A stretch of DNA of 64,000 nt, from contig CAIIXF020000009.1 in the NCBI GenBank assembly GCA_903813345.2, positions 35,147,759 through 35,211,758 of the forward strand, in the 5' to 3' direction. Shown here one piece after another: positions 1 through 64,000 of this stretch. The position numbers were made by a program, and so were the translations under genes. The first letter of the stretch is position 1, and every line of letters starts with the position of its first letter. A model generated the notes under the pieces. That model was given only the letters and a program-made list of their open reading frames with translations. It was not told where the DNA came from and ran no database searches. Source of the stretch: Owenia fusiformis (taxonomy: Eukaryota > Annelida > Polychaeta > Sabellida > Oweniidae).

Positions 1-1266
1 TGACTTTTGAGCTTCAAAACTCTTTCCATTTCTTAAAAAAAAAAATTGATTTGAAATTGTTATGGGCTAATCCTAATCTTTTTTGTTCATATTTTATAAG
101 GTCTATAAATCGAGTTTTTTCTCTATGGTTAAGATGTTACTTGCTATAATTATCCATTTGAATAAGTTTATGTCACTTTCGAGAAAAGTATGCCAATCTT
201 TTATATTTGTTTTTTATTTGTGTACATTTTTATGGACTTAAAGATCCAACAGGTTTCATTTTTATGTTGTTGTCATCACTTTTAAGGATCTAAATAAAAT
301 GCTTGTGCATTAATCAAAGGTGTCAAAGGTTGCCTTGTACCATTCATAATTCAAGTTTTCTCACATCCTTCAATTCAATACAAACAAGGCATTAACATAT
401 AAAATTTCACCACCCGCCATTTGTACCAGATTCCAACCAACAAATGCCAAACACCAACCACCAAACACCATCCACAAACATATGACATTATGTCATCATT
501 TGAGGTAGTGAGATAAACATTTTACTCATGAGGATGAACATTACAAAACTACAACTTCGTTCATTCTTCCAAACACATGTTATACTGATTTTTAAAATTG
601 TGCAATGCGCATGACGGAAACAAATATTTATGTGTACAGGTAAGTACACTGAACTTTACAGGTAACCAAATTAAACTATAAGTATAGATGTCATGTGAGT
701 ATGAAGTTATTGCAATCATTCAAAATAAACTTCAATTTATAAATATAAATACATATTTTATAGCCACATCCACGAATGTGACACTTTTTTCAATTTTACC
801 CAACACTATTAATGGCCTCTGAAACGAATAACTAGGGGTTGATCCCTAGCAAGCTGACACTTAAAGGTGCAACAATTAGTGCAGGTGGCCATTCAACGAT
901 CATCGACCAGTGTCAAAATATATTTAAGTTTGGATATTTCATCAAGACTAACATATATTTTTATTATCTCCAAAGAAACCCCCTGGATGAACATTATTTC
1001 AGCTGATATTCCTCTTGAAATGTGGTGAATCTTAAAAATCTATAAGTAGGACTCCCTTTATAGGAGCTTTGAACTGAATTTACACTTCTTAATGCTGAAA
1101 TTGAGAGTTTATCCATACACTTTAATAAAATAGGTATATCAAAGAAGATATTAAGCCAAATATTGACCTGATAGCTCAGAATAAATAAAAAGTTTCGAAT
1201 TTTCGCTCTACAGTCCTTGTTGCCCCTTTAAATACCCAAGAGTGCAATAAAAAATAATGATTGTAC
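1..1266 (-). other. RAP1GDS1 intron 7 (partial)
   Basis: No coding block or splice-bounded exon recognised. It contains an antisense copy of the hairpin/microsatellite family H3 at about 384-475. Confidence 0.7.
384..475 (-). repeat. H3-family repeat copy, minus orientation
   Basis: Contains CAAGGCATT, then TTTCACCACC, then a run rich in ACCAACCACCAAACACCATC. Its reverse complement resembles the 31178-31307 element (GGTTGGTGGTTGGCAG core, CAAATGG, GGTGGTGA end, AATGCCTTG outer box). The family assignment is by eye. Confidence 0.6.
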
Positions 1267-1386
1267 CATATTCTGCGAGAGTGCCCAGTAGGTCCAGAAC
1301 GGGCTCTTCTCCTTCATTGCCAGGCTCTAAGAGATCCACAACTGTTGACGAAATTCCACTTTCGCTGATCTTCTCCCGACCAAAAT
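1267..1386 (-). CDS. RAP1GDS1: RAP1GDS1 coding exon 7 (residues 214-253), last one in the window
   Basis: 120-bp exon, phase 1 on both sides, encoding FGREKISESGISSTVVDLL and LDLLGTLAEYG, matching human KEQFASTNIAEELVKLF and FEVLAPLAEND. The donor is G|GTACAA. The next exon lies left of position 1. Confidence 0.9.
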
Positions 1387-4300
1387 CTAGAAAACACAAA
1401 GATATTTGCATGGATTTTTAAAATTCATTCATTTGTGTGAATGGTTGGTATGTTGTAAATAAATAAAAATACAAGATTCTATTTTATTTGGGAATGTAAT
1501 GACATAGACACAATTTAATTTCTTAAGTGTGACTTTTTATTTCAAATTTTTCAAAGAGATGTGAAATAATGGCACATATTGGAATTTTGAGTTTCCTTTC
1601 CTTTATCCCATGCATCCTGAAAATGCAAATGTACCTGAATCAAACAAGCTTGCGACTGTCATAAGAGCCATGTGACACACAGCATCATCATTGCGACATT
1701 GTTCTAAGTACTGCTTCATAATAGAGACTGCATCCAGATTGATTGCCTTCTCTTGCATACATTCTACAACAGAGACATCTTTTCAAACAGACATCTTTAC
1801 AAAACATTCTAAAACAAAAAGACACCTTATATGAGCATTCTACAACAGAGACACCTTCATGTGAACATTATGAAGAACTGTGACATCTTTATGATGAATT
1901 TTATAACAGAAACATATCAGGTAGTAGCAACACATTGCAAGGTATATTTAGATTATGTTATTGTTTAGCAGCAACATTAATGTAGGAGTACTCCAAACAA
2001 TGAAATTAAAAAGCTTACCAAAATGTCACTAATGGTTACAAAAGTGTACGAATTTGTTACAGATTCTGCTGCCAAAGCTGACCACCAACTGCCAATGCAG
2101 TCACGAAACAATGGGAGCTATGTCAACATGCCAAAACTTCATGGGGGTGTAAAAAATTGTCAGCTTTTCTTGCTCTATAGATTATCATTTGTGACAGTAT
2201 TACAGACAACAATACCACTCGGTAAATATTTGGTGGCTTGTTCATGTCATAAGTTTTAAATAAGAACTACAGGTATAAAAATTATAATGAATTTTCTGGC
2301 AACACTATGCCCATGGAATTAAAGTGAACATAGCAAAATATTTACAATTCTATGAGTAAAAACTGCCGGTCATCTGACTTACTCCTCCATGAGTTATCAA
2401 AACCTCCTTAGTGGACACCAGACAATATTCTTATTGATTTTTTCTCAACTTAACATAACAGTAAGCCATTCATCTTACCATTACAATTGGTTAGATTCAG
2501 CAAGTAGCCACATGCAATCATTCTTAGCTTATCGGCATCAGTTTGTGTATTTGAGATATGACTAGTGAGGACATCTAAAAGTTTTTTTAACCCTCCATTC
2601 TTCTCAACTTCAGTTCTCCCTTCATCTGCAATAGCATGGTTATATTTAAGTGCATGTGTATTGTCAGTGTATTTCAGGTTCATTTTTCAATTGGGTTTTC
2701 TATCATTGATAATGGAAATGGGTACTATGGGACACATTAAGATCAATATACATTTTTGTGTTCATTATTCTATTATTTGGGAGATTTTACACATTCAATT
2801 TTAACAAGTTGAACAGGAAAGCACATTTTACTGTAGTTTTGATGACGAGATCTATGTAGTGTCCAACTACCCACCCGCAGATGCACACAAGCACACCCAG
2901 CACAAAACTATAACTTTACAATAATCCATCCTATTATGTTTATATACTCACCATTATCATAACATATATTTCCTAATGCTCTACACACTTGTATAGAGAG
3001 ATGTACATTGTCTGTAGACATGAGGCCCACTAGGGGTGGAATGAAGCCTGCCTCTACACATGGCACTCTGGCATACTCTGAAATATAACATAGGGAAATG
3101 TAGATTTGTTTCAACGGTTGAAACTGATCATGTATGTGTATCTGGTTTGTATCTTATGCATGGAGACTTTTCCATAATTTTTCGGCATGATGTGGTGTGA
3201 TTTTTCAATTTCAAATTCCATTTGATCAAAGTTTGCATGCCATTTTTATAACTAATATTGGAATTTTGTCTGGCGGTGCAAAATTCCTGGAGGGAAGATA
3301 TGTGATATATGCCCACTCATTGATTTGAGCTGGATATATGAGGGTTATTTAATGGATTTTTTGAATATAGGGTATATCCTGGGGGAAATACAATATATCT
3401 ACCCCAGGGATCCGGGGACTGTATTTCCCGAGGGTTATATTTTGTATCCAAAAGCGAGCATTAAATAACTGATTTATCTATGTACTATTTACAGGGTTTG
3501 TATCATTCAGATGATGTTTTAAATTCTGATAGCTTCTTCTTGATAAAAAACAGGTATGGGATAAATAGTATTTATCCTGCTGGCTACTCAGATATGGCAT
3601 ATATTCCTGAGTGTTATCTAGACCACGACAATCTACATATGAAATACTTATCCTAATAACTGGACATGTGACAATGGGTCAGATTTATAATATTGATTCC
3701 AGAATATCCTGAACCTCATATATGATAATCTCTATAATTATGTATTAACATCAACAGAGGAAGAATATGCATCCCATGTAGAATTGGCAAATATTACATT
3801 CATAACCATCATTTACATACCAGCCTTCGCAAGCTCAGCTATGAGGTGGGAAACTGTTTCCTGGAGTTTGGGCTCTTCATTAAGGAGGAGCAAAAGTTGA
3901 GGCAAAACTTTAGCATCATATAATTTCTGTCGTATATCAACCTTCTCTTTATCATCTACAAAAAACCAAAATAAATAGATCACGCTAGATCATGGTTTCG
4001 GGATATATGGGTTTTGTTTTTCTTATGATATACACTTAGAGTTTGCTTTTTCTCGCTAGGTTCTATTAAAACTTTTGGTCCTTTCCCTTTATTATATAGA
4101 TTGTATCTTTATATGATATGATGATAAGTTCAATTGCGACTTTAACATCAAGGGATCCTGGTTGCTATCAATAGACAGATATTTCCTGTCTGAGAGCCTT
4201 AAATGGCTTCTGAGAATGATTTATCAATTACCCTTAAAGAACAAAATACCGAAATAATAAGACAATGTTTTGTTTAAGATGATTGCAGGGTGGTATATTC

Positions 4301-7300
4301 ATCCCTCACCATCATTTGTTAGTTTCTCTATGAGAGCATCTAGTGTTGGTCCAATAGTTCCTTTCTCTCCATCAATGTGTAGTTGGGCCACCAGGTTATT
4401 AATATCATCTGAAACAATACATATAACAGGTTGTTCCATTATCATCAATCATTGAGATATTAAGGATGTGAAGCACAATAAGATTATACATAGTTTTTGC
4501 TTTAATACTTTATCATAAGAACAATGTTATTAGAAATCTCATTCAGCTTTGATAACCTATTTATACTGTGAGATGTCATTAATTCAAAGTAGCCATAGGA
4601 ATAAAGGTATGTAATACATCAGTTATGTCACTATGAAGTGAAATTTTACATTTTGTTCTTGCCTAAATATAGAAACTCCCAAGGTCGGCTTATGTTGTTG
4701 GCACTATTGGCCTATATTTCATGTAATAGTGAAAAACCTCTAATTAAACAAGGATATCAAAATGTGTAGCCTAGGAGTAAGTACTCAAGTTAACTGTAGA
4801 ATGGAAATTGATTTTGTAAATGGCTCTGAATGGTGATGGATTGTGACCTTGTTAGATTATTTGCCAGCCTTTAATTAGAATCTTGGATTTAGAGAACACG
4901 CCACATTCTATTCATTGAAGGTATAACTGTAGATAACCATAAGAACTAGAAGGTCATATTAAACATCTAATAAATGACTGAAAAGATTACTTGAAAAGGT
5001 TACTCCAAAAATACTAAAAAATTACTTTTGGAGTAAAAACAAAAAAAAGTAAAATAACCTCCATTTTTCAAAAAAGCCAACTCAAAGAACAAATTAAGAC
5101 AATACACTGACGAATCAATCTAGTCTATCTGTTATTCAATTCTAAATAATGAGTCTTGCCCCTTATTCTCCCGCACTTCTCTCATGTGATGCATGGGGAA
5201 TGGGGGCAGATTCATGATCTTGATACCAGACTACCGTATAACATATAAAATCAGTGATGTGATGACGATTCTTTATTTATATTAGGATAAGGGCTGAGGG
5301 CCTTCCAGTCATGCCCCAAATGTAAGCCCTCTAATAAGCTAAATTATATCAGTAGTGTAGTACAGTATGTATGAAAGGTTTAGAATTTATTAGATTAATG
5401 GGGCAGTTGTCTGAAGCAATATTGATCTTGTACTCAACAGAGCCTCAACTGAATTATAAGAGATGAAATTGAAAGGAAATATCTACTCGTTCTGTATGAA
5501 GTGTATCATCTCTAGATGATCTATATTTCAACCAACATCGTTTCCCACGGTCAATCACTATGTTCTACCCATGGGTTCACATGAGAAACTTAAAGGACAA
5601 CTGAAATAGCTTTTCTCAACTTGCAGCTACAAAAATGTGGTTTTCTCCATTGCGATAGCCATTATAAAATAAATGTTAGATAACTGCTAACGGTCATAGA
5701 TAACGAAATAAAACTAACTGATCAATGTGACCTGGACAGCTTGCCATACCAATTAGAATTCAGGAAATTTGAATTAAGCCCCTGAATCAGTCACCACCTG
5801 CCATTTGTTATAGATACCAGCCGCTGAACTCCAGATGCTAAACACCAACCACCGAACATCATCCACAAATTGGAGACTATAGCAATAGTTGAAATATCTT
5901 CCATTGACATCCAATGGCATAATTTCCTGTAGAAAACAATCTAGTAATATTGCAAAATAAGGATTAGATGAGACAAGGAAATATAGTTAATTAGCAAATT
6001 GCATGCACATTCCTAATTTAGTTGTCTCTTGGTATTGCCTGCGCCACATCAGGTCATTCTGCACTGCCCTTCCTTCAATACATTGAGAAGATGAAGATTG
6101 AAAATTATCCAAAATCAAAGTTACGAGTATTTTTTGCTTCCGAGGAATTCCAAAAATTATTTTATGTTAATTTGATTATGTACGTTGTTGGAAAATAATG
6201 TTAAAGCGGGTTAATTCTTCAGGGAAGAGCAGCCGAGACTCCTAATAGAAAACACTAATGCTGTTATTGCCTAAACAGAAGTCTAAACAGAAGTCTATCA
6301 TATTATATCAGTCCTCTCTGAGCAACAATCCAGTAATTTGCAAATAATGTAGAAATCAATATATTTGTAGACATTGCCAAGTTCTCTTATAGCCTTCACG
6401 CTAAGTTCTTCGCCAGCTAAAATGTCACTCGACTTTTTTGTGATTATGAGTCAAAGAAAGCATTCTTGAGTTTCAAATTGACTTCTGTGGTAACTTGAAA
6501 CCATCTTCTAATTTATTCCACTTACCTTTTATTCTTTCTCCAAATATATTCTTTGAAAATCGGATTTTAAGGGTGTTAATCAGGGTAATTCTGTGCAATT
6601 TTATCAAAAATCTTGTTGCTATCTAGAAACGAGCAATTGTGATCTTGTTGTTACCTAGGAACGAGCAATTGTGATGTCACGTCACACTCATGTTAATTCT
6701 GGAATCACATGACAGCCATTTTGGAAATTTCAAAAAAGTTCCCAATTAAAAAGGCTAAATGCTGTTCACAAATTGGAAACATCAAAGCCTGATCAAAAAA
6801 AAGTCCCAAAAAGAAACAGTCACCCTAAGGCATGGAGTATGTAAACTATTTGAGAAACAAAGTTGAATTAATGATAAAACATTATGACATTAAGACCAAA
6901 AAGACTGACTTTGGCATTTGAACTTTAATGCCCCTGCCCCTAATTTTTCACCTATCATCACACTAAAGCATTCTTCCTACCTCAGTTATGTAGAATGTAT
7001 CATATAGCAGTGAATTAAATGTTAATTAAAATATTACGAGAAAATAAAGACAAGAGATGATGTTTGACGTAAAGTACCACGTCTATTTTTCTACATCTCT
7101 TTTACATTCAGCAAATGCCATCTCAGGATTATGAAGTTATAGACAATATAACATATTTATAAGATATTTTGAAATTTGAATTTGGAAACATTATACCATA
7201 TACATGTATGTGTATATTTCTCAAGAACTTTTTTAAAAATACCCCATCCTTCTTTTACTGAAACACATGTAAAATGAGGTTGACAGATTTATGATTAACA

Positions 7301-8711
7301 ATCAACAATGGGTTAACAATATCGAGATACTTTTTCTACCCATTTTCAAAATAATGAGCATACAAAATAACCCTGACAATATATTTACAATATTTTTAAA
7401 AAATATAGATAAAACAATGTGTCTAATATCGACTTCACATCCTGACTGACTTGCTAGACTCAAAATTATAAAACTTAGCTAAAGATCGTGACTGTCATTT
7501 ACCTTCCAGAAGTTAGTAAACATTCTTAAATATAACTCTATCAGCTTTATGTTGTTGATCATGAAGCATTAGCTCAGTATCTGATAGAAATAAATGTAAA
7601 GTGATTTTGAATGTTCCATTTTTCTTTGATATTGTGCTTATGCTCAAAAGTTGACGCAACAAAATCTATGCAGGCGCATAACCAGGGCAGACATCAGTGT
7701 TCGAACTTAACTTTTTAGACTGGTAGTGAAAATAGTTACCTGACATTTTTTCTAGGTAACTAAATTCCAAAGTAAGGTAGTTGTTTTTACCGGTTGAGAA
7801 AAATTCGATAGACACAGTCAGTTTTCCTTGACACTAAAAACAAGTCTATCGATCTGTTGATCTTAAGTTTATTATTAATTATTATTCCATGATAACATTT
7901 GAAACTTCATGCCTTGTTTTCAGAGATAGTACTAAATGCCTATACAAGTAATATAGTGGTGAAGGCCTTCATGGACATCAAATACCAGTATACATGTATG
8001 TAGCCCTGGATCAGCATAGTTTACAAAATTGTCATCATAATCATACATGGAACAATCTTCTCCAATCCGTAATAGACACCACAGAAATAAATCAATTCAA
8101 GAATGGAATTGATTAGCACCTGATAAGACAAATGTCCGAGCAGAAAATGGCATATTGGAATTTGGCAGAAAAAAACATTCACTCGACTAACAATTACAAG
8201 TCTTGATCGAAAAAGAAGTATTTCAGCGCTCCAATACTTGGACGGATTGATGATACTGATGTAAGACACAGTTAGAGACCAAAAGTAAGCCGCGGATCTC
8301 ATTATTCATGTTTTCAAAGGTCACTATTATTCAGCTGTCCAAGTGCGCTGTGGGAAAGCTATTATATCAAAATCCAAATAGCTTTCGCAGGAAGTAAGTA
8401 ACATCCCTATGTCTTGTAATAGTACATTGAAGTTTCAAGAGTCAAAAATTCAACCATACTATACATGCGCATTGACTGACCTATAACTGAACTGAACCAG
8501 TTCAGACTGCCCTTACTCCTGGACTGTCAAGCAAGATCTGATATTGCAGTTTGAAATTGAATCAATCAGATCAGATCAAATGAATGAGGAAAAATTCTAA
8601 ATTTTGATTTCATATTCAATCTACAATAGCTCTGTATTCCATGGTCAAAGTGATCCAAGATCATTAATAAATATCGACAAGTACATACTCCAACTAATTT
8701 TACTTACCCAT
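1267..8711 (-). CDS. RAP1GDS1: RAP1GDS1 (SmgGDS), N-terminal 253 residues in seven exons, gene continues off left edge
   Basis: Armadillo-repeat guanine-nucleotide exchange factor and chaperone for small GTPases with polybasic tails (Rap1, RhoA, Rac, K-Ras), acting in cytosol and nucleus. Seven exons joined by GT-AG introns, all in phase 1, give an open reading frame from 8711 down to 1267. The translation lines up throughout with what I recall of human SmgGDS: residues 80-121 contain RVPCVEAGF and RALGNICYD (human RIPCVDAGL, RALGNICYD), residues 122-170 contain DEGRTEV and MIACGYLLNLTN, and residues 214-253 contain DLLGTLAEYG (human EVLAPLAEND). Human SmgGDS has 607 residues, so about 40% is here and the rest lies left of position 1. 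Exons: 8711-8708, 4408-4310, 3955-3821, 3077-2952, 2625-2479, 1763-1635, 1386-1267. The gene is divergent from the PDZ gene starting at 9261. Identification is firm; isoform use is inferred. Confidence 0.93.
1635..1763 (-). CDS. RAP1GDS1: RAP1GDS1 coding exon 6 (residues 171-213)
   Basis: 129-bp exon, phase 1 on both sides. It encodes CMQEKAINLDAVSIMKQYL and VCHMALMTVASLFDSG, matching human LQAQLINMGVIPTLVKLL and MCLVAFGNLAEL. The acceptor is TTGTAG and the donor G|GTACAT. Confidence 0.9.
1764..2478 (-). other. RAP1GDS1 intron 5
   Basis: Intron between exons 5 and 6. Nothing recognised apart from a short imprecise repetition of 'acattctacaacagagacatct' type text near 1760-1860. Short open frames on the plus strand here show no protein-like features. 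Confidence 0.6.
2479..2625 (-). CDS. RAP1GDS1: RAP1GDS1 coding exon 5 (armadillo repeat C, 49 codons)
   Basis: 147-bp exon, exactly 49 codons, phase 1 on both sides, so it can be skipped without a frameshift. It encodes DEGRTEVEKNGG, a variable middle and CGYLLNLTNCN, aligned with human EGRSAVDQAGG and CGMLMNYSNEN. From family knowledge, the short human isoform (558 residues) lacks 49 residues, armadillo repeat C, at this place. Confidence 0.94.
2952..3077 (-). CDS. RAP1GDS1: RAP1GDS1 coding exon 4 (armadillo repeat B)
   Basis: 126-bp exon, phase 1 on both sides, encoding residues 80-121. It has the most conserved block in the window: VPCVEAGFIPPLVGLM followed by CRALGNICYDN. The donor is G|GTGAGT. 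Confidence 0.95.
3078..3820 (-). other. RAP1GDS1 intron 3
   Basis: Intron between exons 3 and 4; holds one palindromic MITE at 3344-3469 and nothing else recognised. Confidence 0.6.
3344..3469. mobile_element. 126-bp palindromic MITE
   Basis: Perfect 11-bp inverted ends GTTATTTAATG / CATTAAATAAC, with further inverted similarity inward (GGGAAATACA against TGTATTTCCC) around a centre with CCCAGGGATCCGGGG. The whole unit can fold into one hairpin. No clear target duplication was seen. Confidence 0.65.
3821..3955 (-). CDS. RAP1GDS1: RAP1GDS1 coding exon 3 (armadillo repeat A region)
   Basis: 135-bp exon, phase 1 on both sides, encoding residues 35-79. VLPQLLLLLNEEP and VSHLIAELAKAG align with human GILQLFASLLTPQ and VANIIAEVAKNE. 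The donor is G|GTATGT. Confidence 0.93.
4310..4408 (-). CDS. RAP1GDS1: RAP1GDS1 coding exon 2 (residues 2-34)
   Basis: 99-bp exon between a TTTCAG acceptor and a G|GTGAGG donor, phase 1 at both ends. It encodes a helical stretch with LDALIEKLTNDG, matching the human N-terminal helix around CLDCLLQALAQNN. Confidence 0.88.
4409..8707 (-). other. RAP1GDS1 intron 1 (4.3 kb)
   Basis: No exon with plausible junctions found. It holds a 48-bp block near 4518-4565 that recurs at about 39522-39569, an H3-family relic at about 5790-5875 (minus orientation) and a tandem duplication at about 6608-6676 around ACGAGCAATTGTGAT. The relic at 7695-7800 with GTAGTGAAAATAGTTACCTG resembles the hAT-like element at 33478-33671. 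Confidence 0.6.
5785..5875 (-). repeat. H3-family repeat relic, minus orientation
   Basis: CACCACCTGCCATTTGTTA, then ACCAGCCGCTGAAC, then ACACCAACCACCGAACATC parallels the copy at 384-475 and the reverse complement of 31178-31307. Confidence 0.5.
8708..8711 (-). CDS. RAP1GDS1: RAP1GDS1 coding exon 1 (start codon plus one base)
   Basis: On the minus strand the bases ATGG are followed directly by GTAAGT, a consensus donor. The single trailing G joins the AT of exon 2 to make Asp2, giving the N-terminus Met-Asp-Asp-Ile-Asn. The start context is GAAATGG, with a purine at -3 and G at +4. The 5' UTR lies at higher coordinates and its cap site was not located. The choice rests on perfect phase agreement with exon 2 and on the human protein also starting only a few residues before the first armadillo helix. 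Confidence 0.75.
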
Positions 8712-9260
8712 TTCTTTGTCCAATTGTAGATTTCTATATAAATTGAAAATAGATAAGCAATTTTGGTTTCTTCAACTATCATTTGCTAACCCGGAAGTGA
8801 ACTTTGATTGATTGACCTAATTAAAAATCAATGCGCGGAATATATTATTGCAAAATCAATTCTTTATAAACATATTTCAATAATCAAAAATATATTTGAA
8901 GCTAATAAAAACAGCATATCTTTGATTTATTGACATATTTATCTTCTTTAATGATAAATGAGTGGGGAATGCATTTCTAATGTGCTAGAACAAAACTAGA
9001 AGCGGTGAAAAGGCGTAGTAAGCAATGTGACCTGAATGGGTATTTTTGAAATTGGAATACGACCAACAACGCTGCTGTTTTCAACCTTTCAGTGTGAAAA
9101 GTCTCTAAACTAGTTGGAAACAGTTAACAAGAAATATATTATGCTATCTTTATCTGATTAAAGTTGGACTAAGGAGGGTTTAACAGGGCAAACGAAAGTT
9201 TTCGGAGTCGGACTTTTTCATTTTAGATATTTCGAAGGTGCTCTTGGCGGGTTTACCAAA
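8712..9260. promoter_or_regulatory. Divergent intergenic region, probable bidirectional promoter
   Basis: Only 549 bp separate the RAP1GDS1 start codon (8711, minus) from the PDZ-gene start codon (9261, plus). The region must hold both 5' UTRs and core promoters. A CCGGAAGTGA sequence at 8791-8800 matches the ETS/GABP consensus, which is common in housekeeping bidirectional promoters. No obvious TATA box at a fitting place. Cap sites were not located. Confidence 0.6.
8791..8800 (+). promoter_or_regulatory. ETS/GABP-type binding site CCGGAAGTGA
   Basis: Exact match to the ETS-family core CCGGAAGT, 80 bp upstream of the RAP1GDS1 start codon and 461 bp upstream of the PDZ-gene start. Function is inferred from motif and position. 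Confidence 0.5.
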
Positions 9261-9353
9261 ATGTCCAACACCGTAATTTTGACAGGAGGATCTCCTTGGG
9301 GATTTCGCCTTCAAGGGGGAGCTGAATGCAATCAACCAATACGTATCGCCAAG
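9261..9353 (+). CDS. LDB3/PDLIM-like: PDZ gene exon 1: first half of PDZ domain
   Basis: 31 codons from ATG to a phase-0 donor AAG|GTAAGA. It holds the carboxylate-binding loop Pro-Trp-Gly-Phe and the strand FRLQGGAECNQPIRIAK. The start context is AAAATGT. Human LDB3/PDLIM exon 1 ends at the equivalent place (after ISR / IAK), to my recollection. Confidence 0.93.
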
Positions 9354-12300
9354 GTAAGAGATAATTTTTGTTTACCAAAAGTTTGGTGATGATCGGCCAA
9401 GGAACCTCGGAGAAAATTGATTGGGAAAAATGTGGAGCATTTTTGAAAAAAAAGTTTTGGAAAAGTTTCAAACTTTTATTTTTTTGCAGAAATGTAAACA
9501 GTTCATATATAAATCAGTGTCATGTCTCTCATGTGGAACCTTGGTCCGTATTGCTAATCTTCAATCCACGATGGCTGTCAGGGACACAGACTTGGCATGC
9601 CAACTCAGGCTCTTGTATTGCATGTCCAATTCACAAACATTTCAGGAATGTGCTTGTCAATACAGACGAAATACTGCAATTCTGAGGATATTTCTTGTAG
9701 TACTGAATGCTCAATTTACCATACCCGTCAATTGAATCACACAGCCATCAATCCAATCACTTGATAAAAGTTTGAGTTATATATTTGATACATGTGCAGG
9801 GGCGTAGCCAGCTTTCAGTCAGGGGGGGTGCGATCGCCGAAAATTTTTCAGTTTTCGGTCAGGGGGGGGGTGCGATTTTGCCATAAGCAACACAAAAAAT
9901 TAAGATTTCTTTTGAATTTTACAAAAATTGATGCAACTTCCTTCAAAATTGAGCTAGAAGCTTCAAATAAAAAGCATTTTGAAGCTCTTTTCTACCTCTA
10001 TTCAATGGTCATATTTTCAAAGGTAATGGGGGGGGGGGGTGCGATCGCACCCATCGCACCCCCCCCTGGCTACGCCCATGCATGTGTGCAAGACAGTCAT
10101 AGTTGATGCATCGATTCAGTTGAATCAAATTAAAGAAAATGTCAGTAAATATCATTCTTCAACCATATGGTAATATGCTGTCATAAGTGGCTTTAGTAAG
10201 ACTAGATCTATTATTCAGGAACAAATGCAAGACTTCTTCTCGTCAGTGTTTTATTCATCTCATTTTATTTCGATATGAACATTGTGGGAGGGGGGGGGGC
10301 TTATTTTCAAAGCCCATATGCCGAGCACATATTCCTTATATAATATATCACATACATGTATATCGTCAATAGTTTATTGATTCTCAGTCAGATTTTAAAT
10401 AGAACATATCCAGACTTGTTGACTTTGACCTATCCAAGTATCACAGTGCCCCAAATAGCATATGTTTATTGAACCTTGGTGCTCAAGTAGATTATAGTAA
10501 TAGGCTAGCTTTACATGTCCTGAAAGCTGTGTATCATAGAGCATACCTGTGAAAACAAAAATGATCGTACAGAAGTACTTTTGGAAAAGTTATGCTCTGA
10601 GAAAATAGGTATTGAGGAAATGATGCATAGCATTTGCCTCATTTTCTTGGAGTACATATGTAATTTAGAAATTTGTGTTCAGAGAAGCAACTGAAGTTTG
10701 ATATATGATTTGAGAAAAGGGAGATGTTATTATGCAGAATCTTCACACCTCCTTATATTATCTTATTATCTCCCTTGCAAATTATATCAGCTGTATTATT
10801 TACATTAGAGGCTGTTATAATTTTTAAGAATCTATCAAGAATTATGACTATTATATTTATAAGAACTGCCATATTTTATAAGAAATGCCATGCTTTATAA
10901 GAACTGCTATGTTTTGCAAAAACTAGTTGTTGGTGAATATATTGCAAGTGACCATTGGCAATTTTTAACCAATGTGTCCATTTGGCATTAAAAAGGCTTA
11001 AAAAGAATGATTCAAAAGATTCTGAAGTCAAAATAATTATCGGATGAAGTTGTTTATTTCTGAATCACAATTTTTTATTGAAGTTTTTTATTTATTAAAC
11101 GGTATTTATACATGTGTAAACATTGGATAGGTACATGAATTTCTGCATTTCTAGCAGGTTTTCATTCTATTCTTCATATTTGTTTACTACTAATGTAAAA
11201 AGTGACATTCCTTTCAAAAAGTATAAAGTAAAAGTATTTAGTCTACAATGTTAAGAATTGCATTCACTTTTCAGTTTTGAACAAACAATGTTTAATGCAC
11301 CATCAACCTGTATTTCATTAGTTGAGTGTTAGCAAGTTTACACAGGTTTCAAAAGACATCGTTAACATTTCAGTTTTGGTATCAAATGAAAGACATTTGT
11401 TGTCACCATGACCTATATATTACTATTAAACCACAAAATGTTGTTGTGAATTATTGAAAACACAACGCTTTGATTAGAAACACGAAAAGCTTTGTGAGTA
11501 TATAGCATTCATCATCTCAAATAGCTGCCAATTTTGTTGGTTCTCTTATGAACATAAGATTTGACATTTAAGATGGATGTTATTTTGAAACCCACTTTGA
11601 CCTTAATAGGGTAAGGAGAAATAAGTTGCAATTTTTTAATTTATTCCAAAATGGTTCTTGACCAAAAGTTGCACGTTTTTCAACTTTGAACTTGTGATGT
11701 CACTGTCAATTGATAGGGGAAAATAGAAAACACACTTGTTGCATGTTAAATTCTCATGTTATACCCTTTAAAATGATGCTTTCAACTTCAGTACTCTTTG
11801 TGAGAGCTTGATCTATTACTCTTTGCAGGAGCTAGATTTCATCATAGTGTAACTAGTGGAGATTTAGCATATCACTTGTGTTGATGTGGCTTTTGTTTTC
11901 ATGATCGGCTGACTTACAGACATCATCTATTCCATTACTTCCTTCTTTTAGTCCATGTGTCCCTCCTCTTTTCACGAGATAAAATATATTTTCTGTAGGG
12001 CTCAAGATATCATCCACTATCATCCATGCTTGTTTTTATAGTGTATATTATATAAGAATTATGAAATAAATAAATTGAATTGAAATTGAAAATGTTCCTT
12101 GTGCATTAAGGTTGTTGTCATTCATTCAAGTAATATATGGAATACAAAATCACACTTCTTGCATGGTTAGGGTTTATTAGGAACATAGGGACTGTCTGTC
12201 TACAAGGAAATGCCTTATATATGAATGTTTCATATACAGTTAATATTGTTAGAATATATGTTTTGTTTTCTCTTAAAGAAACAATCCTGTGTTTTCAATT

Positions 12301-15300
12301 TTACCAAAACATGTCATAAAAATTAACATCCATAGAACAAATTGCTAAGCTGGTTTTTACAGATTTCACAGTATGAACTCTAAGTGTGGGTGTTTCTTCT
12401 CAGACTTGGTCATTAACGTGATATAAAAAACAGCAATGGTTAAGTTTAAGAGCTAAGTTCTGTTTATGACCTGGTGCCATATATATCAGAAAACATTTCT
12501 CCAGAACACTGAATGTTTTAGGTTTTAACACTTTGTGTTTAGTTGTCATGTATGATGGAGCAAACGACTGTCAAAGAAAATCAAAGAAAATGCAATTAAA
12601 GAACCTCAGTGTATGGTTCCATTGTCATATTTGAATAAAATCCATTTAGATGTTTGGTATATGAATCATTACTTATGTATAGTAGCCTGGCCAGAACAAG
12701 TCATGCCTCTTTATTTTCTCAATAACTTTCTCAATTTTGAATATTTTTTCATGAAATTTTCACAGAATAAACTTTAAAGAATTCCTAACATACAAATATT
12801 TTTATATGGTAAGTGCCTCATCAATTTCATTGTTACAACCTTTTAAAAAATAATGTCATATTCTGTTGATGGGTCATTTTTGTCGCCATTTTTTCTAAAA
12901 AGATACGAAAAATCTAAATTACGTTTTGTCCTAATATGGTCTACAAATTTGATTGCAGTCTTTTATAGGGGATCATTTATCTTTTTTAGTGTTCTAAATC
13001 CACCATACTATTTCAAGACCTCATGATCTCAAGCCTCTATACTGCTCGTCCCATAAAATGCATTACTACACGCCTATTGTCATACTTGATGGAGATAAAA
13101 GATGCTTTCAAATGGTGACAAAAATGACCCATCAACAGAATATGACATTATTTTTTAAAAGGTTATAACAATGAAATTAATGAGGCATTTACCATATAAA
13201 AAAATTTGTATGTTAGGATTTCTTTAAAGTTTATTCTGTGAAAATTTCATGAAAAAATATTCAAAATTGAGAAAGTTATTGAGAAAATAGAGAGGCATGA
13301 CTTGTTCTGGCCAGGCTACTATGTATTATTACCTTTTTGAGAAGTATGGTTCAAATAAACTTTCATGTATTGTTGTCAAAAATAGACAGGTCACATTTTG
13401 CATATGTTAATATATTTCTGTTATGTACACAGAATACTGATTTTTCTGGAATCATGAATTTGTCGTCTCATCTTATACTGCAATCTTAAGAGAAAATGGT
13501 GGATACAATGGGTTTGATGCAAGACTAAATTTATACTACATTTTACTTTACTTTACTTGTTTATTGTATCTGGCTATGTGCCAGCAACTGATGGTTTAGT
13601 CTTTTAATTGATATTAATTAGTTACTATTACTGACTTCACACATATTTGTTGTTAAGTTTGCATAAGTCCTGTGTAATAGACCAATGATCAATGTACCCT
13701 GCAAAACTTTAATGATAACCATTGAAATCATCTTCCTTTTGAAAACAAGATTTGACATTTTTTAGCAAACATTTCAAAATTTGCTATGTGGTTGGAGCAT
13801 CATGTTCTTTAACATTTTCCTTGTTTTTCCTATCTGTTTTTTAAACATGAATTAGCAATAAAGGTTATGTTTTATATAAAAGGATGAGGAACCTGTTTAA
13901 TGCCCCGGGTCTGTAGCCAACTCACCAAAGTTCATCACTTAGTAGTTTAATTCAGTGCATATTTTGAACATTTTAGATACATGTATTTTTTCCAAATAAA
14001 CATCAAGGATGCGTCATTTCAAATCGACGCAGAACTTATACATGTGGATGGCTTCGTAGGAAAAATAAGTCAGTGACCTTCATTAGCAGGTGTCTCAGAT
14101 CGACACATTTCGCCCATTAACCTGTACATATCTCTGAGGGATAACTGATATTATGAATATAAATTTTCTTGATGTTTGAACAAATGTTTATTTTCCAATC
14201 CAGTAAAACTTCAAGCTTCTGTTTGTTTACTTAAAATACACAAGTTTTGTATTTCATTTCCAATAAACAAAGGTGGTGTTGTTAATCAATACCTTTACAT
14301 GGTAAATAGTTCCTTTTTAAGACCCTGGAGTCTGTTAGTCCAGGGACCAAGTCATGTCTATGTTATGGGTCACCATGGTCTATTTGTTTTTGTTTGAAAA
14401 TTATGATTTCAGTGAAATCTATCCTTATTATTCAATTCACTTCTTGAAAGAGAGCTTCGTCTTCAGTCTTTCAGTTTACATTTGGGTTGAGCTGCTAAAC
14501 TGTAATATGGTCTATACTAGGCAGAGGGTAGTTTATAACTAGACTGTGTGCAGGGTATCTTTGCATAACAGTTTAGGATCAAGATCTCATGGGCATGTCA
14601 AGAAAACATTACCCTGCGTGCAGAGTCTAGTTAAACTACACTCTGCCTAGTAGAGACCATATTACAGTTTAGTACCCCCGCCCCTACGACGGGTACTGTT
14701 GACAGTTTGACTAATAAATCACTTCTGACCTACGCGCTGACATTTCTTCCACCAATCAGCGAGCTTGAAGAAACATACGCCAAATGCGTTCTACTTAAAT
14801 ATGCGCATGTCATTGGTCAATTCTGGGCTCAACGATGACGTCAGAAGGAATGACCATATATAGAACGTCGGTCAAATTTGGCCGACGAAAACTGATTGGT
14901 GTGGTGAGTTCACAGGTTTATTTTAGTTTGAAAGAGTGAAGACGAAGCTCTCTTTTAAGAAGTGAAGTCAAACGAATGCAAAGGGTAAGAAAACATCAAA
15001 AACTCTTGGACTGTCAAACAGTGAATCAAATTATTCATGAGCCGAGATGAAAAACTCACTAATTTTGACATGTCGTTCCAGATTATCAACTTTTAAAATA
15101 CTCTTCTGTTTGTGTCAAAATATACACGGTTTGAAATGTCTTTTCAAATAAATAAACATAGAACTCAATATTCTTTATATAAACCAACTTGATTTGTATC
15201 CTAAGCACAGAGTCAGTTATGAAGATGAAGCTCTCTTTTAGAAGCGAAGTTGATTGAATGCAAAGGGTACATCATGTACTTGTTTTGTTTTACCCTGAAG

Positions 15301-18300
15301 AGTAGGGGGAGCAGTGATACCACTAAGCCTCTTACTGACACAAATTCTTAAAGATCGAGGGTAGATTTTCCTGAATGGCTGAGCTTTCTATTAGATTGAG
15401 GTTATAGGGAAACTTTTACAATTCGTGAAGTCTTGCTTCAAGACTTTGGACCCCCCCCCCTCCCCCTTATCTAATTCACCAATACAGGTGTGTAGTTGGA
15501 GAGGAGGGGGGGGAGGTGGCTTACAAGGGGTTGTAGCTAGACTACAATTTGTGTGGTATTAAAGAGCATTTATTAAGAGGAACCCATGTTTCTCTTAATG
15601 TAATCATCTAAATGTGGTATGTGCTAATAATGTGAAAGTGTTGGGTAATATGTTCAACAGATAGGTACCTGTGGTCTAGACTCTAACAACTCAACTAGAA
15701 CTACTGATAAACTGGAATCAAATTCTTATGACGTCTGGCCTTAGTCTTGTATTAGGTCTCTATACCCCCCCCCCCCTCCTACCTCAATTATCATTCCTGT
15801 AAACATGCAGTCCACACCCCCAATCCACGCTCTGAAGTCACTGTACCATATGTATGGTTTGAGTATTGTGGCAAACAGTGTTCACTGTACCGTACAGTCC
15901 TGTTTTAGTTTATGGTGCAATATTTTTTACAGTACTGTACAGTATCATACAGTACTGTAGGTAATATAGTACTATACGTTACTGTTAGAGATTGGCTGTG
16001 ATGATTTGTAAGTAAAGATCTTTAGACAGACCCCCTAGACAATTCTGTTTTTGATATTGTTATGATTATTTGATCAGAGGGAGAGATATATGCCTAATCT
16101 AAAGTAGTGAACAATACTATGTTATGGTCTTGGTCATTGTGATACTTTCGTTCAAACATTACAGTGCTTGAGCTAAAAACTTGAAGTAGCAAATATTACT
16201 TGATGATTGATATGGTATAAGTACAATATACCAGATCTATATGCTTCAAAAAGCTATTTTATTTGTTGTTATGCCTAAGATAAACACCACAAAGCAAGTC
16301 ACCTTGACATTTGTTTTTACAGATTGATTACCTTTCTAAAAAATATTCTAGCCTCCGCATTCCATGTATTTCTGTTAGAACTGAGTTCTTTTACAAATGT
16401 CTTACAGTCGTTATCATAAACATATACATGTATAGCTCAGAACTTTTTATAGTTATGATTTTATATATACTTTATGTCTATTTTACGTGGAAATATCTTA
16501 TGTGAGGAATTAGAAGTTTAGTATGGCCTAACTTAGAAAATTTTATAGTATGTTTAGATTATGGTTTCAGCTCTGGCATTGATCTTCTGGCCTTGGTGCA
16601 AAACTTATCCATAGATCATTACAACATGGTAGACTCATTTGGAATCTCATCCAACTCTGTCCTCCTGGAGTTTGACTTATGCCATGTAGACTGGGTAATG
16701 CAGTGATCTCGCTAGGCTTTTAGACTCCGGCGGGCCGCCGGACGCTCTCGTGTTCAAACCTGATAACGCCGGTCTTTGGTGCTAAAAATGAATGCCGCCG
16801 GGATCTAAAATATTTTTGAAAAAAGTTTTCCTTGCCACTTTTTATGCTCTTTCACCTCAGCTTTTGAGCTACAACTTCTCAAAACATAAGATAAAGTCTT
16901 TACTTACCTTACAGATTCTAATTTTCTAAAATAAAGGTCTTAAGAACCGGTGATTTTCAATTGAAATCACCGTATCATTAAGAGTATTTTTGAATGTTTA
17001 CTTCCTGTAGTTTTAAGAGAGACATCTATTGAGAAAAAACTAGCAATTGATTCCTATAAACATACTCCCTCCAATTTAATTTGCAATTCCCATTCTATCA
17101 TGTAGATTAAATAATAAAAATTAAATCTTGGGGAGGGAAATTCTAAAACAAAACAGCCACTAATTAAAGCTTCCTTGAGGAATGAATAAATGAGTGGGAA
17201 ATTTGAATCTGAAAGTTTATACCACATGATTGCATGACAATCAGAAGTTGGGATTTAAATATTTTCACTATGGTCTGGTATAGAAATGATAATCTTTATA
17301 CTCTCATTAAGACAGCAATATTTCTCTGAAATGTTTGACTAGAAAACATATTCAAGATCTAAAGCTGACTCTGTTTACTTTTGAGCAAGAAAAATACCAT
17401 TTTTGGAGGCAATTTTCCTACTGCCCAAGTGCTACATGTACTGGTTATTGCAGGTCAATAGCCAGGATTTACCAAGGAGGGGGCACTTTTTGAAAAAATT
17501 GCGGGGGGTTGAACCCATCGATGAGAAACTATCATTTCAGCTTTCACGGGGGGGGGGGGGGGGGGGGGGGGGATCTGCGAAATGCCGGAAATGCTGAATT
17601 TTTTTGCCGGGTTCTAAAAATTTCCTGGTGAGAACCCTGTAATGGTTTAATAATTGAAAGTGAGAGTCCCAACAGATATGTTGTCGGAGACATACCCACC
17701 CCCTGCATAAATGCGCCTGTAGCCTGGCCAAAAATTCTTTAAAAATCATGCAGTTTCTCACCATTCTGAGCACTTTTTAAGTGATTTTGAGCCAAAGTTG
17801 TCAATAGTGAACCCCCTGGATTTTTTGAAAATTGAACCCCCCTTTGTAAATCCTGCCTACAGGCCTGATTAATATTGTCTCCCCCTTTCCTTTAAGGAGA
17901 TGATTGATCTTATAAATGACCTAATAGAGGTTTACAGGTAAAAACACATATCAATTTCCAAAAACAGGATGTGATTCCTCAAAAAGAGTAAAATAATAGG
18001 GTAATGAACTTAACCAATGAGAACATTGCCATAAAACACACTAAATTGGCATTTAACAAAGGATGAGCGATGACCTAACTTGAAAAAGATAATTTACACT
18101 TTCATACAATTTTGAATACAACCTTGTTAAATGTACATAACAGTATAACAGTCCTGGAAATACAGATTGCTTGGAGGCTTGGCATGTTTGTTATCGATAT
18201 ATTTAAGTGCGAGTTAAGTCATGTTTTATATTTTTCAGGAATCTCTTAGACTGGTATTATTTGATATTGTACCAATGGATCAAATGATGTCAACAGAAAT

Positions 18301-21300
18301 CCTAACTTTTACACACTATGAATTGTCAATGTTTCTACACGGTTAAGTCTTTTGTATGTTTGCCCTGCGGTAATAGGGTCTGGCTTTGGTAGATTCTTAT
18401 TCAGCCCTTTGCATAGATTGTGTTGTTATGCCTGGAAATTATTTAATGTCTCGACATCAAGCAAAGGATCTGCGCTAGAGTTTTAGGAATTTGCTCTGTT
18501 CTTGCAATAACAGCAATAAAATAAAAAGTTACTGACTCGTGTGAAACTTTTTCATAGGGTATGTTTTCATTTCTGGAAAATTCTTTGGATATTATGGAGC
18601 AAATTGCATATTTTATGTGCTCGAGTTCTAAGGTTTAATCCTGGATTATGCTGAGTGGGTATGTCCACAGTTGAACCCTTCTAAGTTTTTACACAATCTA
18701 AAAAGCACTTTTGTAAACAGTAACCTGACTTTTCATACTTTGCAGGATTATGACATCACATTTGGGTTTGATAGCTTAACGACAACAAAACTAGTTTTTC
18801 TTTCTTTTTAGCTCATATATCAGGCCTGTAGCCAGGGGGGGTTCGGGCAAAAACCAAAATTCTTTCAAAATCATGCAGTTTTTCACCATTTTGAGCACTT
18901 TTTCTGACTTTTAGTCATATTTGGGCCAAAATTGTCAAATGTGAATCCCCCTGGGAATTTTTGAAAACTGAACCCCCCCCCCTTGGCAAATCCTGGCTAC
19001 GGGCCTGTATATAGATGGAATGTTGAGCTATTTATTATCACCCACTTGTTACTTTTTAGCTTATATTTGAGTCATTTTGATTCTGATCCTATGTCAGGTT
19101 TATTTATGTTCAGTATCATGTTCCATCTACATGTATATTTGGGCTTAGCTAGAAACATTTTTATTTGTCAGACCCTCCTATATATTTATTCCTTAATATC
19201 AAATGACTTATAGGTAAACAGATTAAAGAGAGAAAGTATTTGTTAAGTGCTATAAAATCTTAAAAGTTTGAATCTTCTCATTTACCTGAAGGCAAAATGC
19301 TGAAATTTTAGCCCAGGAGTCTATTTTTCTGAATTGAATTTACTAATGTCATATTTACAAAGCTCTTCAAGTCGCAACAACATCCTACTCGAGAGCAAGT
19401 TTCAAATAAGTTTTTTTAACCTAGATTGAGGGGTCCTATTTTTGCCTGTTTTTCTTAGGGTTGGGATTTTAAATCTGCCAAATCAAGAAATTTTTTAAGG
19501 ATGGGGTCAGTCAGCCTAATTCGCTGGGGGAATAATCGAGCCCATAAGCATGATAATATCATCTTGATCCATCAAGGTACATATTACTGAAGGAAAATAC
19601 TGGCTTAACAAAAGTATAGATAATATTTGTATTTGATTATCTTGAAACCATGAAACTTCTTAGCCTAATGGTTTAGTGCAGTTTAACTGACTGTTAGAAT
19701 TCTTCATATTTGAGACATTCTGTATGCTGATGAGACTTTGATGACATTGTAGTCATTAGGGAATGCAAAAATTATTTTAAAGAAATGTTTACTTTTTTTA
19801 ATGATGTCTTTACATGTTTAACTTTTACTGAGTTAGTATTTTGTATTCTAGATCTTTAGCATGCTGTATCATTGGTATATTGACTGTTATCAGTAGATTG
19901 TGATAGAACAATCAGGAATCAAGTCAAGGACAAGATAGGAACTAGAGCATTGTAAATATTTGTAAACGTTTTAGCCATTGAGCCTACATTCTTCTTATAT
20001 ATGAACTATTGTACTAATACTTGTATAACTACAAGTACCAAGTGTGTTGACTTAGCAGAATGTATTAAGCAATGATACAAATGCTTGTATCATTTTGTGA
20101 GCACATACCTAGATTTTAATTAAAATACAGCATTCTTTTGTTATTCAATTACAAGTATATCGATCATACTCATATATGAGCATATGTACTCATAATTACA
20201 ATTTTGTAGAGCTTGAAGGCCTTTGTTGTAATAAATAGAAATGCAAATTCAGGTACAGTGAAACCAGTCTAATCTGAACGCCATTTAGACTGGTAAAAAG
20301 TGTTCAGTTAAGCAGGTGTTCATATTTCAAGGTTTCTTAAGATGTAAATCAATCTGAGATAACAAATTGGGACAAAGCAAAAAATAGTGTTCACATTGGG
20401 AGGTGTTTAGATGAGAGATGTTCCCATATACTGGTTTTATTGTGCATATATTGTAATTTAACCTTAATACAAGATTAACTTGAATTAAGTTCCCTTGTAG
20501 TCATGCACCGAGTCTCATATCTTCTCACTATGTAGTTAAAGAGGAAAGGGGGGGGGGGATGGGGGGAATGGAGAGTGAATCGAAGCAGGCATTCCATCAA
20601 TATTCTTCTGTTTGTTGAGTTTTATATAATTAGTTTTGAAGTTTATACCATTGTATTCTTAGTGCAAGTCTATTTCAGAATCTTCTATCTCTTGTTTATT
20701 GCTCAAAGGTTTATTTCTAACTGAAAATAGCTTATTTCTTATTTATGGTCACATTTTATTGGCAGTAGTAAGAGAAACGTGGGTTCCATTCCACAGGTAA
20801 GTGGAAAATACAAGATAAGGTAATATCTTGGTAGTAGTCCATATCATGGATTGGAAAACGATTTGAGACCAAGTTTGGATTCAAAACTATATGTATCTCA
20901 GTGAAATTTATTATTCAACCAAATAGAATCCATACAAGATGATTCAAAAAGCTTGTATGTAACATCTTGTTGTTATCATGTAGAAACAGTGCCCAGGGGA
21001 AGGAATCACACCCCTCTTTATATGTGCTAACACAAGCCCTGTTTGTTTTAGCAACTAAGCATGAAATCTCTGCTAGATAAGATTTTACAGCTCTGGTTTA
21101 GATTCATCTTTAGGTATTTATTTCGGATGGGGCTGCAAGAATGACATGTCTGACACAATTTTTGCCCCTGAAAAAATGAGCATGGAAATACAATTATGGT
21201 ATCTACATATCAAGGGCAGATCTTAAAGCTAACAAGGGGGGGGGGTCCAAATATCAAGTCCAAAAAATGTTGGCTCCTAAAACGAAAAATTGGGCCTTCA

Positions 21301-24300
21301 TTTTGAAAATTTCAGGCCTATTTTCTTGATAATTTGGCCTAAAATTAAAAAATAATGCCTAAAATGGCCAATAATGCCCAAAAAGACCCACTTATAATAA
21401 AACATTTTTGGATCATTTCTGGGCCCATCTTTTGGGGTGTGGGCTCTCCCCTTATCTGCCAGTGCACATTATATTAAGTTTTGTTATGTTTTGTTGAATA
21501 CTCATTTGGCTGCTATATGACCCAGAAATGTACTGTTAATGTTACCTGGAGTTCGCACTGTATGATTAATGGGTCTAATTATTTTTGGGAATTTCTCTTG
21601 TCTGGAAATGACATCTTGGATATATTTTATCCCTCAGCTGTTTCACTCCTTGAGAAAATTATATTAGATCATAATAATAGTTTCCCTAGAAATAGAATAT
21701 CACGGTGGTCGTGATATTTAATTTGAAATGTTATTATTATGACAACATCATATATGAGAATCTCCAAATATTGTTGACCAGAATCAAGTACTTGTATTTT
21801 ACTTCACCTATTCACGCCTCTCTACTTGTCATAATTCATTTTTCTACTGATTGCATTTAAGACTCATTCTAAAAAGAGATATGGAGACATTTATAGTGTG
21901 CAGTCTAGTTGCTTAAAAGCAATGAAGATGGGAGGGGGGGGGGGTAGGAAAGGCCACATTCACTTTTTATTTTGTCTAGTTCCTTACATTTGATTCAGTG
22001 AGTTTTGAATATTACATGCCACCCTTAACCAAAATGATAAAATATCAAGATATTTTGATAAAAGCTAAATTTAACACCTTGTTGGGGAAAATCAAAGTGA
22101 TCTTGTTTGGGAAATCAATGTGATGCTCTTAGAGAATAAGCACATTCAGATGACCTTATTTGAGGTAAGATCAGAAAAGATCAAGCGTTGATCCACTGCT
22201 ATCTTCCATACATTGCTAGGTTATACCTTACAGATAAGTAAATCACAAATATGTAACTCAGGCAGCTAAGTTCAGGTAAAAATAGAATGTATTTTACAGG
22301 TAAATTACAGGTAAAAGCTTAAGGAGGATTTACAACTTACTGTTACATAATGTCATAGGTTTTCTCATAAAAACTTAGATCATCAGATGAATTATATTTA
22401 GCGAGTTTGAAGTGATTAGGTAGTTCATCATTTTTACAAAATAAAGTTTAATCTACCTTTATGTATGCAAATATCCACATGAAAATATGAAAAAATGAAT
22501 AAATTCATCATTAATTATCGGTAATGATAATCATAATGATTCTCATCATACAGATTTTTCTTTAACCTCTTGAATCCCAGGCTCTAAAATCGGTTTGAAA
22601 CCAGATTATTTTTCATTTTTGCCAGCTTTTGATATTTTACTACATGCATATAGGTGATGCTCAAATTCGCGAAATTAGTTGACAGAGATTATTTCTACAT
22701 ATTCTAAGATTTTTGGGTAAATCGGATAAAAATTGTCCAAATTAGAGCAAGAAATTAATAGAATAGTACAATGGCCCATTTTTATATGATGTTTACTGTG
22801 GCATTGTTTCTTCAGATATTTCCTATGCTTGGAGAGAAATTCCTTGTTTGGATTTAACTTCTGTAGAAGGAAATATTTGAATGTGTTATATGGATTTACA
22901 TGTATGCGAACCCAAATTAAAAACATACTGTCAAATCAATTTTATTTTACCTGGAAAGTTCACCTAGATAATAAATCCTATAAAGCAGGCCTAAACATTT
23001 TAAAGAAATCTTGAATACTTCAGTTGAATTTTTCAAAATATTCAAAACTGTAAAAACTGAATGTTGACCCATCGTAGAATATATTTTGAAAGGTAGGAAA
23101 TTATAGAAGAAGGAAGTAGCTTATGATCTTGGAGAGATTCCTAATTAATATACATGTGCCAATTTTGAAGTATTATCTTCTTGATAATAACATGATGTGA
23201 GATGAAAGCTTCATGAATTATGGTATGCACGTAAGTGTGCTGTACATGAACATAATACAAATTACAATAACATTTTGAAGACCAAAGTCAGGGTATTATA
23301 CTGTTATACAGTATTTAAACTGATGAAATATTAGAAAAAAATTGAGACTTAGAAATTAAGGTTGTTGTATCCATTGTCTGACTTACAAAAATTGAGCAGG
23401 ACTTAACTTTTATTTAATACATATTTAAGACATCAGAGGATTTTCACTTCACAAATGATCTCATTTGTACATGTATTGATAAACATTCTAAAAACTACCA
23501 TTCAAATAATGAGTCTGTTAAAAGGTTACCCTGTCCAACATGACTTGATTTCTTTGAAACATACGACTATGCACTGTGCGTCTTGATACGTTAAGTTGAA
23601 TTAATGTATAATCTAGAACTATCTGAATTTGATTAGGACCTTTTTCGATAAGTGCTTGTAAAATGCTGCCATGAGTGACCAGATCCAGAAATTATCTAAC
23701 AAGGTTTACCTTTAACAATGAATCATCCCAAATATATTGTATTTGTTGCTCACAAACCACCTTTGGCTCTTAAAACCACTGTAATAACCTAGCAAGTCAA
23801 TAAATATTTATTTGAGTACACCTTTTTCCTGCTGGAAGCGATTAATCATTCTATGGTCTTCAACATCTGTCCATGGTTCTCAAAGTATGATAGTTTACAT
23901 ACAAAATAATGAAAATATGGTACCTGGCTTTAGATATCAGCTGAGGATGCTTTTCAATTAGGTACTTACCAAAGTTAATGTTTTGTAAATGATCATGAAC
24001 TTGCCCACACCTGTGAAAGAGATGTCATCGTGGTCAGAAATGAAAATGCAAAATAGAATAGAATTGAATAATGAGGACTATTCAGTACAAATGAATTTTT
24101 TACTTGTTGCATAGAAAAAAAGATATTAACATGTATGTTTTCCAAAATTCAAGAAATTCTGTAGAATATGTTTGAGCAGAGTGGCATTTTGAATACTGGT
24201 CATAACTTACCTGAAGATTTTATGCATTTCAAGATTCTTGAGTTTTTCATAAACAGTAGTGACAAAACAAGGATTTTGGGTTCATTTTGGGGCAACATGT

Positions 24301-27300
24301 CTATTAGATGGGTATGCTATATGTAGCATGCTGTTTCTGTTTGGGATTACTCCAAAAGATCAGGAATAGGAACAGATGTACAAATGGTGTGTGATCCATA
24401 TAGCCAATATTTTCATGGGTTAATATCAAAGGAATGCTTCCAAGTTTATTGTTTACATTAAAATATGATCAAAAATATCAAAATATGTCAGAAAACTAAC
24501 ATTTTCTTAGGGATGTGTACGTAATTATAGAATGTCTCTAGAATCACGGAAAACATTTGAAAGTAAAAGATTTTCTTTTTATAGAAATGTTTTTTACAAT
24601 GTGGTTTGAACTTTGTGGTGAGAGAAAAAAGCTGAGAACATGTCCATTGAGATATTTGAGATAAGGAAATAGTGAGAGATACTATAATAAGGATCTACAC
24701 TTCAGAATACTCATTGCTCTACCGGGAAAAAAGATCACAACATATATTTGTTTGTTATCTGTTTGAAGACATCCCATTAAGTTATATATATCATATAACA
24801 AGTTCTTAAATAATAAATATATTCTAATTTATATGTAGTACAATATACCATCCATAGCACATTTCACTGAATATTATTTTATAAGGTTTGTTATCAATAT
24901 GGTATCTGATTTTGGAATATCAAACAGGAAAATGGAAAACATAGCCAAGGCACCCTTATGTCCACAATTGTGTGGTATAACATTTTCTTGGTTGATTACA
25001 GAGTAATATACAGGAATGAAGAACTTTGCAAGGGATTATACATGCTATGTTACATACCAGAGTGTATTTCAGGATGTATAATCTGATGTTTGCATTCGTC
25101 ATTGATACCAATATATTTCCTACCTATATAGGTAGGTAGTGCATTATCTCTCTTACATCATATTCCAAATCATTGATGGTGCTTCTTCTTCACTTTTATA
25201 ATGCACATGTAGTACTCTGGTACACTCCAGGCAGGTTTGATCACCATACAGTGAATCCTTACCCTGCGCGGAGAGTCTAGTTAAACTACACTCTGCCTAG
25301 TAGAGACCATATTACAGTTTAGTAGCCCCGCCCCCACGACAGGTACCGGTGACAGTTTGTGTAATAAATCACTTCTGACCTACGCGCTGACCTTTCTTCC
25401 ATCAGTCAGCGAGCTTGAAGAAACATACGCCAAATGCGTGCTAATTAAATATGCGCATGTCATTGGTCAATTCCAAGCTCAACGATGACGTCAGAAGGAA
25501 TGACCATATATAGAATGTCTGTCAAATTTGGCCGACGAACACTGATTGGCGCGGTGGGTTCACAGGTTTATTTTAGTTTGAAAGAGTGAAGACGAAGCTC
25601 TCTTTTAAGAAGTGAAGTCAAACAAATGCAAAGGGTAGTGAATCCTATATATCCGAACACCTCTCAGTGTGAACACCTCTCAATGTGAACACTTTTTCTC
25701 TGTCCCAAATTTGTTATCTCCCATTGACTTACATGTTAATAAAACCTTGAAATGTAAACCCCTGTTAATCTGAACACTTTTGGCCAGTCCAATGGGTGTT
25801 CGAATTAGGCTGGTTTTAGTGTATTTCTTTCCAGATTTACCAAAAATACTGTCTGTCTGGGGTGCTATCTTCTCATGAAGCTAATAAAACTCGTTTTCAT
25901 ATTTTTAACTACAGTATTTATTACAAGTGATGGCATTTTACGATACAGTAAAACCTGTGTCATGTGTGTAAACCAAGCTTGGTAGTCCAGTTTAAAAAAA
26001 ACAAAATTTCATTATAATGCTCATTGCCCAGTTAAATCCATTTTAGCACCCTCTTTTAAGTCAAAAAATTTAAAATATTCAAATGTTCAAATGAATTGAT
26101 AGAATTTCATTTTTGGCGAACACCTGTTTGGATTTGAAGGTAAGGTGTGCTTCTAGTATGTAGACAGATAAACTGCTCTGATTGCCCTTTTGAGAATTCC
26201 AAAATTCTAACAGGATATTTTACCTGCTACTATGTATAAAAACATGAGATTAAGAAAGGAGTTTGACTGTACAGAATATGCTGTACATCTTCTATGACTT
26301 AATAGGGTCAGTATTACTCCCAGGGCATTCCTTTACTTGGCTATGGAAAGGTATGTCATGCATGGTGTGATTTGACGTAAGAGAGTGCCTTATCACCTGG
26401 CTATATGGCTCAGACTTATTTTGGGCATTAGATTCCCTACATCTGATTCACAGAATCTTCTCAGACTTACACCTGACTCCTGCGAAAAAAATATCATGAC
26501 AGTCATCTTTGAAAATTCAAAAAATGCGCATAAGAGTGGGGATTGTGGGTAATGTTTTATTTTATCACGTAGGTAATACTCTAAACTGTGTGGAAGTGTT
26601 GGTAATTAAACTGATTCTTAATTTTTCTTAAGAAGTACATTTGAATAAGTCTAACAAGAGTCACATTTTAAACACGAGCAGGACTTCCTTCTCAAAATAA
26701 TTCCATTCCATATAGAAGCCTCAGAAATGGTAAACATGGTTGCGGTCAGTTTTTTGCAGGTAAACAACTTAGAAAATATTATGATACTTTTCGTTAACAA
26801 ACATGTGCATAAGATTTTGAAACTGCAAAAACACGGACATTAATCATTTTATTTATTTTTTGATGTGTCTCATATGTATATGATCCAGTATCTCCCAGCA
26901 TTGAAGCAAGTGGGCACTGCACCTACTTGTAAATCCATCTATTAAACTACCAATGCAATGCATTTCGACTAGTTTTGGCCTTCATTGTGAAATTGAGAAT
27001 TTTAGACCTACTCCCTTTACAATTAGAAATTGACTTGTGTATGTGTAATACATGTATGTGCAATGAGCCAATTAGATTATGGGGGAAGGATATGGAGGTG
27101 TCCAAGGTTCTCCGTCTAGATTGGCTATAACCATTGTTGATGATTTTTCACTTGACTCAAAAATACAAAAATGATAAATTATGAAAAAGTATGGGGGAAA
27201 GTTTGCATTCTTTCAGGAACTAATTTTTCATGTAGTCAAACAACATATTGTCTTGGGTTCCATCATCGCAAATGAAACTCCTGATCAGACTGTCTGTTTG

Positions 27301-30300
27301 TGAGAGAGAATTGAGGACAATACAGGGGGTATAAAAAACTTCATTTTGGCTAAAGACTGCATCTTGACTCAACTAAAGAAAAGATATGTCAAAACGCTCA
27401 TTATATAAAGACTGAATCAATTGTATCTTAGTCAGTTGATAAACTAATAGAACCCTGTGATGTTCTGGGATGTGGTTAACGATTAATCATTGGAAGCAGG
27501 GAAATGAGAATGCTGCTGAGAAAGAAATGTTACTGAACTGCTAAATTGCAAAAACGATTACAATTTTTCATGGGCTACCTGTCCACCCCTGTGATATCTC
27601 ATCAGAGATCCCCAGACCTTACATTGGATGATTCTGGTCAGTGAAGATCTACTATAAAACCAAATAAACGAAGCAGATAATGATAAAGCTGAGGAAATGA
27701 ATTAGAGAGTGATAATTTCTAAAAGGATTACATAATAGTATGCCCAAATACTTTACTCTTTATAGTAGAAAAATGATTTAAAAGTGGTAATGGTATATTC
27801 AAGGGGTATCCTTAGAAAACTTGGACTTGTTATAACTACTTCATCATCTGTCATATTGTTATGTGCATCTATGGTTTCTTCATCATCATTTGTTAAAGTG
27901 CTGTCAGCAATACATCCATCTATAGCAGCAGCCTTGTGTTGCTTAATACTATCACTATCTAGCTCTATCTACCAAGTTCATAATCGTGTTATCAGATGAT
28001 TCTAGCTAAGACCTGATTTACTCTTAAGATAGATACACTTGACATATACTACTAATTTCTGCTTTTTAACACTACATTCCTCTGCTTCAATGGCTTGCAT
28101 TTGACCATTTTGTGAATTAAGCTACAAAATCCAAGTTGATGAAATGCTCTGAATAATACAGTGATGATAACAAATATATGAGTAAGCAATATATACATAT
28201 GTAGATAGATGTGAGGTGAAGCTTCAGGATGTTAGTAAGGTAGCATTTAAGATACAACATCACATGTTGAAGTCTATATGGTATAAAAGGGTGAGACATT
28301 GGGCAGAGGCTTATATTGAGAAAGTTAATGCCCTGGGGAGTAGAGACCTTGAAAATATATGACATTTTCAATTTCAAGATCAATTGTTTAAAAATAAATT
28401 TTTGTGAGAGTTAGATAGGAAAAAGGAAAAATATGAGGAAACATTATTATGTGAGAATCGGTTGTTTGTAATGTGTATATGTGGCTGTACATTGTATGCG
28501 TGAGAAACGTGATGTCTACCATCAAGTCTTGCTCGCCAATTCGTATATTTTCCAAGGCAAAGTTTGAGAGTAAATGGGGATGCGTCAATTATACAAGGGT
28601 GATAAGTGTGTTTTTAATGTAGCATGACCAAAATTCTCGAAAAAGCATATATACAATAAAAGATATGAACTTCAAAGATGTTGAACAAAATTCACTATTA
28701 TTCAATGTTTTATTTACTTAGTACTAGGGTTGTTTAACCTCATGTAAGGTGTAAATGTCACTTTCAATCAGTATCTTTGTAAACATCACAGAAATAAAAT
28801 CCCTGCATCCATACTTATCAAAGAGCATTTTAACCTACCATGTCAAAATATGAAATGGCTTTTCTTCTATTGACATTTGATTTGATCTGAAAATTATGTT
28901 AAAAACAGAATGATTATTTTGCCTGAACTTGAACGCAAAGTATTATTTGGCTTCATGAAGTTATGAGTTCAAGTCATTTTTTCATATGATAGAGATTTAT
29001 AAACGTGACTTGTTCATAGAAATGGTGATTTAAGCATAAAATAATGAGTTATTCACAAAATAGAGTATTATACTTAATATAGGTATTTGTTCCTACATTC
29101 AACATTCCATCTCGAATAAGTCGTATTACTTAAAAGGTATCACTCAGAAAGTTAGTACATGTATATCAAACTGTGTGAGAGTGGTTGTACCATTTTGATG
29201 AAAATAATCTCAAATACAATTTAAAGATGTCAGGTCAATCTTTCTTTGAAATCGAAAAATCAGGCAAGATCAGTAAACCTGATATTTCCCTCACTTATAT
29301 CATGTTTTCCTGTATTGAAGTGTTAGACCACAAATCAGAGATAAGTGAATGGTTTTCTGACCTTGATACAAAGGAGAAGTTTGATGGTCTACTTGGTGAA
29401 ATTTTCCTCATGATTCACACTTGTAGCCTATTATATTAGTAATTCAAAAGTAAGACTTTTTGAGATAGGTATTGGTGCATCAGGACGATTGGGCTATAGT
29501 AAATTTGATATAGACACATTCTTACTCATAATGAAAAACATATGAGGCGAGGAGTATGAAATAAGAGAATCCATAGTATAGCATTTATTTTATGATACAC
29601 CACTATAATGGTCGGTGAAATGTTTTTTTGGAATAGAATCACCATACTCGGTTTGTCCATTCACTCAATAATCTATCCATCAGTCATTGGTTCATTGATA
29701 TGCCTTTTATCCTTACTTACCCTCACTTCAACCACTTAAAGGAACTTGATAGGGAAGAAAATATTTCTTCAGTTGGATATTTCATTGAGCATGCAAAACT
29801 GGAATTTGTTTTAATGAGATCGAAGACTTAGTCATTAGTTTTAACAAATGAAGAGCATGAAATTATTTTGACTTTGACTTATCCTTGTGATTTCAACTAA
29901 GAGTTTATAATATATAGGGGTTATCTCAATATGATATACAGAAATCTATATGTCATAGAATTTGGGAACTATGGTATGAAGAATTACAAATAATTAAACT
30001 TTTATTGAGTGCTACATTATGAGGTAAGTCAACTTTTCTGTTTAATTTTATTTTATACTAATTTATGAACAAATATTAAAAAACATATATTCAATGATTA
30101 TTACAAATCATATTTTAAATGATCCAACTGGAACTGCAAGTTGTAGGAGACTTAATACAAGATACAAACTATCTTTAGAATGTATCTATTACTATAGCAA
30201 CAATGTTTCTGTTTAAAGTCCATCCACACTGGGTTATTTACCAATTAACCTTTTATTTCATATATCTAAGATTAAAGCAAGGGATGCTTGTTTTCTGTAG

Positions 30301-33300
30301 TTTCTCTGACAAGATGTTTCCTAAAATTTCTTACGTTTTTTCTCATTATACTGTATTTTGGCCTGAAAATGTCTAGGACTTACTGTGCATGTCTGCTTTA
30401 TTTTTTACCGCGGAAGTCTGACTTTTATATTTGTTTCCTTTAATGTTTCTGTATTTCTCTTTTGTTTTTGGAATTTTTGGGTTATTTTTTATGGGATGTT
30501 GTATTATGATATCATTGCTATCGACCAGTGTGTAGAACTGGCAGTTTTTATCGCCACATGGTACACCTGATGGATAAGGCAAAATTGAGAGATTTACGGA
30601 GATAAAGGACATTCCTGAAAAAGAAACAATTTTGCTTCAAAGAATTCGAACTTAGCTACAACCTATAATCAGCTTAAGTCAAGATCTGTAACTTTGAATG
30701 GAGAAAATGTGTTCTCTACAAAAAACACATCGGAAACATCTGGAAAAATACTGAATGAATTCCGAACTGTTGAAATTTGTTGAAGAAAATCGGCACTGAT
30801 TCTGTAAATCACGTCAAAGATTGAACAGAAATTCCTGGTGTTAGAAACAAGGAGTTTGGAGAAGCTATATTTAGATTTTAAGTAGTTGTACTGCGTAGAA
30901 TTTTATTTAGATGGTTGATCGAACACACGGTGTAGAATACAGTCAGTTGGCTGCAAAGTTAAAATTAGAACGCACCCGGATTATTTCGAGTTACATGATG
31001 GCGTATTGGGCTTGGACAGAAGTGAGTTATTATTATACAAATGATATTTTCAATAAATCATACAGAATTGGATTATAAAATTCAAGTATATTTAATTTAT
31101 GTTTATTATGAGCTTAATTTTAGGATCTCCGTATTTCACTCTTACTAAGAATTGGTGATTACAATAGTCATTCTGTCAAGGCATTTTTATGTCACCACCA
31201 AAAAGGGGTGACATATTGTTATGGTCTCCATTTTTTGATGGCGGTTGGTGGTTGGCAGTTGGTATCTTAAACAAATGGTGGTGACATTTTTGCATGTGAA
31301 TGCCTTGTTTAAATAAGTGATGGGGAGTTATTTTTAATATGGCACACGGGAAACAAGAGAAACTAGGAGGATTTTACTATTTGATTTAACTTTGTTTCAA
31401 AGATGGCAGCACCAGTCCTGTAGCTGTAGCATTGGGAATTTTTTTCACAGTTCTTGATCTATCATCCAATGTTTTTAAAATGTTTATACTACACAAGCAA
31501 GTTTGTGTCAGTTAGGTAGTGTGTTAACTCTTGTATATTTTTTCTCAATAAAATATTCGCCTATATACTGTGATATAAGCATGGAACCAGTTTAAGGGAA
31601 GCATTCTTTAGGATAATCTCTTTCATTGTAAGATACAGGAATCTTTCCATGTATCTCTTAGAGATTACATGAATCAGACAGTGACATATCAGAATTACCA
31701 CTCTTGGAAAATACTTATTTATTGAGCTCTGTTAGCTTGTCCATGGGCTATCCATCAGTCTCCTGAAAGCCCATGGCTGTTCCCAGCATTTTGATGATAA
31801 TTATGAAAAGGAGGTTTTCAATATTTCTAAATATATATTGAAATTAAGAATTGTGTATTCTGTTAAGAAGAGATCTACCTTTACATTTGAAATTCACATA
31901 ATCTTTGCTCCCAAATAATAGTACCATAATAAAAGTACCATTGTAAATCATTGTTTCACCTTATTTAGGGGTCATTGTTGTAAATGCGCCTATCAACATC
32001 TAAATAAATGTTATCTATGTAGGAATGTAGGATTGCATTCTATACAGTGTTTTGGGATAACACCAATAAAGGTTTATCAATGAGTTTCAAGGTGCCAGAT
32101 ATTGTTGGCATTTCTTATGGCATTCTCTTGCAGCCAGATGGTGGCTGGTATCTTGGTGGGTTGATTGATTGCTTGTTTACATGGCAAGGAAGGCTTGTGA
32201 TTATGACCACCTCTTCTTATGCTAAAGAATATATACATGCAGTCCCAATTGGTCTATACTTTACATGTATTTTAATGTAAATGTATTGCACTGCATGCAT
32301 GTCTGAATTTAAATGTAAGATAGTTTAAGAGAAATGTCTGTTTTCAAGGTTAGAATGATAAATAAAGGAGGAAATATCCCTGGATGCTTTTATCAATTCA
32401 ATGTTATATTCCAATGGAGGAAATATCCCAGGATGCATTTGTCAATCTAATTTTATATCAGACAGGAGGAAATGTCCCAGGATGCATTTGTCAGTTCAAG
32501 GTTATTAGCAATTCATCCCATCATCTATCATTCCCCTTATCTGTTCACCAACATGGAGAAGTCAGCAATATTTCACTCAATTGGCGCCACAAATTGAGCG
32601 TAGTCATGAAATTACTTTTACTGAATGAAATACTGAATGTATAAAATATGTTTTGCATTGTACCTGTCATGGTAGTTATGATGGTAGCTTGGTAGCTAGA
32701 TATTTTCACTGTTGATGTAAAGACACATTTTTCAGTGTGATTTGTTTGACAGAACTCTAGTTTCTGTCGTAAATATTATTGTTCTGGTAGCACACTGTTA
32801 ATTACATTGAATTCTTAATGCTGTTGTTTGATGACTGAGCTGGAGTTTATTTCCTATTTATCCACTGAAGATATATAAAAAATAGATTTTATTTGACAAT
32901 TATAAGATAACAATGCATTTCCTATGATAGCATAATCATCTCGAGTAAGAAGTTCACTTTAAGGCGATGAATAAAATTATTTGGCATATGTTTGAATCTA
33001 AATTGCATTTGGGAATTTTCTTTTGAATGATTGTGGCACCTTAGGATTTCATATAAGAAATGTCTTGTTTGATACATATTGGACATAACTGGTTTATGCT
33101 ACATGTATTTTGACATCCAAGTTTGGACATTTGCTTCTTGATGGTCTAGAATTGAGTTTTACTGATTTAAAGATTGCAAGTTTGTTTAAGGGTAATGGTT
33201 GAGATAGTTCTGATACTATAAATACTTGAAGTGTTATATAGTGTAGCACTATCAAGATCAGGTATTCTGCTTCTAGCAAAACATCATTCTTGCCAGCTAG

Positions 33301-36300
33301 ATAAGCAAACACGGATTTCTCATCTCTCATCAGCTACCTGTAATATACACTCCTCATCATAAGTTTGGAACACTGATCTCTCCATAGAGTGAGGCTTAAA
33401 TTTGTTATTGCATGTGTGATATGTATCTTTAGGAGCGCAAGATTTCTCCTGATCCTTCCTTTGACCAACATGCTAGCCAGGCCTCGAAATTAGCATTGTG
33501 AAGGTAGTGATTTGCTACCTGTTTTACCAAAAACACTACTCACACAAAAACACACTCACAACAATAAGAATAAAGTCACTCTTATTAAAATCATCAGTAC
33601 CTGCTTATCTCAAATAGCTACCTGGAAAATTCACTAAGTAGTGAAACAACTACCTGATAAAAAAAAGCCTGCTAGCCGTAACATTATAGTAAAACCTATA
33701 TTGAACATTTCTTGCCGAGACAAAATGTTCAATGTTCAAAGGTGTTCACTACAGAAAGGGTAATTTCTACAGAAGTCAGTAGAGTATGTGTGGAGGAAGA
33801 CAGGTGTTCACTAGAGAGAGGTGTTCACTAAGACAGGTTTTAATATATTATCATATCTGATAGAATTTTGAACTGAGATGAACTTTTGAAAGGAAGTGTA
33901 TTAACCTGAAGCTTGTCTGTACAGATATATTGAGGGATCAGATTGACTTTGAAAGTTAAGTACATGAATAAACACCAGCATCATTGATTGTCTACCTACA
34001 TAATAGATGATGTAAAATTCAGAGAAAAGAATTTGTATGAGTTATTTTCTTCATATTGAACTTCCATTTATATGATTGTGATTCTATTCTGACAATTAAG
34101 GAATTAAGCATGGTTCCAAACTCACAGCTGTTGACTGCCAATGGCAATCCCTTTTCACTCTTGGCAATGAACTTGGAAAACTAAGTTGCCTTTGGGCAAT
34201 GGACCGAATGCCAATAAATGTATATTGAATCGGGCAATCATGTTTTAGCCTTATTTGTGAACTCTAGAATCTAGAAAATAAGTTGCCTTTGGACATTGTT
34301 CAATTGGACAATTATGTTAGTTAAACCTTATCCATGAATCCTGGTATAAATATTAAACCTTTGGCACATCCTTCCTCCTCTGGCTCAGCTCAGTAATCTG
34401 CCCAATGTTAGACCCTCCAGTTGCTGTACAAGAAACATGCCACCCTGTTAAATCTGTTTATATCCTGTCAAAAGTATGAAATATTCTGATGTTTTGACCT
34501 TTTCAATAGTTGTATATATCTTCTGAGCTTTGCCTATAGTAATTATAGCTCTATCCATTGTAATTCAAGGTACCAAAACAAGTTATATCGTTTGTTGAGA
34601 AAAAATTTAAGGAGATCACTGCTATAAATAAATGTTAGATAGAATGTTTGATAAAATCTGGTTATCACCTTTTTAGGATCACTTTGTTAAAACCACTTCT
34701 GTACATGGCTTAACTTTAAAACACGAGGAATCGAAATGTCTGAATTCAAACATAGAAAATAATCTGACTGAACATCTGAACCCGGGAAAATATCTGCCAA
34801 AATTTTGTCAGATTCCAGTCTGATTTACAGGTAACCGATCCATCAAATACAACTAACTTTCACAAAATCTTAAGTTTCCCATGCTCTAATTAGGACATTT
34901 TGGTAGTATTTCCCCCTCAATTAAGAATGGATCATTACGGGCAAGTATTTTTTATGATGGTACGGCCAGCTTATTAATTTTGGGGGAAATCATTGAGGGG
35001 TTTCATCTTCATGTGATCAACAGGTTTTTACATTTCAGTAGATTACTCTTTGGTAAAACATGAAGGTTGCCATGGTGAATTACATCATGGCAGATTGCAG
35101 ATATTTTTAGAAATCTTCAGTTATTTTGGTACAGAGCCTGGGCTTTGAGTTAACTGATTGATAAAAGATGACTTTATATGTGCTGTTACCATGGTTACTT
35201 AGGTTTTCATTTAGCATAACTGCTTTGTTACTGTTACATATGATTGATCTCATGCCATTTAGTGTTGATTATAGAGGGGTGAACCCAGAGGACCGGAGCC
35301 TAATATATTGTAGATGAATCTCTCTTTTAAGAAGCAAAACATATAATAAATCAAAGCCTGAGTAATTGTAGAAAGTCCCCCTTTGTCTTTACATTATACA
35401 TAGTCTTGCATCAAGTTGAGTTGAAGAATAGAATAGATAGTAGGGTGACCGGAGACTTAATGCAAGACTTTTTATAGGTTTGAAATCAGAAATCACCTAA
35501 TTGTTATTTTAAACTAATATATGTTAAATTGTATTTTTCACGACAATAAAGCAATTTAATCCCACATTGCAAATATAAGTCTCACTTAGACTCCGAATGA
35601 ACCGAGGGGCTAAATATTTACATGTCTCTCTTTGTACATTTTGCCTCAATGGCATTCTCTAATATTGAGTTATTTAAACACCTTATAATGTGTTATAGTC
35701 TGAATTTGTAGTCGGAAATCGTGAATAGCTTGTATTACCTTAACATGCAAAAAATTATAGAATCGCCACCGTAAATGAACAACTGGTCTTGTTTACGATT
35801 TCTCTTCAGTTATTTCCCTCATTGATACAGTATAGGTATATATGTGATTGTACATTTAACAAAAAAAACTATTTTCTTAATTTTTCATTCTTTCTCACTG
35901 CTTGATAATTAATGAAATCAATTAGTTTGCTTTCCTTACAAATTGAAAAAGTTGTTTGAAATTGTCCTTTGTAAAAGTTCCAAATTAATCATTTGATTTT
36001 ATACATCTCCTTGCGTTTCCATGGCAACCTCTGGAAACAAACCAAACCCATTGCATACCTGTTTAACTATGTCATTTCCTGATTGTTTTCTTACACCTGT
36101 TCTTTAATTGTTTTAATGGTTAATTATAAATGTTATGTAATACCATTTGTCATTTTATACCAGGGTTGTTTGTTTTTGAACCCTGTTGAGAGGGTTCATT
36201 CAGGGTTAGATTGGACAAGTTTGAAGTGTTTGCCCAATGCTCTCCATTTTGCCAAAATGTTGACTTTGAATTTCAACATAGAATGACATCATATATGTTT

Positions 36301-39300
36301 AACTGGGGTGTCAAAGACTAGAAACATAAATGAAGCTTACATGATTTTTTCTCATTTGAGAGGGCACCAAGCAAAATTTGAGAGGGTGGTATATGACATG
36401 TATAGTTCTATTCTGTATATATGTGCAGTAAAACCTGTCTAATCCAAACATCACTACGATTGACCAAAAGTGTTCAGATTAGGAGAGTTCACATTTTCAA
36501 ACATCACTACAAAGTCGATTGTGATTGGAAGATGTTCACATTTTCAAGTTATCTTAACATGATGGTCTATTGGAGAATAAAAAGATTTGGAACCAAAACA
36601 TTTGAATAGAATAGAAAAGGTGTTTAGATTATATAGTTGTTCAGATATACATGTATAGATTTTACTGGACATGTATATTCCTGGTGTAATCTTAAGACTC
36701 CCAATAGTTCTTCATTGTTTCTTTACCTACTTCATTTTCCATTAATAACTTGATGTTTACATGTATTGAGGCCACCAATGGTTAAATCAGTAAAGGAGCA
36801 TGGGGTTGTCTTGTTTCAAATCATTATATTACTCCTAATCCAATCCCTCTATATTCATACATTGATATATTTTCAGTTATCGTGGTTGATCTTTTGTTTT
36901 CAAATGGAAGAATTTCCATATATCTGACAGTGCTTTATTCATTGAAATCCCTGTGGCACATGGCGTATCAAATTAATGCATAACGCCAATTTTTTTTTCT
37001 TTGATGATTAGTATGCCCCTATGATAATGCACATTAGGTTGAAAAATATAATCTAAACCTTAAAATGTTGCACCAAAAGTTTCAAAGTATTGGAACGACT
37101 AAAGACTACTGAATTCTAAAATGGTATGCTAGAAAAATAAATCTTTGACAGAAAATAGTCATCAGAATTTCACATACATGAGTTGTTAATACCTCGCAGT
37201 ATCTAATTAGAGCCCCATGGTCTGTTTACCGAGTCTATTTACATCGTGAGTGATTTTGTATGTTCGTTTTCTCCATTCTGTTTATTTAAATTTATTTTAC
37301 AATCTACAGTACTATGTACTTTGCTAACACTGAGTAACAGGCTTATAAATGTGAATACCATAATTTATTGACATTATTTGCTATACTATTGATAACAAAC
37401 TATCAATTCATACTTTGACATATTTTTATCGGTTATGATTTATCAACACTGTTAATATCAAACATAGACATAAATTGTTTGCGTAGTAGAGGTTACTGGC
37501 CAGCAGTCCAGCTAGCCAGTGTCTTTATTGATTCCCACAAGTTCAATATCAGAGTGTCGGTAAATCACTCTTGGGAGCCTTGCAGAGTGTATACACACTG
37601 ATCCAATATGGCTGCATCTTTCTAGTGGATTATTTCGAGCACTGGATATTTTCGTAAAATTCTCAAGGTAGGTTGAAAATTAGTGTTGATATTTGAAGGG
37701 GAGTTGTAGTTTATGTTATATTGTTTGATTCTTCATTGATCACGAGGGTTGTTATGTCTTTGTATTCTCAGAAATTTAGTGTTTTGTTTGGAGGTCTCGA
37801 TATGAAAATAACATTGCATGTCTTCTGCTTTGATCGGCAATATAATATTACATGGGGGATTGGAATAGATAAATGGGCATATGATAACAGTGCTTTGTTC
37901 TGGAATAAGAATTTCATTGACGTTTCATAATTATTGGGTAATTTAGTTGAATAGCAGTAATAATGTTATTAGATCATTATTGTCAGACAGTTGCTGTTGT
38001 CGTAGCATTTGTTTTTGTCATTGCTAATTGCATATTGCGTTCCGGAGGATTATAACAATGCATTAATGCAACAAGAAATGATGTTTACCAAAGTCAATAG
38101 ATCCCATAGCCTTTCACACATTCAAAGGTATTTTAGGCTCTAATTGTGATTTCATTTTGTATATTAGTCTTTCACCCCTCCTACTCCAATTGTCTTCAAC
38201 TATATATGGAAACAAGGTTCAGAAAATTAAGTTTAAAATGTTATCCCATTTGATATAATTTTTCCATGACATTTTCGACAGGGAAATATCAGTGTCAGTT
38301 TTACAAGGTCACATTGACTCTTTGTAAGGTTAAAGTACTAAACGGATTATGATTATCATGTTATATCTGTCATACATACCACTTCAGACAATTTCTCATT
38401 CATTTCCCAATCAAATAACATCATACTCAGCAATCAATCAAACAGGAATTGCATAAAATTCAATCAGTCAAAGAGCAAATGAAAAACTGTCAGTCAGATA
38501 CATTATGTAAAGTAGAACAATCCCAAAAGGCTCATGGGCCAAGAGTATGGCACGCAGTCTTGGTTCATATCATTTAGACACCCCCCCCCCCATCTGAATA
38601 CCTCTGTTCTACAAGGTGAAGTAGATGGTGGGGGGGGGGTCTGGAGACTTGATGCAAGACTAAATGTTGTATTTTGGGATGGATGCAGTGAAGATGGGTG
38701 CATTTCTTTTTCTGGTGGTCACAATTAATTTGAACTTTTTGTTGAATTATAAAAAATGTATTTCCTGGGGATAGATGCACTATTTGGTTTTTATTATGTC
38801 TTTGTCATCTTCTTATTGTTATATTTGGCAGATGTTCACTGATGTTTCTATATCACCAACATCAATATCATAAATCATATCTTTAAGAAGTAATTAACAT
38901 AATATTAAACAGCAATTGATTTTTTCATTGTGGTCAATAGCGTTTAACACTTCCCTATGGGTTATTGTCTTAATTAAAACAAGAGGAGCAACTAGGGAGT
39001 AAAAGAAAACTATTGATTAGGAAATAAGAAAGGTTAGACAAAGAGAAAAAGTATATGAGTATCCATCCTTCATTCAAAGGACATCATTTATTACTCAATT
39101 CATTATTATGGAAAGAAGTGAAATACCCTCGGACCAAGGATGATGAGTAGTGCCATGGTAGTTAAAGAATTACGTCCCCTGCAAAGCATCCCAAATTAAA
39201 AACATCAAATAGCTGAACATAAAATGATTTGTTTTGCTGTTCGTGTTTTTTGCTCATTGAACTTACTCTCTCTACTTAACTTTTTTATGTTGATAGATTT

Positions 39301-42300
39301 TTCTTTGAACTTGTGTGGCATGCTTTATTGACTGAAATGTACTTTAATGTACAACTTCTGCATTTTATGGATTACCAAACATGGAAATGGAAATAATGTT
39401 TAAAGATAATCAGAAGCTGATTTGGATGAGTTTTTAATCATCTAAGATGCCATTATCTCCTATTTTATCATGTCTGCCTCAATAGAGATGTAGTGAAGGG
39501 GAAATGTTCACAGTTTATCAGAAGGACAATGTTATTAGAAATCTCATCCAGCTTTGATAACCTATTTATAGCCCCTTGTTTAATCCTTAATTAGAATGTT
39601 TAATCAATTGATTGGGGAATACACCCTTTCAATGGATATTCCAGAAAAGATCATTAAAATTTATTTTTGTATAATCCCTGGAATTAATCTTAGGATTTCT
39701 GTGAGTAATGATTATTACTGGTTTGATTTAGTTGTATTGTTTCTGGAGTTAATTCCTGGGTGGGGTTACATCATAGTATTCCAGGGAGTTAGAGACCATC
39801 TGGCATTACTCCAGAATCTGCTAGCTTTGGTGAGATATTATTCTATAGCTGAACAGTGAAAACAATATTGCTATATTCATATATCGCATTGTAATTAGCA
39901 CTCTGTAATTCATATGCATTTTAATAACAGTGCATAGGATTTTTATATTAGAGACTATTTCTCTGGGAATCTTGGAATATACATAGCTCTATTTGATTAA
40001 ACATGAGGTAAGGGGCATGCTTTTACTTTAGTGAAATATTGTCTTCACAAGTTCAGTGACAGACTGACTATTAAAAAAGTTGTGGTTCTTTTGTCATTAT
40101 TTACAACTGTCAAGAGTTCAATAAATTTGCCAATTTTACCAATAGTTTAAGGAAGGGGTTCTAATAGTTCATTAAAAGAGAGCTTCGTCTCCCTAATATA
40201 TTAAGCTCTGACACTCTGGTCAAATGAGGTGTTTTGAGTTTCAGGTTTAATTGAAAATTAAGTGAGTTTGTAAACTTTAAGAAGTGCTGAAGTGTGCCTT
40301 AAATTCTCTATAACCTTCATAGGTTTGTTTAAATTAAATTGTTTATTCTTGACCTATTTGCAGTTGATTAGGGCAAAGTGTTTAATGCTTGAATATAAAT
40401 ACAACTGATAACATATTTCTAACAACCAGAAATAAGTTTTATTGTATAAAATACAAGTTACGCTCAACAACTTTAACTTTGGTCCCATTAATAATCAAAT
40501 ATTGATACGTGTGGCTTGTGACAAATTGCCTAGCCGATATGAGACCCCATAAGAACCTACACGAACTATTGATAGTACTAAAACTCATATAATTTCTAAG
40601 ATTTTGATAGACATCTTAGACCCCCATTTACAGTACAATCTTTATATCTTGAATTAATCAAAACATCGATCACATTTAGGGAGATTGTTACTAAGCAATG
40701 TTTATCCAATTAGTGCATATTCTCTTGGAATAACCTTGTAAATGTCCATGACGATTGTCATATTTCTAGCATCTTCAAGGAATGGTTGTTCCCTTATCAG
40801 AAATTGTCATTTCATTCTATAGGCAGACTATACATTACTGGAATTAGATTTGTTAGATTGGACAAATTGCTATAGAAATATGCAGTTTGCTGTTATATTG
40901 TGTATTATTTGAAAATTTTTTGAAATTAAGGTAGGTACAGAAGGATTGATTTTCGTCCACAGTTCTTGTTAATTATCTAGATTACTTATTCTAGTCTACC
41001 TACCTTAAGTTGAATTAAATGAAGACGTTGTAATTTGGTTAAAGATCTATTTCTATTAGATTACTGTGTCTTCTATAAAGAACACTGTCTCCAGAGTATC
41101 TCAGGAATTATTTTTGAGCTGATTGCCGAGCATAGATAGATATTGTAATACCCATATATTTTGTCAGTTTTGTCTTTTTAGTTAACTACTTGTACGTATT
41201 TCCGACCACATTGAAGGGTTTCACAAGAATTTCTCACAACAGGCTAAATAAATGAAAACAATAGGCAAAATTAATGGAAATTATACATTTAACATAGAAA
41301 AGTTGAAAAGTCCCAAAGAAGTAATGAATGTAGAGGAATCCCTTTTTTAAGATGCAAAATTGAGTTTTTTGAAAAGGGTTAGATTTGTTGTTGTTGATCT
41401 GTCACAAATAAGAATTTCTTAAGAAATGGTTCTCATTCTTTAACATCAATTATTTGGCTCACTCAGTATGTGAGTGTTGACACCTTGTCAGGGTTTCCTC
41501 CAATATTATGAAAAAACAAAACAGTTGCCAAGGAAACCGGGGATGCTACAATATCTGTGTGAAAGCAGGAGTTTAAATCAACAAACATTTCAGTTGGTAA
41601 GGTTTTGAATATTTCAGTCAAAAATATAGACCATCGGAAAGATGTTTTAGGTTGACACAACTGGCGTAATTATTATCTATAATAGATCATTATATTTTTC
41701 ACAAAAGAACAATTCTAGTTTGATGATATCTCTAAGCAAAATTAAGATTTTGAAGAGATAAGAAGTTTTGACATTCAGGCTGACATTTTTACCATTTTGA
41801 GTTACCATGAAGTTACACTCTGCCTTCCTTAAATTCTATTTTTAGCAACATTTAAAACACATCTATGAGTCAAAAAACTCAACTAAGTCAATGGGATAAG
41901 ACATGTATTTTGATAGGTCAGTTACAAGAGTTAACTTGGACCAACACAACTTAAGAAGGAAATCTGTCCCAAGTAGATTTGGTTCATTTGAGATGAGGTG
42001 CTTATATCCAGATAAGGTTAGCCTTAAAGGGAAAGGTTAATAGTAAGGTTAATTCCTGTTTGATAGCCACGAATTAGTGTCAGATTGGTGATGTTAACTT
42101 CATATAATGTCCAATTTTCTAATTAAACCATCTTTGGTCCAAGGGTATTTCAATTCTATTTCCATGAGCTTGACCAGTGATGCCTAATCTTCACCTTGTA
42201 TAGTTAAAGTGAAATAACTATGATATATATCTATCCACACCTGGATTGAGCTTGATCAAAGTATCTGTTTCATTAGTATTTATATTTTTGCTTCTGAAAT

Positions 42301-45300
42301 GAGTGCTTTGTCTACGTATTGTACTACTAATAGGTTCTGATCCTCATAGTAGCTAGTGGTATTATCAGTGAATAGATAATAACAAAGATTTGGGATCCAA
42401 ATTGGTTGCCTTATTGGACAACACATGGGACATCACATGGTTCTAATGGGAGACCAAAATCCTTGAGAGTTGGCCTCCACTCCATATTCCTTTACATACC
42501 CTTGGTACAAGACTTCAAAATGATGAGTGAAATTTCTCAGGTGTGCTTCATGAATCATGCATTGAGAATAAAGCTTCAATGATAAAATAGATGCAGTATT
42601 TTCAAACAGAATATATTCCATTGTTATTTTGAGGTCAACATCTGTTATTGTGTTTTTCAATTAATACGAGGAATCGATAAGTGAAATTCATGCATGCTTG
42701 ATTGAAGGTCTCATGTACTGTAGTATGCATCTAACATATATATTACATTGTAACATATTGAAATGGCAGTTATTTTAATCAACTTCGGTTGAAACAATCA
42801 TTTCACATCTCATGAATTTAAGTGATGTCATCATAATGTTTGTAGTTTATAATTAAAAACTTAGATCAAATGGGATATTTCCTGGGACTTTGTGGAAGCA
42901 TCATTCTTCCTAAAAGGACTTTATTTATGCTTGAATTCAGAAAGAAGTGAAATACCCTTGGACCACGGATGGTGTGATAGATTGATATTGATCGATGTTT
43001 CATTCATCTATAGCATTTTAACGTGATATTGACACCAAAGAATAATAATACTTTATGTCAGGTATCAATTGTAGAGCATGATTAATTATTATGGAATCAT
43101 ACTCAATAAACATTTGATATCAAATGAAAGAACTAGCCTTTATAATTGTTTGATATTGTACATTTAAAAGAGAGCTTCGTCTGTTCTCTTTGAGAGATAA
43201 GCCTCACTTAAGCAGAACATTAAGGTATCCAATCTAAATAGCTGTCACAAAATTCATGTTTTCATTAATGAATTTAGAAGGGATCTTTTAGTCACAAATC
43301 TGATGGAAAATATGAATTTCATCCCCATTAATAAGAGAGGAGGGAGAGGGGAGGTAGAGGGGGAGTGGGAAGAGATGCTACTACACTGAGTATATGGCAT
43401 TGTTATAGTTCTGACTATCATGTTTTTATGTTATTAACATTATTTAATTATAAACACAGCTGTTTAGTATCATGTCTTAGGAAGTCAACTTGCCCCAGCA
43501 TCTGTATTTCATACTTAGTTGATCGCTATTCAATATAATAGTGCTATAAGATATCGTTTTTTGATAATTACCATTTTCAAATTCCCAAATTGCAAAAGAT
43601 CGAACATTAGTCTTGATTAAGTTGTTGTAGATCAGGGGGTCCAGGGTCTAGATGCAAGACTAGAACATTATAAAATTAGAGAATTGGGCATATAATGACT
43701 AACTCTTTACTGAAGGACAAATCATCTAGTGACTGGAAGATTATGACTGGAGTGGCCTATCTCCAGAAACTCAGAATTTCTTTTGAACAGACACTTGTGC
43801 AGATCTAAGCATGAATCGGCTGTTTCTAACGTTGTATTCATTCAGATATGGTTTTTATGTTTACCCAAACAACTAAATATCAAGAATGTGTGTAGGCAAT
43901 TCATCATCATTGTATACTTGGCTATCAATGGTTGTTCACTTTCATTTACATAAAGGGTGTTAAAAAGACTTGATAAAAGACTCAATGTTGGACAATCAAA
44001 AGTAGTATCATAGTTAGTGTGGTAAAAGTATCCTTGTTATAGAAGTACATTTACATTAACAGTAAACCCTGTTTTTACCATCCTGACAGAACACCACTCT
44101 CTTAGACAATTGCTTGGTGCCAAATTCATAAAGTAGGACAGTATAGTAAAACCTGTATATGTGAACACCTCTTTAATCTAGACACCTCCCAATGTGAACA
44201 CTTTTCCCTCTTTAAATTTTGTAAATTCTCACTAACATGTGAAAAACATGAATTGTGAACACCTGCTAATTTGAACACTTTTGGCTAGTTCCAGTCATGA
44301 TCAGATTCGATAGATTTTGCTGTTTTTGTATATTAACCTGTATAGTGAACATTTGTTCATTATAAACAGTCTAAATTGTTGAATATTTCTAAGCTTTAAA
44401 TATAAAATAGCATAAGTAGAAAACAAAGCACTTATTTATCATTTTTAGACACATTCCCCTAAAATTCATATTGTTTGTATTTTTATCGCACTTTGAAAAA
44501 GTGCTATATTGTCGTCGTCTTGTGCTGTTGGGCGGGCGTTTGGGCGTACGGGCGTGCGGGCGTGCGGGCGGGCGGGTGGGACATAAACCAAATCTTGTCA
44601 TCAAATTTCCAGGATAACTGCTTACCTGTTCAGCTTGAAATTTTTACAGATGCAAGAGCAGACTAGTACCAAGATCTGATTAGGTTAAGGGCATGCTGGG
44701 TAAACTACATGGCGGCCATTTTGAATTTTTCAACAAATCTTGTCATCAAAATTCCAGGAAAACCACTTATCCGTTCAACTTGAAATTTTTACAGATGCAA
44801 GAGCAGACTATTGCCAAGATCTGATTAGGTTTTGGGTATGCTGGCTGAATTACATGGTGGCCATTTTGAATTTTTCAATTTGGCGGCCATTTTGAATTTT
44901 TCAACTTGCTCCAAATTGACCAAATTTTTTTTTTAAAAACATCTACCAGTTCTCAAAAGTTCAAATCTGACCTTAGATTTCAGATTTGACCTTTCATTCA
45001 CCTTCAGTGACCTTGAAAAGGTCAAAAAAATTGATTTTCTAAATTGATATTTTGGATTTAAATTTAGGTCAGCTTAATTACAAAACACCTACTGAGGTCT
45101 GAAAAAGTGAAATTTTCAAGGTCGAAGGTCAAGGTCATTAAACTAGGTCACAAATGATGTTATCCAAGTTTCTCAAAGTTTGAGACTACAAATCAATTCT
45201 TGTCATCAAAATTCCAAGAAAACCGCTAACCTGTTCAACTTGAAATTTTTACACATGCAATAGCAGACTAGTGCCAAGATCTGATTAGTTTAGGGCATGC

Positions 45301-48300
45301 TGGGTAAACTAGGTGGCGGCTATCTTGAATTTTTCAACAAATCTTGTCATCAAAATTCCAGGAAAACCACTTATCCGTTCAACTTGAAATTTTTACAGAT
45401 GCAAGAGCAGACTATTGCCAAGATCTGATTAGGTTTTGGGTATGCTGGCTGAATTACATGGTGGCCATTTTGAATTTTTCAATTTGGCGGCCATTTTGGA
45501 TTTTTCAACTTGCTCCAAATTGACCAACTTTTTTTTAAAAAAACATCTACAAGTTCTCAGAAGTTCAAATCTGACCTTAGATTTCAGATTTGACCTTTCG
45601 TTCACCTTCAGTGACCTTGAAAAGGTCAAAAAAGTTGATTTTCTAAATTGATATTTTGGATTTAAATTTAGGTCAGCTTAATTACAAAACACCTACTGAG
45701 GTCTGAAAAAGTGAAATTTTCAAGGTCGAAGGTCAAGGTCATTAAACTAGGTCACAAATGATGTTATCCAAGTTTCTCAAAGTTTGAGACTACAAATCAA
45801 TTCTTGTCATCAAAGTTCCAAGAAAACCACTAACCTGTTCAACTTGAAATTTTTACACATGCAATAGCAGACTAGTACCAAGATCTGATTAGGTTAAGGG
45901 CATGCTGGGTAAACTACGTGGTGGCCATCTTGAATTTTTCAACAAATCTTGTCATCAAAATTCCAGGAAAACCACTTATCCGTTCAACTTGAAATTTTTA
46001 CAGATGCAAGAGCAGACTAGTGCCAAGATCTGATTAGGTTTTGGGTATGCTGGCTGAATTACATGGTGGCCATTTTGAATTTTTCAATTTGGCGGCCATT
46101 TTGAATTTTTCAACTTGCTCCAAATTGACCACATTTTTTTTTTAAAAACATCTACAAGTTCTCAGAAGTTCAAATCTGACCTTAGATTTCAGATTTGACC
46201 TTTCGTTGACCTTCAGTGGCCTTGAAAAGGTCAAAAAGTTGATTTTCTAAATTGATATTTTGGATTTAAATTTAGGTCAGCTTAATTACAAAACACCTAC
46301 TGAGGTCTGAAAAAGTAAAATTTTCAAGGTCAAAGGTCATCAAATTAGGTCACAAACAATGTTATCTAAATTTTCCCAAAGTTCAAGACTACAAATAAAT
46401 TCTTGTCATCAAAATTGCAGGAAAACCGCTAACCTTGTCAACTTGAAATGTTTACAGATGCAAGAGCAGACTAGTGCCAAGGTCTGATTAGGTTTTGGCC
46501 ATGCTGGGTGAATTGCATGGTGGCCAGTTTGCTCTTCAAAGTGCGATATTTATCACTGTGTGTCTTGTTGAATTCAGGGAATAGGTTAAAATAATACTGA
46601 TGTACTGTACTGTATCGTGAAAAGGATTGATTAGGATTTTAGATTAGGATTCATACATATTCAAGTACCTACTGTACCCGTCTACAAAGAACAATTTGGC
46701 ATTTTACTCAAATAGACTGCATGCTTAGCCTGATAGATAGAATTCTTCTGAAATAACATGCCATTTTGTGGTATTTAGCTCTACTACAAATGACTTGGAT
46801 TTCCATTACATCGATTTAGGTTGTTGTTTTGTTACCCATTCAGTGCAATGCTAGAATTACTTAATACATTGATGTTGATACCTTTTCATGGCTTCATCCA
46901 TATATAGAAAAGTGTAGAATACCTAACTCAACTATGGACACCCTGTAATTAATACATTTGAGCAGGAAATCTGAGTGGTTAAAACAAAACTTTTACTTTA
47001 GAAGAGTTTTTGAAATGCCATGGTAACACCTACAAGGGTTGCTATGTTTAATTGGTTGGTATGGTAATATGATGCCAGTGTTTTCATGGTAACAAGGTCA
47101 AGTATCTGACTTGGAGATTCACCTCAAGTTGTCCTCAAAGGAAGCTCAGTAAATCACCTTAGAGTTGTTGTAATCTAATTTAGATCAATGACAGTTGAGT
47201 CTATCTTGTTTATATCAGTTCATTTCATTTCATTCATGGTTCATCTCATACTAATATGCTTTTATTTGTGTGTAAACTACATATTATCACATGGGTGAAA
47301 ATGGGAACCTATATAGGATGGGACAGATAGAAAAAATTGAAACATAATGGGCTTAGTTCTCCTTACTCTTAGGTCTACATGACACACCTACATTGTTATT
47401 TGACCAAATAAAATGTAAATAGTTATAAAAACAACCCATCTGCCATTCTGTTTCCATCCATCCGTCGGTTCCTCTGTTTCAGTCAGGTTTGCTGCTCTGG
47501 GGAGCAGTATATGTAAAAAGGCAGATTTGTGGTCTTCCTTATCATTGTTGAATGTTGCACTTTGTGAACTACCATTACAATCTCTATCTAATGAACAGTC
47601 ACAAGGAAATTAAAATGGGCACACAGACCATGCCTCTCTTCATTAATACTACTATGCATGGGCATCCCCAGGGGGGTGTATTGGGTATGACTGCAGCTAA
47701 TCCTGGGGATTTCATTCATGGTGCTGAGGAGAAGGAAACTTGGAGGGAAGAAGAAGTTAGAGGTGGAGAAGTTCAAGCTATGATAATGGGGACTTTTTTT
47801 TAGCTAATTGGCTGTTTGTTTGAAGCTATTGTATTGCTGAGGATTACCTCTGCCATTAATTAGAGAAAGGATTTAAAAACTATCTGTTGCATGACAGTTA
47901 TTCAGGATATGCAGTTCCAGTTAATCTTAGGCTTACTTGGGTTTCTTTAAATCCTGGAATTTGTGTGGTTCAAGTTGATTTCTACCAGATGTGACCTGAG
48001 GGGTAAACACTCAGAACACACTTTTGGTCTATGCTGAATATATTATGTTTGAAGCTTCTGCAATAGAATGCAATGCATACATACACTAATACCGGTATTA
48101 GATAGGTTTTTCAAAAATTATGAAGATGGTTTAAGATGAAGTAGGAAGGAAACATTTACCACTGGCATTAAACATTAAAGGGAATTCTTTGATAAGTTAT
48201 CTATGCTCAAAGTGTGGTACATAAAAAGGAAAAGAGAATGAATACTATGGATGAGAAATCTTGAAAATGTACAAGGTAAGATGTGAATGACTGCTGCAGT

Positions 48301-51300
48301 AGTGAACTAACTGAAGATAATTTATATACAAAACTCATTGAATGGATGACTTTATTTGCTCATGTTTGTGCATGATATACAAGTTTACTTGGTGTGCACC
48401 ATCTGGCAGCCATCTTTCCATGCTATGAGTTCAAAGCTCTAAATCTTGGTAATAAGAATTGTTTTTGACCAAAACCAATCAAGAGAATATGAATATATAG
48501 GTATATACTAAGGTCATGCATCATTTTGCCAGCTTGGAATTCTCCTTATTTCACCACTTTACTGGCCAAAGTTGGCTATTAGGTCATTTCTGGTCAGTAT
48601 GAAAGAGCTTGTAACTACAAGTTATAGATCTTGATTCATAAGGTTTATGTAACATGTTCTATAAAATCATCTTGGTGCATAACTTAGTTACCTCATCTGA
48701 AAAATGGTAGAGAATATCTCCCTTATACCAATGTGCTTTTTATACATGGTGAGGAACTAGATAATAGAAAGACTAGAAGCTCATTTTATATTACTTATTT
48801 TACTGTTTATTGACCCAACTTAAGTGCAGTTTGGGACCTAGTAGGGCTCCATTGATCATCTCATACATATGGTCGGTTTCAATATAAACAGTTTTATGAT
48901 AGTCTTTAGGTTTGAAGAAGATTTAGTAAATAAATAAGAGAGATTGATTGTACAGACTCATATTATTGGAATCGTTTCTGTGCTTTTTATGAAGGTTATA
49001 ATAATATTGAGGAACTTTATTGTAAATTGGTAGAAATGAACTTGCACAATTCCCAGTTGATATGAATGAGTCTATTAGAAATATTGCTTGAATTATAAGC
49101 AGTAGATTGTCATTGTTTCTGACTCATTGGGGAATATAATAACAATGTGACGTTGTTGTTCTTTTAGCTCCAAAATATGCCATAGTCGATATCTAGTACT
49201 ATATAAATAGAAATTGAGCAATTAGTTATTTTATTGACTTTAGTTTCATATCACGAAATTATATTTTAATCAGTACAAAGAACTAGTCTAAGATTTTACA
49301 ATATTCTCTAATAATAGACTGTATTGTATAATACTTAAGATAATATTATTCTTATTTGAGATTAATTTTTTCTATTTTCAGCTCAACCCAAATAGCAAGG
49401 CCTGCAACGAGGGTGTGAAACTGGGTGATATCGTAGAAAGTATTAACGGACAAAGTATACAAGGCTACCAATGCAAAAATGCATTAGATCTCATTAAAAG
49501 TGCCAATCAAAAACTGGTCCTAGAATTAAAAAGGTAAGCGCATGAATTTCTGTACAGTGAACACCTAGGCAGGCCTCCTAGTCTTCAACTAACTTGGTCA
49601 TCAGTTCTGACCTTGTGAACTATGTTCCTTCAACAGGAACCATGGCTCTCGCAACGCGAATATTGATTCTTTAGTCGCGAACCACCAGTTCACCTCTCCC
49701 GAACATATTTCTATATGGTTGAGGACTAAAGAATCGATATTCGCTTTGTGAGAACTGTGGATCGCGAGGTTGGAACTAATGATCGCATTAGTAGAAGTCA
49801 AGGAGGCCTGAGGGCCAGAAGAATAGGTAGGTGGTCACTTTTCAAAGTTTTGTGATATTTCCATCTGTTTTCCCATATTGCTCAATTTCCATATGTTTTA
49901 AGACCAACATATTCATTTTTCTTGCTAGGGAAACCATGTGTTGCCAGGCTTTGATTGAGAAATCTATTCTTGTTTCAATAAACTATTCCAAATTCTATGA
50001 TTGTTGCCAGGTTTTATTACATAGAAGCATATACTATAAATCTCATTTCATTTTCATTACTTTCCTGGAGTTAGTGTGACCTAAATGAATGGTTTGAAGG
50101 AGTCTTACGCAAGATACCTCTGCATAAACAGTCAAAATGATTCTACAAAATTTTGACATCAAATGAGCTATTGATCTTACAAATATATTTCATTATTAGG
50201 TAATTTGTTAGGGATTTTTTTGTAGAATCGTTGTTTCTTTATGAGCACCTTTGAAAATAAAGAAAACCTGTGGTGAAATATTCAGAACTTTTGTAAATGA
50301 AGGTTTTGATGTTAGATTCCATGTTCAAAACAGGAAACTGGGGCATACACAATGTCTATATTGGGATCATAGAATGATGCTCTTTAAAGAGATGTAGACA
50401 TTAATATGGAACAGAAGCCAAGATTAAACTATTTTGGTATTCCATATGTGAGATTTGCATCCCCTTGTTTCAGTATATTTCATTAGATGCATGGTACAAT
50501 ATTACTATCACCCAAAGTAATGTGTAGAAAAATACATCTAGTATATCATATTAAAAGTTGATTGAATATTTTCTTCAAAGTTCAAGAAATCAACTGAACT
50601 CAAAATAAATCTAATTAAATCTCAAAATAAAGCTTTTGAGGAAAATGTGAAATGTGAAAATGTGTCTAGCTACACCCATTATAGTTAATGACAAAAATAA
50701 ACTTAAATGGACTCCCAGGGAATTCAGGCACCATATCACATTTATAGGATGTCCGTTTGAATGTTGAACATTAATGTTTCATACTTAATCACAATTAAGT
50801 AGAATCAAGTCACACTTGCAATGTCAATTTGACACTAATGACAATTGGTATAAAAGTTTTTTCTAAAATCACTTACAACCACCGGTTTGTTCTCATGATC
50901 TTTGATAACCCTCCTACAATATTGCTTAATAAGCTCCTTTTTCTATTGAATCAATCGTCTTGTTGGTAGCTTATCAAAAAGTTCTTATCACTCAAAAAAC
51001 AAAGAAACTCTGTTATCTGGGTGTGAAAATTATGAAAAAATAAAGAAAGAACATTGAAAAAGGTGCATCTTATATACTGGGTGGTCTAGAAGTTGGTTTA
51101 CAGTTACAATTTACAGATGGATTGTTAAGTAACCGTAAATCTATTTTTGGGCACCCTGTATATCAAATCATTGACTTCAAGTCTTACTTTAATAATTGTC
51201 ACCTAATAAGTATTAGATAATATTTTCATTGATACAGTGTATTCACTTCATCCCTTGTCTTGATCCCATATAGATATTTAAAATCATCATAATTATCATT

Positions 51301-54300
51301 AATTGATGCATGACTAGTACAGGGTGTCTACTATAATCCCCCTTGACTAAAATGTGGTTGGTTTAATACAGAAAACAACAATGTCGTTTACTCCCCCCCA
51401 TTAATTTATGAAAAATAAGGGGTAGTGGCATTTATATTGCAGTAGACACCCTGTATATTTCAGTATTTCAGTTTGACCTCATTTTCTCTTGTTTATTTCC
51501 AGTGGTGATTCAAGTATGAATGGCCAAGTTAATGGAGATATAAAACACAGTTTTGTCTCAAACAATAACGAAGGTGAGTTAATGAGCTATGTAACTAAAT
51601 ATTGTGGATGTAAATTAACTTAAGGTGATGATATATCGATTTACATGATCATTTTTTTCCCAAATTGACTGTATATGTTACAAGTTACGATTTGAACTTT
51701 ATTTACGTCTTTCCTACTTTATGGACTTTACTGTTTCAGAACTTTGTTTATTGATATGATTTGGCATTTATAACATGTAAAATAAAACTGACCATCTCAC
51801 AAGTTCTTGTGGAAGCAAAATAACATGCTTTACCTTTAATGAACATTTATTCACATTTTGTAGGTAAATATATATTCTAACTGAGAGCAGTCCCTGCCCA
51901 GAGTGTGTATTTAACTTACTAACCAATCTTATTTTGTACTTTAGAATTATAGTCATAGAATGTACATGAACCTAATTCTCCAGTTTTATTCTCTGAAACT
52001 TCCCACCTGACCTTGGAAATCCGAAATGCACAAACCTAATAAATGAACCATATACAGATAGTAAAAAGCATAAGAGTACATACTTATAATTTACCACAGA
52101 AAATGATACTATAAGTATACATGAACTAAAAGATTCTCAAGTTCATTTATTTTAAGATATACGCAAGTGGCTGATTCACTTACGTTCTATGGGAACGAGA
52201 CAATTAGTAAAACGTGAATTGTAACAAAAATGGGACTATGTTAGTGGTTTCAAGTAGCATCCATGCCTCAGTGCGATTAGAAACACCATAAATTCAAGTT
52301 AAATATATTTTTACCATAATCTTATCACCGTACATGGACCTTGCTATGTTTTTACCCACGCAATGCTGTGGTTGCAGTGTTTGTTGAACTATCTTCTCTG
52401 TTTGAGCTTTTTGTGGCATATGAATCAAGATCCAGGGTACTCTATAATGTTCTTAGGAAATGTTTTGTAAAATTTGTCATTTTTGGATTCTTGGACTTTA
52501 GCTACATAACACATTTGGATATGAATTTCACAATGGAGGTATACTGAGATGTTTTACATGGCAAACTAAGCATTTTTGGAAGTTTTTAATTAGTAATCAA
52601 AAGGTATAAACTATTTTTTTGTTTGAAGCAATTTTTGGTATTATTCCTTTATGAATAAGTAGGTATTTATCTGTAGAGATTTGATATTTTGAAAAAAATC
52701 TTAAAGAATATCTTGTCATCAGATCGATTAAAATTCCTAATTTGATAATATTTTCTTGTGTACCTTACCTAATATATAGGATTAAGAATATATAAGTGTT
52801 AATAGGATAAACTCAGAGAAAATTGCATGATTGTATTCATGTAAAAAGTTTGACATTGAGTTTTATTTCGCTAACCACAGATGTTATCATGAAGGTAAGG
52901 ATAGAGCCACACCTCGCTCTAATATTTAAGCATAGATAGATCTTGTAAATGTAAATGTTCCTCACAGACATTTTATTTCACCCCACTCTCAGTTATACAT
53001 ATATATATATAACTTTTATTGACATATTGTATCATAACATGATTACATTAGTCATATACAGTGCTTTGTTCTTATATGTCTTGTCATTATTGTGGTCATA
53101 ATTTCAATTTTATTTCTTTTTACCAAACATTTAGTAAGCTTTCATCATTTTGCATTACATTCTGTTACCATATGTTTTTTTTATAAAATCAAATTTTATT
53201 CAACAAATATATTCACACCTGTATAAAATCAACTGTTTTACTATTTCTACATCTTATTGAAATGTAGAAATCAACAAAATCAGAAATCATGACCATTTGA
53301 AAATCTCAGATTCTGTAGACATCGATTTGATGAGTATTCAATAATTGATAATAATGCAGAGTTCATCTATTTCTACTTTCTTATATAATAGGATTAAATA
53401 ATTCGTGCAACTTAATGGACTATCCCAGATATGTATTGATTATCCAACAATATAAAGGTTTATGATGATTATAACTTTTAATTATGTAATTATTATTTTC
53501 ATATTGAATGTGATCCAGAATTTCTCCAGAGCTTCCATAGGCCTTCATTAGAATATGAATGTAAATTATTGTTAGGAAATAATGTGATAGGCAGAAAATG
53601 CTTAAATTTTTAATCGTAGAAATATGTTAACTTAAAGATGAGTGCTTGCCGTCTATGTTGAACTATTGCAAAGTGTAACAAATTAACAGAAGTCATGTAT
53701 TTCATCAGAGGTACAAAATATAAATATAGATCCAACTCCTGATGTTATATATATTCTTTATACTTGGAACAGTGAAAATCATGTGAAATGTATTTTATTA
53801 TACTCTGTTATCTAGCTTTCTAACCAACTCTTATTTTATTTTGTGTATATTTGCATCAAGATTGTCCCCAGCAAGTAATTCAAGAGACACTCTGTCTTCC
53901 ATTTGAAGCAATAGGACAATACAGCCTAACACAGTCTCAAATGTTCAATTAGAAAATTGGTGCATATAAATGATTGAACAATTGATGAATCATTTATGAA
54001 ATGTTTCATTCCATAAGTTCCTAGAAAAATTAATCAGGAACAAAACACCCATATTATCACTATAATCTTGATGTACATATAACCATGAACTTTATCGTTC
54101 TGTTTTATCTAGCTTTTGTTTTAAACATAACAGGGGAAAAGAAGTGTGAAAGAAAATGTACAAGTACAACACTAATACTATCGAGTCCCTTGAGTCCAAC
54201 CCTCGGACAGAGCTCCAACTTTAGGCATATCCCGCCACCTAGTATGTTGTTTTGTTTATCCGAATGTATGCCCTGAGAAAGGGGGCCAACCATTTGATCT

Positions 54301-57300
54301 TACGGGACCTAACTTTTTTCGAAAATATTTTTGGACTAAACATTCTTGTAAAATAATTAAATGGCATGGTTTGAAAAGCGCTCAGTAAGATTACAAAAAA
54401 TTCAGGTTAATGTTGAAATAATTAGGTTTCGCTAAGAATCTATGGTGGCCCCTAAATGATGGCTTGGGTCCTAGCTGTGTCCCTCCTACCAACATGCAAT
54501 GTAATATACTCAAACAGTAAAAACATCAAATATGTGAATATTTAAATATTTCATGAATCTTAAATGTTTTTACTTGTTTAAGTGATGTTATATCAACCCT
54601 GAATATTTATTGATTGCTGTTTCACTCTCAAAATATAACTTGCATGAATCATTTTGCTAATCCAGCTCTAAGTAAAAAGGGGAGAATAACTCTGGTTATA
54701 TTCTTGGAAACATAAATACTCAAATCGATCCATAAAGGTAAATGGGCTACTAACACCAGTTGGGAAAGTAGTATGGGATTATGGGATGTAACCCTAACAA
54801 CAGAAATGAATTATGGGATATGAGGGAGTGAAAGCCTCGCAATGGCTTGCATGATTACCATGCCCTGTTTGCTACGATACCACCCTTGTATGTAATTAAT
54901 AAAAATGCTTAAAATAAACATCTTGATTCTGTTTTGATTTTTAGGTGGAGTTATTATATGAATTGAAATGCATTTGTATAATGATATATGTAATGTGCTG
55001 AATGTGTATGTGTCAAAACATCTATGTATTTTTTGTCCTGTTCACGTGCTTGGAGTAATTATTATATATACATGTATTGTCTAAGATGATGAATGTTGAT
55101 GTGTGTCTTGCCTTTAGGTGAAGCCTCCATGTCATCTGTAACCCCTAGCAACGCCATGTTTAACCCATCTGTCAACCAATCACAGAACAGCTCTCATTTT
55201 TCGCCTTCCAAAATATATACGCCGCAAAAATCAGCTTCAGAAAATATGCCAATAGGTGTCGCTTCAAGTAAAGTCTGGTCGCCTTTTGGTCAGTGCCGTC
55301 TGCTTGTCTTTTTACGTCTGCTGTGACATCATCATAATCTGTCTGTGTGTCTTAATAGTCTTGCATCAAGTTTTTGAGTTTCCCAGCTATTTTCTCGTGT
55401 AACATTTTGTCATGGATGTTTGTGTCATAGGAAATGTACTGTACCAGGACTTGATGCAAGACCACAGGGTGGGCCAAAAAAGTAATAAGTGGAAACAATG
55501 TTTCATCCTTTTTTGGCTCACACTGTATACTTACATTACTTACAAAATGTAACATTTATCAGGAAATGTGAATGCCTCGATGGATGTTTCTAACTCAGAT
55601 ATGTTATGTTCTGGCCATTATTTAGCATTAGTACTAATACTCGGAGGTATAAGGCATGCATTTTGTGTTTTGTCTAAAATGTGTTTTGAAGTAATATAAA
55701 AGAGTAATAATTATCCCATCGAACGAAGTTCGGAGGGATATAGGGAACGCCTCCGTCCGTCCGTCCGTCCGTACGTACGTACGTCCGTCCGTCCGTACGT
55801 ATGTCCGTCCGTCCGTACGTACGTCCGTCCGTCCGTACGTCCGTCCGTCCGTCCGTCCGTCCGGGCAATAATTCAAATACCGTTGGCCCGATTTTAGTAA
55901 TATTTTGTATACATATACCCTATGGGGGTAGAAGTTCTGCTCGAAAGCGGATTTTCAAAATGGCCGCTCATTTAAAAATGGTGGCCATTTTAGTGCCGAT
56001 TTTACAGTAATTTAGGTGCAATATGTAAAACTGTAATAGCAGTATGTTTTAAATGTAAAAAAAATTATATAGGACATTAATAAAGCTAGAAATGTAGATA
56101 TTAAAAAAGCACATGGCAGCCATCTTGAAAAAAGGCGGCCTTTTCTCGTTATTTTACGATTTTTGCTGTAACTCGAAAAGTAGTGGAGCGATTTTGTTCA
56201 TATTTGGTATGTGAATACTATAAGCATGGCACACTGTCTAATGACACTTTTGGTAGAAGGCGGCCATTTTGAAAAATGGCGGACATTTTGAAAAATGGCT
56301 GCCATTTTAACTTATTTTACTATAACTCGAAAAGTAGTGGAGCGATTTTGTTCATATTTGGTACGTGAATACGTATAAGCATGGCATACTGTCTAATGAC
56401 ACTTTTGGTAGAAGGCGGCCATTTTTCAAAATGGCCGCAAAATGGCCGCCATTTTAACGTATTTTACTAAACTCGAAAAGTAGTGGAGCGATTTTGTTCA
56501 TATTTGGTATGTGAATACTATAAGCATGGCACACTGTCTAATGAGACTTTTAGTAGAAGGCGTATTTTACTATAACTCGAAAAGTAGTAGAGCGATTTTG
56601 TTCATATTTAGTATGTGAATATTATAAGCATGGCACACTGTCTAATGACACTTTTGGTAGAAGGTGCCCCTTTTGAAAAATGTTCGATGGGATTCGCTAC
56701 GCTTTGGCGTTGCCGTTGTTCTGGTTAAGGTATTTGATAAGTAATGTAATGAATTAGTTTTTGTGGACTAATGATTGCTAATTTTGCAAAATAAGACTTA
56801 TTTTGATCCGTATTGTGTGACAAGGAAAAGTAATATTTGAGAAATAATAATATAATCTATAGCTAACACACTCACTTTTATTTTAATTTCACTTTATAGA
56901 CACAATTTATTTAACAGCAGGTTTTGTGATATTAAAACCAACAATGTGTGTGCATATTTACCAAATGTTGAAAATAAAACTGAAAAGTGCATTTCTCGAT
57001 TTTTATAATTTTAGAAACCTTTTAGTTCTTGCTCATGTACAAGTCAGTTATGTGAGAACAATTGACATTATGTTTCGCTAAAATAACTTTGAATTGGTGG
57101 ACTGAAATAATATTAGGCTTTTAACGCTTGAATATATTGGAAAGTTACATTGTTTCATTAAATCATCATTATCTACATCCACAGCTTTTTGGATCAGATC
57201 AATTAATGCTTTCATTGTTCAATATCGTGCCAGTAATAATGTCACCATAACCTCATAGTATATTTTACATTGAATTGCTGTCATTACAGGAAATGATATA

Positions 57301-60300
57301 ATGTTGTGAGTCTTACATCAAGTCTTTGACCCCCCCCCCTCTCCCCCCCAATCTTATTACAAGAGAATTGGGGGTTGGGTAACACTGGGGCTTGATGCAA
57401 GAGTACAATATGATTACTTCGTTCCCGTATGCGATCAACATGCATTTCCTTCTTCAATTTCAGGTGAGTCCAGAAAAGTGGAATACAAACCTGTCTCGTT
57501 TGGTACATCACCTCAGGGGCCTTCAGTGCTGAGTCCATCTTCTAAGGGGCCCACTTTTACTAAGCTCAATACGCCACCTATTGTACATAATGCATCATCT
57601 GTAAATACAACACCACTATCTATCACGCCATCTTTCCAGTCTTCTCAGTCATATACAGCGCCATCTGTTAATACAGCGCCATCTATGAATACACCGCCAT
57701 CTATGAACATTACACTCAATGCTAAAAAAGGTATGTTATTCATTATTTTTAGATTTATTTATCATTCTATCGGATCATCCTATGATCTGTATCATTGTTT
57801 ATTTTTAAAAAAATTTATGCAAGGATTTCAATTTTTCTTAAAGTGTATATCTTTTGTTGTATGCAGTGGCACAGGGTGTTTTTTATCACAGCTTTGCTTG
57901 TTAGAAAATCTGTATGAATCACCATTTGTCATTTCTTGAAAAACAATGCAATACTTGGTAGTCTTGTACTTATTTCCTGACCTCCACTCCCAAGTTTTGT
58001 GGTAAAATGCGGGAGGGGGTGAAGTCTGAGGACTTGGTACAAGACTAGATATTTCAGTAATTAAAACAAATAGAATAGAAAATCGCAGCTTAGGTAAGAA
58101 GTTTAAACTTATAGTATCATTAAGGGAATGACCATCATTAATGCATATGTTGTATGTTGCCATGATCTTTGGATTGAATCCTGCATCTTGATCTCTTTGA
58201 TCTCTCATGATCCCTTCTTGAATCTTCACCTGTTTTTCAAGTCAAGAATGTTCAGTTACTTAAGGACTTTTTCTTATTCTGGTTTACAAATAAGGTTTCT
58301 TATGATTTTTCACATTATTGAGAAATAACAGATAATTAGAAGGCTTCATATCAAATTTCATTAGAAGGGTATACGTTTTAAATCGTTACTTATTTTTTAT
58401 GAGGATGTTTCAGCTTTTATGCCATCATATAAAATTATGTTAGAGCAGTTTTTTGATCAGACAATTTTTAACATGTTTTGAATATGCAGACTATTGCAAG
58501 CCCAATCAATTTCCACTATGGGATCACTTTATTCACTTACATATAGGTGAATTACATCATTGGTTGTTATCCTGGGGCCATGTAGAAGACTATTTTCAAG
58601 GTTTCTAGCAAGCACATGTTTTCAGGTCGTACATTGAATGTCAGTGGTTCACCTGAGGTTCTCAATGTTGTTGGATTCTCATAACAGGTTGTTTAGGGTT
58701 AAAAATCATCTTATGATTGATTTTATTTTAATGATTTTTTGTTCTGCTATATCAGTCTGTTTTGAAGACACTTGCTGTGTTCAGAAATCATCATTTTTGT
58801 GAAAATTTTTGCCATTCAATGAAAAAGATAGCACCTTTGTTTGTAAAACACTATATTATTTTCCAAGGATTATTTCTTTTTTTTTAGCCTAGATTACCTG
58901 AGAGATCATATAAATATATAATTATAGAGTACATGTATTTGATATTTTCTAATTTAGAATATCACCGAAGAGAGTCTTACACATCATCTTCGAGTAAATC
59001 TAGATTTTGGACCCCTTCTCCACCAACATCACACAAACCACTATCTATACGGGGTAACATGCATGCCTAAGACCCCTCGGCATAATCATAATGTTCATTA
59101 TTTCCAAAGCTTCTTTCTACTGTTGTTTATAATATTCATGTTTGTTTTACTGTAGAATATTCTAGAAGTTCTTCCCTAGGAGAATGTTTACCTTATAATA
59201 TATACCTTTTTTTGTAAAATGTCATGTGAACCTTTGAATACAGTTACCATCAAGTACAAGGGCATATTCATTTGATTGTCTTTTCATGATCATGAAATTT
59301 CATGATCTCTATCTTTCATACATCGCTTGCTTTGAGTGCTCAAATGTTAAAAAAATGTGAGTTCATGTTTTTGTGTTCCCTTGTATGATTTGACCAGTTA
59401 GTCCTTGACTTTCTGTTTTATAAACATGCATAAAGCCACCTGTAATATTTATGAAGCATATCATATTTAGCATACCATAGACATAATTATAACTCATCTA
59501 GATTACTTATATCTTGGGGTATCTCATCATTAGGATGTTCATATAGCCTTCATGCTGTTCTACACTTGCCCTTAAAGCCTTTGGCACCAGTCATGACCCA
59601 AGCATTGTTCACAGTTGGCTTTGTTGAGCTTATTGTCTGTCCATGGCAGTCGTATGGTAGTAATCTGTCTCAAAGTAAACCCAGAACTCTTGTTCTATCA
59701 GATTTCATTATGAAATTATGTTTTCTGTTTCTCAATATATTCTTTGATGCTATGGTAAAATGCAGGAGATAAGCGAGGGCCTTTAACCTATTTTTCTAGC
59801 TAAAAATGTAAACAACCACTGAAATAGAAAACCAGGTCATGTTTAGCGATCTTTACCTTTTTACGAGATTGCTAATGATGTTTAGATTCTATTTAACCTG
59901 CCGTATCTGCAATGGTCATTACCTTTGGCATTTAAATGAAATAGAAGCCTCACATGAGTCGAAGGGTTTTAGATTTAGTAATGTTAATTCAACTGTTGAT
60001 ATCTATGCCAAGAGAAAACATCTGATAATGATTGAAATGGGAGTTTTTTATAAAACCATGGAATTGATAAAATGTACCTTATTTTTGTTAAATGCACATC
60101 TTCAAAAATTGGCTCAAATTGAGCTATTACTGCATTTATTTACATTGTTCAACAACAGTGATATATGGATCTGTGCCCCAGATTGTATTTTTAGATGAAT
60201 CGGAAAATATTGACCTCTAAACCTATCGGGGAAATACGTATTTGTTGCAACCTTGGCTCGTGAACTGTTCAAAACATTATGCAATCAATTATCTCTGTTT

Positions 60301-62203
60301 TACCCTGAACTCAATGATTCTTGTCTGTTTACCTTACATAAGGTACTCTCTTGTATGTATGTTATCAATTTTATGTCACATACTGGTTGTGTTCATACCT
60401 TATGAAAGGCATCCTGTAAAATATCTTACGTCTGCTGGCCTCAGTTTCAGATCTTTCCCAGCATGCAACTGTGTTACTATTTCATGCTTGGTTGTTTTTT
60501 CGTTTAATGTTACAAATTCCGGAAGATTTTGTTTGAAGTTTCGCTGAAAGTTGCTTAGTGTTGTTTATAATTGGAATGTATTTGGCTTAGCTATAGGTAA
60601 ATATTTATATTTTGTTATGATTATTATTTCAACAGAAAATAAATAGAAATAAATAATGAATAAAAAGTTTAATATGATACGGTAATTTCAGTTACGCATG
60701 GATTATACTCAGTTCATGGGGTACCTTGATTAAATTTAATCGGTTGAAATATTTTAATTTTGTAATTTCATTATTAAACTTTATTAAATGACATTGGATC
60801 ATATTATAATAGAATATTGAAAATTAAAAGGCAGATGGATTAAGTATAAATAATTTATATATTGTTTATTATTATCAATATAATTGGAATTTAAAGGATT
60901 CATCTTTTCTGTTTCATCTTATTTCTGTCTATTTTTCTCTAAAATAAGCCGAATGTTATGATTCATCCTTTGGGTCTTAAGTGCAGTATATTTTTAGAGT
61001 TCATGATATCAGCGGAAGATCTGGTTAAATTTATCATGTACAGTAGATTCTCTCTTCTTCTGTAATACTTCAAGAAACCTGTTTACACTCTAAACATATC
61101 CTTAGCATTTGTGGAGATAAAGATGTTCTGCCTAATCTATTTTTTGGAGAGAAACTACATATTGGGCATTTTACATTGACTAGTTTTTTCATGATAATCC
61201 TCAATCCAATTTTTTTTTCGTTATTAGTTTGCATCATTTTATTTCACGTCAAATCTTGACAATGTCATCATTTGAATGTTTTCTTCTTCATATAATTTGT
61301 TTGCCATATTAGATCATGTATGCCATATAAGGTGTGTACGTAGCTTGTGTGTGCCCATATAACTAGGTAGACATGTTTGTTTTAGCGGCTACTCACAGTC
61401 CTGATATCTCTCGGAGGCCGTTCCATCTACCCGATTCACCCTCACGCAAGCTGTTCCAAGAACCTGCCTCACCCTCTTATAAATCAAAAGGATCAATAAT
61501 TCTAAGCCCTACCTCATCTATGAGGGAGGCATTTTTTAATGACCAACAATTTTCAAATAAAGGAGTTAAAGTTATAACAAGTACTACCCAGCCTAAAGGA
61601 AAAATGACTGATGAAAGCGGAAAATCTAAAGGGGCGTCATTATTTGAACGTCAACAGGCAAGATTGGCGATAGAGCGCCAAGAGAGTGTTGACAAGAATA
61701 TGGATAAAACAATGGATGAACTTGTGGAACAGAATATTAAATCAGATATACCCCCTGAAAAGATTGACTTGCGGGGTGGCGTTTCCCCAGGGTCCCAAAA
61801 ACGAACATTTGCTTCCCCTGGCACCCAAAGAAAATCAGTTAAAATCTCCCCTGCTCCCTCGCCCAGCTCTCAAAGGAGAGCCCCTGTTAAAATCCCACCC
61901 CAGCCGTCACCAAAATCCCAGAGGAAATTCCTTCAGAACTTGAGTAAACTATCAGAGGGTAAGAATGATGGGACTGTTGTGCATTTGGTGAAACAGGAAC
62001 CTGAGATGACATTAACTGAAGTTAAACGGACATCAGTCGACGAAACTATCAGAGAGATTGAGCAGATAAATTTATTTGAAGAACGATCACGGAAAACGAT
62101 CACAAATTACGAAATGGCGTTAAAGACCGATCATGATGATGTCCCTTTTGCTGATGAAGGTAGTTCCCGCATGCCAACTGTGATGTCATCAATATTGCCA
62201 TAG
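9261..62203 (+). CDS. LDB3/PDLIM-like: ALP/Enigma/ZASP-family PDZ protein (PDLIM/LDB3-like), about 548 residues in this isoform
   Basis: Cytoskeletal adaptor whose PDZ domain typically binds the C-terminus of alpha-actinin at Z-discs, dense bodies or stress fibres. Residues 1-82 form the PDZ domain: [20 protein letters not shown] compares with human LDB3 [20 protein letters not shown], and GDIVESINGQSI with GDLVVAIDGVNT. Seven exons: 9261-9353, 49382-49533, 51503-51573, 55118-55267, 57464-57730, 58958-59053, 61386-62203 (with stop). Intron phases are 0, 2, then 1 throughout, and all joins keep the frame. Residues 83-276 are a Ser/Pro/Thr-rich linker. The last exon has a basic/coiled segment, four SP-x-S/T-Q repeats and an acidic tail, with no LIM domain. 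A full ALP/Enigma protein carries one to four LIMs, so this is probably the short isoform, or the LIM exons lie beyond 64000. Orthology to one particular PDLIM member cannot be settled. Confidence 0.85.
9797..10080. mobile_element. MITE with GGGGCGTAGCCAG ends (hAT-like)
   Basis: Left end CAGGGGCGTAGCCAG and right end CTGGCTACGCCCATG are imperfect inverted repeats, followed inward by G runs on the left and C runs on the right, with GTGCGATCGC on both sides. Flanks acatgtg / catgtgtg are similar but no clean 8-bp duplication. No transposase. Confidence 0.7.
10081..12679 (+). other. Intron 1 segment, AT-rich, little recognised
   Basis: No exon, no long inverted repeat and no family repeat seen. 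One G run at about 10291-10299. Confidence 0.5.
12680..13321. mobile_element. 642-bp element with 209-bp terminal inverted repeats
   Basis: The arms 12680-12888 and 13113-13321 are near-perfect inverted copies, starting TAGTAGCCTGGCCAG and ending CTGGCCAGGCTACTA, around a loop of about 224 bp. TGTA flanks both sides (12676-12679 and 13322-13325), a possible 4-bp target duplication; a TA duplication one step inward is equally possible. No transposase. The very small divergence between arms suggests a fairly young insertion. Confidence 0.85.
14420..14557 (-). mobile_element. MITE-A, internally deleted inverted copy
   Basis: In reverse orientation it carries both ends of the 378-bp MITE-A (TATCCTT at one end, GCAGGGTA at the other), including the CTTGAAAGAGAGCTTCGTCT box and the TAGACTGTG / ACTAGGCAGAG segment, but lacks the middle. 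About 138 bp. No matching target duplication, so it is older or rearranged. Confidence 0.7.
14610..14987 (+). mobile_element. MITE-A full copy 1 (378 bp), 9-bp target duplication
   Basis: Starts TACCCTGCG, ends GCAAAGGGTA, flanked by AGAAAACAT at 14601-14609 and again at 14988-14996. The copy at 25260-25637 has exactly the same length and is nearly identical. Inside are CCAAT at 14752, ATTGG at 14812 and 14895, a CRE palindrome TGACGTCA at 14836-14843 and TATATA at 14857-14862. No coding capacity. A 9-bp duplication points to a Mutator-like source, but the short ends do not prove it. Confidence 0.88.
15221..15269 (+). mobile_element. MITE-A 3' end fragment
   Basis: GAAGATGAAGCTCTCTTTTA followed by GAAGCGAAG and GCAAAGGGTA matches the last 50 bp of MITE-A. 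Confidence 0.65.
15270..16690 (+). other. Intron 1 segment with C/G runs and single GTCTTG ends
   Basis: Contains half-elements of the GTCTTG family near 15427 and 15739, each followed by a C run (about 15451 and 15766), and a G run near 15507. Tandem TACAGTACTGTA-like text occurs at about 15890-15985. No exon seen. Confidence 0.5.
16700..17867. repeat. Composite of nested terminal-inverted-repeat relics
   Basis: Left hAT-like end CAGTGATCTCGCTAGG at 16701 pairs with CCTGGTGAGAACCCTG ending at 17638. Overlapping it, CAGGTCAATAGCCAGGATTT near 17451 pairs in inverse with AAATCCTGCCTACAGGCCTG ending at 17867. A G run of more than 20 bases lies at about 17547-17571. Order of insertion is not resolved. 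Confidence 0.5.
18821..19007. mobile_element. 187-bp MITE with CAGGCCTGTAGCCAGG ends
   Basis: Inverted ends CAGGCCTGTAGCCAGG / CCTGGCTACGGGCCTG with G and C runs just inside. The interior (ATCATGCAGTTTTTCACCAT, GTGAATCCCCCTGG) matches 17712-17867. Flanks are TATAT on both sides. hAT-like by end sequence. Confidence 0.75.
19008..20253 (+). other. Intron 1 segment, nothing recognised
   Basis: AT-rich; no inverted ends, family repeats or plausible exon found. Confidence 0.4.
20254..20447. mobile_element. pogo/Tc1-like MITE copy 1
   Basis: TACAGTGAAACCAGTCTAAT at the left and CTGGTTTTATTGTG at the right are inverted. The interior has the recurring AAGTGTTCAG and AGTGTTCACATTGGGAGGTG text. Related copies at 25247, 33685, 36425 and 44142. 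Confidence 0.7.
21213..21460. mobile_element. Probable MITE with GGGCAGAT ends
   Basis: AGGGCAGATC near the left and TTATCTGCC at the right are inverted. A G run near the left end is matched by GGGGTGTGGGCTCTCCCC at the right, and the interior is rich in AATGCC/GGCCT text. Weak ends. Confidence 0.45.
21461..25246 (+). other. Intron 1 segment, nothing firm recognised
   Basis: AT-rich, with one G run near 21932-21945. Short open frames on both strands at 22675-23014 show no protein-like features. Confidence 0.4.
25247..25823. mobile_element. pogo/Tc1-like MITE copy 2, split by MITE-A
   Basis: Begins TACAGTGAATCCT, is interrupted by the 378-bp MITE-A, resumes at 25638 with GTGAATCCTATATATCCGAA and ends CTGGTTTTAGTGTA. 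The 9-bp duplication GTGAATCCT is internal to the host MITE, so the order of insertion is clear. Confidence 0.85.
25260..25637 (+). mobile_element. MITE-A full copy 2 (378 bp), 9-bp target duplication
   Basis: Flanked by GTGAATCCT at 25251-25259 and 25638-25646. The CRE palindrome TGACGTCA is at 25486-25493 and TATATA at 25507-25512, spaced as in copy 1. Same orientation as copy 1 and as the host gene. Confidence 0.9.
28209..28362 (+). pseudogene. Protein-like open fragment of unknown origin
   Basis: About 50 codons ending in a stop near 28362, containing CEVKLQDVSKVAF and KRVRHWAEAYIEKVNALG. The amphipathic, Trp/Glu/Lys-containing text looks more like real protein than the surrounding random frames, but no start, splice sites or recognised family. 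A transposase remnant or lost exon is possible. Confidence 0.25.
29185..29439 (+). pseudogene. 84-codon open frame of unknown origin
   Basis: Encodes FFEIEKSGKISKPDISLTY and SEISEWFSDLDTKEKFDGLL before the stop. Balanced charged composition, unusual for random AT-rich frames. No recognised domain and no start context evidence. It could share an origin with 28209-28362 and with ELDREENISSVGYFIEHAK encoded near 29742-29810. Confidence 0.25.
30911..31021 (+). CDS. LDB3/PDLIM-like: Candidate alternative first exon of the PDZ gene
   Basis: ATG followed by 36 open codons (MVDRTHGVEYSQLAAK, then LKLERTRIISSYMMAYWAW) ends at GAA|GTGAGT, a consensus donor in phase 0, the phase required by the acceptor of PDZ exon 2 at 49382. 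About 350 bp upstream are less AT-rich and could be 5' UTR. Such a transcript would replace the first half of the PDZ domain, including the carboxylate-binding loop. The start context (TTAGATGG) is weak. Chance is not excluded. Confidence 0.3.
31178..31307 (+). repeat. H3: hairpin-led element with GGTTG microsatellite core
   Basis: Outer inverted CAAGGCATT / AATGCCTTG, inner perfect 11-bp ATGTCACCACC (31189-31199) / GGTGGTGACAT (31277-31287). The left end folds back on itself (TGTCACC against GGTGACA) and is followed by ATATTGTTATGGTC and a GGTTGGTGGTTGGCAGTTGG run. Diverged minus-oriented copies lie at 384-475 and 5785-5875. Confidence 0.7.
31308..33477 (+). other. Intron 1 segment with one minisatellite
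   Basis: Only the 49-bp tandem repeat at 32367-32513 was recognised. Confidence 0.4.
32367..32513. repeat. 49-bp minisatellite, three copies
   Basis: GGAGGAAATATCCCAGGATG begins at 32367, 32416 and 32465, with diverged T/C differences. Each copy continues with a TTTTATCAATTCAATGTTAT-like tail. Confidence 0.8.
33478..33671. mobile_element. hAT-like MITE with CAGGCCTCGAAATTAGC end
   Basis: CAGGCCTCGAAATTAGC at the left and GCCTG at the right, flanked by CTAGC on both sides (33473-33477 and 33672-33676). The interior has inverted TGCTACCTG / CTACCTGGAA-type text around AGTAGTGA. No coding. Confidence 0.6.
33685..33848. mobile_element. pogo/Tc1-like MITE copy 3
   Basis: TATAGTAAAACCTATATTGA at the left and AAGACAGGTTTTAATATA at the right are inverted. 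The interior repeats GGTGTTCACTA. It begins 13 bp after the hAT-like MITE. Confidence 0.7.
35312..35334 (+). repeat. MITE-A-like subterminal box
   Basis: GATGAATCTCTCTTTTAAGA followed by AGC matches the subterminal box of MITE-A without its ends. The flanking TAATATATT text is shared in inverse with 40171-40205. Confidence 0.45.
35400..35471. mobile_element. GTCTTG-family MITE (about 70 bp)
   Basis: TAGTCTTGCATCAAGTT and GACTTAATGCAAGACT are inverted ends around a 35-bp middle with GAATAGAATAGATAG. Confidence 0.7.
36425..36668. mobile_element. pogo/Tc1-like MITE copy 4
   Basis: GCAGTAAAACCTGTCTAATC at the left and ATAGATTTTACTG at the right. The interior has an internal duplication of ACATTTTCAA(A/G) and AACATCACTAC. 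Confidence 0.6.
38556..38661. mobile_element. GTCTTG-family MITE with C/G-run arms
   Basis: AGTCTTGGTTCATATC at the left and GACTTGATGCAAGACT at the right. Inside, a C run near 38581 is matched by a G run near 38630, both next to the same TGGTGGG/CATCTGAA-like text. Confidence 0.7.
40171..40205 (-). repeat. MITE-A-like subterminal box, inverse orientation
   Basis: TTAAAAGAGAGCTTCGTCTC then CCTAATATATTAAGCTC. Same box as in MITE-A, flanked by text shared with 35295-35312 in inverse. Confidence 0.45.
43163..43182 (-). repeat. MITE-A-like subterminal box
   Basis: TTTAAAAGAGAGCTTCGTCT, matching the MITE-A 3' subterminal box in inverse. No MITE ends nearby. Confidence 0.45.
43608..43662. mobile_element. 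GTCTTG-family MITE, shortest copy (about 53 bp)
   Basis: TA|GTCTTGATTAAGTT at the left and TCTAGATGCAAGAC|TA at the right, with GGGGGTCCAGGG in the middle. TA on both sides fits a Tc1/mariner-type duplication. Confidence 0.65.
44142..44329. mobile_element. pogo/Tc1-like MITE copy 5
   Basis: TATAGTAAAACCTGTATATG at the left and ATAGATTTTGCTGT at the right. The interior has CCCAATGTGAACACTTTT and CTAATTTGAACACTTTTGG in the same order as copy 2. Confidence 0.7.
44485..46547 (+). repeat. H1: 2.06-kb hairpin-led element with higher-order tandem repeats
   Basis: Perfect 13-bp inverted ends ATCGCACTTTGAA / TTCAAAGTGCGAT. The left end is itself a hairpin (GCACTT against AAGTGC), followed by ATATTGTCGTCGTC and a GGGCGTNCGGGCGTGCGGGC short-period run (about 44527-44578). 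Then about three 604-605-bp units. The box CTTGTCATCAAA recurs at 44594, 44739, 45199, 45343, 45803, 45948 and 46402, spacing 145/460/144/460/145/454. Units carry GGCGGCCATTTTGAATTTTT and several AAGGTCA hexamer-type boxes. No long open frame. Confidence 0.85.
46548..49381 (+). other. Intron 1 end, nothing recognised
   Basis: A single ACACCCTGTA mariner-type end near 46938 without a partner. Otherwise AT-rich, with a polypyrimidine tract just before the exon 2 acceptor. Confidence 0.4.
49382..49533 (+). CDS. LDB3/PDLIM-like: PDZ gene exon 2: second half of PDZ domain
   Basis: 152-bp exon, phase 0 in, phase 2 out (AAAAG|GTAAGC). It encodes LNPNSKACNEGVKLGDIVES, INGQSIQGYQ and the helix/strand NALDLIKSANQKLVLELK. 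The GD(I/L)V..I(N/D)G core and the KSA..L.L.L end match LDB3 and PDLIM family members. Confidence 0.95.
51075..51160. mobile_element. Mariner-type MITE (CTGGGTG / CACCCTGTA ends)
   Basis: TATACTGGGTGGTCTAG at the left and TTTTTGGGCACCCTGTATA at the right, with inverted AGTTACAATTTACAGAT / GTAAATCTA inside. About 86 bp with TA flanks. Confidence 0.55.
51318..51455. mobile_element. Mariner-type MITE (TACAGGGTGTC ends)
   Basis: TACAGGGTGTCTACT and AGTAGACACCCTGTA are perfect 15-bp inverted ends. About 138 bp, TA on both sides. No coding. Confidence 0.8.
51503..51573 (+). CDS. LDB3/PDLIM-like: PDZ gene exon 3: linker
   Basis: 71-bp exon, phase 2 in, phase 1 out (GAAG|GTGAGT), after a strong TTTATTTCCAG acceptor. 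It encodes SGDSSMNGQVNGDIKHSF and VSNNNE, a polar linker directly after the PDZ domain. Confidence 0.85.
51574..54133 (+). other. PDZ gene intron 3 (before cassette exon)
   Basis: AT-rich, with a TATATATATATA run at about 52999-53010. No exon or family repeat recognised. Confidence 0.5.
54134..54241 (+). CDS. LDB3/PDLIM-like: PDZ gene candidate cassette exon (36 codons)
   Basis: Bounded by a pyrimidine-rich tract plus ATAACAG and by the consensus donor A|GTATGT, phase 1 at both ends like all neighbouring exons. It adds GEKKCERKCTSTTLILSSPL then SPTLGQSSNFRHIPPPS. The Ser/Pro content matches the linker. At 108 bp it can be included or skipped without changing frame. No transcript evidence available here. 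Confidence 0.55.
54242..55117 (+). other. PDZ gene intron after the cassette exon
   Basis: No repeats or exons recognised. Confidence 0.4.
55118..55267 (+). CDS. LDB3/PDLIM-like: PDZ gene exon 4: Ser/Asn-rich linker
   Basis: 150-bp exon, phase 1 on both sides, from TTTAG|GTGAAG to A|GTAAAG. It encodes SNAMFNPSVNQSQNSSHFSP then SKIYTPQKSASENMPIGVAS. SPSKIYTPQKSASE faintly resembles the ZM motif of ALP/ZASP proteins (N/S-P-x-x-x-Y-S/T), but the match is weak. The donor was chosen because it joins in frame to exon 5 (Ser); reading further hits a stop near 55324. Confidence 0.8.
55356..55463. mobile_element. GTCTTG-family MITE
   Basis: TA|GTCTTGCATCAAG at the left and CTTGATGCAAGAC|CA at the right, about 106 bp, 90 bp into the intron. 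It abuts the mariner-type unit at 55465. Confidence 0.75.
55465..55528. mobile_element. Mariner-type MITE (CAGGGTGGGCCAAAAAAG end)
   Basis: CAGGGTGGGCCAAAAAAG at the left and CTTTTTTGGCTCACACTG at the right are inverted, enclosing about 28 bp. Mariner-like end sequence; TA follows. Confidence 0.65.
55713..56693 (+). repeat. H2: about 0.98-kb hairpin-led element with CCGT/ACGT microsatellite and tandem units
   Basis: Perfect 12-bp inverted ends ATCCCATCGAAC / GTTCGATGGGAT. The left end is a hairpin (CGAAC-GAA-GTTCG, flanked by TCCC/GGGA), then ATATAGGGAACGCC and a (CCGT/ACGT)n run at 55751-55861. Four tandem units with AACTCGAAAAGTAGTGGAGC begin near 56169, 56324, 56469 and 56574 and carry GGCGGCCATTTTGAAAAATG. 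No open frame of length. Confidence 0.85.
56694..57463 (+). other. PDZ gene intron 4, right part
   Basis: Apart from the GTCTTG-family copy at 57308-57405 nothing was recognised. Confidence 0.4.
57308..57405. mobile_element. GTCTTG-family MITE with C/G-run arms
   Basis: GAGTCTTACATCAAGTC at the left and GCTTGATGCAAGAGTA at the right. C runs at 57330-57351 face GGGGGTTGGGT and CTGGGG. It ends about 58 bp before an exon acceptor. Confidence 0.65.
57464..57730 (+). CDS. LDB3/PDLIM-like: PDZ gene exon 5: Ser/Thr/Pro-rich linker with repeats
   Basis: 267-bp exon, phase 1 on both sides, from TTTCAG|GTGAGT to AAAAAAG|GTATGT. It encodes VEYKPVSFGTSPQGPSVLSP, then a run of short repeats (NTPPI, NTTPLS, NTAPS, NTPPS, with APSVNTAPSMNTPPSMN). 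Low-complexity linker. Note GTGAGT lies at the very start of the exon, so a donor-like sequence overlaps the acceptor side. Confidence 0.88.
57731..58957 (+). other. PDZ gene intron 5
   Basis: Holds a GTCTTG-family MITE at 57959-58047; the rest is AT-rich without recognised features. A coding-looking frame continues about 200 bp past the donor but ends in hydrophobic, intron-like text. Confidence 0.5.
57959..58047. mobile_element. GTCTTG-family MITE
   Basis: TA|GTCTTGTACTTATTTCC at the left and GAGGACTTGGTACAAGAC|TA at the right, clean TA flanks, about 85 bp. Confidence 0.8.
58958..59053 (+). CDS. LDB3/PDLIM-like: PDZ gene exon 6: linker
   Basis: 96-bp exon, phase 1 on both sides, from ATTTAG|AATATC to GGG|GTAACA. 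It encodes EYHRRESYTSSSSKSRFWTP then SPPTSHKPLSIRG, in keeping with the Ser/Pro-rich linker. Confidence 0.8.
59054..61385 (+). other. PDZ gene intron 6
   Basis: AT-rich. Several open frames of 70-120 codons at 59566-60547 are rich in Phe/Leu/Cys, lack plausible in-phase junctions and are taken as chance. Confidence 0.5.
61386..62203 (+). CDS. LDB3/PDLIM-like: PDZ gene last exon of the short isoform
   Basis: Phase-1 acceptor TTTTAG at 61385; 271 codons plus TAG. Counting residues of the seven-exon protein: 277-350 are Ser/Pro-rich (SPDISRRPFHLPDSPSRKLF, SPTSSMREAFF); 358-392 form a basic/acidic helix starting KGASLFERQQARLAIERQES; 410-456 hold four S-P-x-S/T-Q-R/K-R/K repeats; 471-535 are charged and helical (DETIREIEQINLFEERSRK); the end is MPTVMSSILP. 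Two in-frame phase-1 donor-like sites (after 61958 and 62159) could splice onward to exons outside the window. Confidence 0.9.
61958..61964 (+). promoter_or_regulatory. LDB3/PDLIM-like: Potential internal splice donor, G|GTAAGA
   Basis: CAGAGG|GTAAGA is close to consensus and falls in phase 1 (codon for Gly468), matching the phase of the neighbouring introns. Use is inferred, not shown. Confidence 0.4.
62159..62165 (+). promoter_or_regulatory. LDB3/PDLIM-like: Potential internal splice donor, G|GTAGTT
   Basis: GATGAAG|GTAGTT, phase 1, 14 codons before the stop. Weaker than the site at 61958 but close to where a long isoform would depart. Confidence 0.3.
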
Positions 62204-64000
62204 TAACCGTTACATGCCACGCTGTTATATTGTGAAGCTTTCTAGCTGATATACTAACATCCAACACAACTAATAACTACACGCTATTATTCTGCTGCGC
62301 AACATTTATGGACATCTGAAATCTGAATGTGACTGTTTTGTATGAGTTTGCCAATTTCATAATTTTTTGTTTTGCGACTAAGTCATAACTATCAAATTCA
62401 TGATCATTGACCCCTCATTTCACATGACCTTTTCACTTGCACTTTGACAAACATGCATCACGGAGGACTATTTCTCATGAAATATTTGACATTGTATAGG
62501 GCATGTTCTAAAAGGTGTGCTGGCTCCAATTTAGTGGACTCTGTGGCCTTATCCATTGTTTAGTCATTGTGTGGCTTAAATGACTAAAAGGAGGACTGAT
62601 ACAAAGGCCACTGTTTAGGTTTTTTGATAGAAGAATGACTAAAAAGTGGCTTCAAACTGGAGTATAAAGGGTTAAGTAAAAGGATGGTACTGAGTGATCC
62701 AACCCACCCAAGATGCATGCCTAATAGAATCATAAAACCTTATCAAGTGATACAATCTGTACCTGACACCATCAACTATTGTATCTTAGTATCCCTTTAA
62801 AATTTTATATAATTTTGTCAAAGTAACAATTATCACAAACAATGAAGCTCTGATTTCATAACTTTACATGACCCAAAACAGCCTCGAGACAGCTTAATGT
62901 TGAAAGGTGGGGGTAAACAATGCTAAAAAATTAATTACAAACTTTTCCACAACTTGCAGTTGGTATGGGTATATGTGTATCCCAATTGATATAGAATTTT
63001 CCCTATTAAATGATTATGTTGGAGGAGTTTGCAATCATTAGTTTTAAGCTGTGATTTGTAAAAAATAAAAGAACTAGATATAGCTGAATTCTATTGTTGA
63101 TGAAAATTATGAAGTTACGTCATTTTTTGTAAATATATCAGAATCAATAGCATTCCATTGTAAGTTTAAGGCAGAGTAAATCTGGAAGAGCTGAATTACA
63201 AGGCTCTCATACTTTATCTCTAAAATCTAAAATTGACATGCTTTATAATTTTAGTATGACCACACTTGTATAATATTTGCATAATTTGTCAAACTTAAAT
63301 TATCCTTCACATTCTTTTCAATGGGGACAATCTAGCCGACAATCTACCTAACACTCATCTGCACACCACCTAAATATCTTTGTTGTTTCCCTTACAAATG
63401 TTGACTGTATATTTTGAAAAGTGAAGCTCCTCATGTTATAATGTTGAACCCCGGGGCTGGACAACCAACCTTAACTCAATTTAATTTGGAGAGGGGGTAA
63501 AATGGTTAAACAATTGATTAAATTTACTTACTTTTTTCCACAACTATCAATTTGTAAGGACAGATGTGAATTCCAATTGATATAAAATGTTCCTTTAATG
63601 AAAATATCATAGAAGTTTGCAGTCAGTAGTTTAAATCCTTCAGTATATATTTCATGAAAATGAAAAAAACATATGGCGTAGTGTTGAATTATATTTTTGT
63701 AAAATGACCAATATAAAACCATTCATTTTTTTGTTTTGTTACTATATCAGAATTATTTATCATTCCATTAAAAGGGTCGACTCTTAATGGCAGGGAAATA
63801 TGGAGGTAGGTGCGGAAAGTCACTTTTATTTGCTAATTTTTCCAGCCCCATGTCATTTGAATGGTAGCTTTTATCAAAAGTTGCCACAAGTTTCGCTTAT
63901 TCCTATAAAGACCAGCACTTTTTTATCACTAACATTTTTTGTGGTCGTGGCAAATGTTGCCCAAGTTAAAATAGATAATAAAGATAATTATCAAAACTCT
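62204..64000 (+). other. 3' UTR of the short isoform and/or intron of a long isoform
   Basis: No further exon recognised. AATAAA candidates are at about 63064 and 63973. Two diverged copies of a roughly 240-bp repeat start near 62940 and 63530. No LIM-type Cys/His pattern occurs on the plus strand here. Confidence 0.5.
62940..63760. repeat. Two diverged copies of a roughly 240-bp repeat
   Basis: CTTTTCCACAACT, CCCAATTGATATAGAATTTT, GGAGTTTGCAATCATTAGTT and ATATATCAGAATCAATAGCA in the first copy return in the same order as CTTTTTTCCACAACT, TCCAATTGATATAAAATGTT, AGAAGTTTGCAGTCAGTAGT and ACTATATCAGAATTATTTAT about 590 bp later. Confidence 0.7.

What the first reader, a model, noticed from the sequence alone, without database searches (positions are those of the whole stretch)
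31178..56693. Three unrelated repeats built to one plan: hairpin end, ATAT(T/A)G, microsatellite, filler, inverted end
H3 (31178-31307), H1 (44485-46547) and H2 (55713-56693) share no long sequence, yet each starts with an 11-13-bp terminal repeat that folds back on itself. ATATTGTT, ATATTGTC or ATATAGGG follows, then a short-period GC-richer microsatellite (GGTTG, GGGCG or CCGT type), then variable material and a perfect inverted copy of the terminus. H1 and H2 both also carry (G)GCGGCCATTTTGAA boxes. This suggests a class of non-autonomous elements defined by structure rather than sequence, perhaps replicating through a terminal hairpin and seeding microsatellites.
Basis: partly seen in the sequence, partly recalled or inferred. 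Interest (0 to 1): 0.7.

Follow-up and report, generated by a model that had tools for sequence, protein, structure and literature searches.

The report
Three non-autonomous Helentron transposons (HINEs)
The three look-alike repeats are most likely ordinary members of a known class of rolling-circle jumping DNA (non-autonomous Helentrons), and for one of them a protein-coding parent element was found elsewhere in the same genome.

Summary
Elements run about 20-33 bp past the inverted copy to fixed ends (H1 46569, H2 56726, H3 about 31307-31309), seen in 20 H1, 18 H2 and most of 30 H3 loci. By itself the plan is not beyond chance in the window (32 of 200 shuffles reach three or more hits, microsatellite not required); copies settle it (H3 3' end 3793 sites, H1 3' end 510 sites, reversed-pattern controls 0). 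For H3 I found an autonomous partner: three 11.6-12.1-kb Helentrons with H3 ends and uninterrupted frames holding a Rep and an endonuclease-like domain (helicase tested on one: present). One sits inside an H2-type element, and three unoccupied relatives show insertion into a T-run without target duplication. The autonomous element's tandem array is homologous to H1's filler. Partners of H1 and H2, and empty sites for the window copies, were not found, so H1 and H2 are classed by anatomy and ends. New members of a known kind.

The parts
31184..31309 (+). H3: complete short HINE (about 120 bp), 5' end in the T-run 31184-31188, 3' end at about 31307-31309 (CCTTGTT)
   Evidence: most listed copies align from about query 40-48 to 163-184 of window 31140-31340; junctions printed for 30 loci, one of them the window itself
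31189..31214 (+). H3 5' subTIR ATGTCACCACCA plus fold-back GGGGTGACAT
   Evidence: sequence; stem predicted with DNA parameters, -9.0 kcal/mol
31240..31262 (+). H3 microsatellite-like GGCGGTTGGTGGTTGGCAGTTGG
   Evidence: sequence; longer GGCGTCCGGCGGTTGG-type arrays at the same place in the autonomous copies
31276..31309 (+). H3 3' subTIR TGGTGGTGACAT plus tail with GCAT-GTGA-ATGC stem-loop and CCTTGTT
   Evidence: 3793 sites of the family form of this end at up to 2 mismatches, control 0
44478..46569 (+). H1: complete HINE of about 2.09 kb with tandem central repeats
   Evidence: 5' boundary: 23 of 39 listed non-self copies start at query 37-39 (window 44476-44478); 3' boundary: 20 loci
44484..44504 (+). 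H1 5' subTIR TATCGCACTTTGAA and fold-back AAAGTGC
   Evidence: 7-bp stem, -5.6 kcal/mol
44532..44576 (+). H1 microsatellite, GCGGGCGT type
   Evidence: TRF
44589..46520 (+). H1 central tandem repeats (145-bp units inside a 604/605-bp higher-order unit)
   Evidence: TRF, autocorrelation; 83-84% identical over 143 bp to arrays in the three H3-type autonomous Helentrons
46535..46569 (+). H1 3' subTIR and 21-bp tail ending GTGTGTCTTGTT
   Evidence: same in 20 of 20 fetched loci, flanks differ after it except that two of the 20 share one flank; 510 sites in the genome, control 0
55708..56726 (+). H2: complete HINE of about 1.02 kb with central repeats of about 155 bp
   Evidence: 5' boundary from 8 loci, one of them the window itself; 3' boundary from 18 loci; repeats by TRF
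55713..55739 (+). H2 5' subTIR ATCCCATCGAAC and fold-back GTTCGGAGGGAT
   Evidence: -7.6 kcal/mol
55752..55863 (+). H2 microsatellite (TCCG)n with TACG variants
   Evidence: TRF, 28 copies, 90% match
56682..56726 (+). H2 3' subTIR GTTCGATGGGAT plus 33-bp tail with ACGC-TTTG-GCGT stem-loop, ends CTGGTT
   Evidence: same end in 18 of 18 fetched loci; fold -5.4 kcal/mol

Best explanation
H1, H2 and H3 are three families of HINEs: short, non-coding members of the Helentron branch of Helitron-like rolling-circle transposons. Each is mobilised in trans by a large Helentron protein (Rep nuclease, PIF1-type helicase, C-terminal endonuclease). The protein recognises the 5' subterminal repeat with its fold-back and the 3' subterminal repeat with its short tail, copies one strand, and pastes it into a T-rich site without a target duplication. 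Shown here: the anatomy; copy number; fixed ends; for H3, autonomous elements with the same ends and uninterrupted frames (Rep and endonuclease-like domain in all three, helicase tested and found in the one read in full); for one autonomous copy, unoccupied sites that fix both ends. Inferred from the Helentron literature: the rolling-circle, single-strand mechanism, the role of the hairpins, and the same mechanism for H1 and H2, whose own autonomous partners were not found.
For: Same order of parts as in published HINEs: 5' subTIR, complementary IR, microsatellite, variable segment, central repeats, 3' subTIR, 3' palindrome (PMC7492417, PMC4067079; passages). Fixed 3' ends beyond the inverted copy in 20 of 20 H1 and 18 of 18 H2 loci (chosen from the best-scoring hits) and in most of 30 H3 loci. 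510 H1 and 3793 H3 3' ends against 0 controls. H3 copies parsed by script: T before the 5' end in 21 of 25 and T after CTTG in 24 of 25 (5 of 30 loci not parsed, several of the 25 mis-parsed). Partner: the copies on C11, C6 and C10 are alike from an H3-type 5' end to an H3-type 3' end, and in the fetched flanks the likeness stops there; lengths 11,856, 12,117 and 11,609 bp; open frames of 2424, 2508 and 2576 aa, no stops inside the matches. The C11 frame matches Helitron_like_N 5.8e-26, PIF1 2.2e-24 and DUF6570 5.6e-13. Its C-terminal domain has 59 matches in the genome, 45 of them 2.9-5.2 kb downstream of a Rep match on the same strand. Unoccupied site: the C11 copy sits inside an H2-type HINE; L006, L008 and L002 read GTTGTTTTATGATATTTGC where C11 reads GTTGTTTTT[element]TATGATATTTGC.
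Against: No paralogous empty site was found for the three window copies: their joined flanks hit only their own places. The endonuclease call rests on Pfam scores below cut-off (PF14529 E 0.0067, PF03372 E 0.12), with no solved-structure match and a failed fold (mean pLDDT 36.9); 14 of its 59 matches have no Rep match upstream. H1's 3' stem-loop is weak (-2.0 kcal/mol, overlapping the subTIR). Not every H3 locus has the full 3' end: L063 matches only the 5' part and L062 has an altered tail. The structural plan alone does not beat shuffled sequence.
Confidence: 0.93

Rival explanations
1. A structurally defined, so far undescribed class of non-autonomous elements that replicates through a terminal hairpin and seeds microsatellites.
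For: The fold-back terminus, the ATAT box, the microsatellite and the inverted copy are real in all three.
Against: The plan is published for HINEs, the true 3' ends lie beyond the inverted copy, and the H3 partner encodes a Helentron-type protein. Microsatellites are already in the autonomous copies.
Confidence: 0.03
2. MITEs of cut-and-paste (DDE) transposons with ordinary terminal inverted repeats.
For: 12-14-bp inverted repeats at both sides and high copy number; Thomas et al. say that DINE-1-like elements were earlier annotated as MITEs (PMC4067079, passage).
Against: Asymmetric ends with a 20-33-bp 3' tail, no target duplication at the one resolved site, and the H3-type partner is a Rep/helicase element.
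Confidence: 0.02
3. Canonical Helitron1 derivatives (5'-TC, 3'-CTRR, insertion between A and T).
For: Same Rep/helicase superfamily (PF14214 and PF05970); no target duplication.
Against: Ends are CTTGTT, CTGGTT or CCTTGT, not CTRR; inverted subterminal repeats and a C-terminal endonuclease-like domain are present.
Confidence: 0.02

Closest known systems
Cg_HINE elements of Crassostrea gigas and the bivalve Pearl family (PMC7492417; passages)
   Same: subTIR normally of 11-12 bp, complementary IR shortly after it, microsatellite mostly of 4-base units (GTCY/GTCC in several, like H2's TCCG), variable segment, satellite-like central repeats, 3' subTIR and 3' palindrome, T-rich target, no TSD.
   Different: Sequences could not be compared (they are in supplements that I could not open). 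In C. gigas the authors could not link the HINEs to an autonomous Helentron; here H3 is linked.
HINE-Mo of Metaseiulus occidentalis and DINE-1 of Drosophila (PMC4067079; passages)
   Same: Palindromic subTIRs of 12-15 bp (HINE-Mo), 3' subTIR inside the 3' end with a palindrome after it, T-rich insertion without TSD, autonomous partners with Rep/helicase/endonuclease.
   Different: 3' tails here are about 20-33 bp; the paper gives about 38-60 bp for HINE-Mo.
FoHeli / Helitron2 elements of Fusarium (PMC5148889; passages)
   Same: Asymmetric terminal inverted repeats, hairpin at the 5' end with GAA between the arms (as in H1 and H2), 3' inverted repeat about 20-40 bp before the terminus.
   Different: The paper found no fungal Helitron with an endonuclease domain; the H3 partner has an endonuclease-like domain.

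Membership tests
Helentron / HINE | 11-15-bp inverted repeats that are subterminal, with a 3' tail beyond the 3' copy | tested here: met
   12-14-bp repeats; tails of about 20-33 bp by comparison of copies
Helentron / HINE | 5' subTIR palindromic or followed by a complementary IR | tested here: met
   predicted stems of 7, 12 and 9+2 pairs in H1, H2, H3
Helentron / HINE | palindrome / stem-loop near the 3' end | tested here: inconclusive
   clear in H2 (-5.4 kcal/mol), short in H3 (GCAT/ATGC, -2.9), weak in H1 (-2.0, overlapping the subTIR)
Helentron / HINE | insertion in T-rich/TT sites, no target-site duplication | tested here: met
   one H3-type autonomous insertion against three unoccupied relatives; flanking T in most H3 copies. 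Not resolved for H1, H2 or the window copies
Helentron / HINE | autonomous partner with the same ends encoding Rep + helicase + endonuclease | tested here: met
   H3 only: C11, C6, C10 copies; helicase tested on C11 only; the endonuclease part is below the Pfam cut-off
Helentron / HINE | autonomous partner for H1 and H2 | tested here: inconclusive
   not found; only rare end variants and part of the Helentron flanks could be checked
Helentron / HINE | rolling-circle, single-strand intermediate | not testable with these tools
   needs an assay; inferred from the family
canonical Helitron (Helitron1) | 5'-TC and 3'-CTRR ends, insertion between A and T | tested here: not met
   3' ends CTTGTT / CTGGTT / CCTTGT; inverted subterminal repeats present
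MITE of a DDE transposon | terminal (not subterminal) inverted repeats with target duplication | tested here: not met
   3' tail in all three families; no duplication at the one resolved site, of the H3 type

The most novel reading that the evidence does not exclude
Central satellite-like repeat modules move between HINE families that have different ends. H1, with its own termini, carries in its interior repeats homologous to the array of the H3-type autonomous Helentron. The H3-type 5' end, a hairpin followed by a T-run, is itself tandemly multiplied in at least two copies (C11 and L061), as if rolling-circle copying restarts at that end. One autonomous family would then seed both the filler repeats of other families and short tandem arrays of its own end.
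Probability: 0.25. Interest if true: 0.45.

Novelty: new member of a known kind. Interest (0 to 1): 0.27.

Why it matters
It files a puzzling set of repeats in a known superfamily and ties one very numerous family (3793 3' ends) to a protein-coding parent. Such a link was left unresolved for the oyster HINEs (PMC7492417, passage). It also gives a case of shared central repeats between an autonomous Helentron and a HINE with other ends, a testable route by which satellite-like repeats spread.

Tried and rejected
Structural scan of the window against shuffles: the plan alone is not significant, so it was not used as proof; the excess of fold-back pairs comes largely from repeats inside H1 and H2. 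Rfam: 0 matches. Endonuclease domain: solved-structure search empty, single-sequence fold useless (mean pLDDT 36.9); kept only as a weak Pfam match plus its regular position behind Rep. Search for H1 and H2 partners by rare 3'-end variants: 4 and 4 sites, none within 20 kb of a Rep match. Blast of H1/H2/H3 against 30 of 58 Rep loci and eight flank stretches of four Helentron families: the 30 Rep loci and the C5 and C6:36.03 Mb flanks gave no match. The C2 flanks gave an H2-type copy with both ends upstream of the frame and an H3-type 5' end with H1-like repeats downstream of it, both taken as separate insertions. The C11 flanks led to the H3 partner. Empty-site search with the joined flanks of the three window copies: only self hits. 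Spanning hits came from self matches with mis-parsed or shared ends, or were weak (one, 75% over 67 bp), and were not used. In one search the automatic alignment of L006 is untidy at the junction; the statement rests on the printed strings and on L008.
Full report
Observation. All three structures exist at about the given places. H1 has 14-bp inverted ends 44484-44497 / 46535-46548, H2 12-bp ends 55713-55724 / 56682-56693, H3 12-bp ends 31189-31200 / 31276-31287. Each left copy folds back, is followed by ATATTG or ATATAG, and then by a GC-rich short repeat (TRF arrays for H1 and H2; none listed for H3). The plan without the microsatellite criterion occurs 4 times in the window (the three, and one at 7382 on the - strand) and on average 1.33 times in 200 shuffles, with 32 of 200 reaching three or more, so form alone would not have settled the matter.

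Genome copies. The window lies in a held eukaryote genome of 498 Mb in 525 contigs, unnamed. The H1 3' end occurs at 510 sites (259 + 251) and the H3 3' end at 3793 sites (1891 + 1902) with up to 2 mismatches; the same patterns read backwards occur at 0 sites. The H2 5' and 3' ends gave 668 and 697 first-look candidates, of which 40 each were scored and matched.

True ends. In 20 of 20 H1 loci and 18 of 18 H2 loci (taken from the best-scoring hits, so biased to close copies) the sequence is shared to ...GTGTGTCTTGTT and ...GTTGTTCTGGTT and then differs; two H1 loci share one flank. Most of the 30 H3 loci (one is the window itself) end in ...AATGCCTTG followed by T or TT; a few have an altered or missing tail, such as L062 and L063. 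The elements therefore extend about 21, 33 and 20-22 bp beyond the inverted copy. The 5' ends start in or next to short T/A runs: H1 at 44476-44478 in 23 of 39 listed non-self copies, H2 about 55708 (8 loci), H3 31184-31189.

Comparison with the literature. The Cg_HINE description in the Pacific oyster (5' subTIR, IR complementary to it, microsatellite mostly of 4-base units and in several elements GTCY/GTCC/GTCK, a 10-500-bp variable segment, satellite-like repeats, 3' subTIR, palindrome, T-rich insertion, no TSD; passages of PMC7492417) fits H1 and H2 part by part, except that H1's 3' palindrome is weak. The mite HINE and DINE-1 descriptions (passages of PMC4067079) fit H3 too. Fusarium Helitron2 elements have 5' hairpins with GAA between the arms, as H1 and H2 do (passages of PMC5148889).

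Autonomous partner. A search for Helitron_like_N (PF14214) gave 58 matches in this genome and rang in 0 of 14 control genomes. Flank stretches of four families were fetched, for one family from three copies. In that family (C11, C6, C10) the copies are alike from an H3-type 5' end (ATGTCACCACCAAAAGTGGTGACATATTGTTATGGTCTCC) to an H3-type 3' end (AGGTGGTGACATTTTGTCATGTTAATGCCTTG), whose inverted repeats agree over 11 bp; in the flanks fetched the likeness stops at these ends, apart from another H3-type copy about 5 kb downstream of C11. They are 11,856, 12,117 and 11,609 bp long. The C11 frame (C11:29201684-29208955, 2424 aa, no stop) matches Helitron_like_N, PIF1 and DUF6570. An internal part matches Herpes_teg_N at 2.9e-6, and the C-terminus matches Exo_endo_phos_2 weakly (0.0067, below cut-off). 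The C-terminal domain used as a query finds 59 places, 45 of them 2.9-5.2 kb behind a Rep match on the same strand, so it is a regular part of these proteins, as the endonuclease is in Helentrons.

Empty site. The C11 copy lies inside an H2-type HINE. L006, L008 and L002, other H2-type copies (79-89% identical across the joined flanks), carry the uninterrupted sequence GTGTTGTTTTATGATATTTGC; in C11 the element interrupts it as GTGTTGTTTTT[ATGTC...CCTTG]TATGATATTTGC. Apart from T's that cannot be assigned, nothing is duplicated. For the window copies no empty relative was found: the joined flanks hit only their own places.

Link between H1 and H3. Behind its microsatellite the H3-type autonomous element carries an array with unit about 136 bp that is 83-84% identical over 143 bp to H1's central repeats, although H1 and H3 of the window share nothing detectable. 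Central modules have thus been shared across families. The GGCCATTTT boxes were not found in the C11 array (0), so the boxes common to H1 and H2 are not explained by this link.

Mechanism. By family knowledge the Helentron protein nicks at the T-rich element border, unwinds and copies one strand and joins it into a new T-rich site, using the hairpin-forming ends as signals; this predicts no target duplication and precise ends, both seen here. The rolling-circle step itself is inferred. Partners for H1 and H2 remain unknown.

Verdict. Known kind, new members; the added value is the partner of H3 and the shared central repeats. The species is not identified.

Noticed in passing
window 12712-13289: A 578-bp stretch with 70-bp perfect terminal inverted repeats, probably a MITE or fold-back element unrelated to the finding.
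   Followed up: no
window 14447-14955: A 19-bp perfect inverted repeat pair about 500 bp apart, possibly another small element.
   Followed up: no
window 9789-10106: Short open frame ending in GGGGAIAPIAPPPGYAHACVQDSHS over a 12-bp inverted pair with a GGGTGCGATCGCACCC fold-back; perhaps a dispersed repeat.
   Followed up: no
L061 1408-1631 and L115 832-927: The first ~45-50 bp of the H3-type element (hairpin to T-run) is tandemly repeated: two 48-bp units at the C11 autonomous copy, three hits in a row at C4:7960004-7960227. No leftover of an outer element follows in C11, so simple nesting does not explain it.
   Followed up: partly
L009-L037 (contigs C13, C515, C505, C158 and others): 33 of the 58 Helitron_like_N matches lie outside the twelve large contigs C1-C12, many with open frames near 3000 aa; C13 holds 6 and C515 holds 4. 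Recent expansion or a repeat-rich unplaced region.
   Followed up: no
L113, Helentron frame of C11, internal 172-aa part: A region scoring above cut-off for the herpesvirus tegument N-terminal family (E 2.9e-6), where Helentrons are reported to carry OTU-like proteases (passages).
   Followed up: no
window 32364-32505: Minisatellite of 49 bp, 2.9 copies.
   Followed up: no
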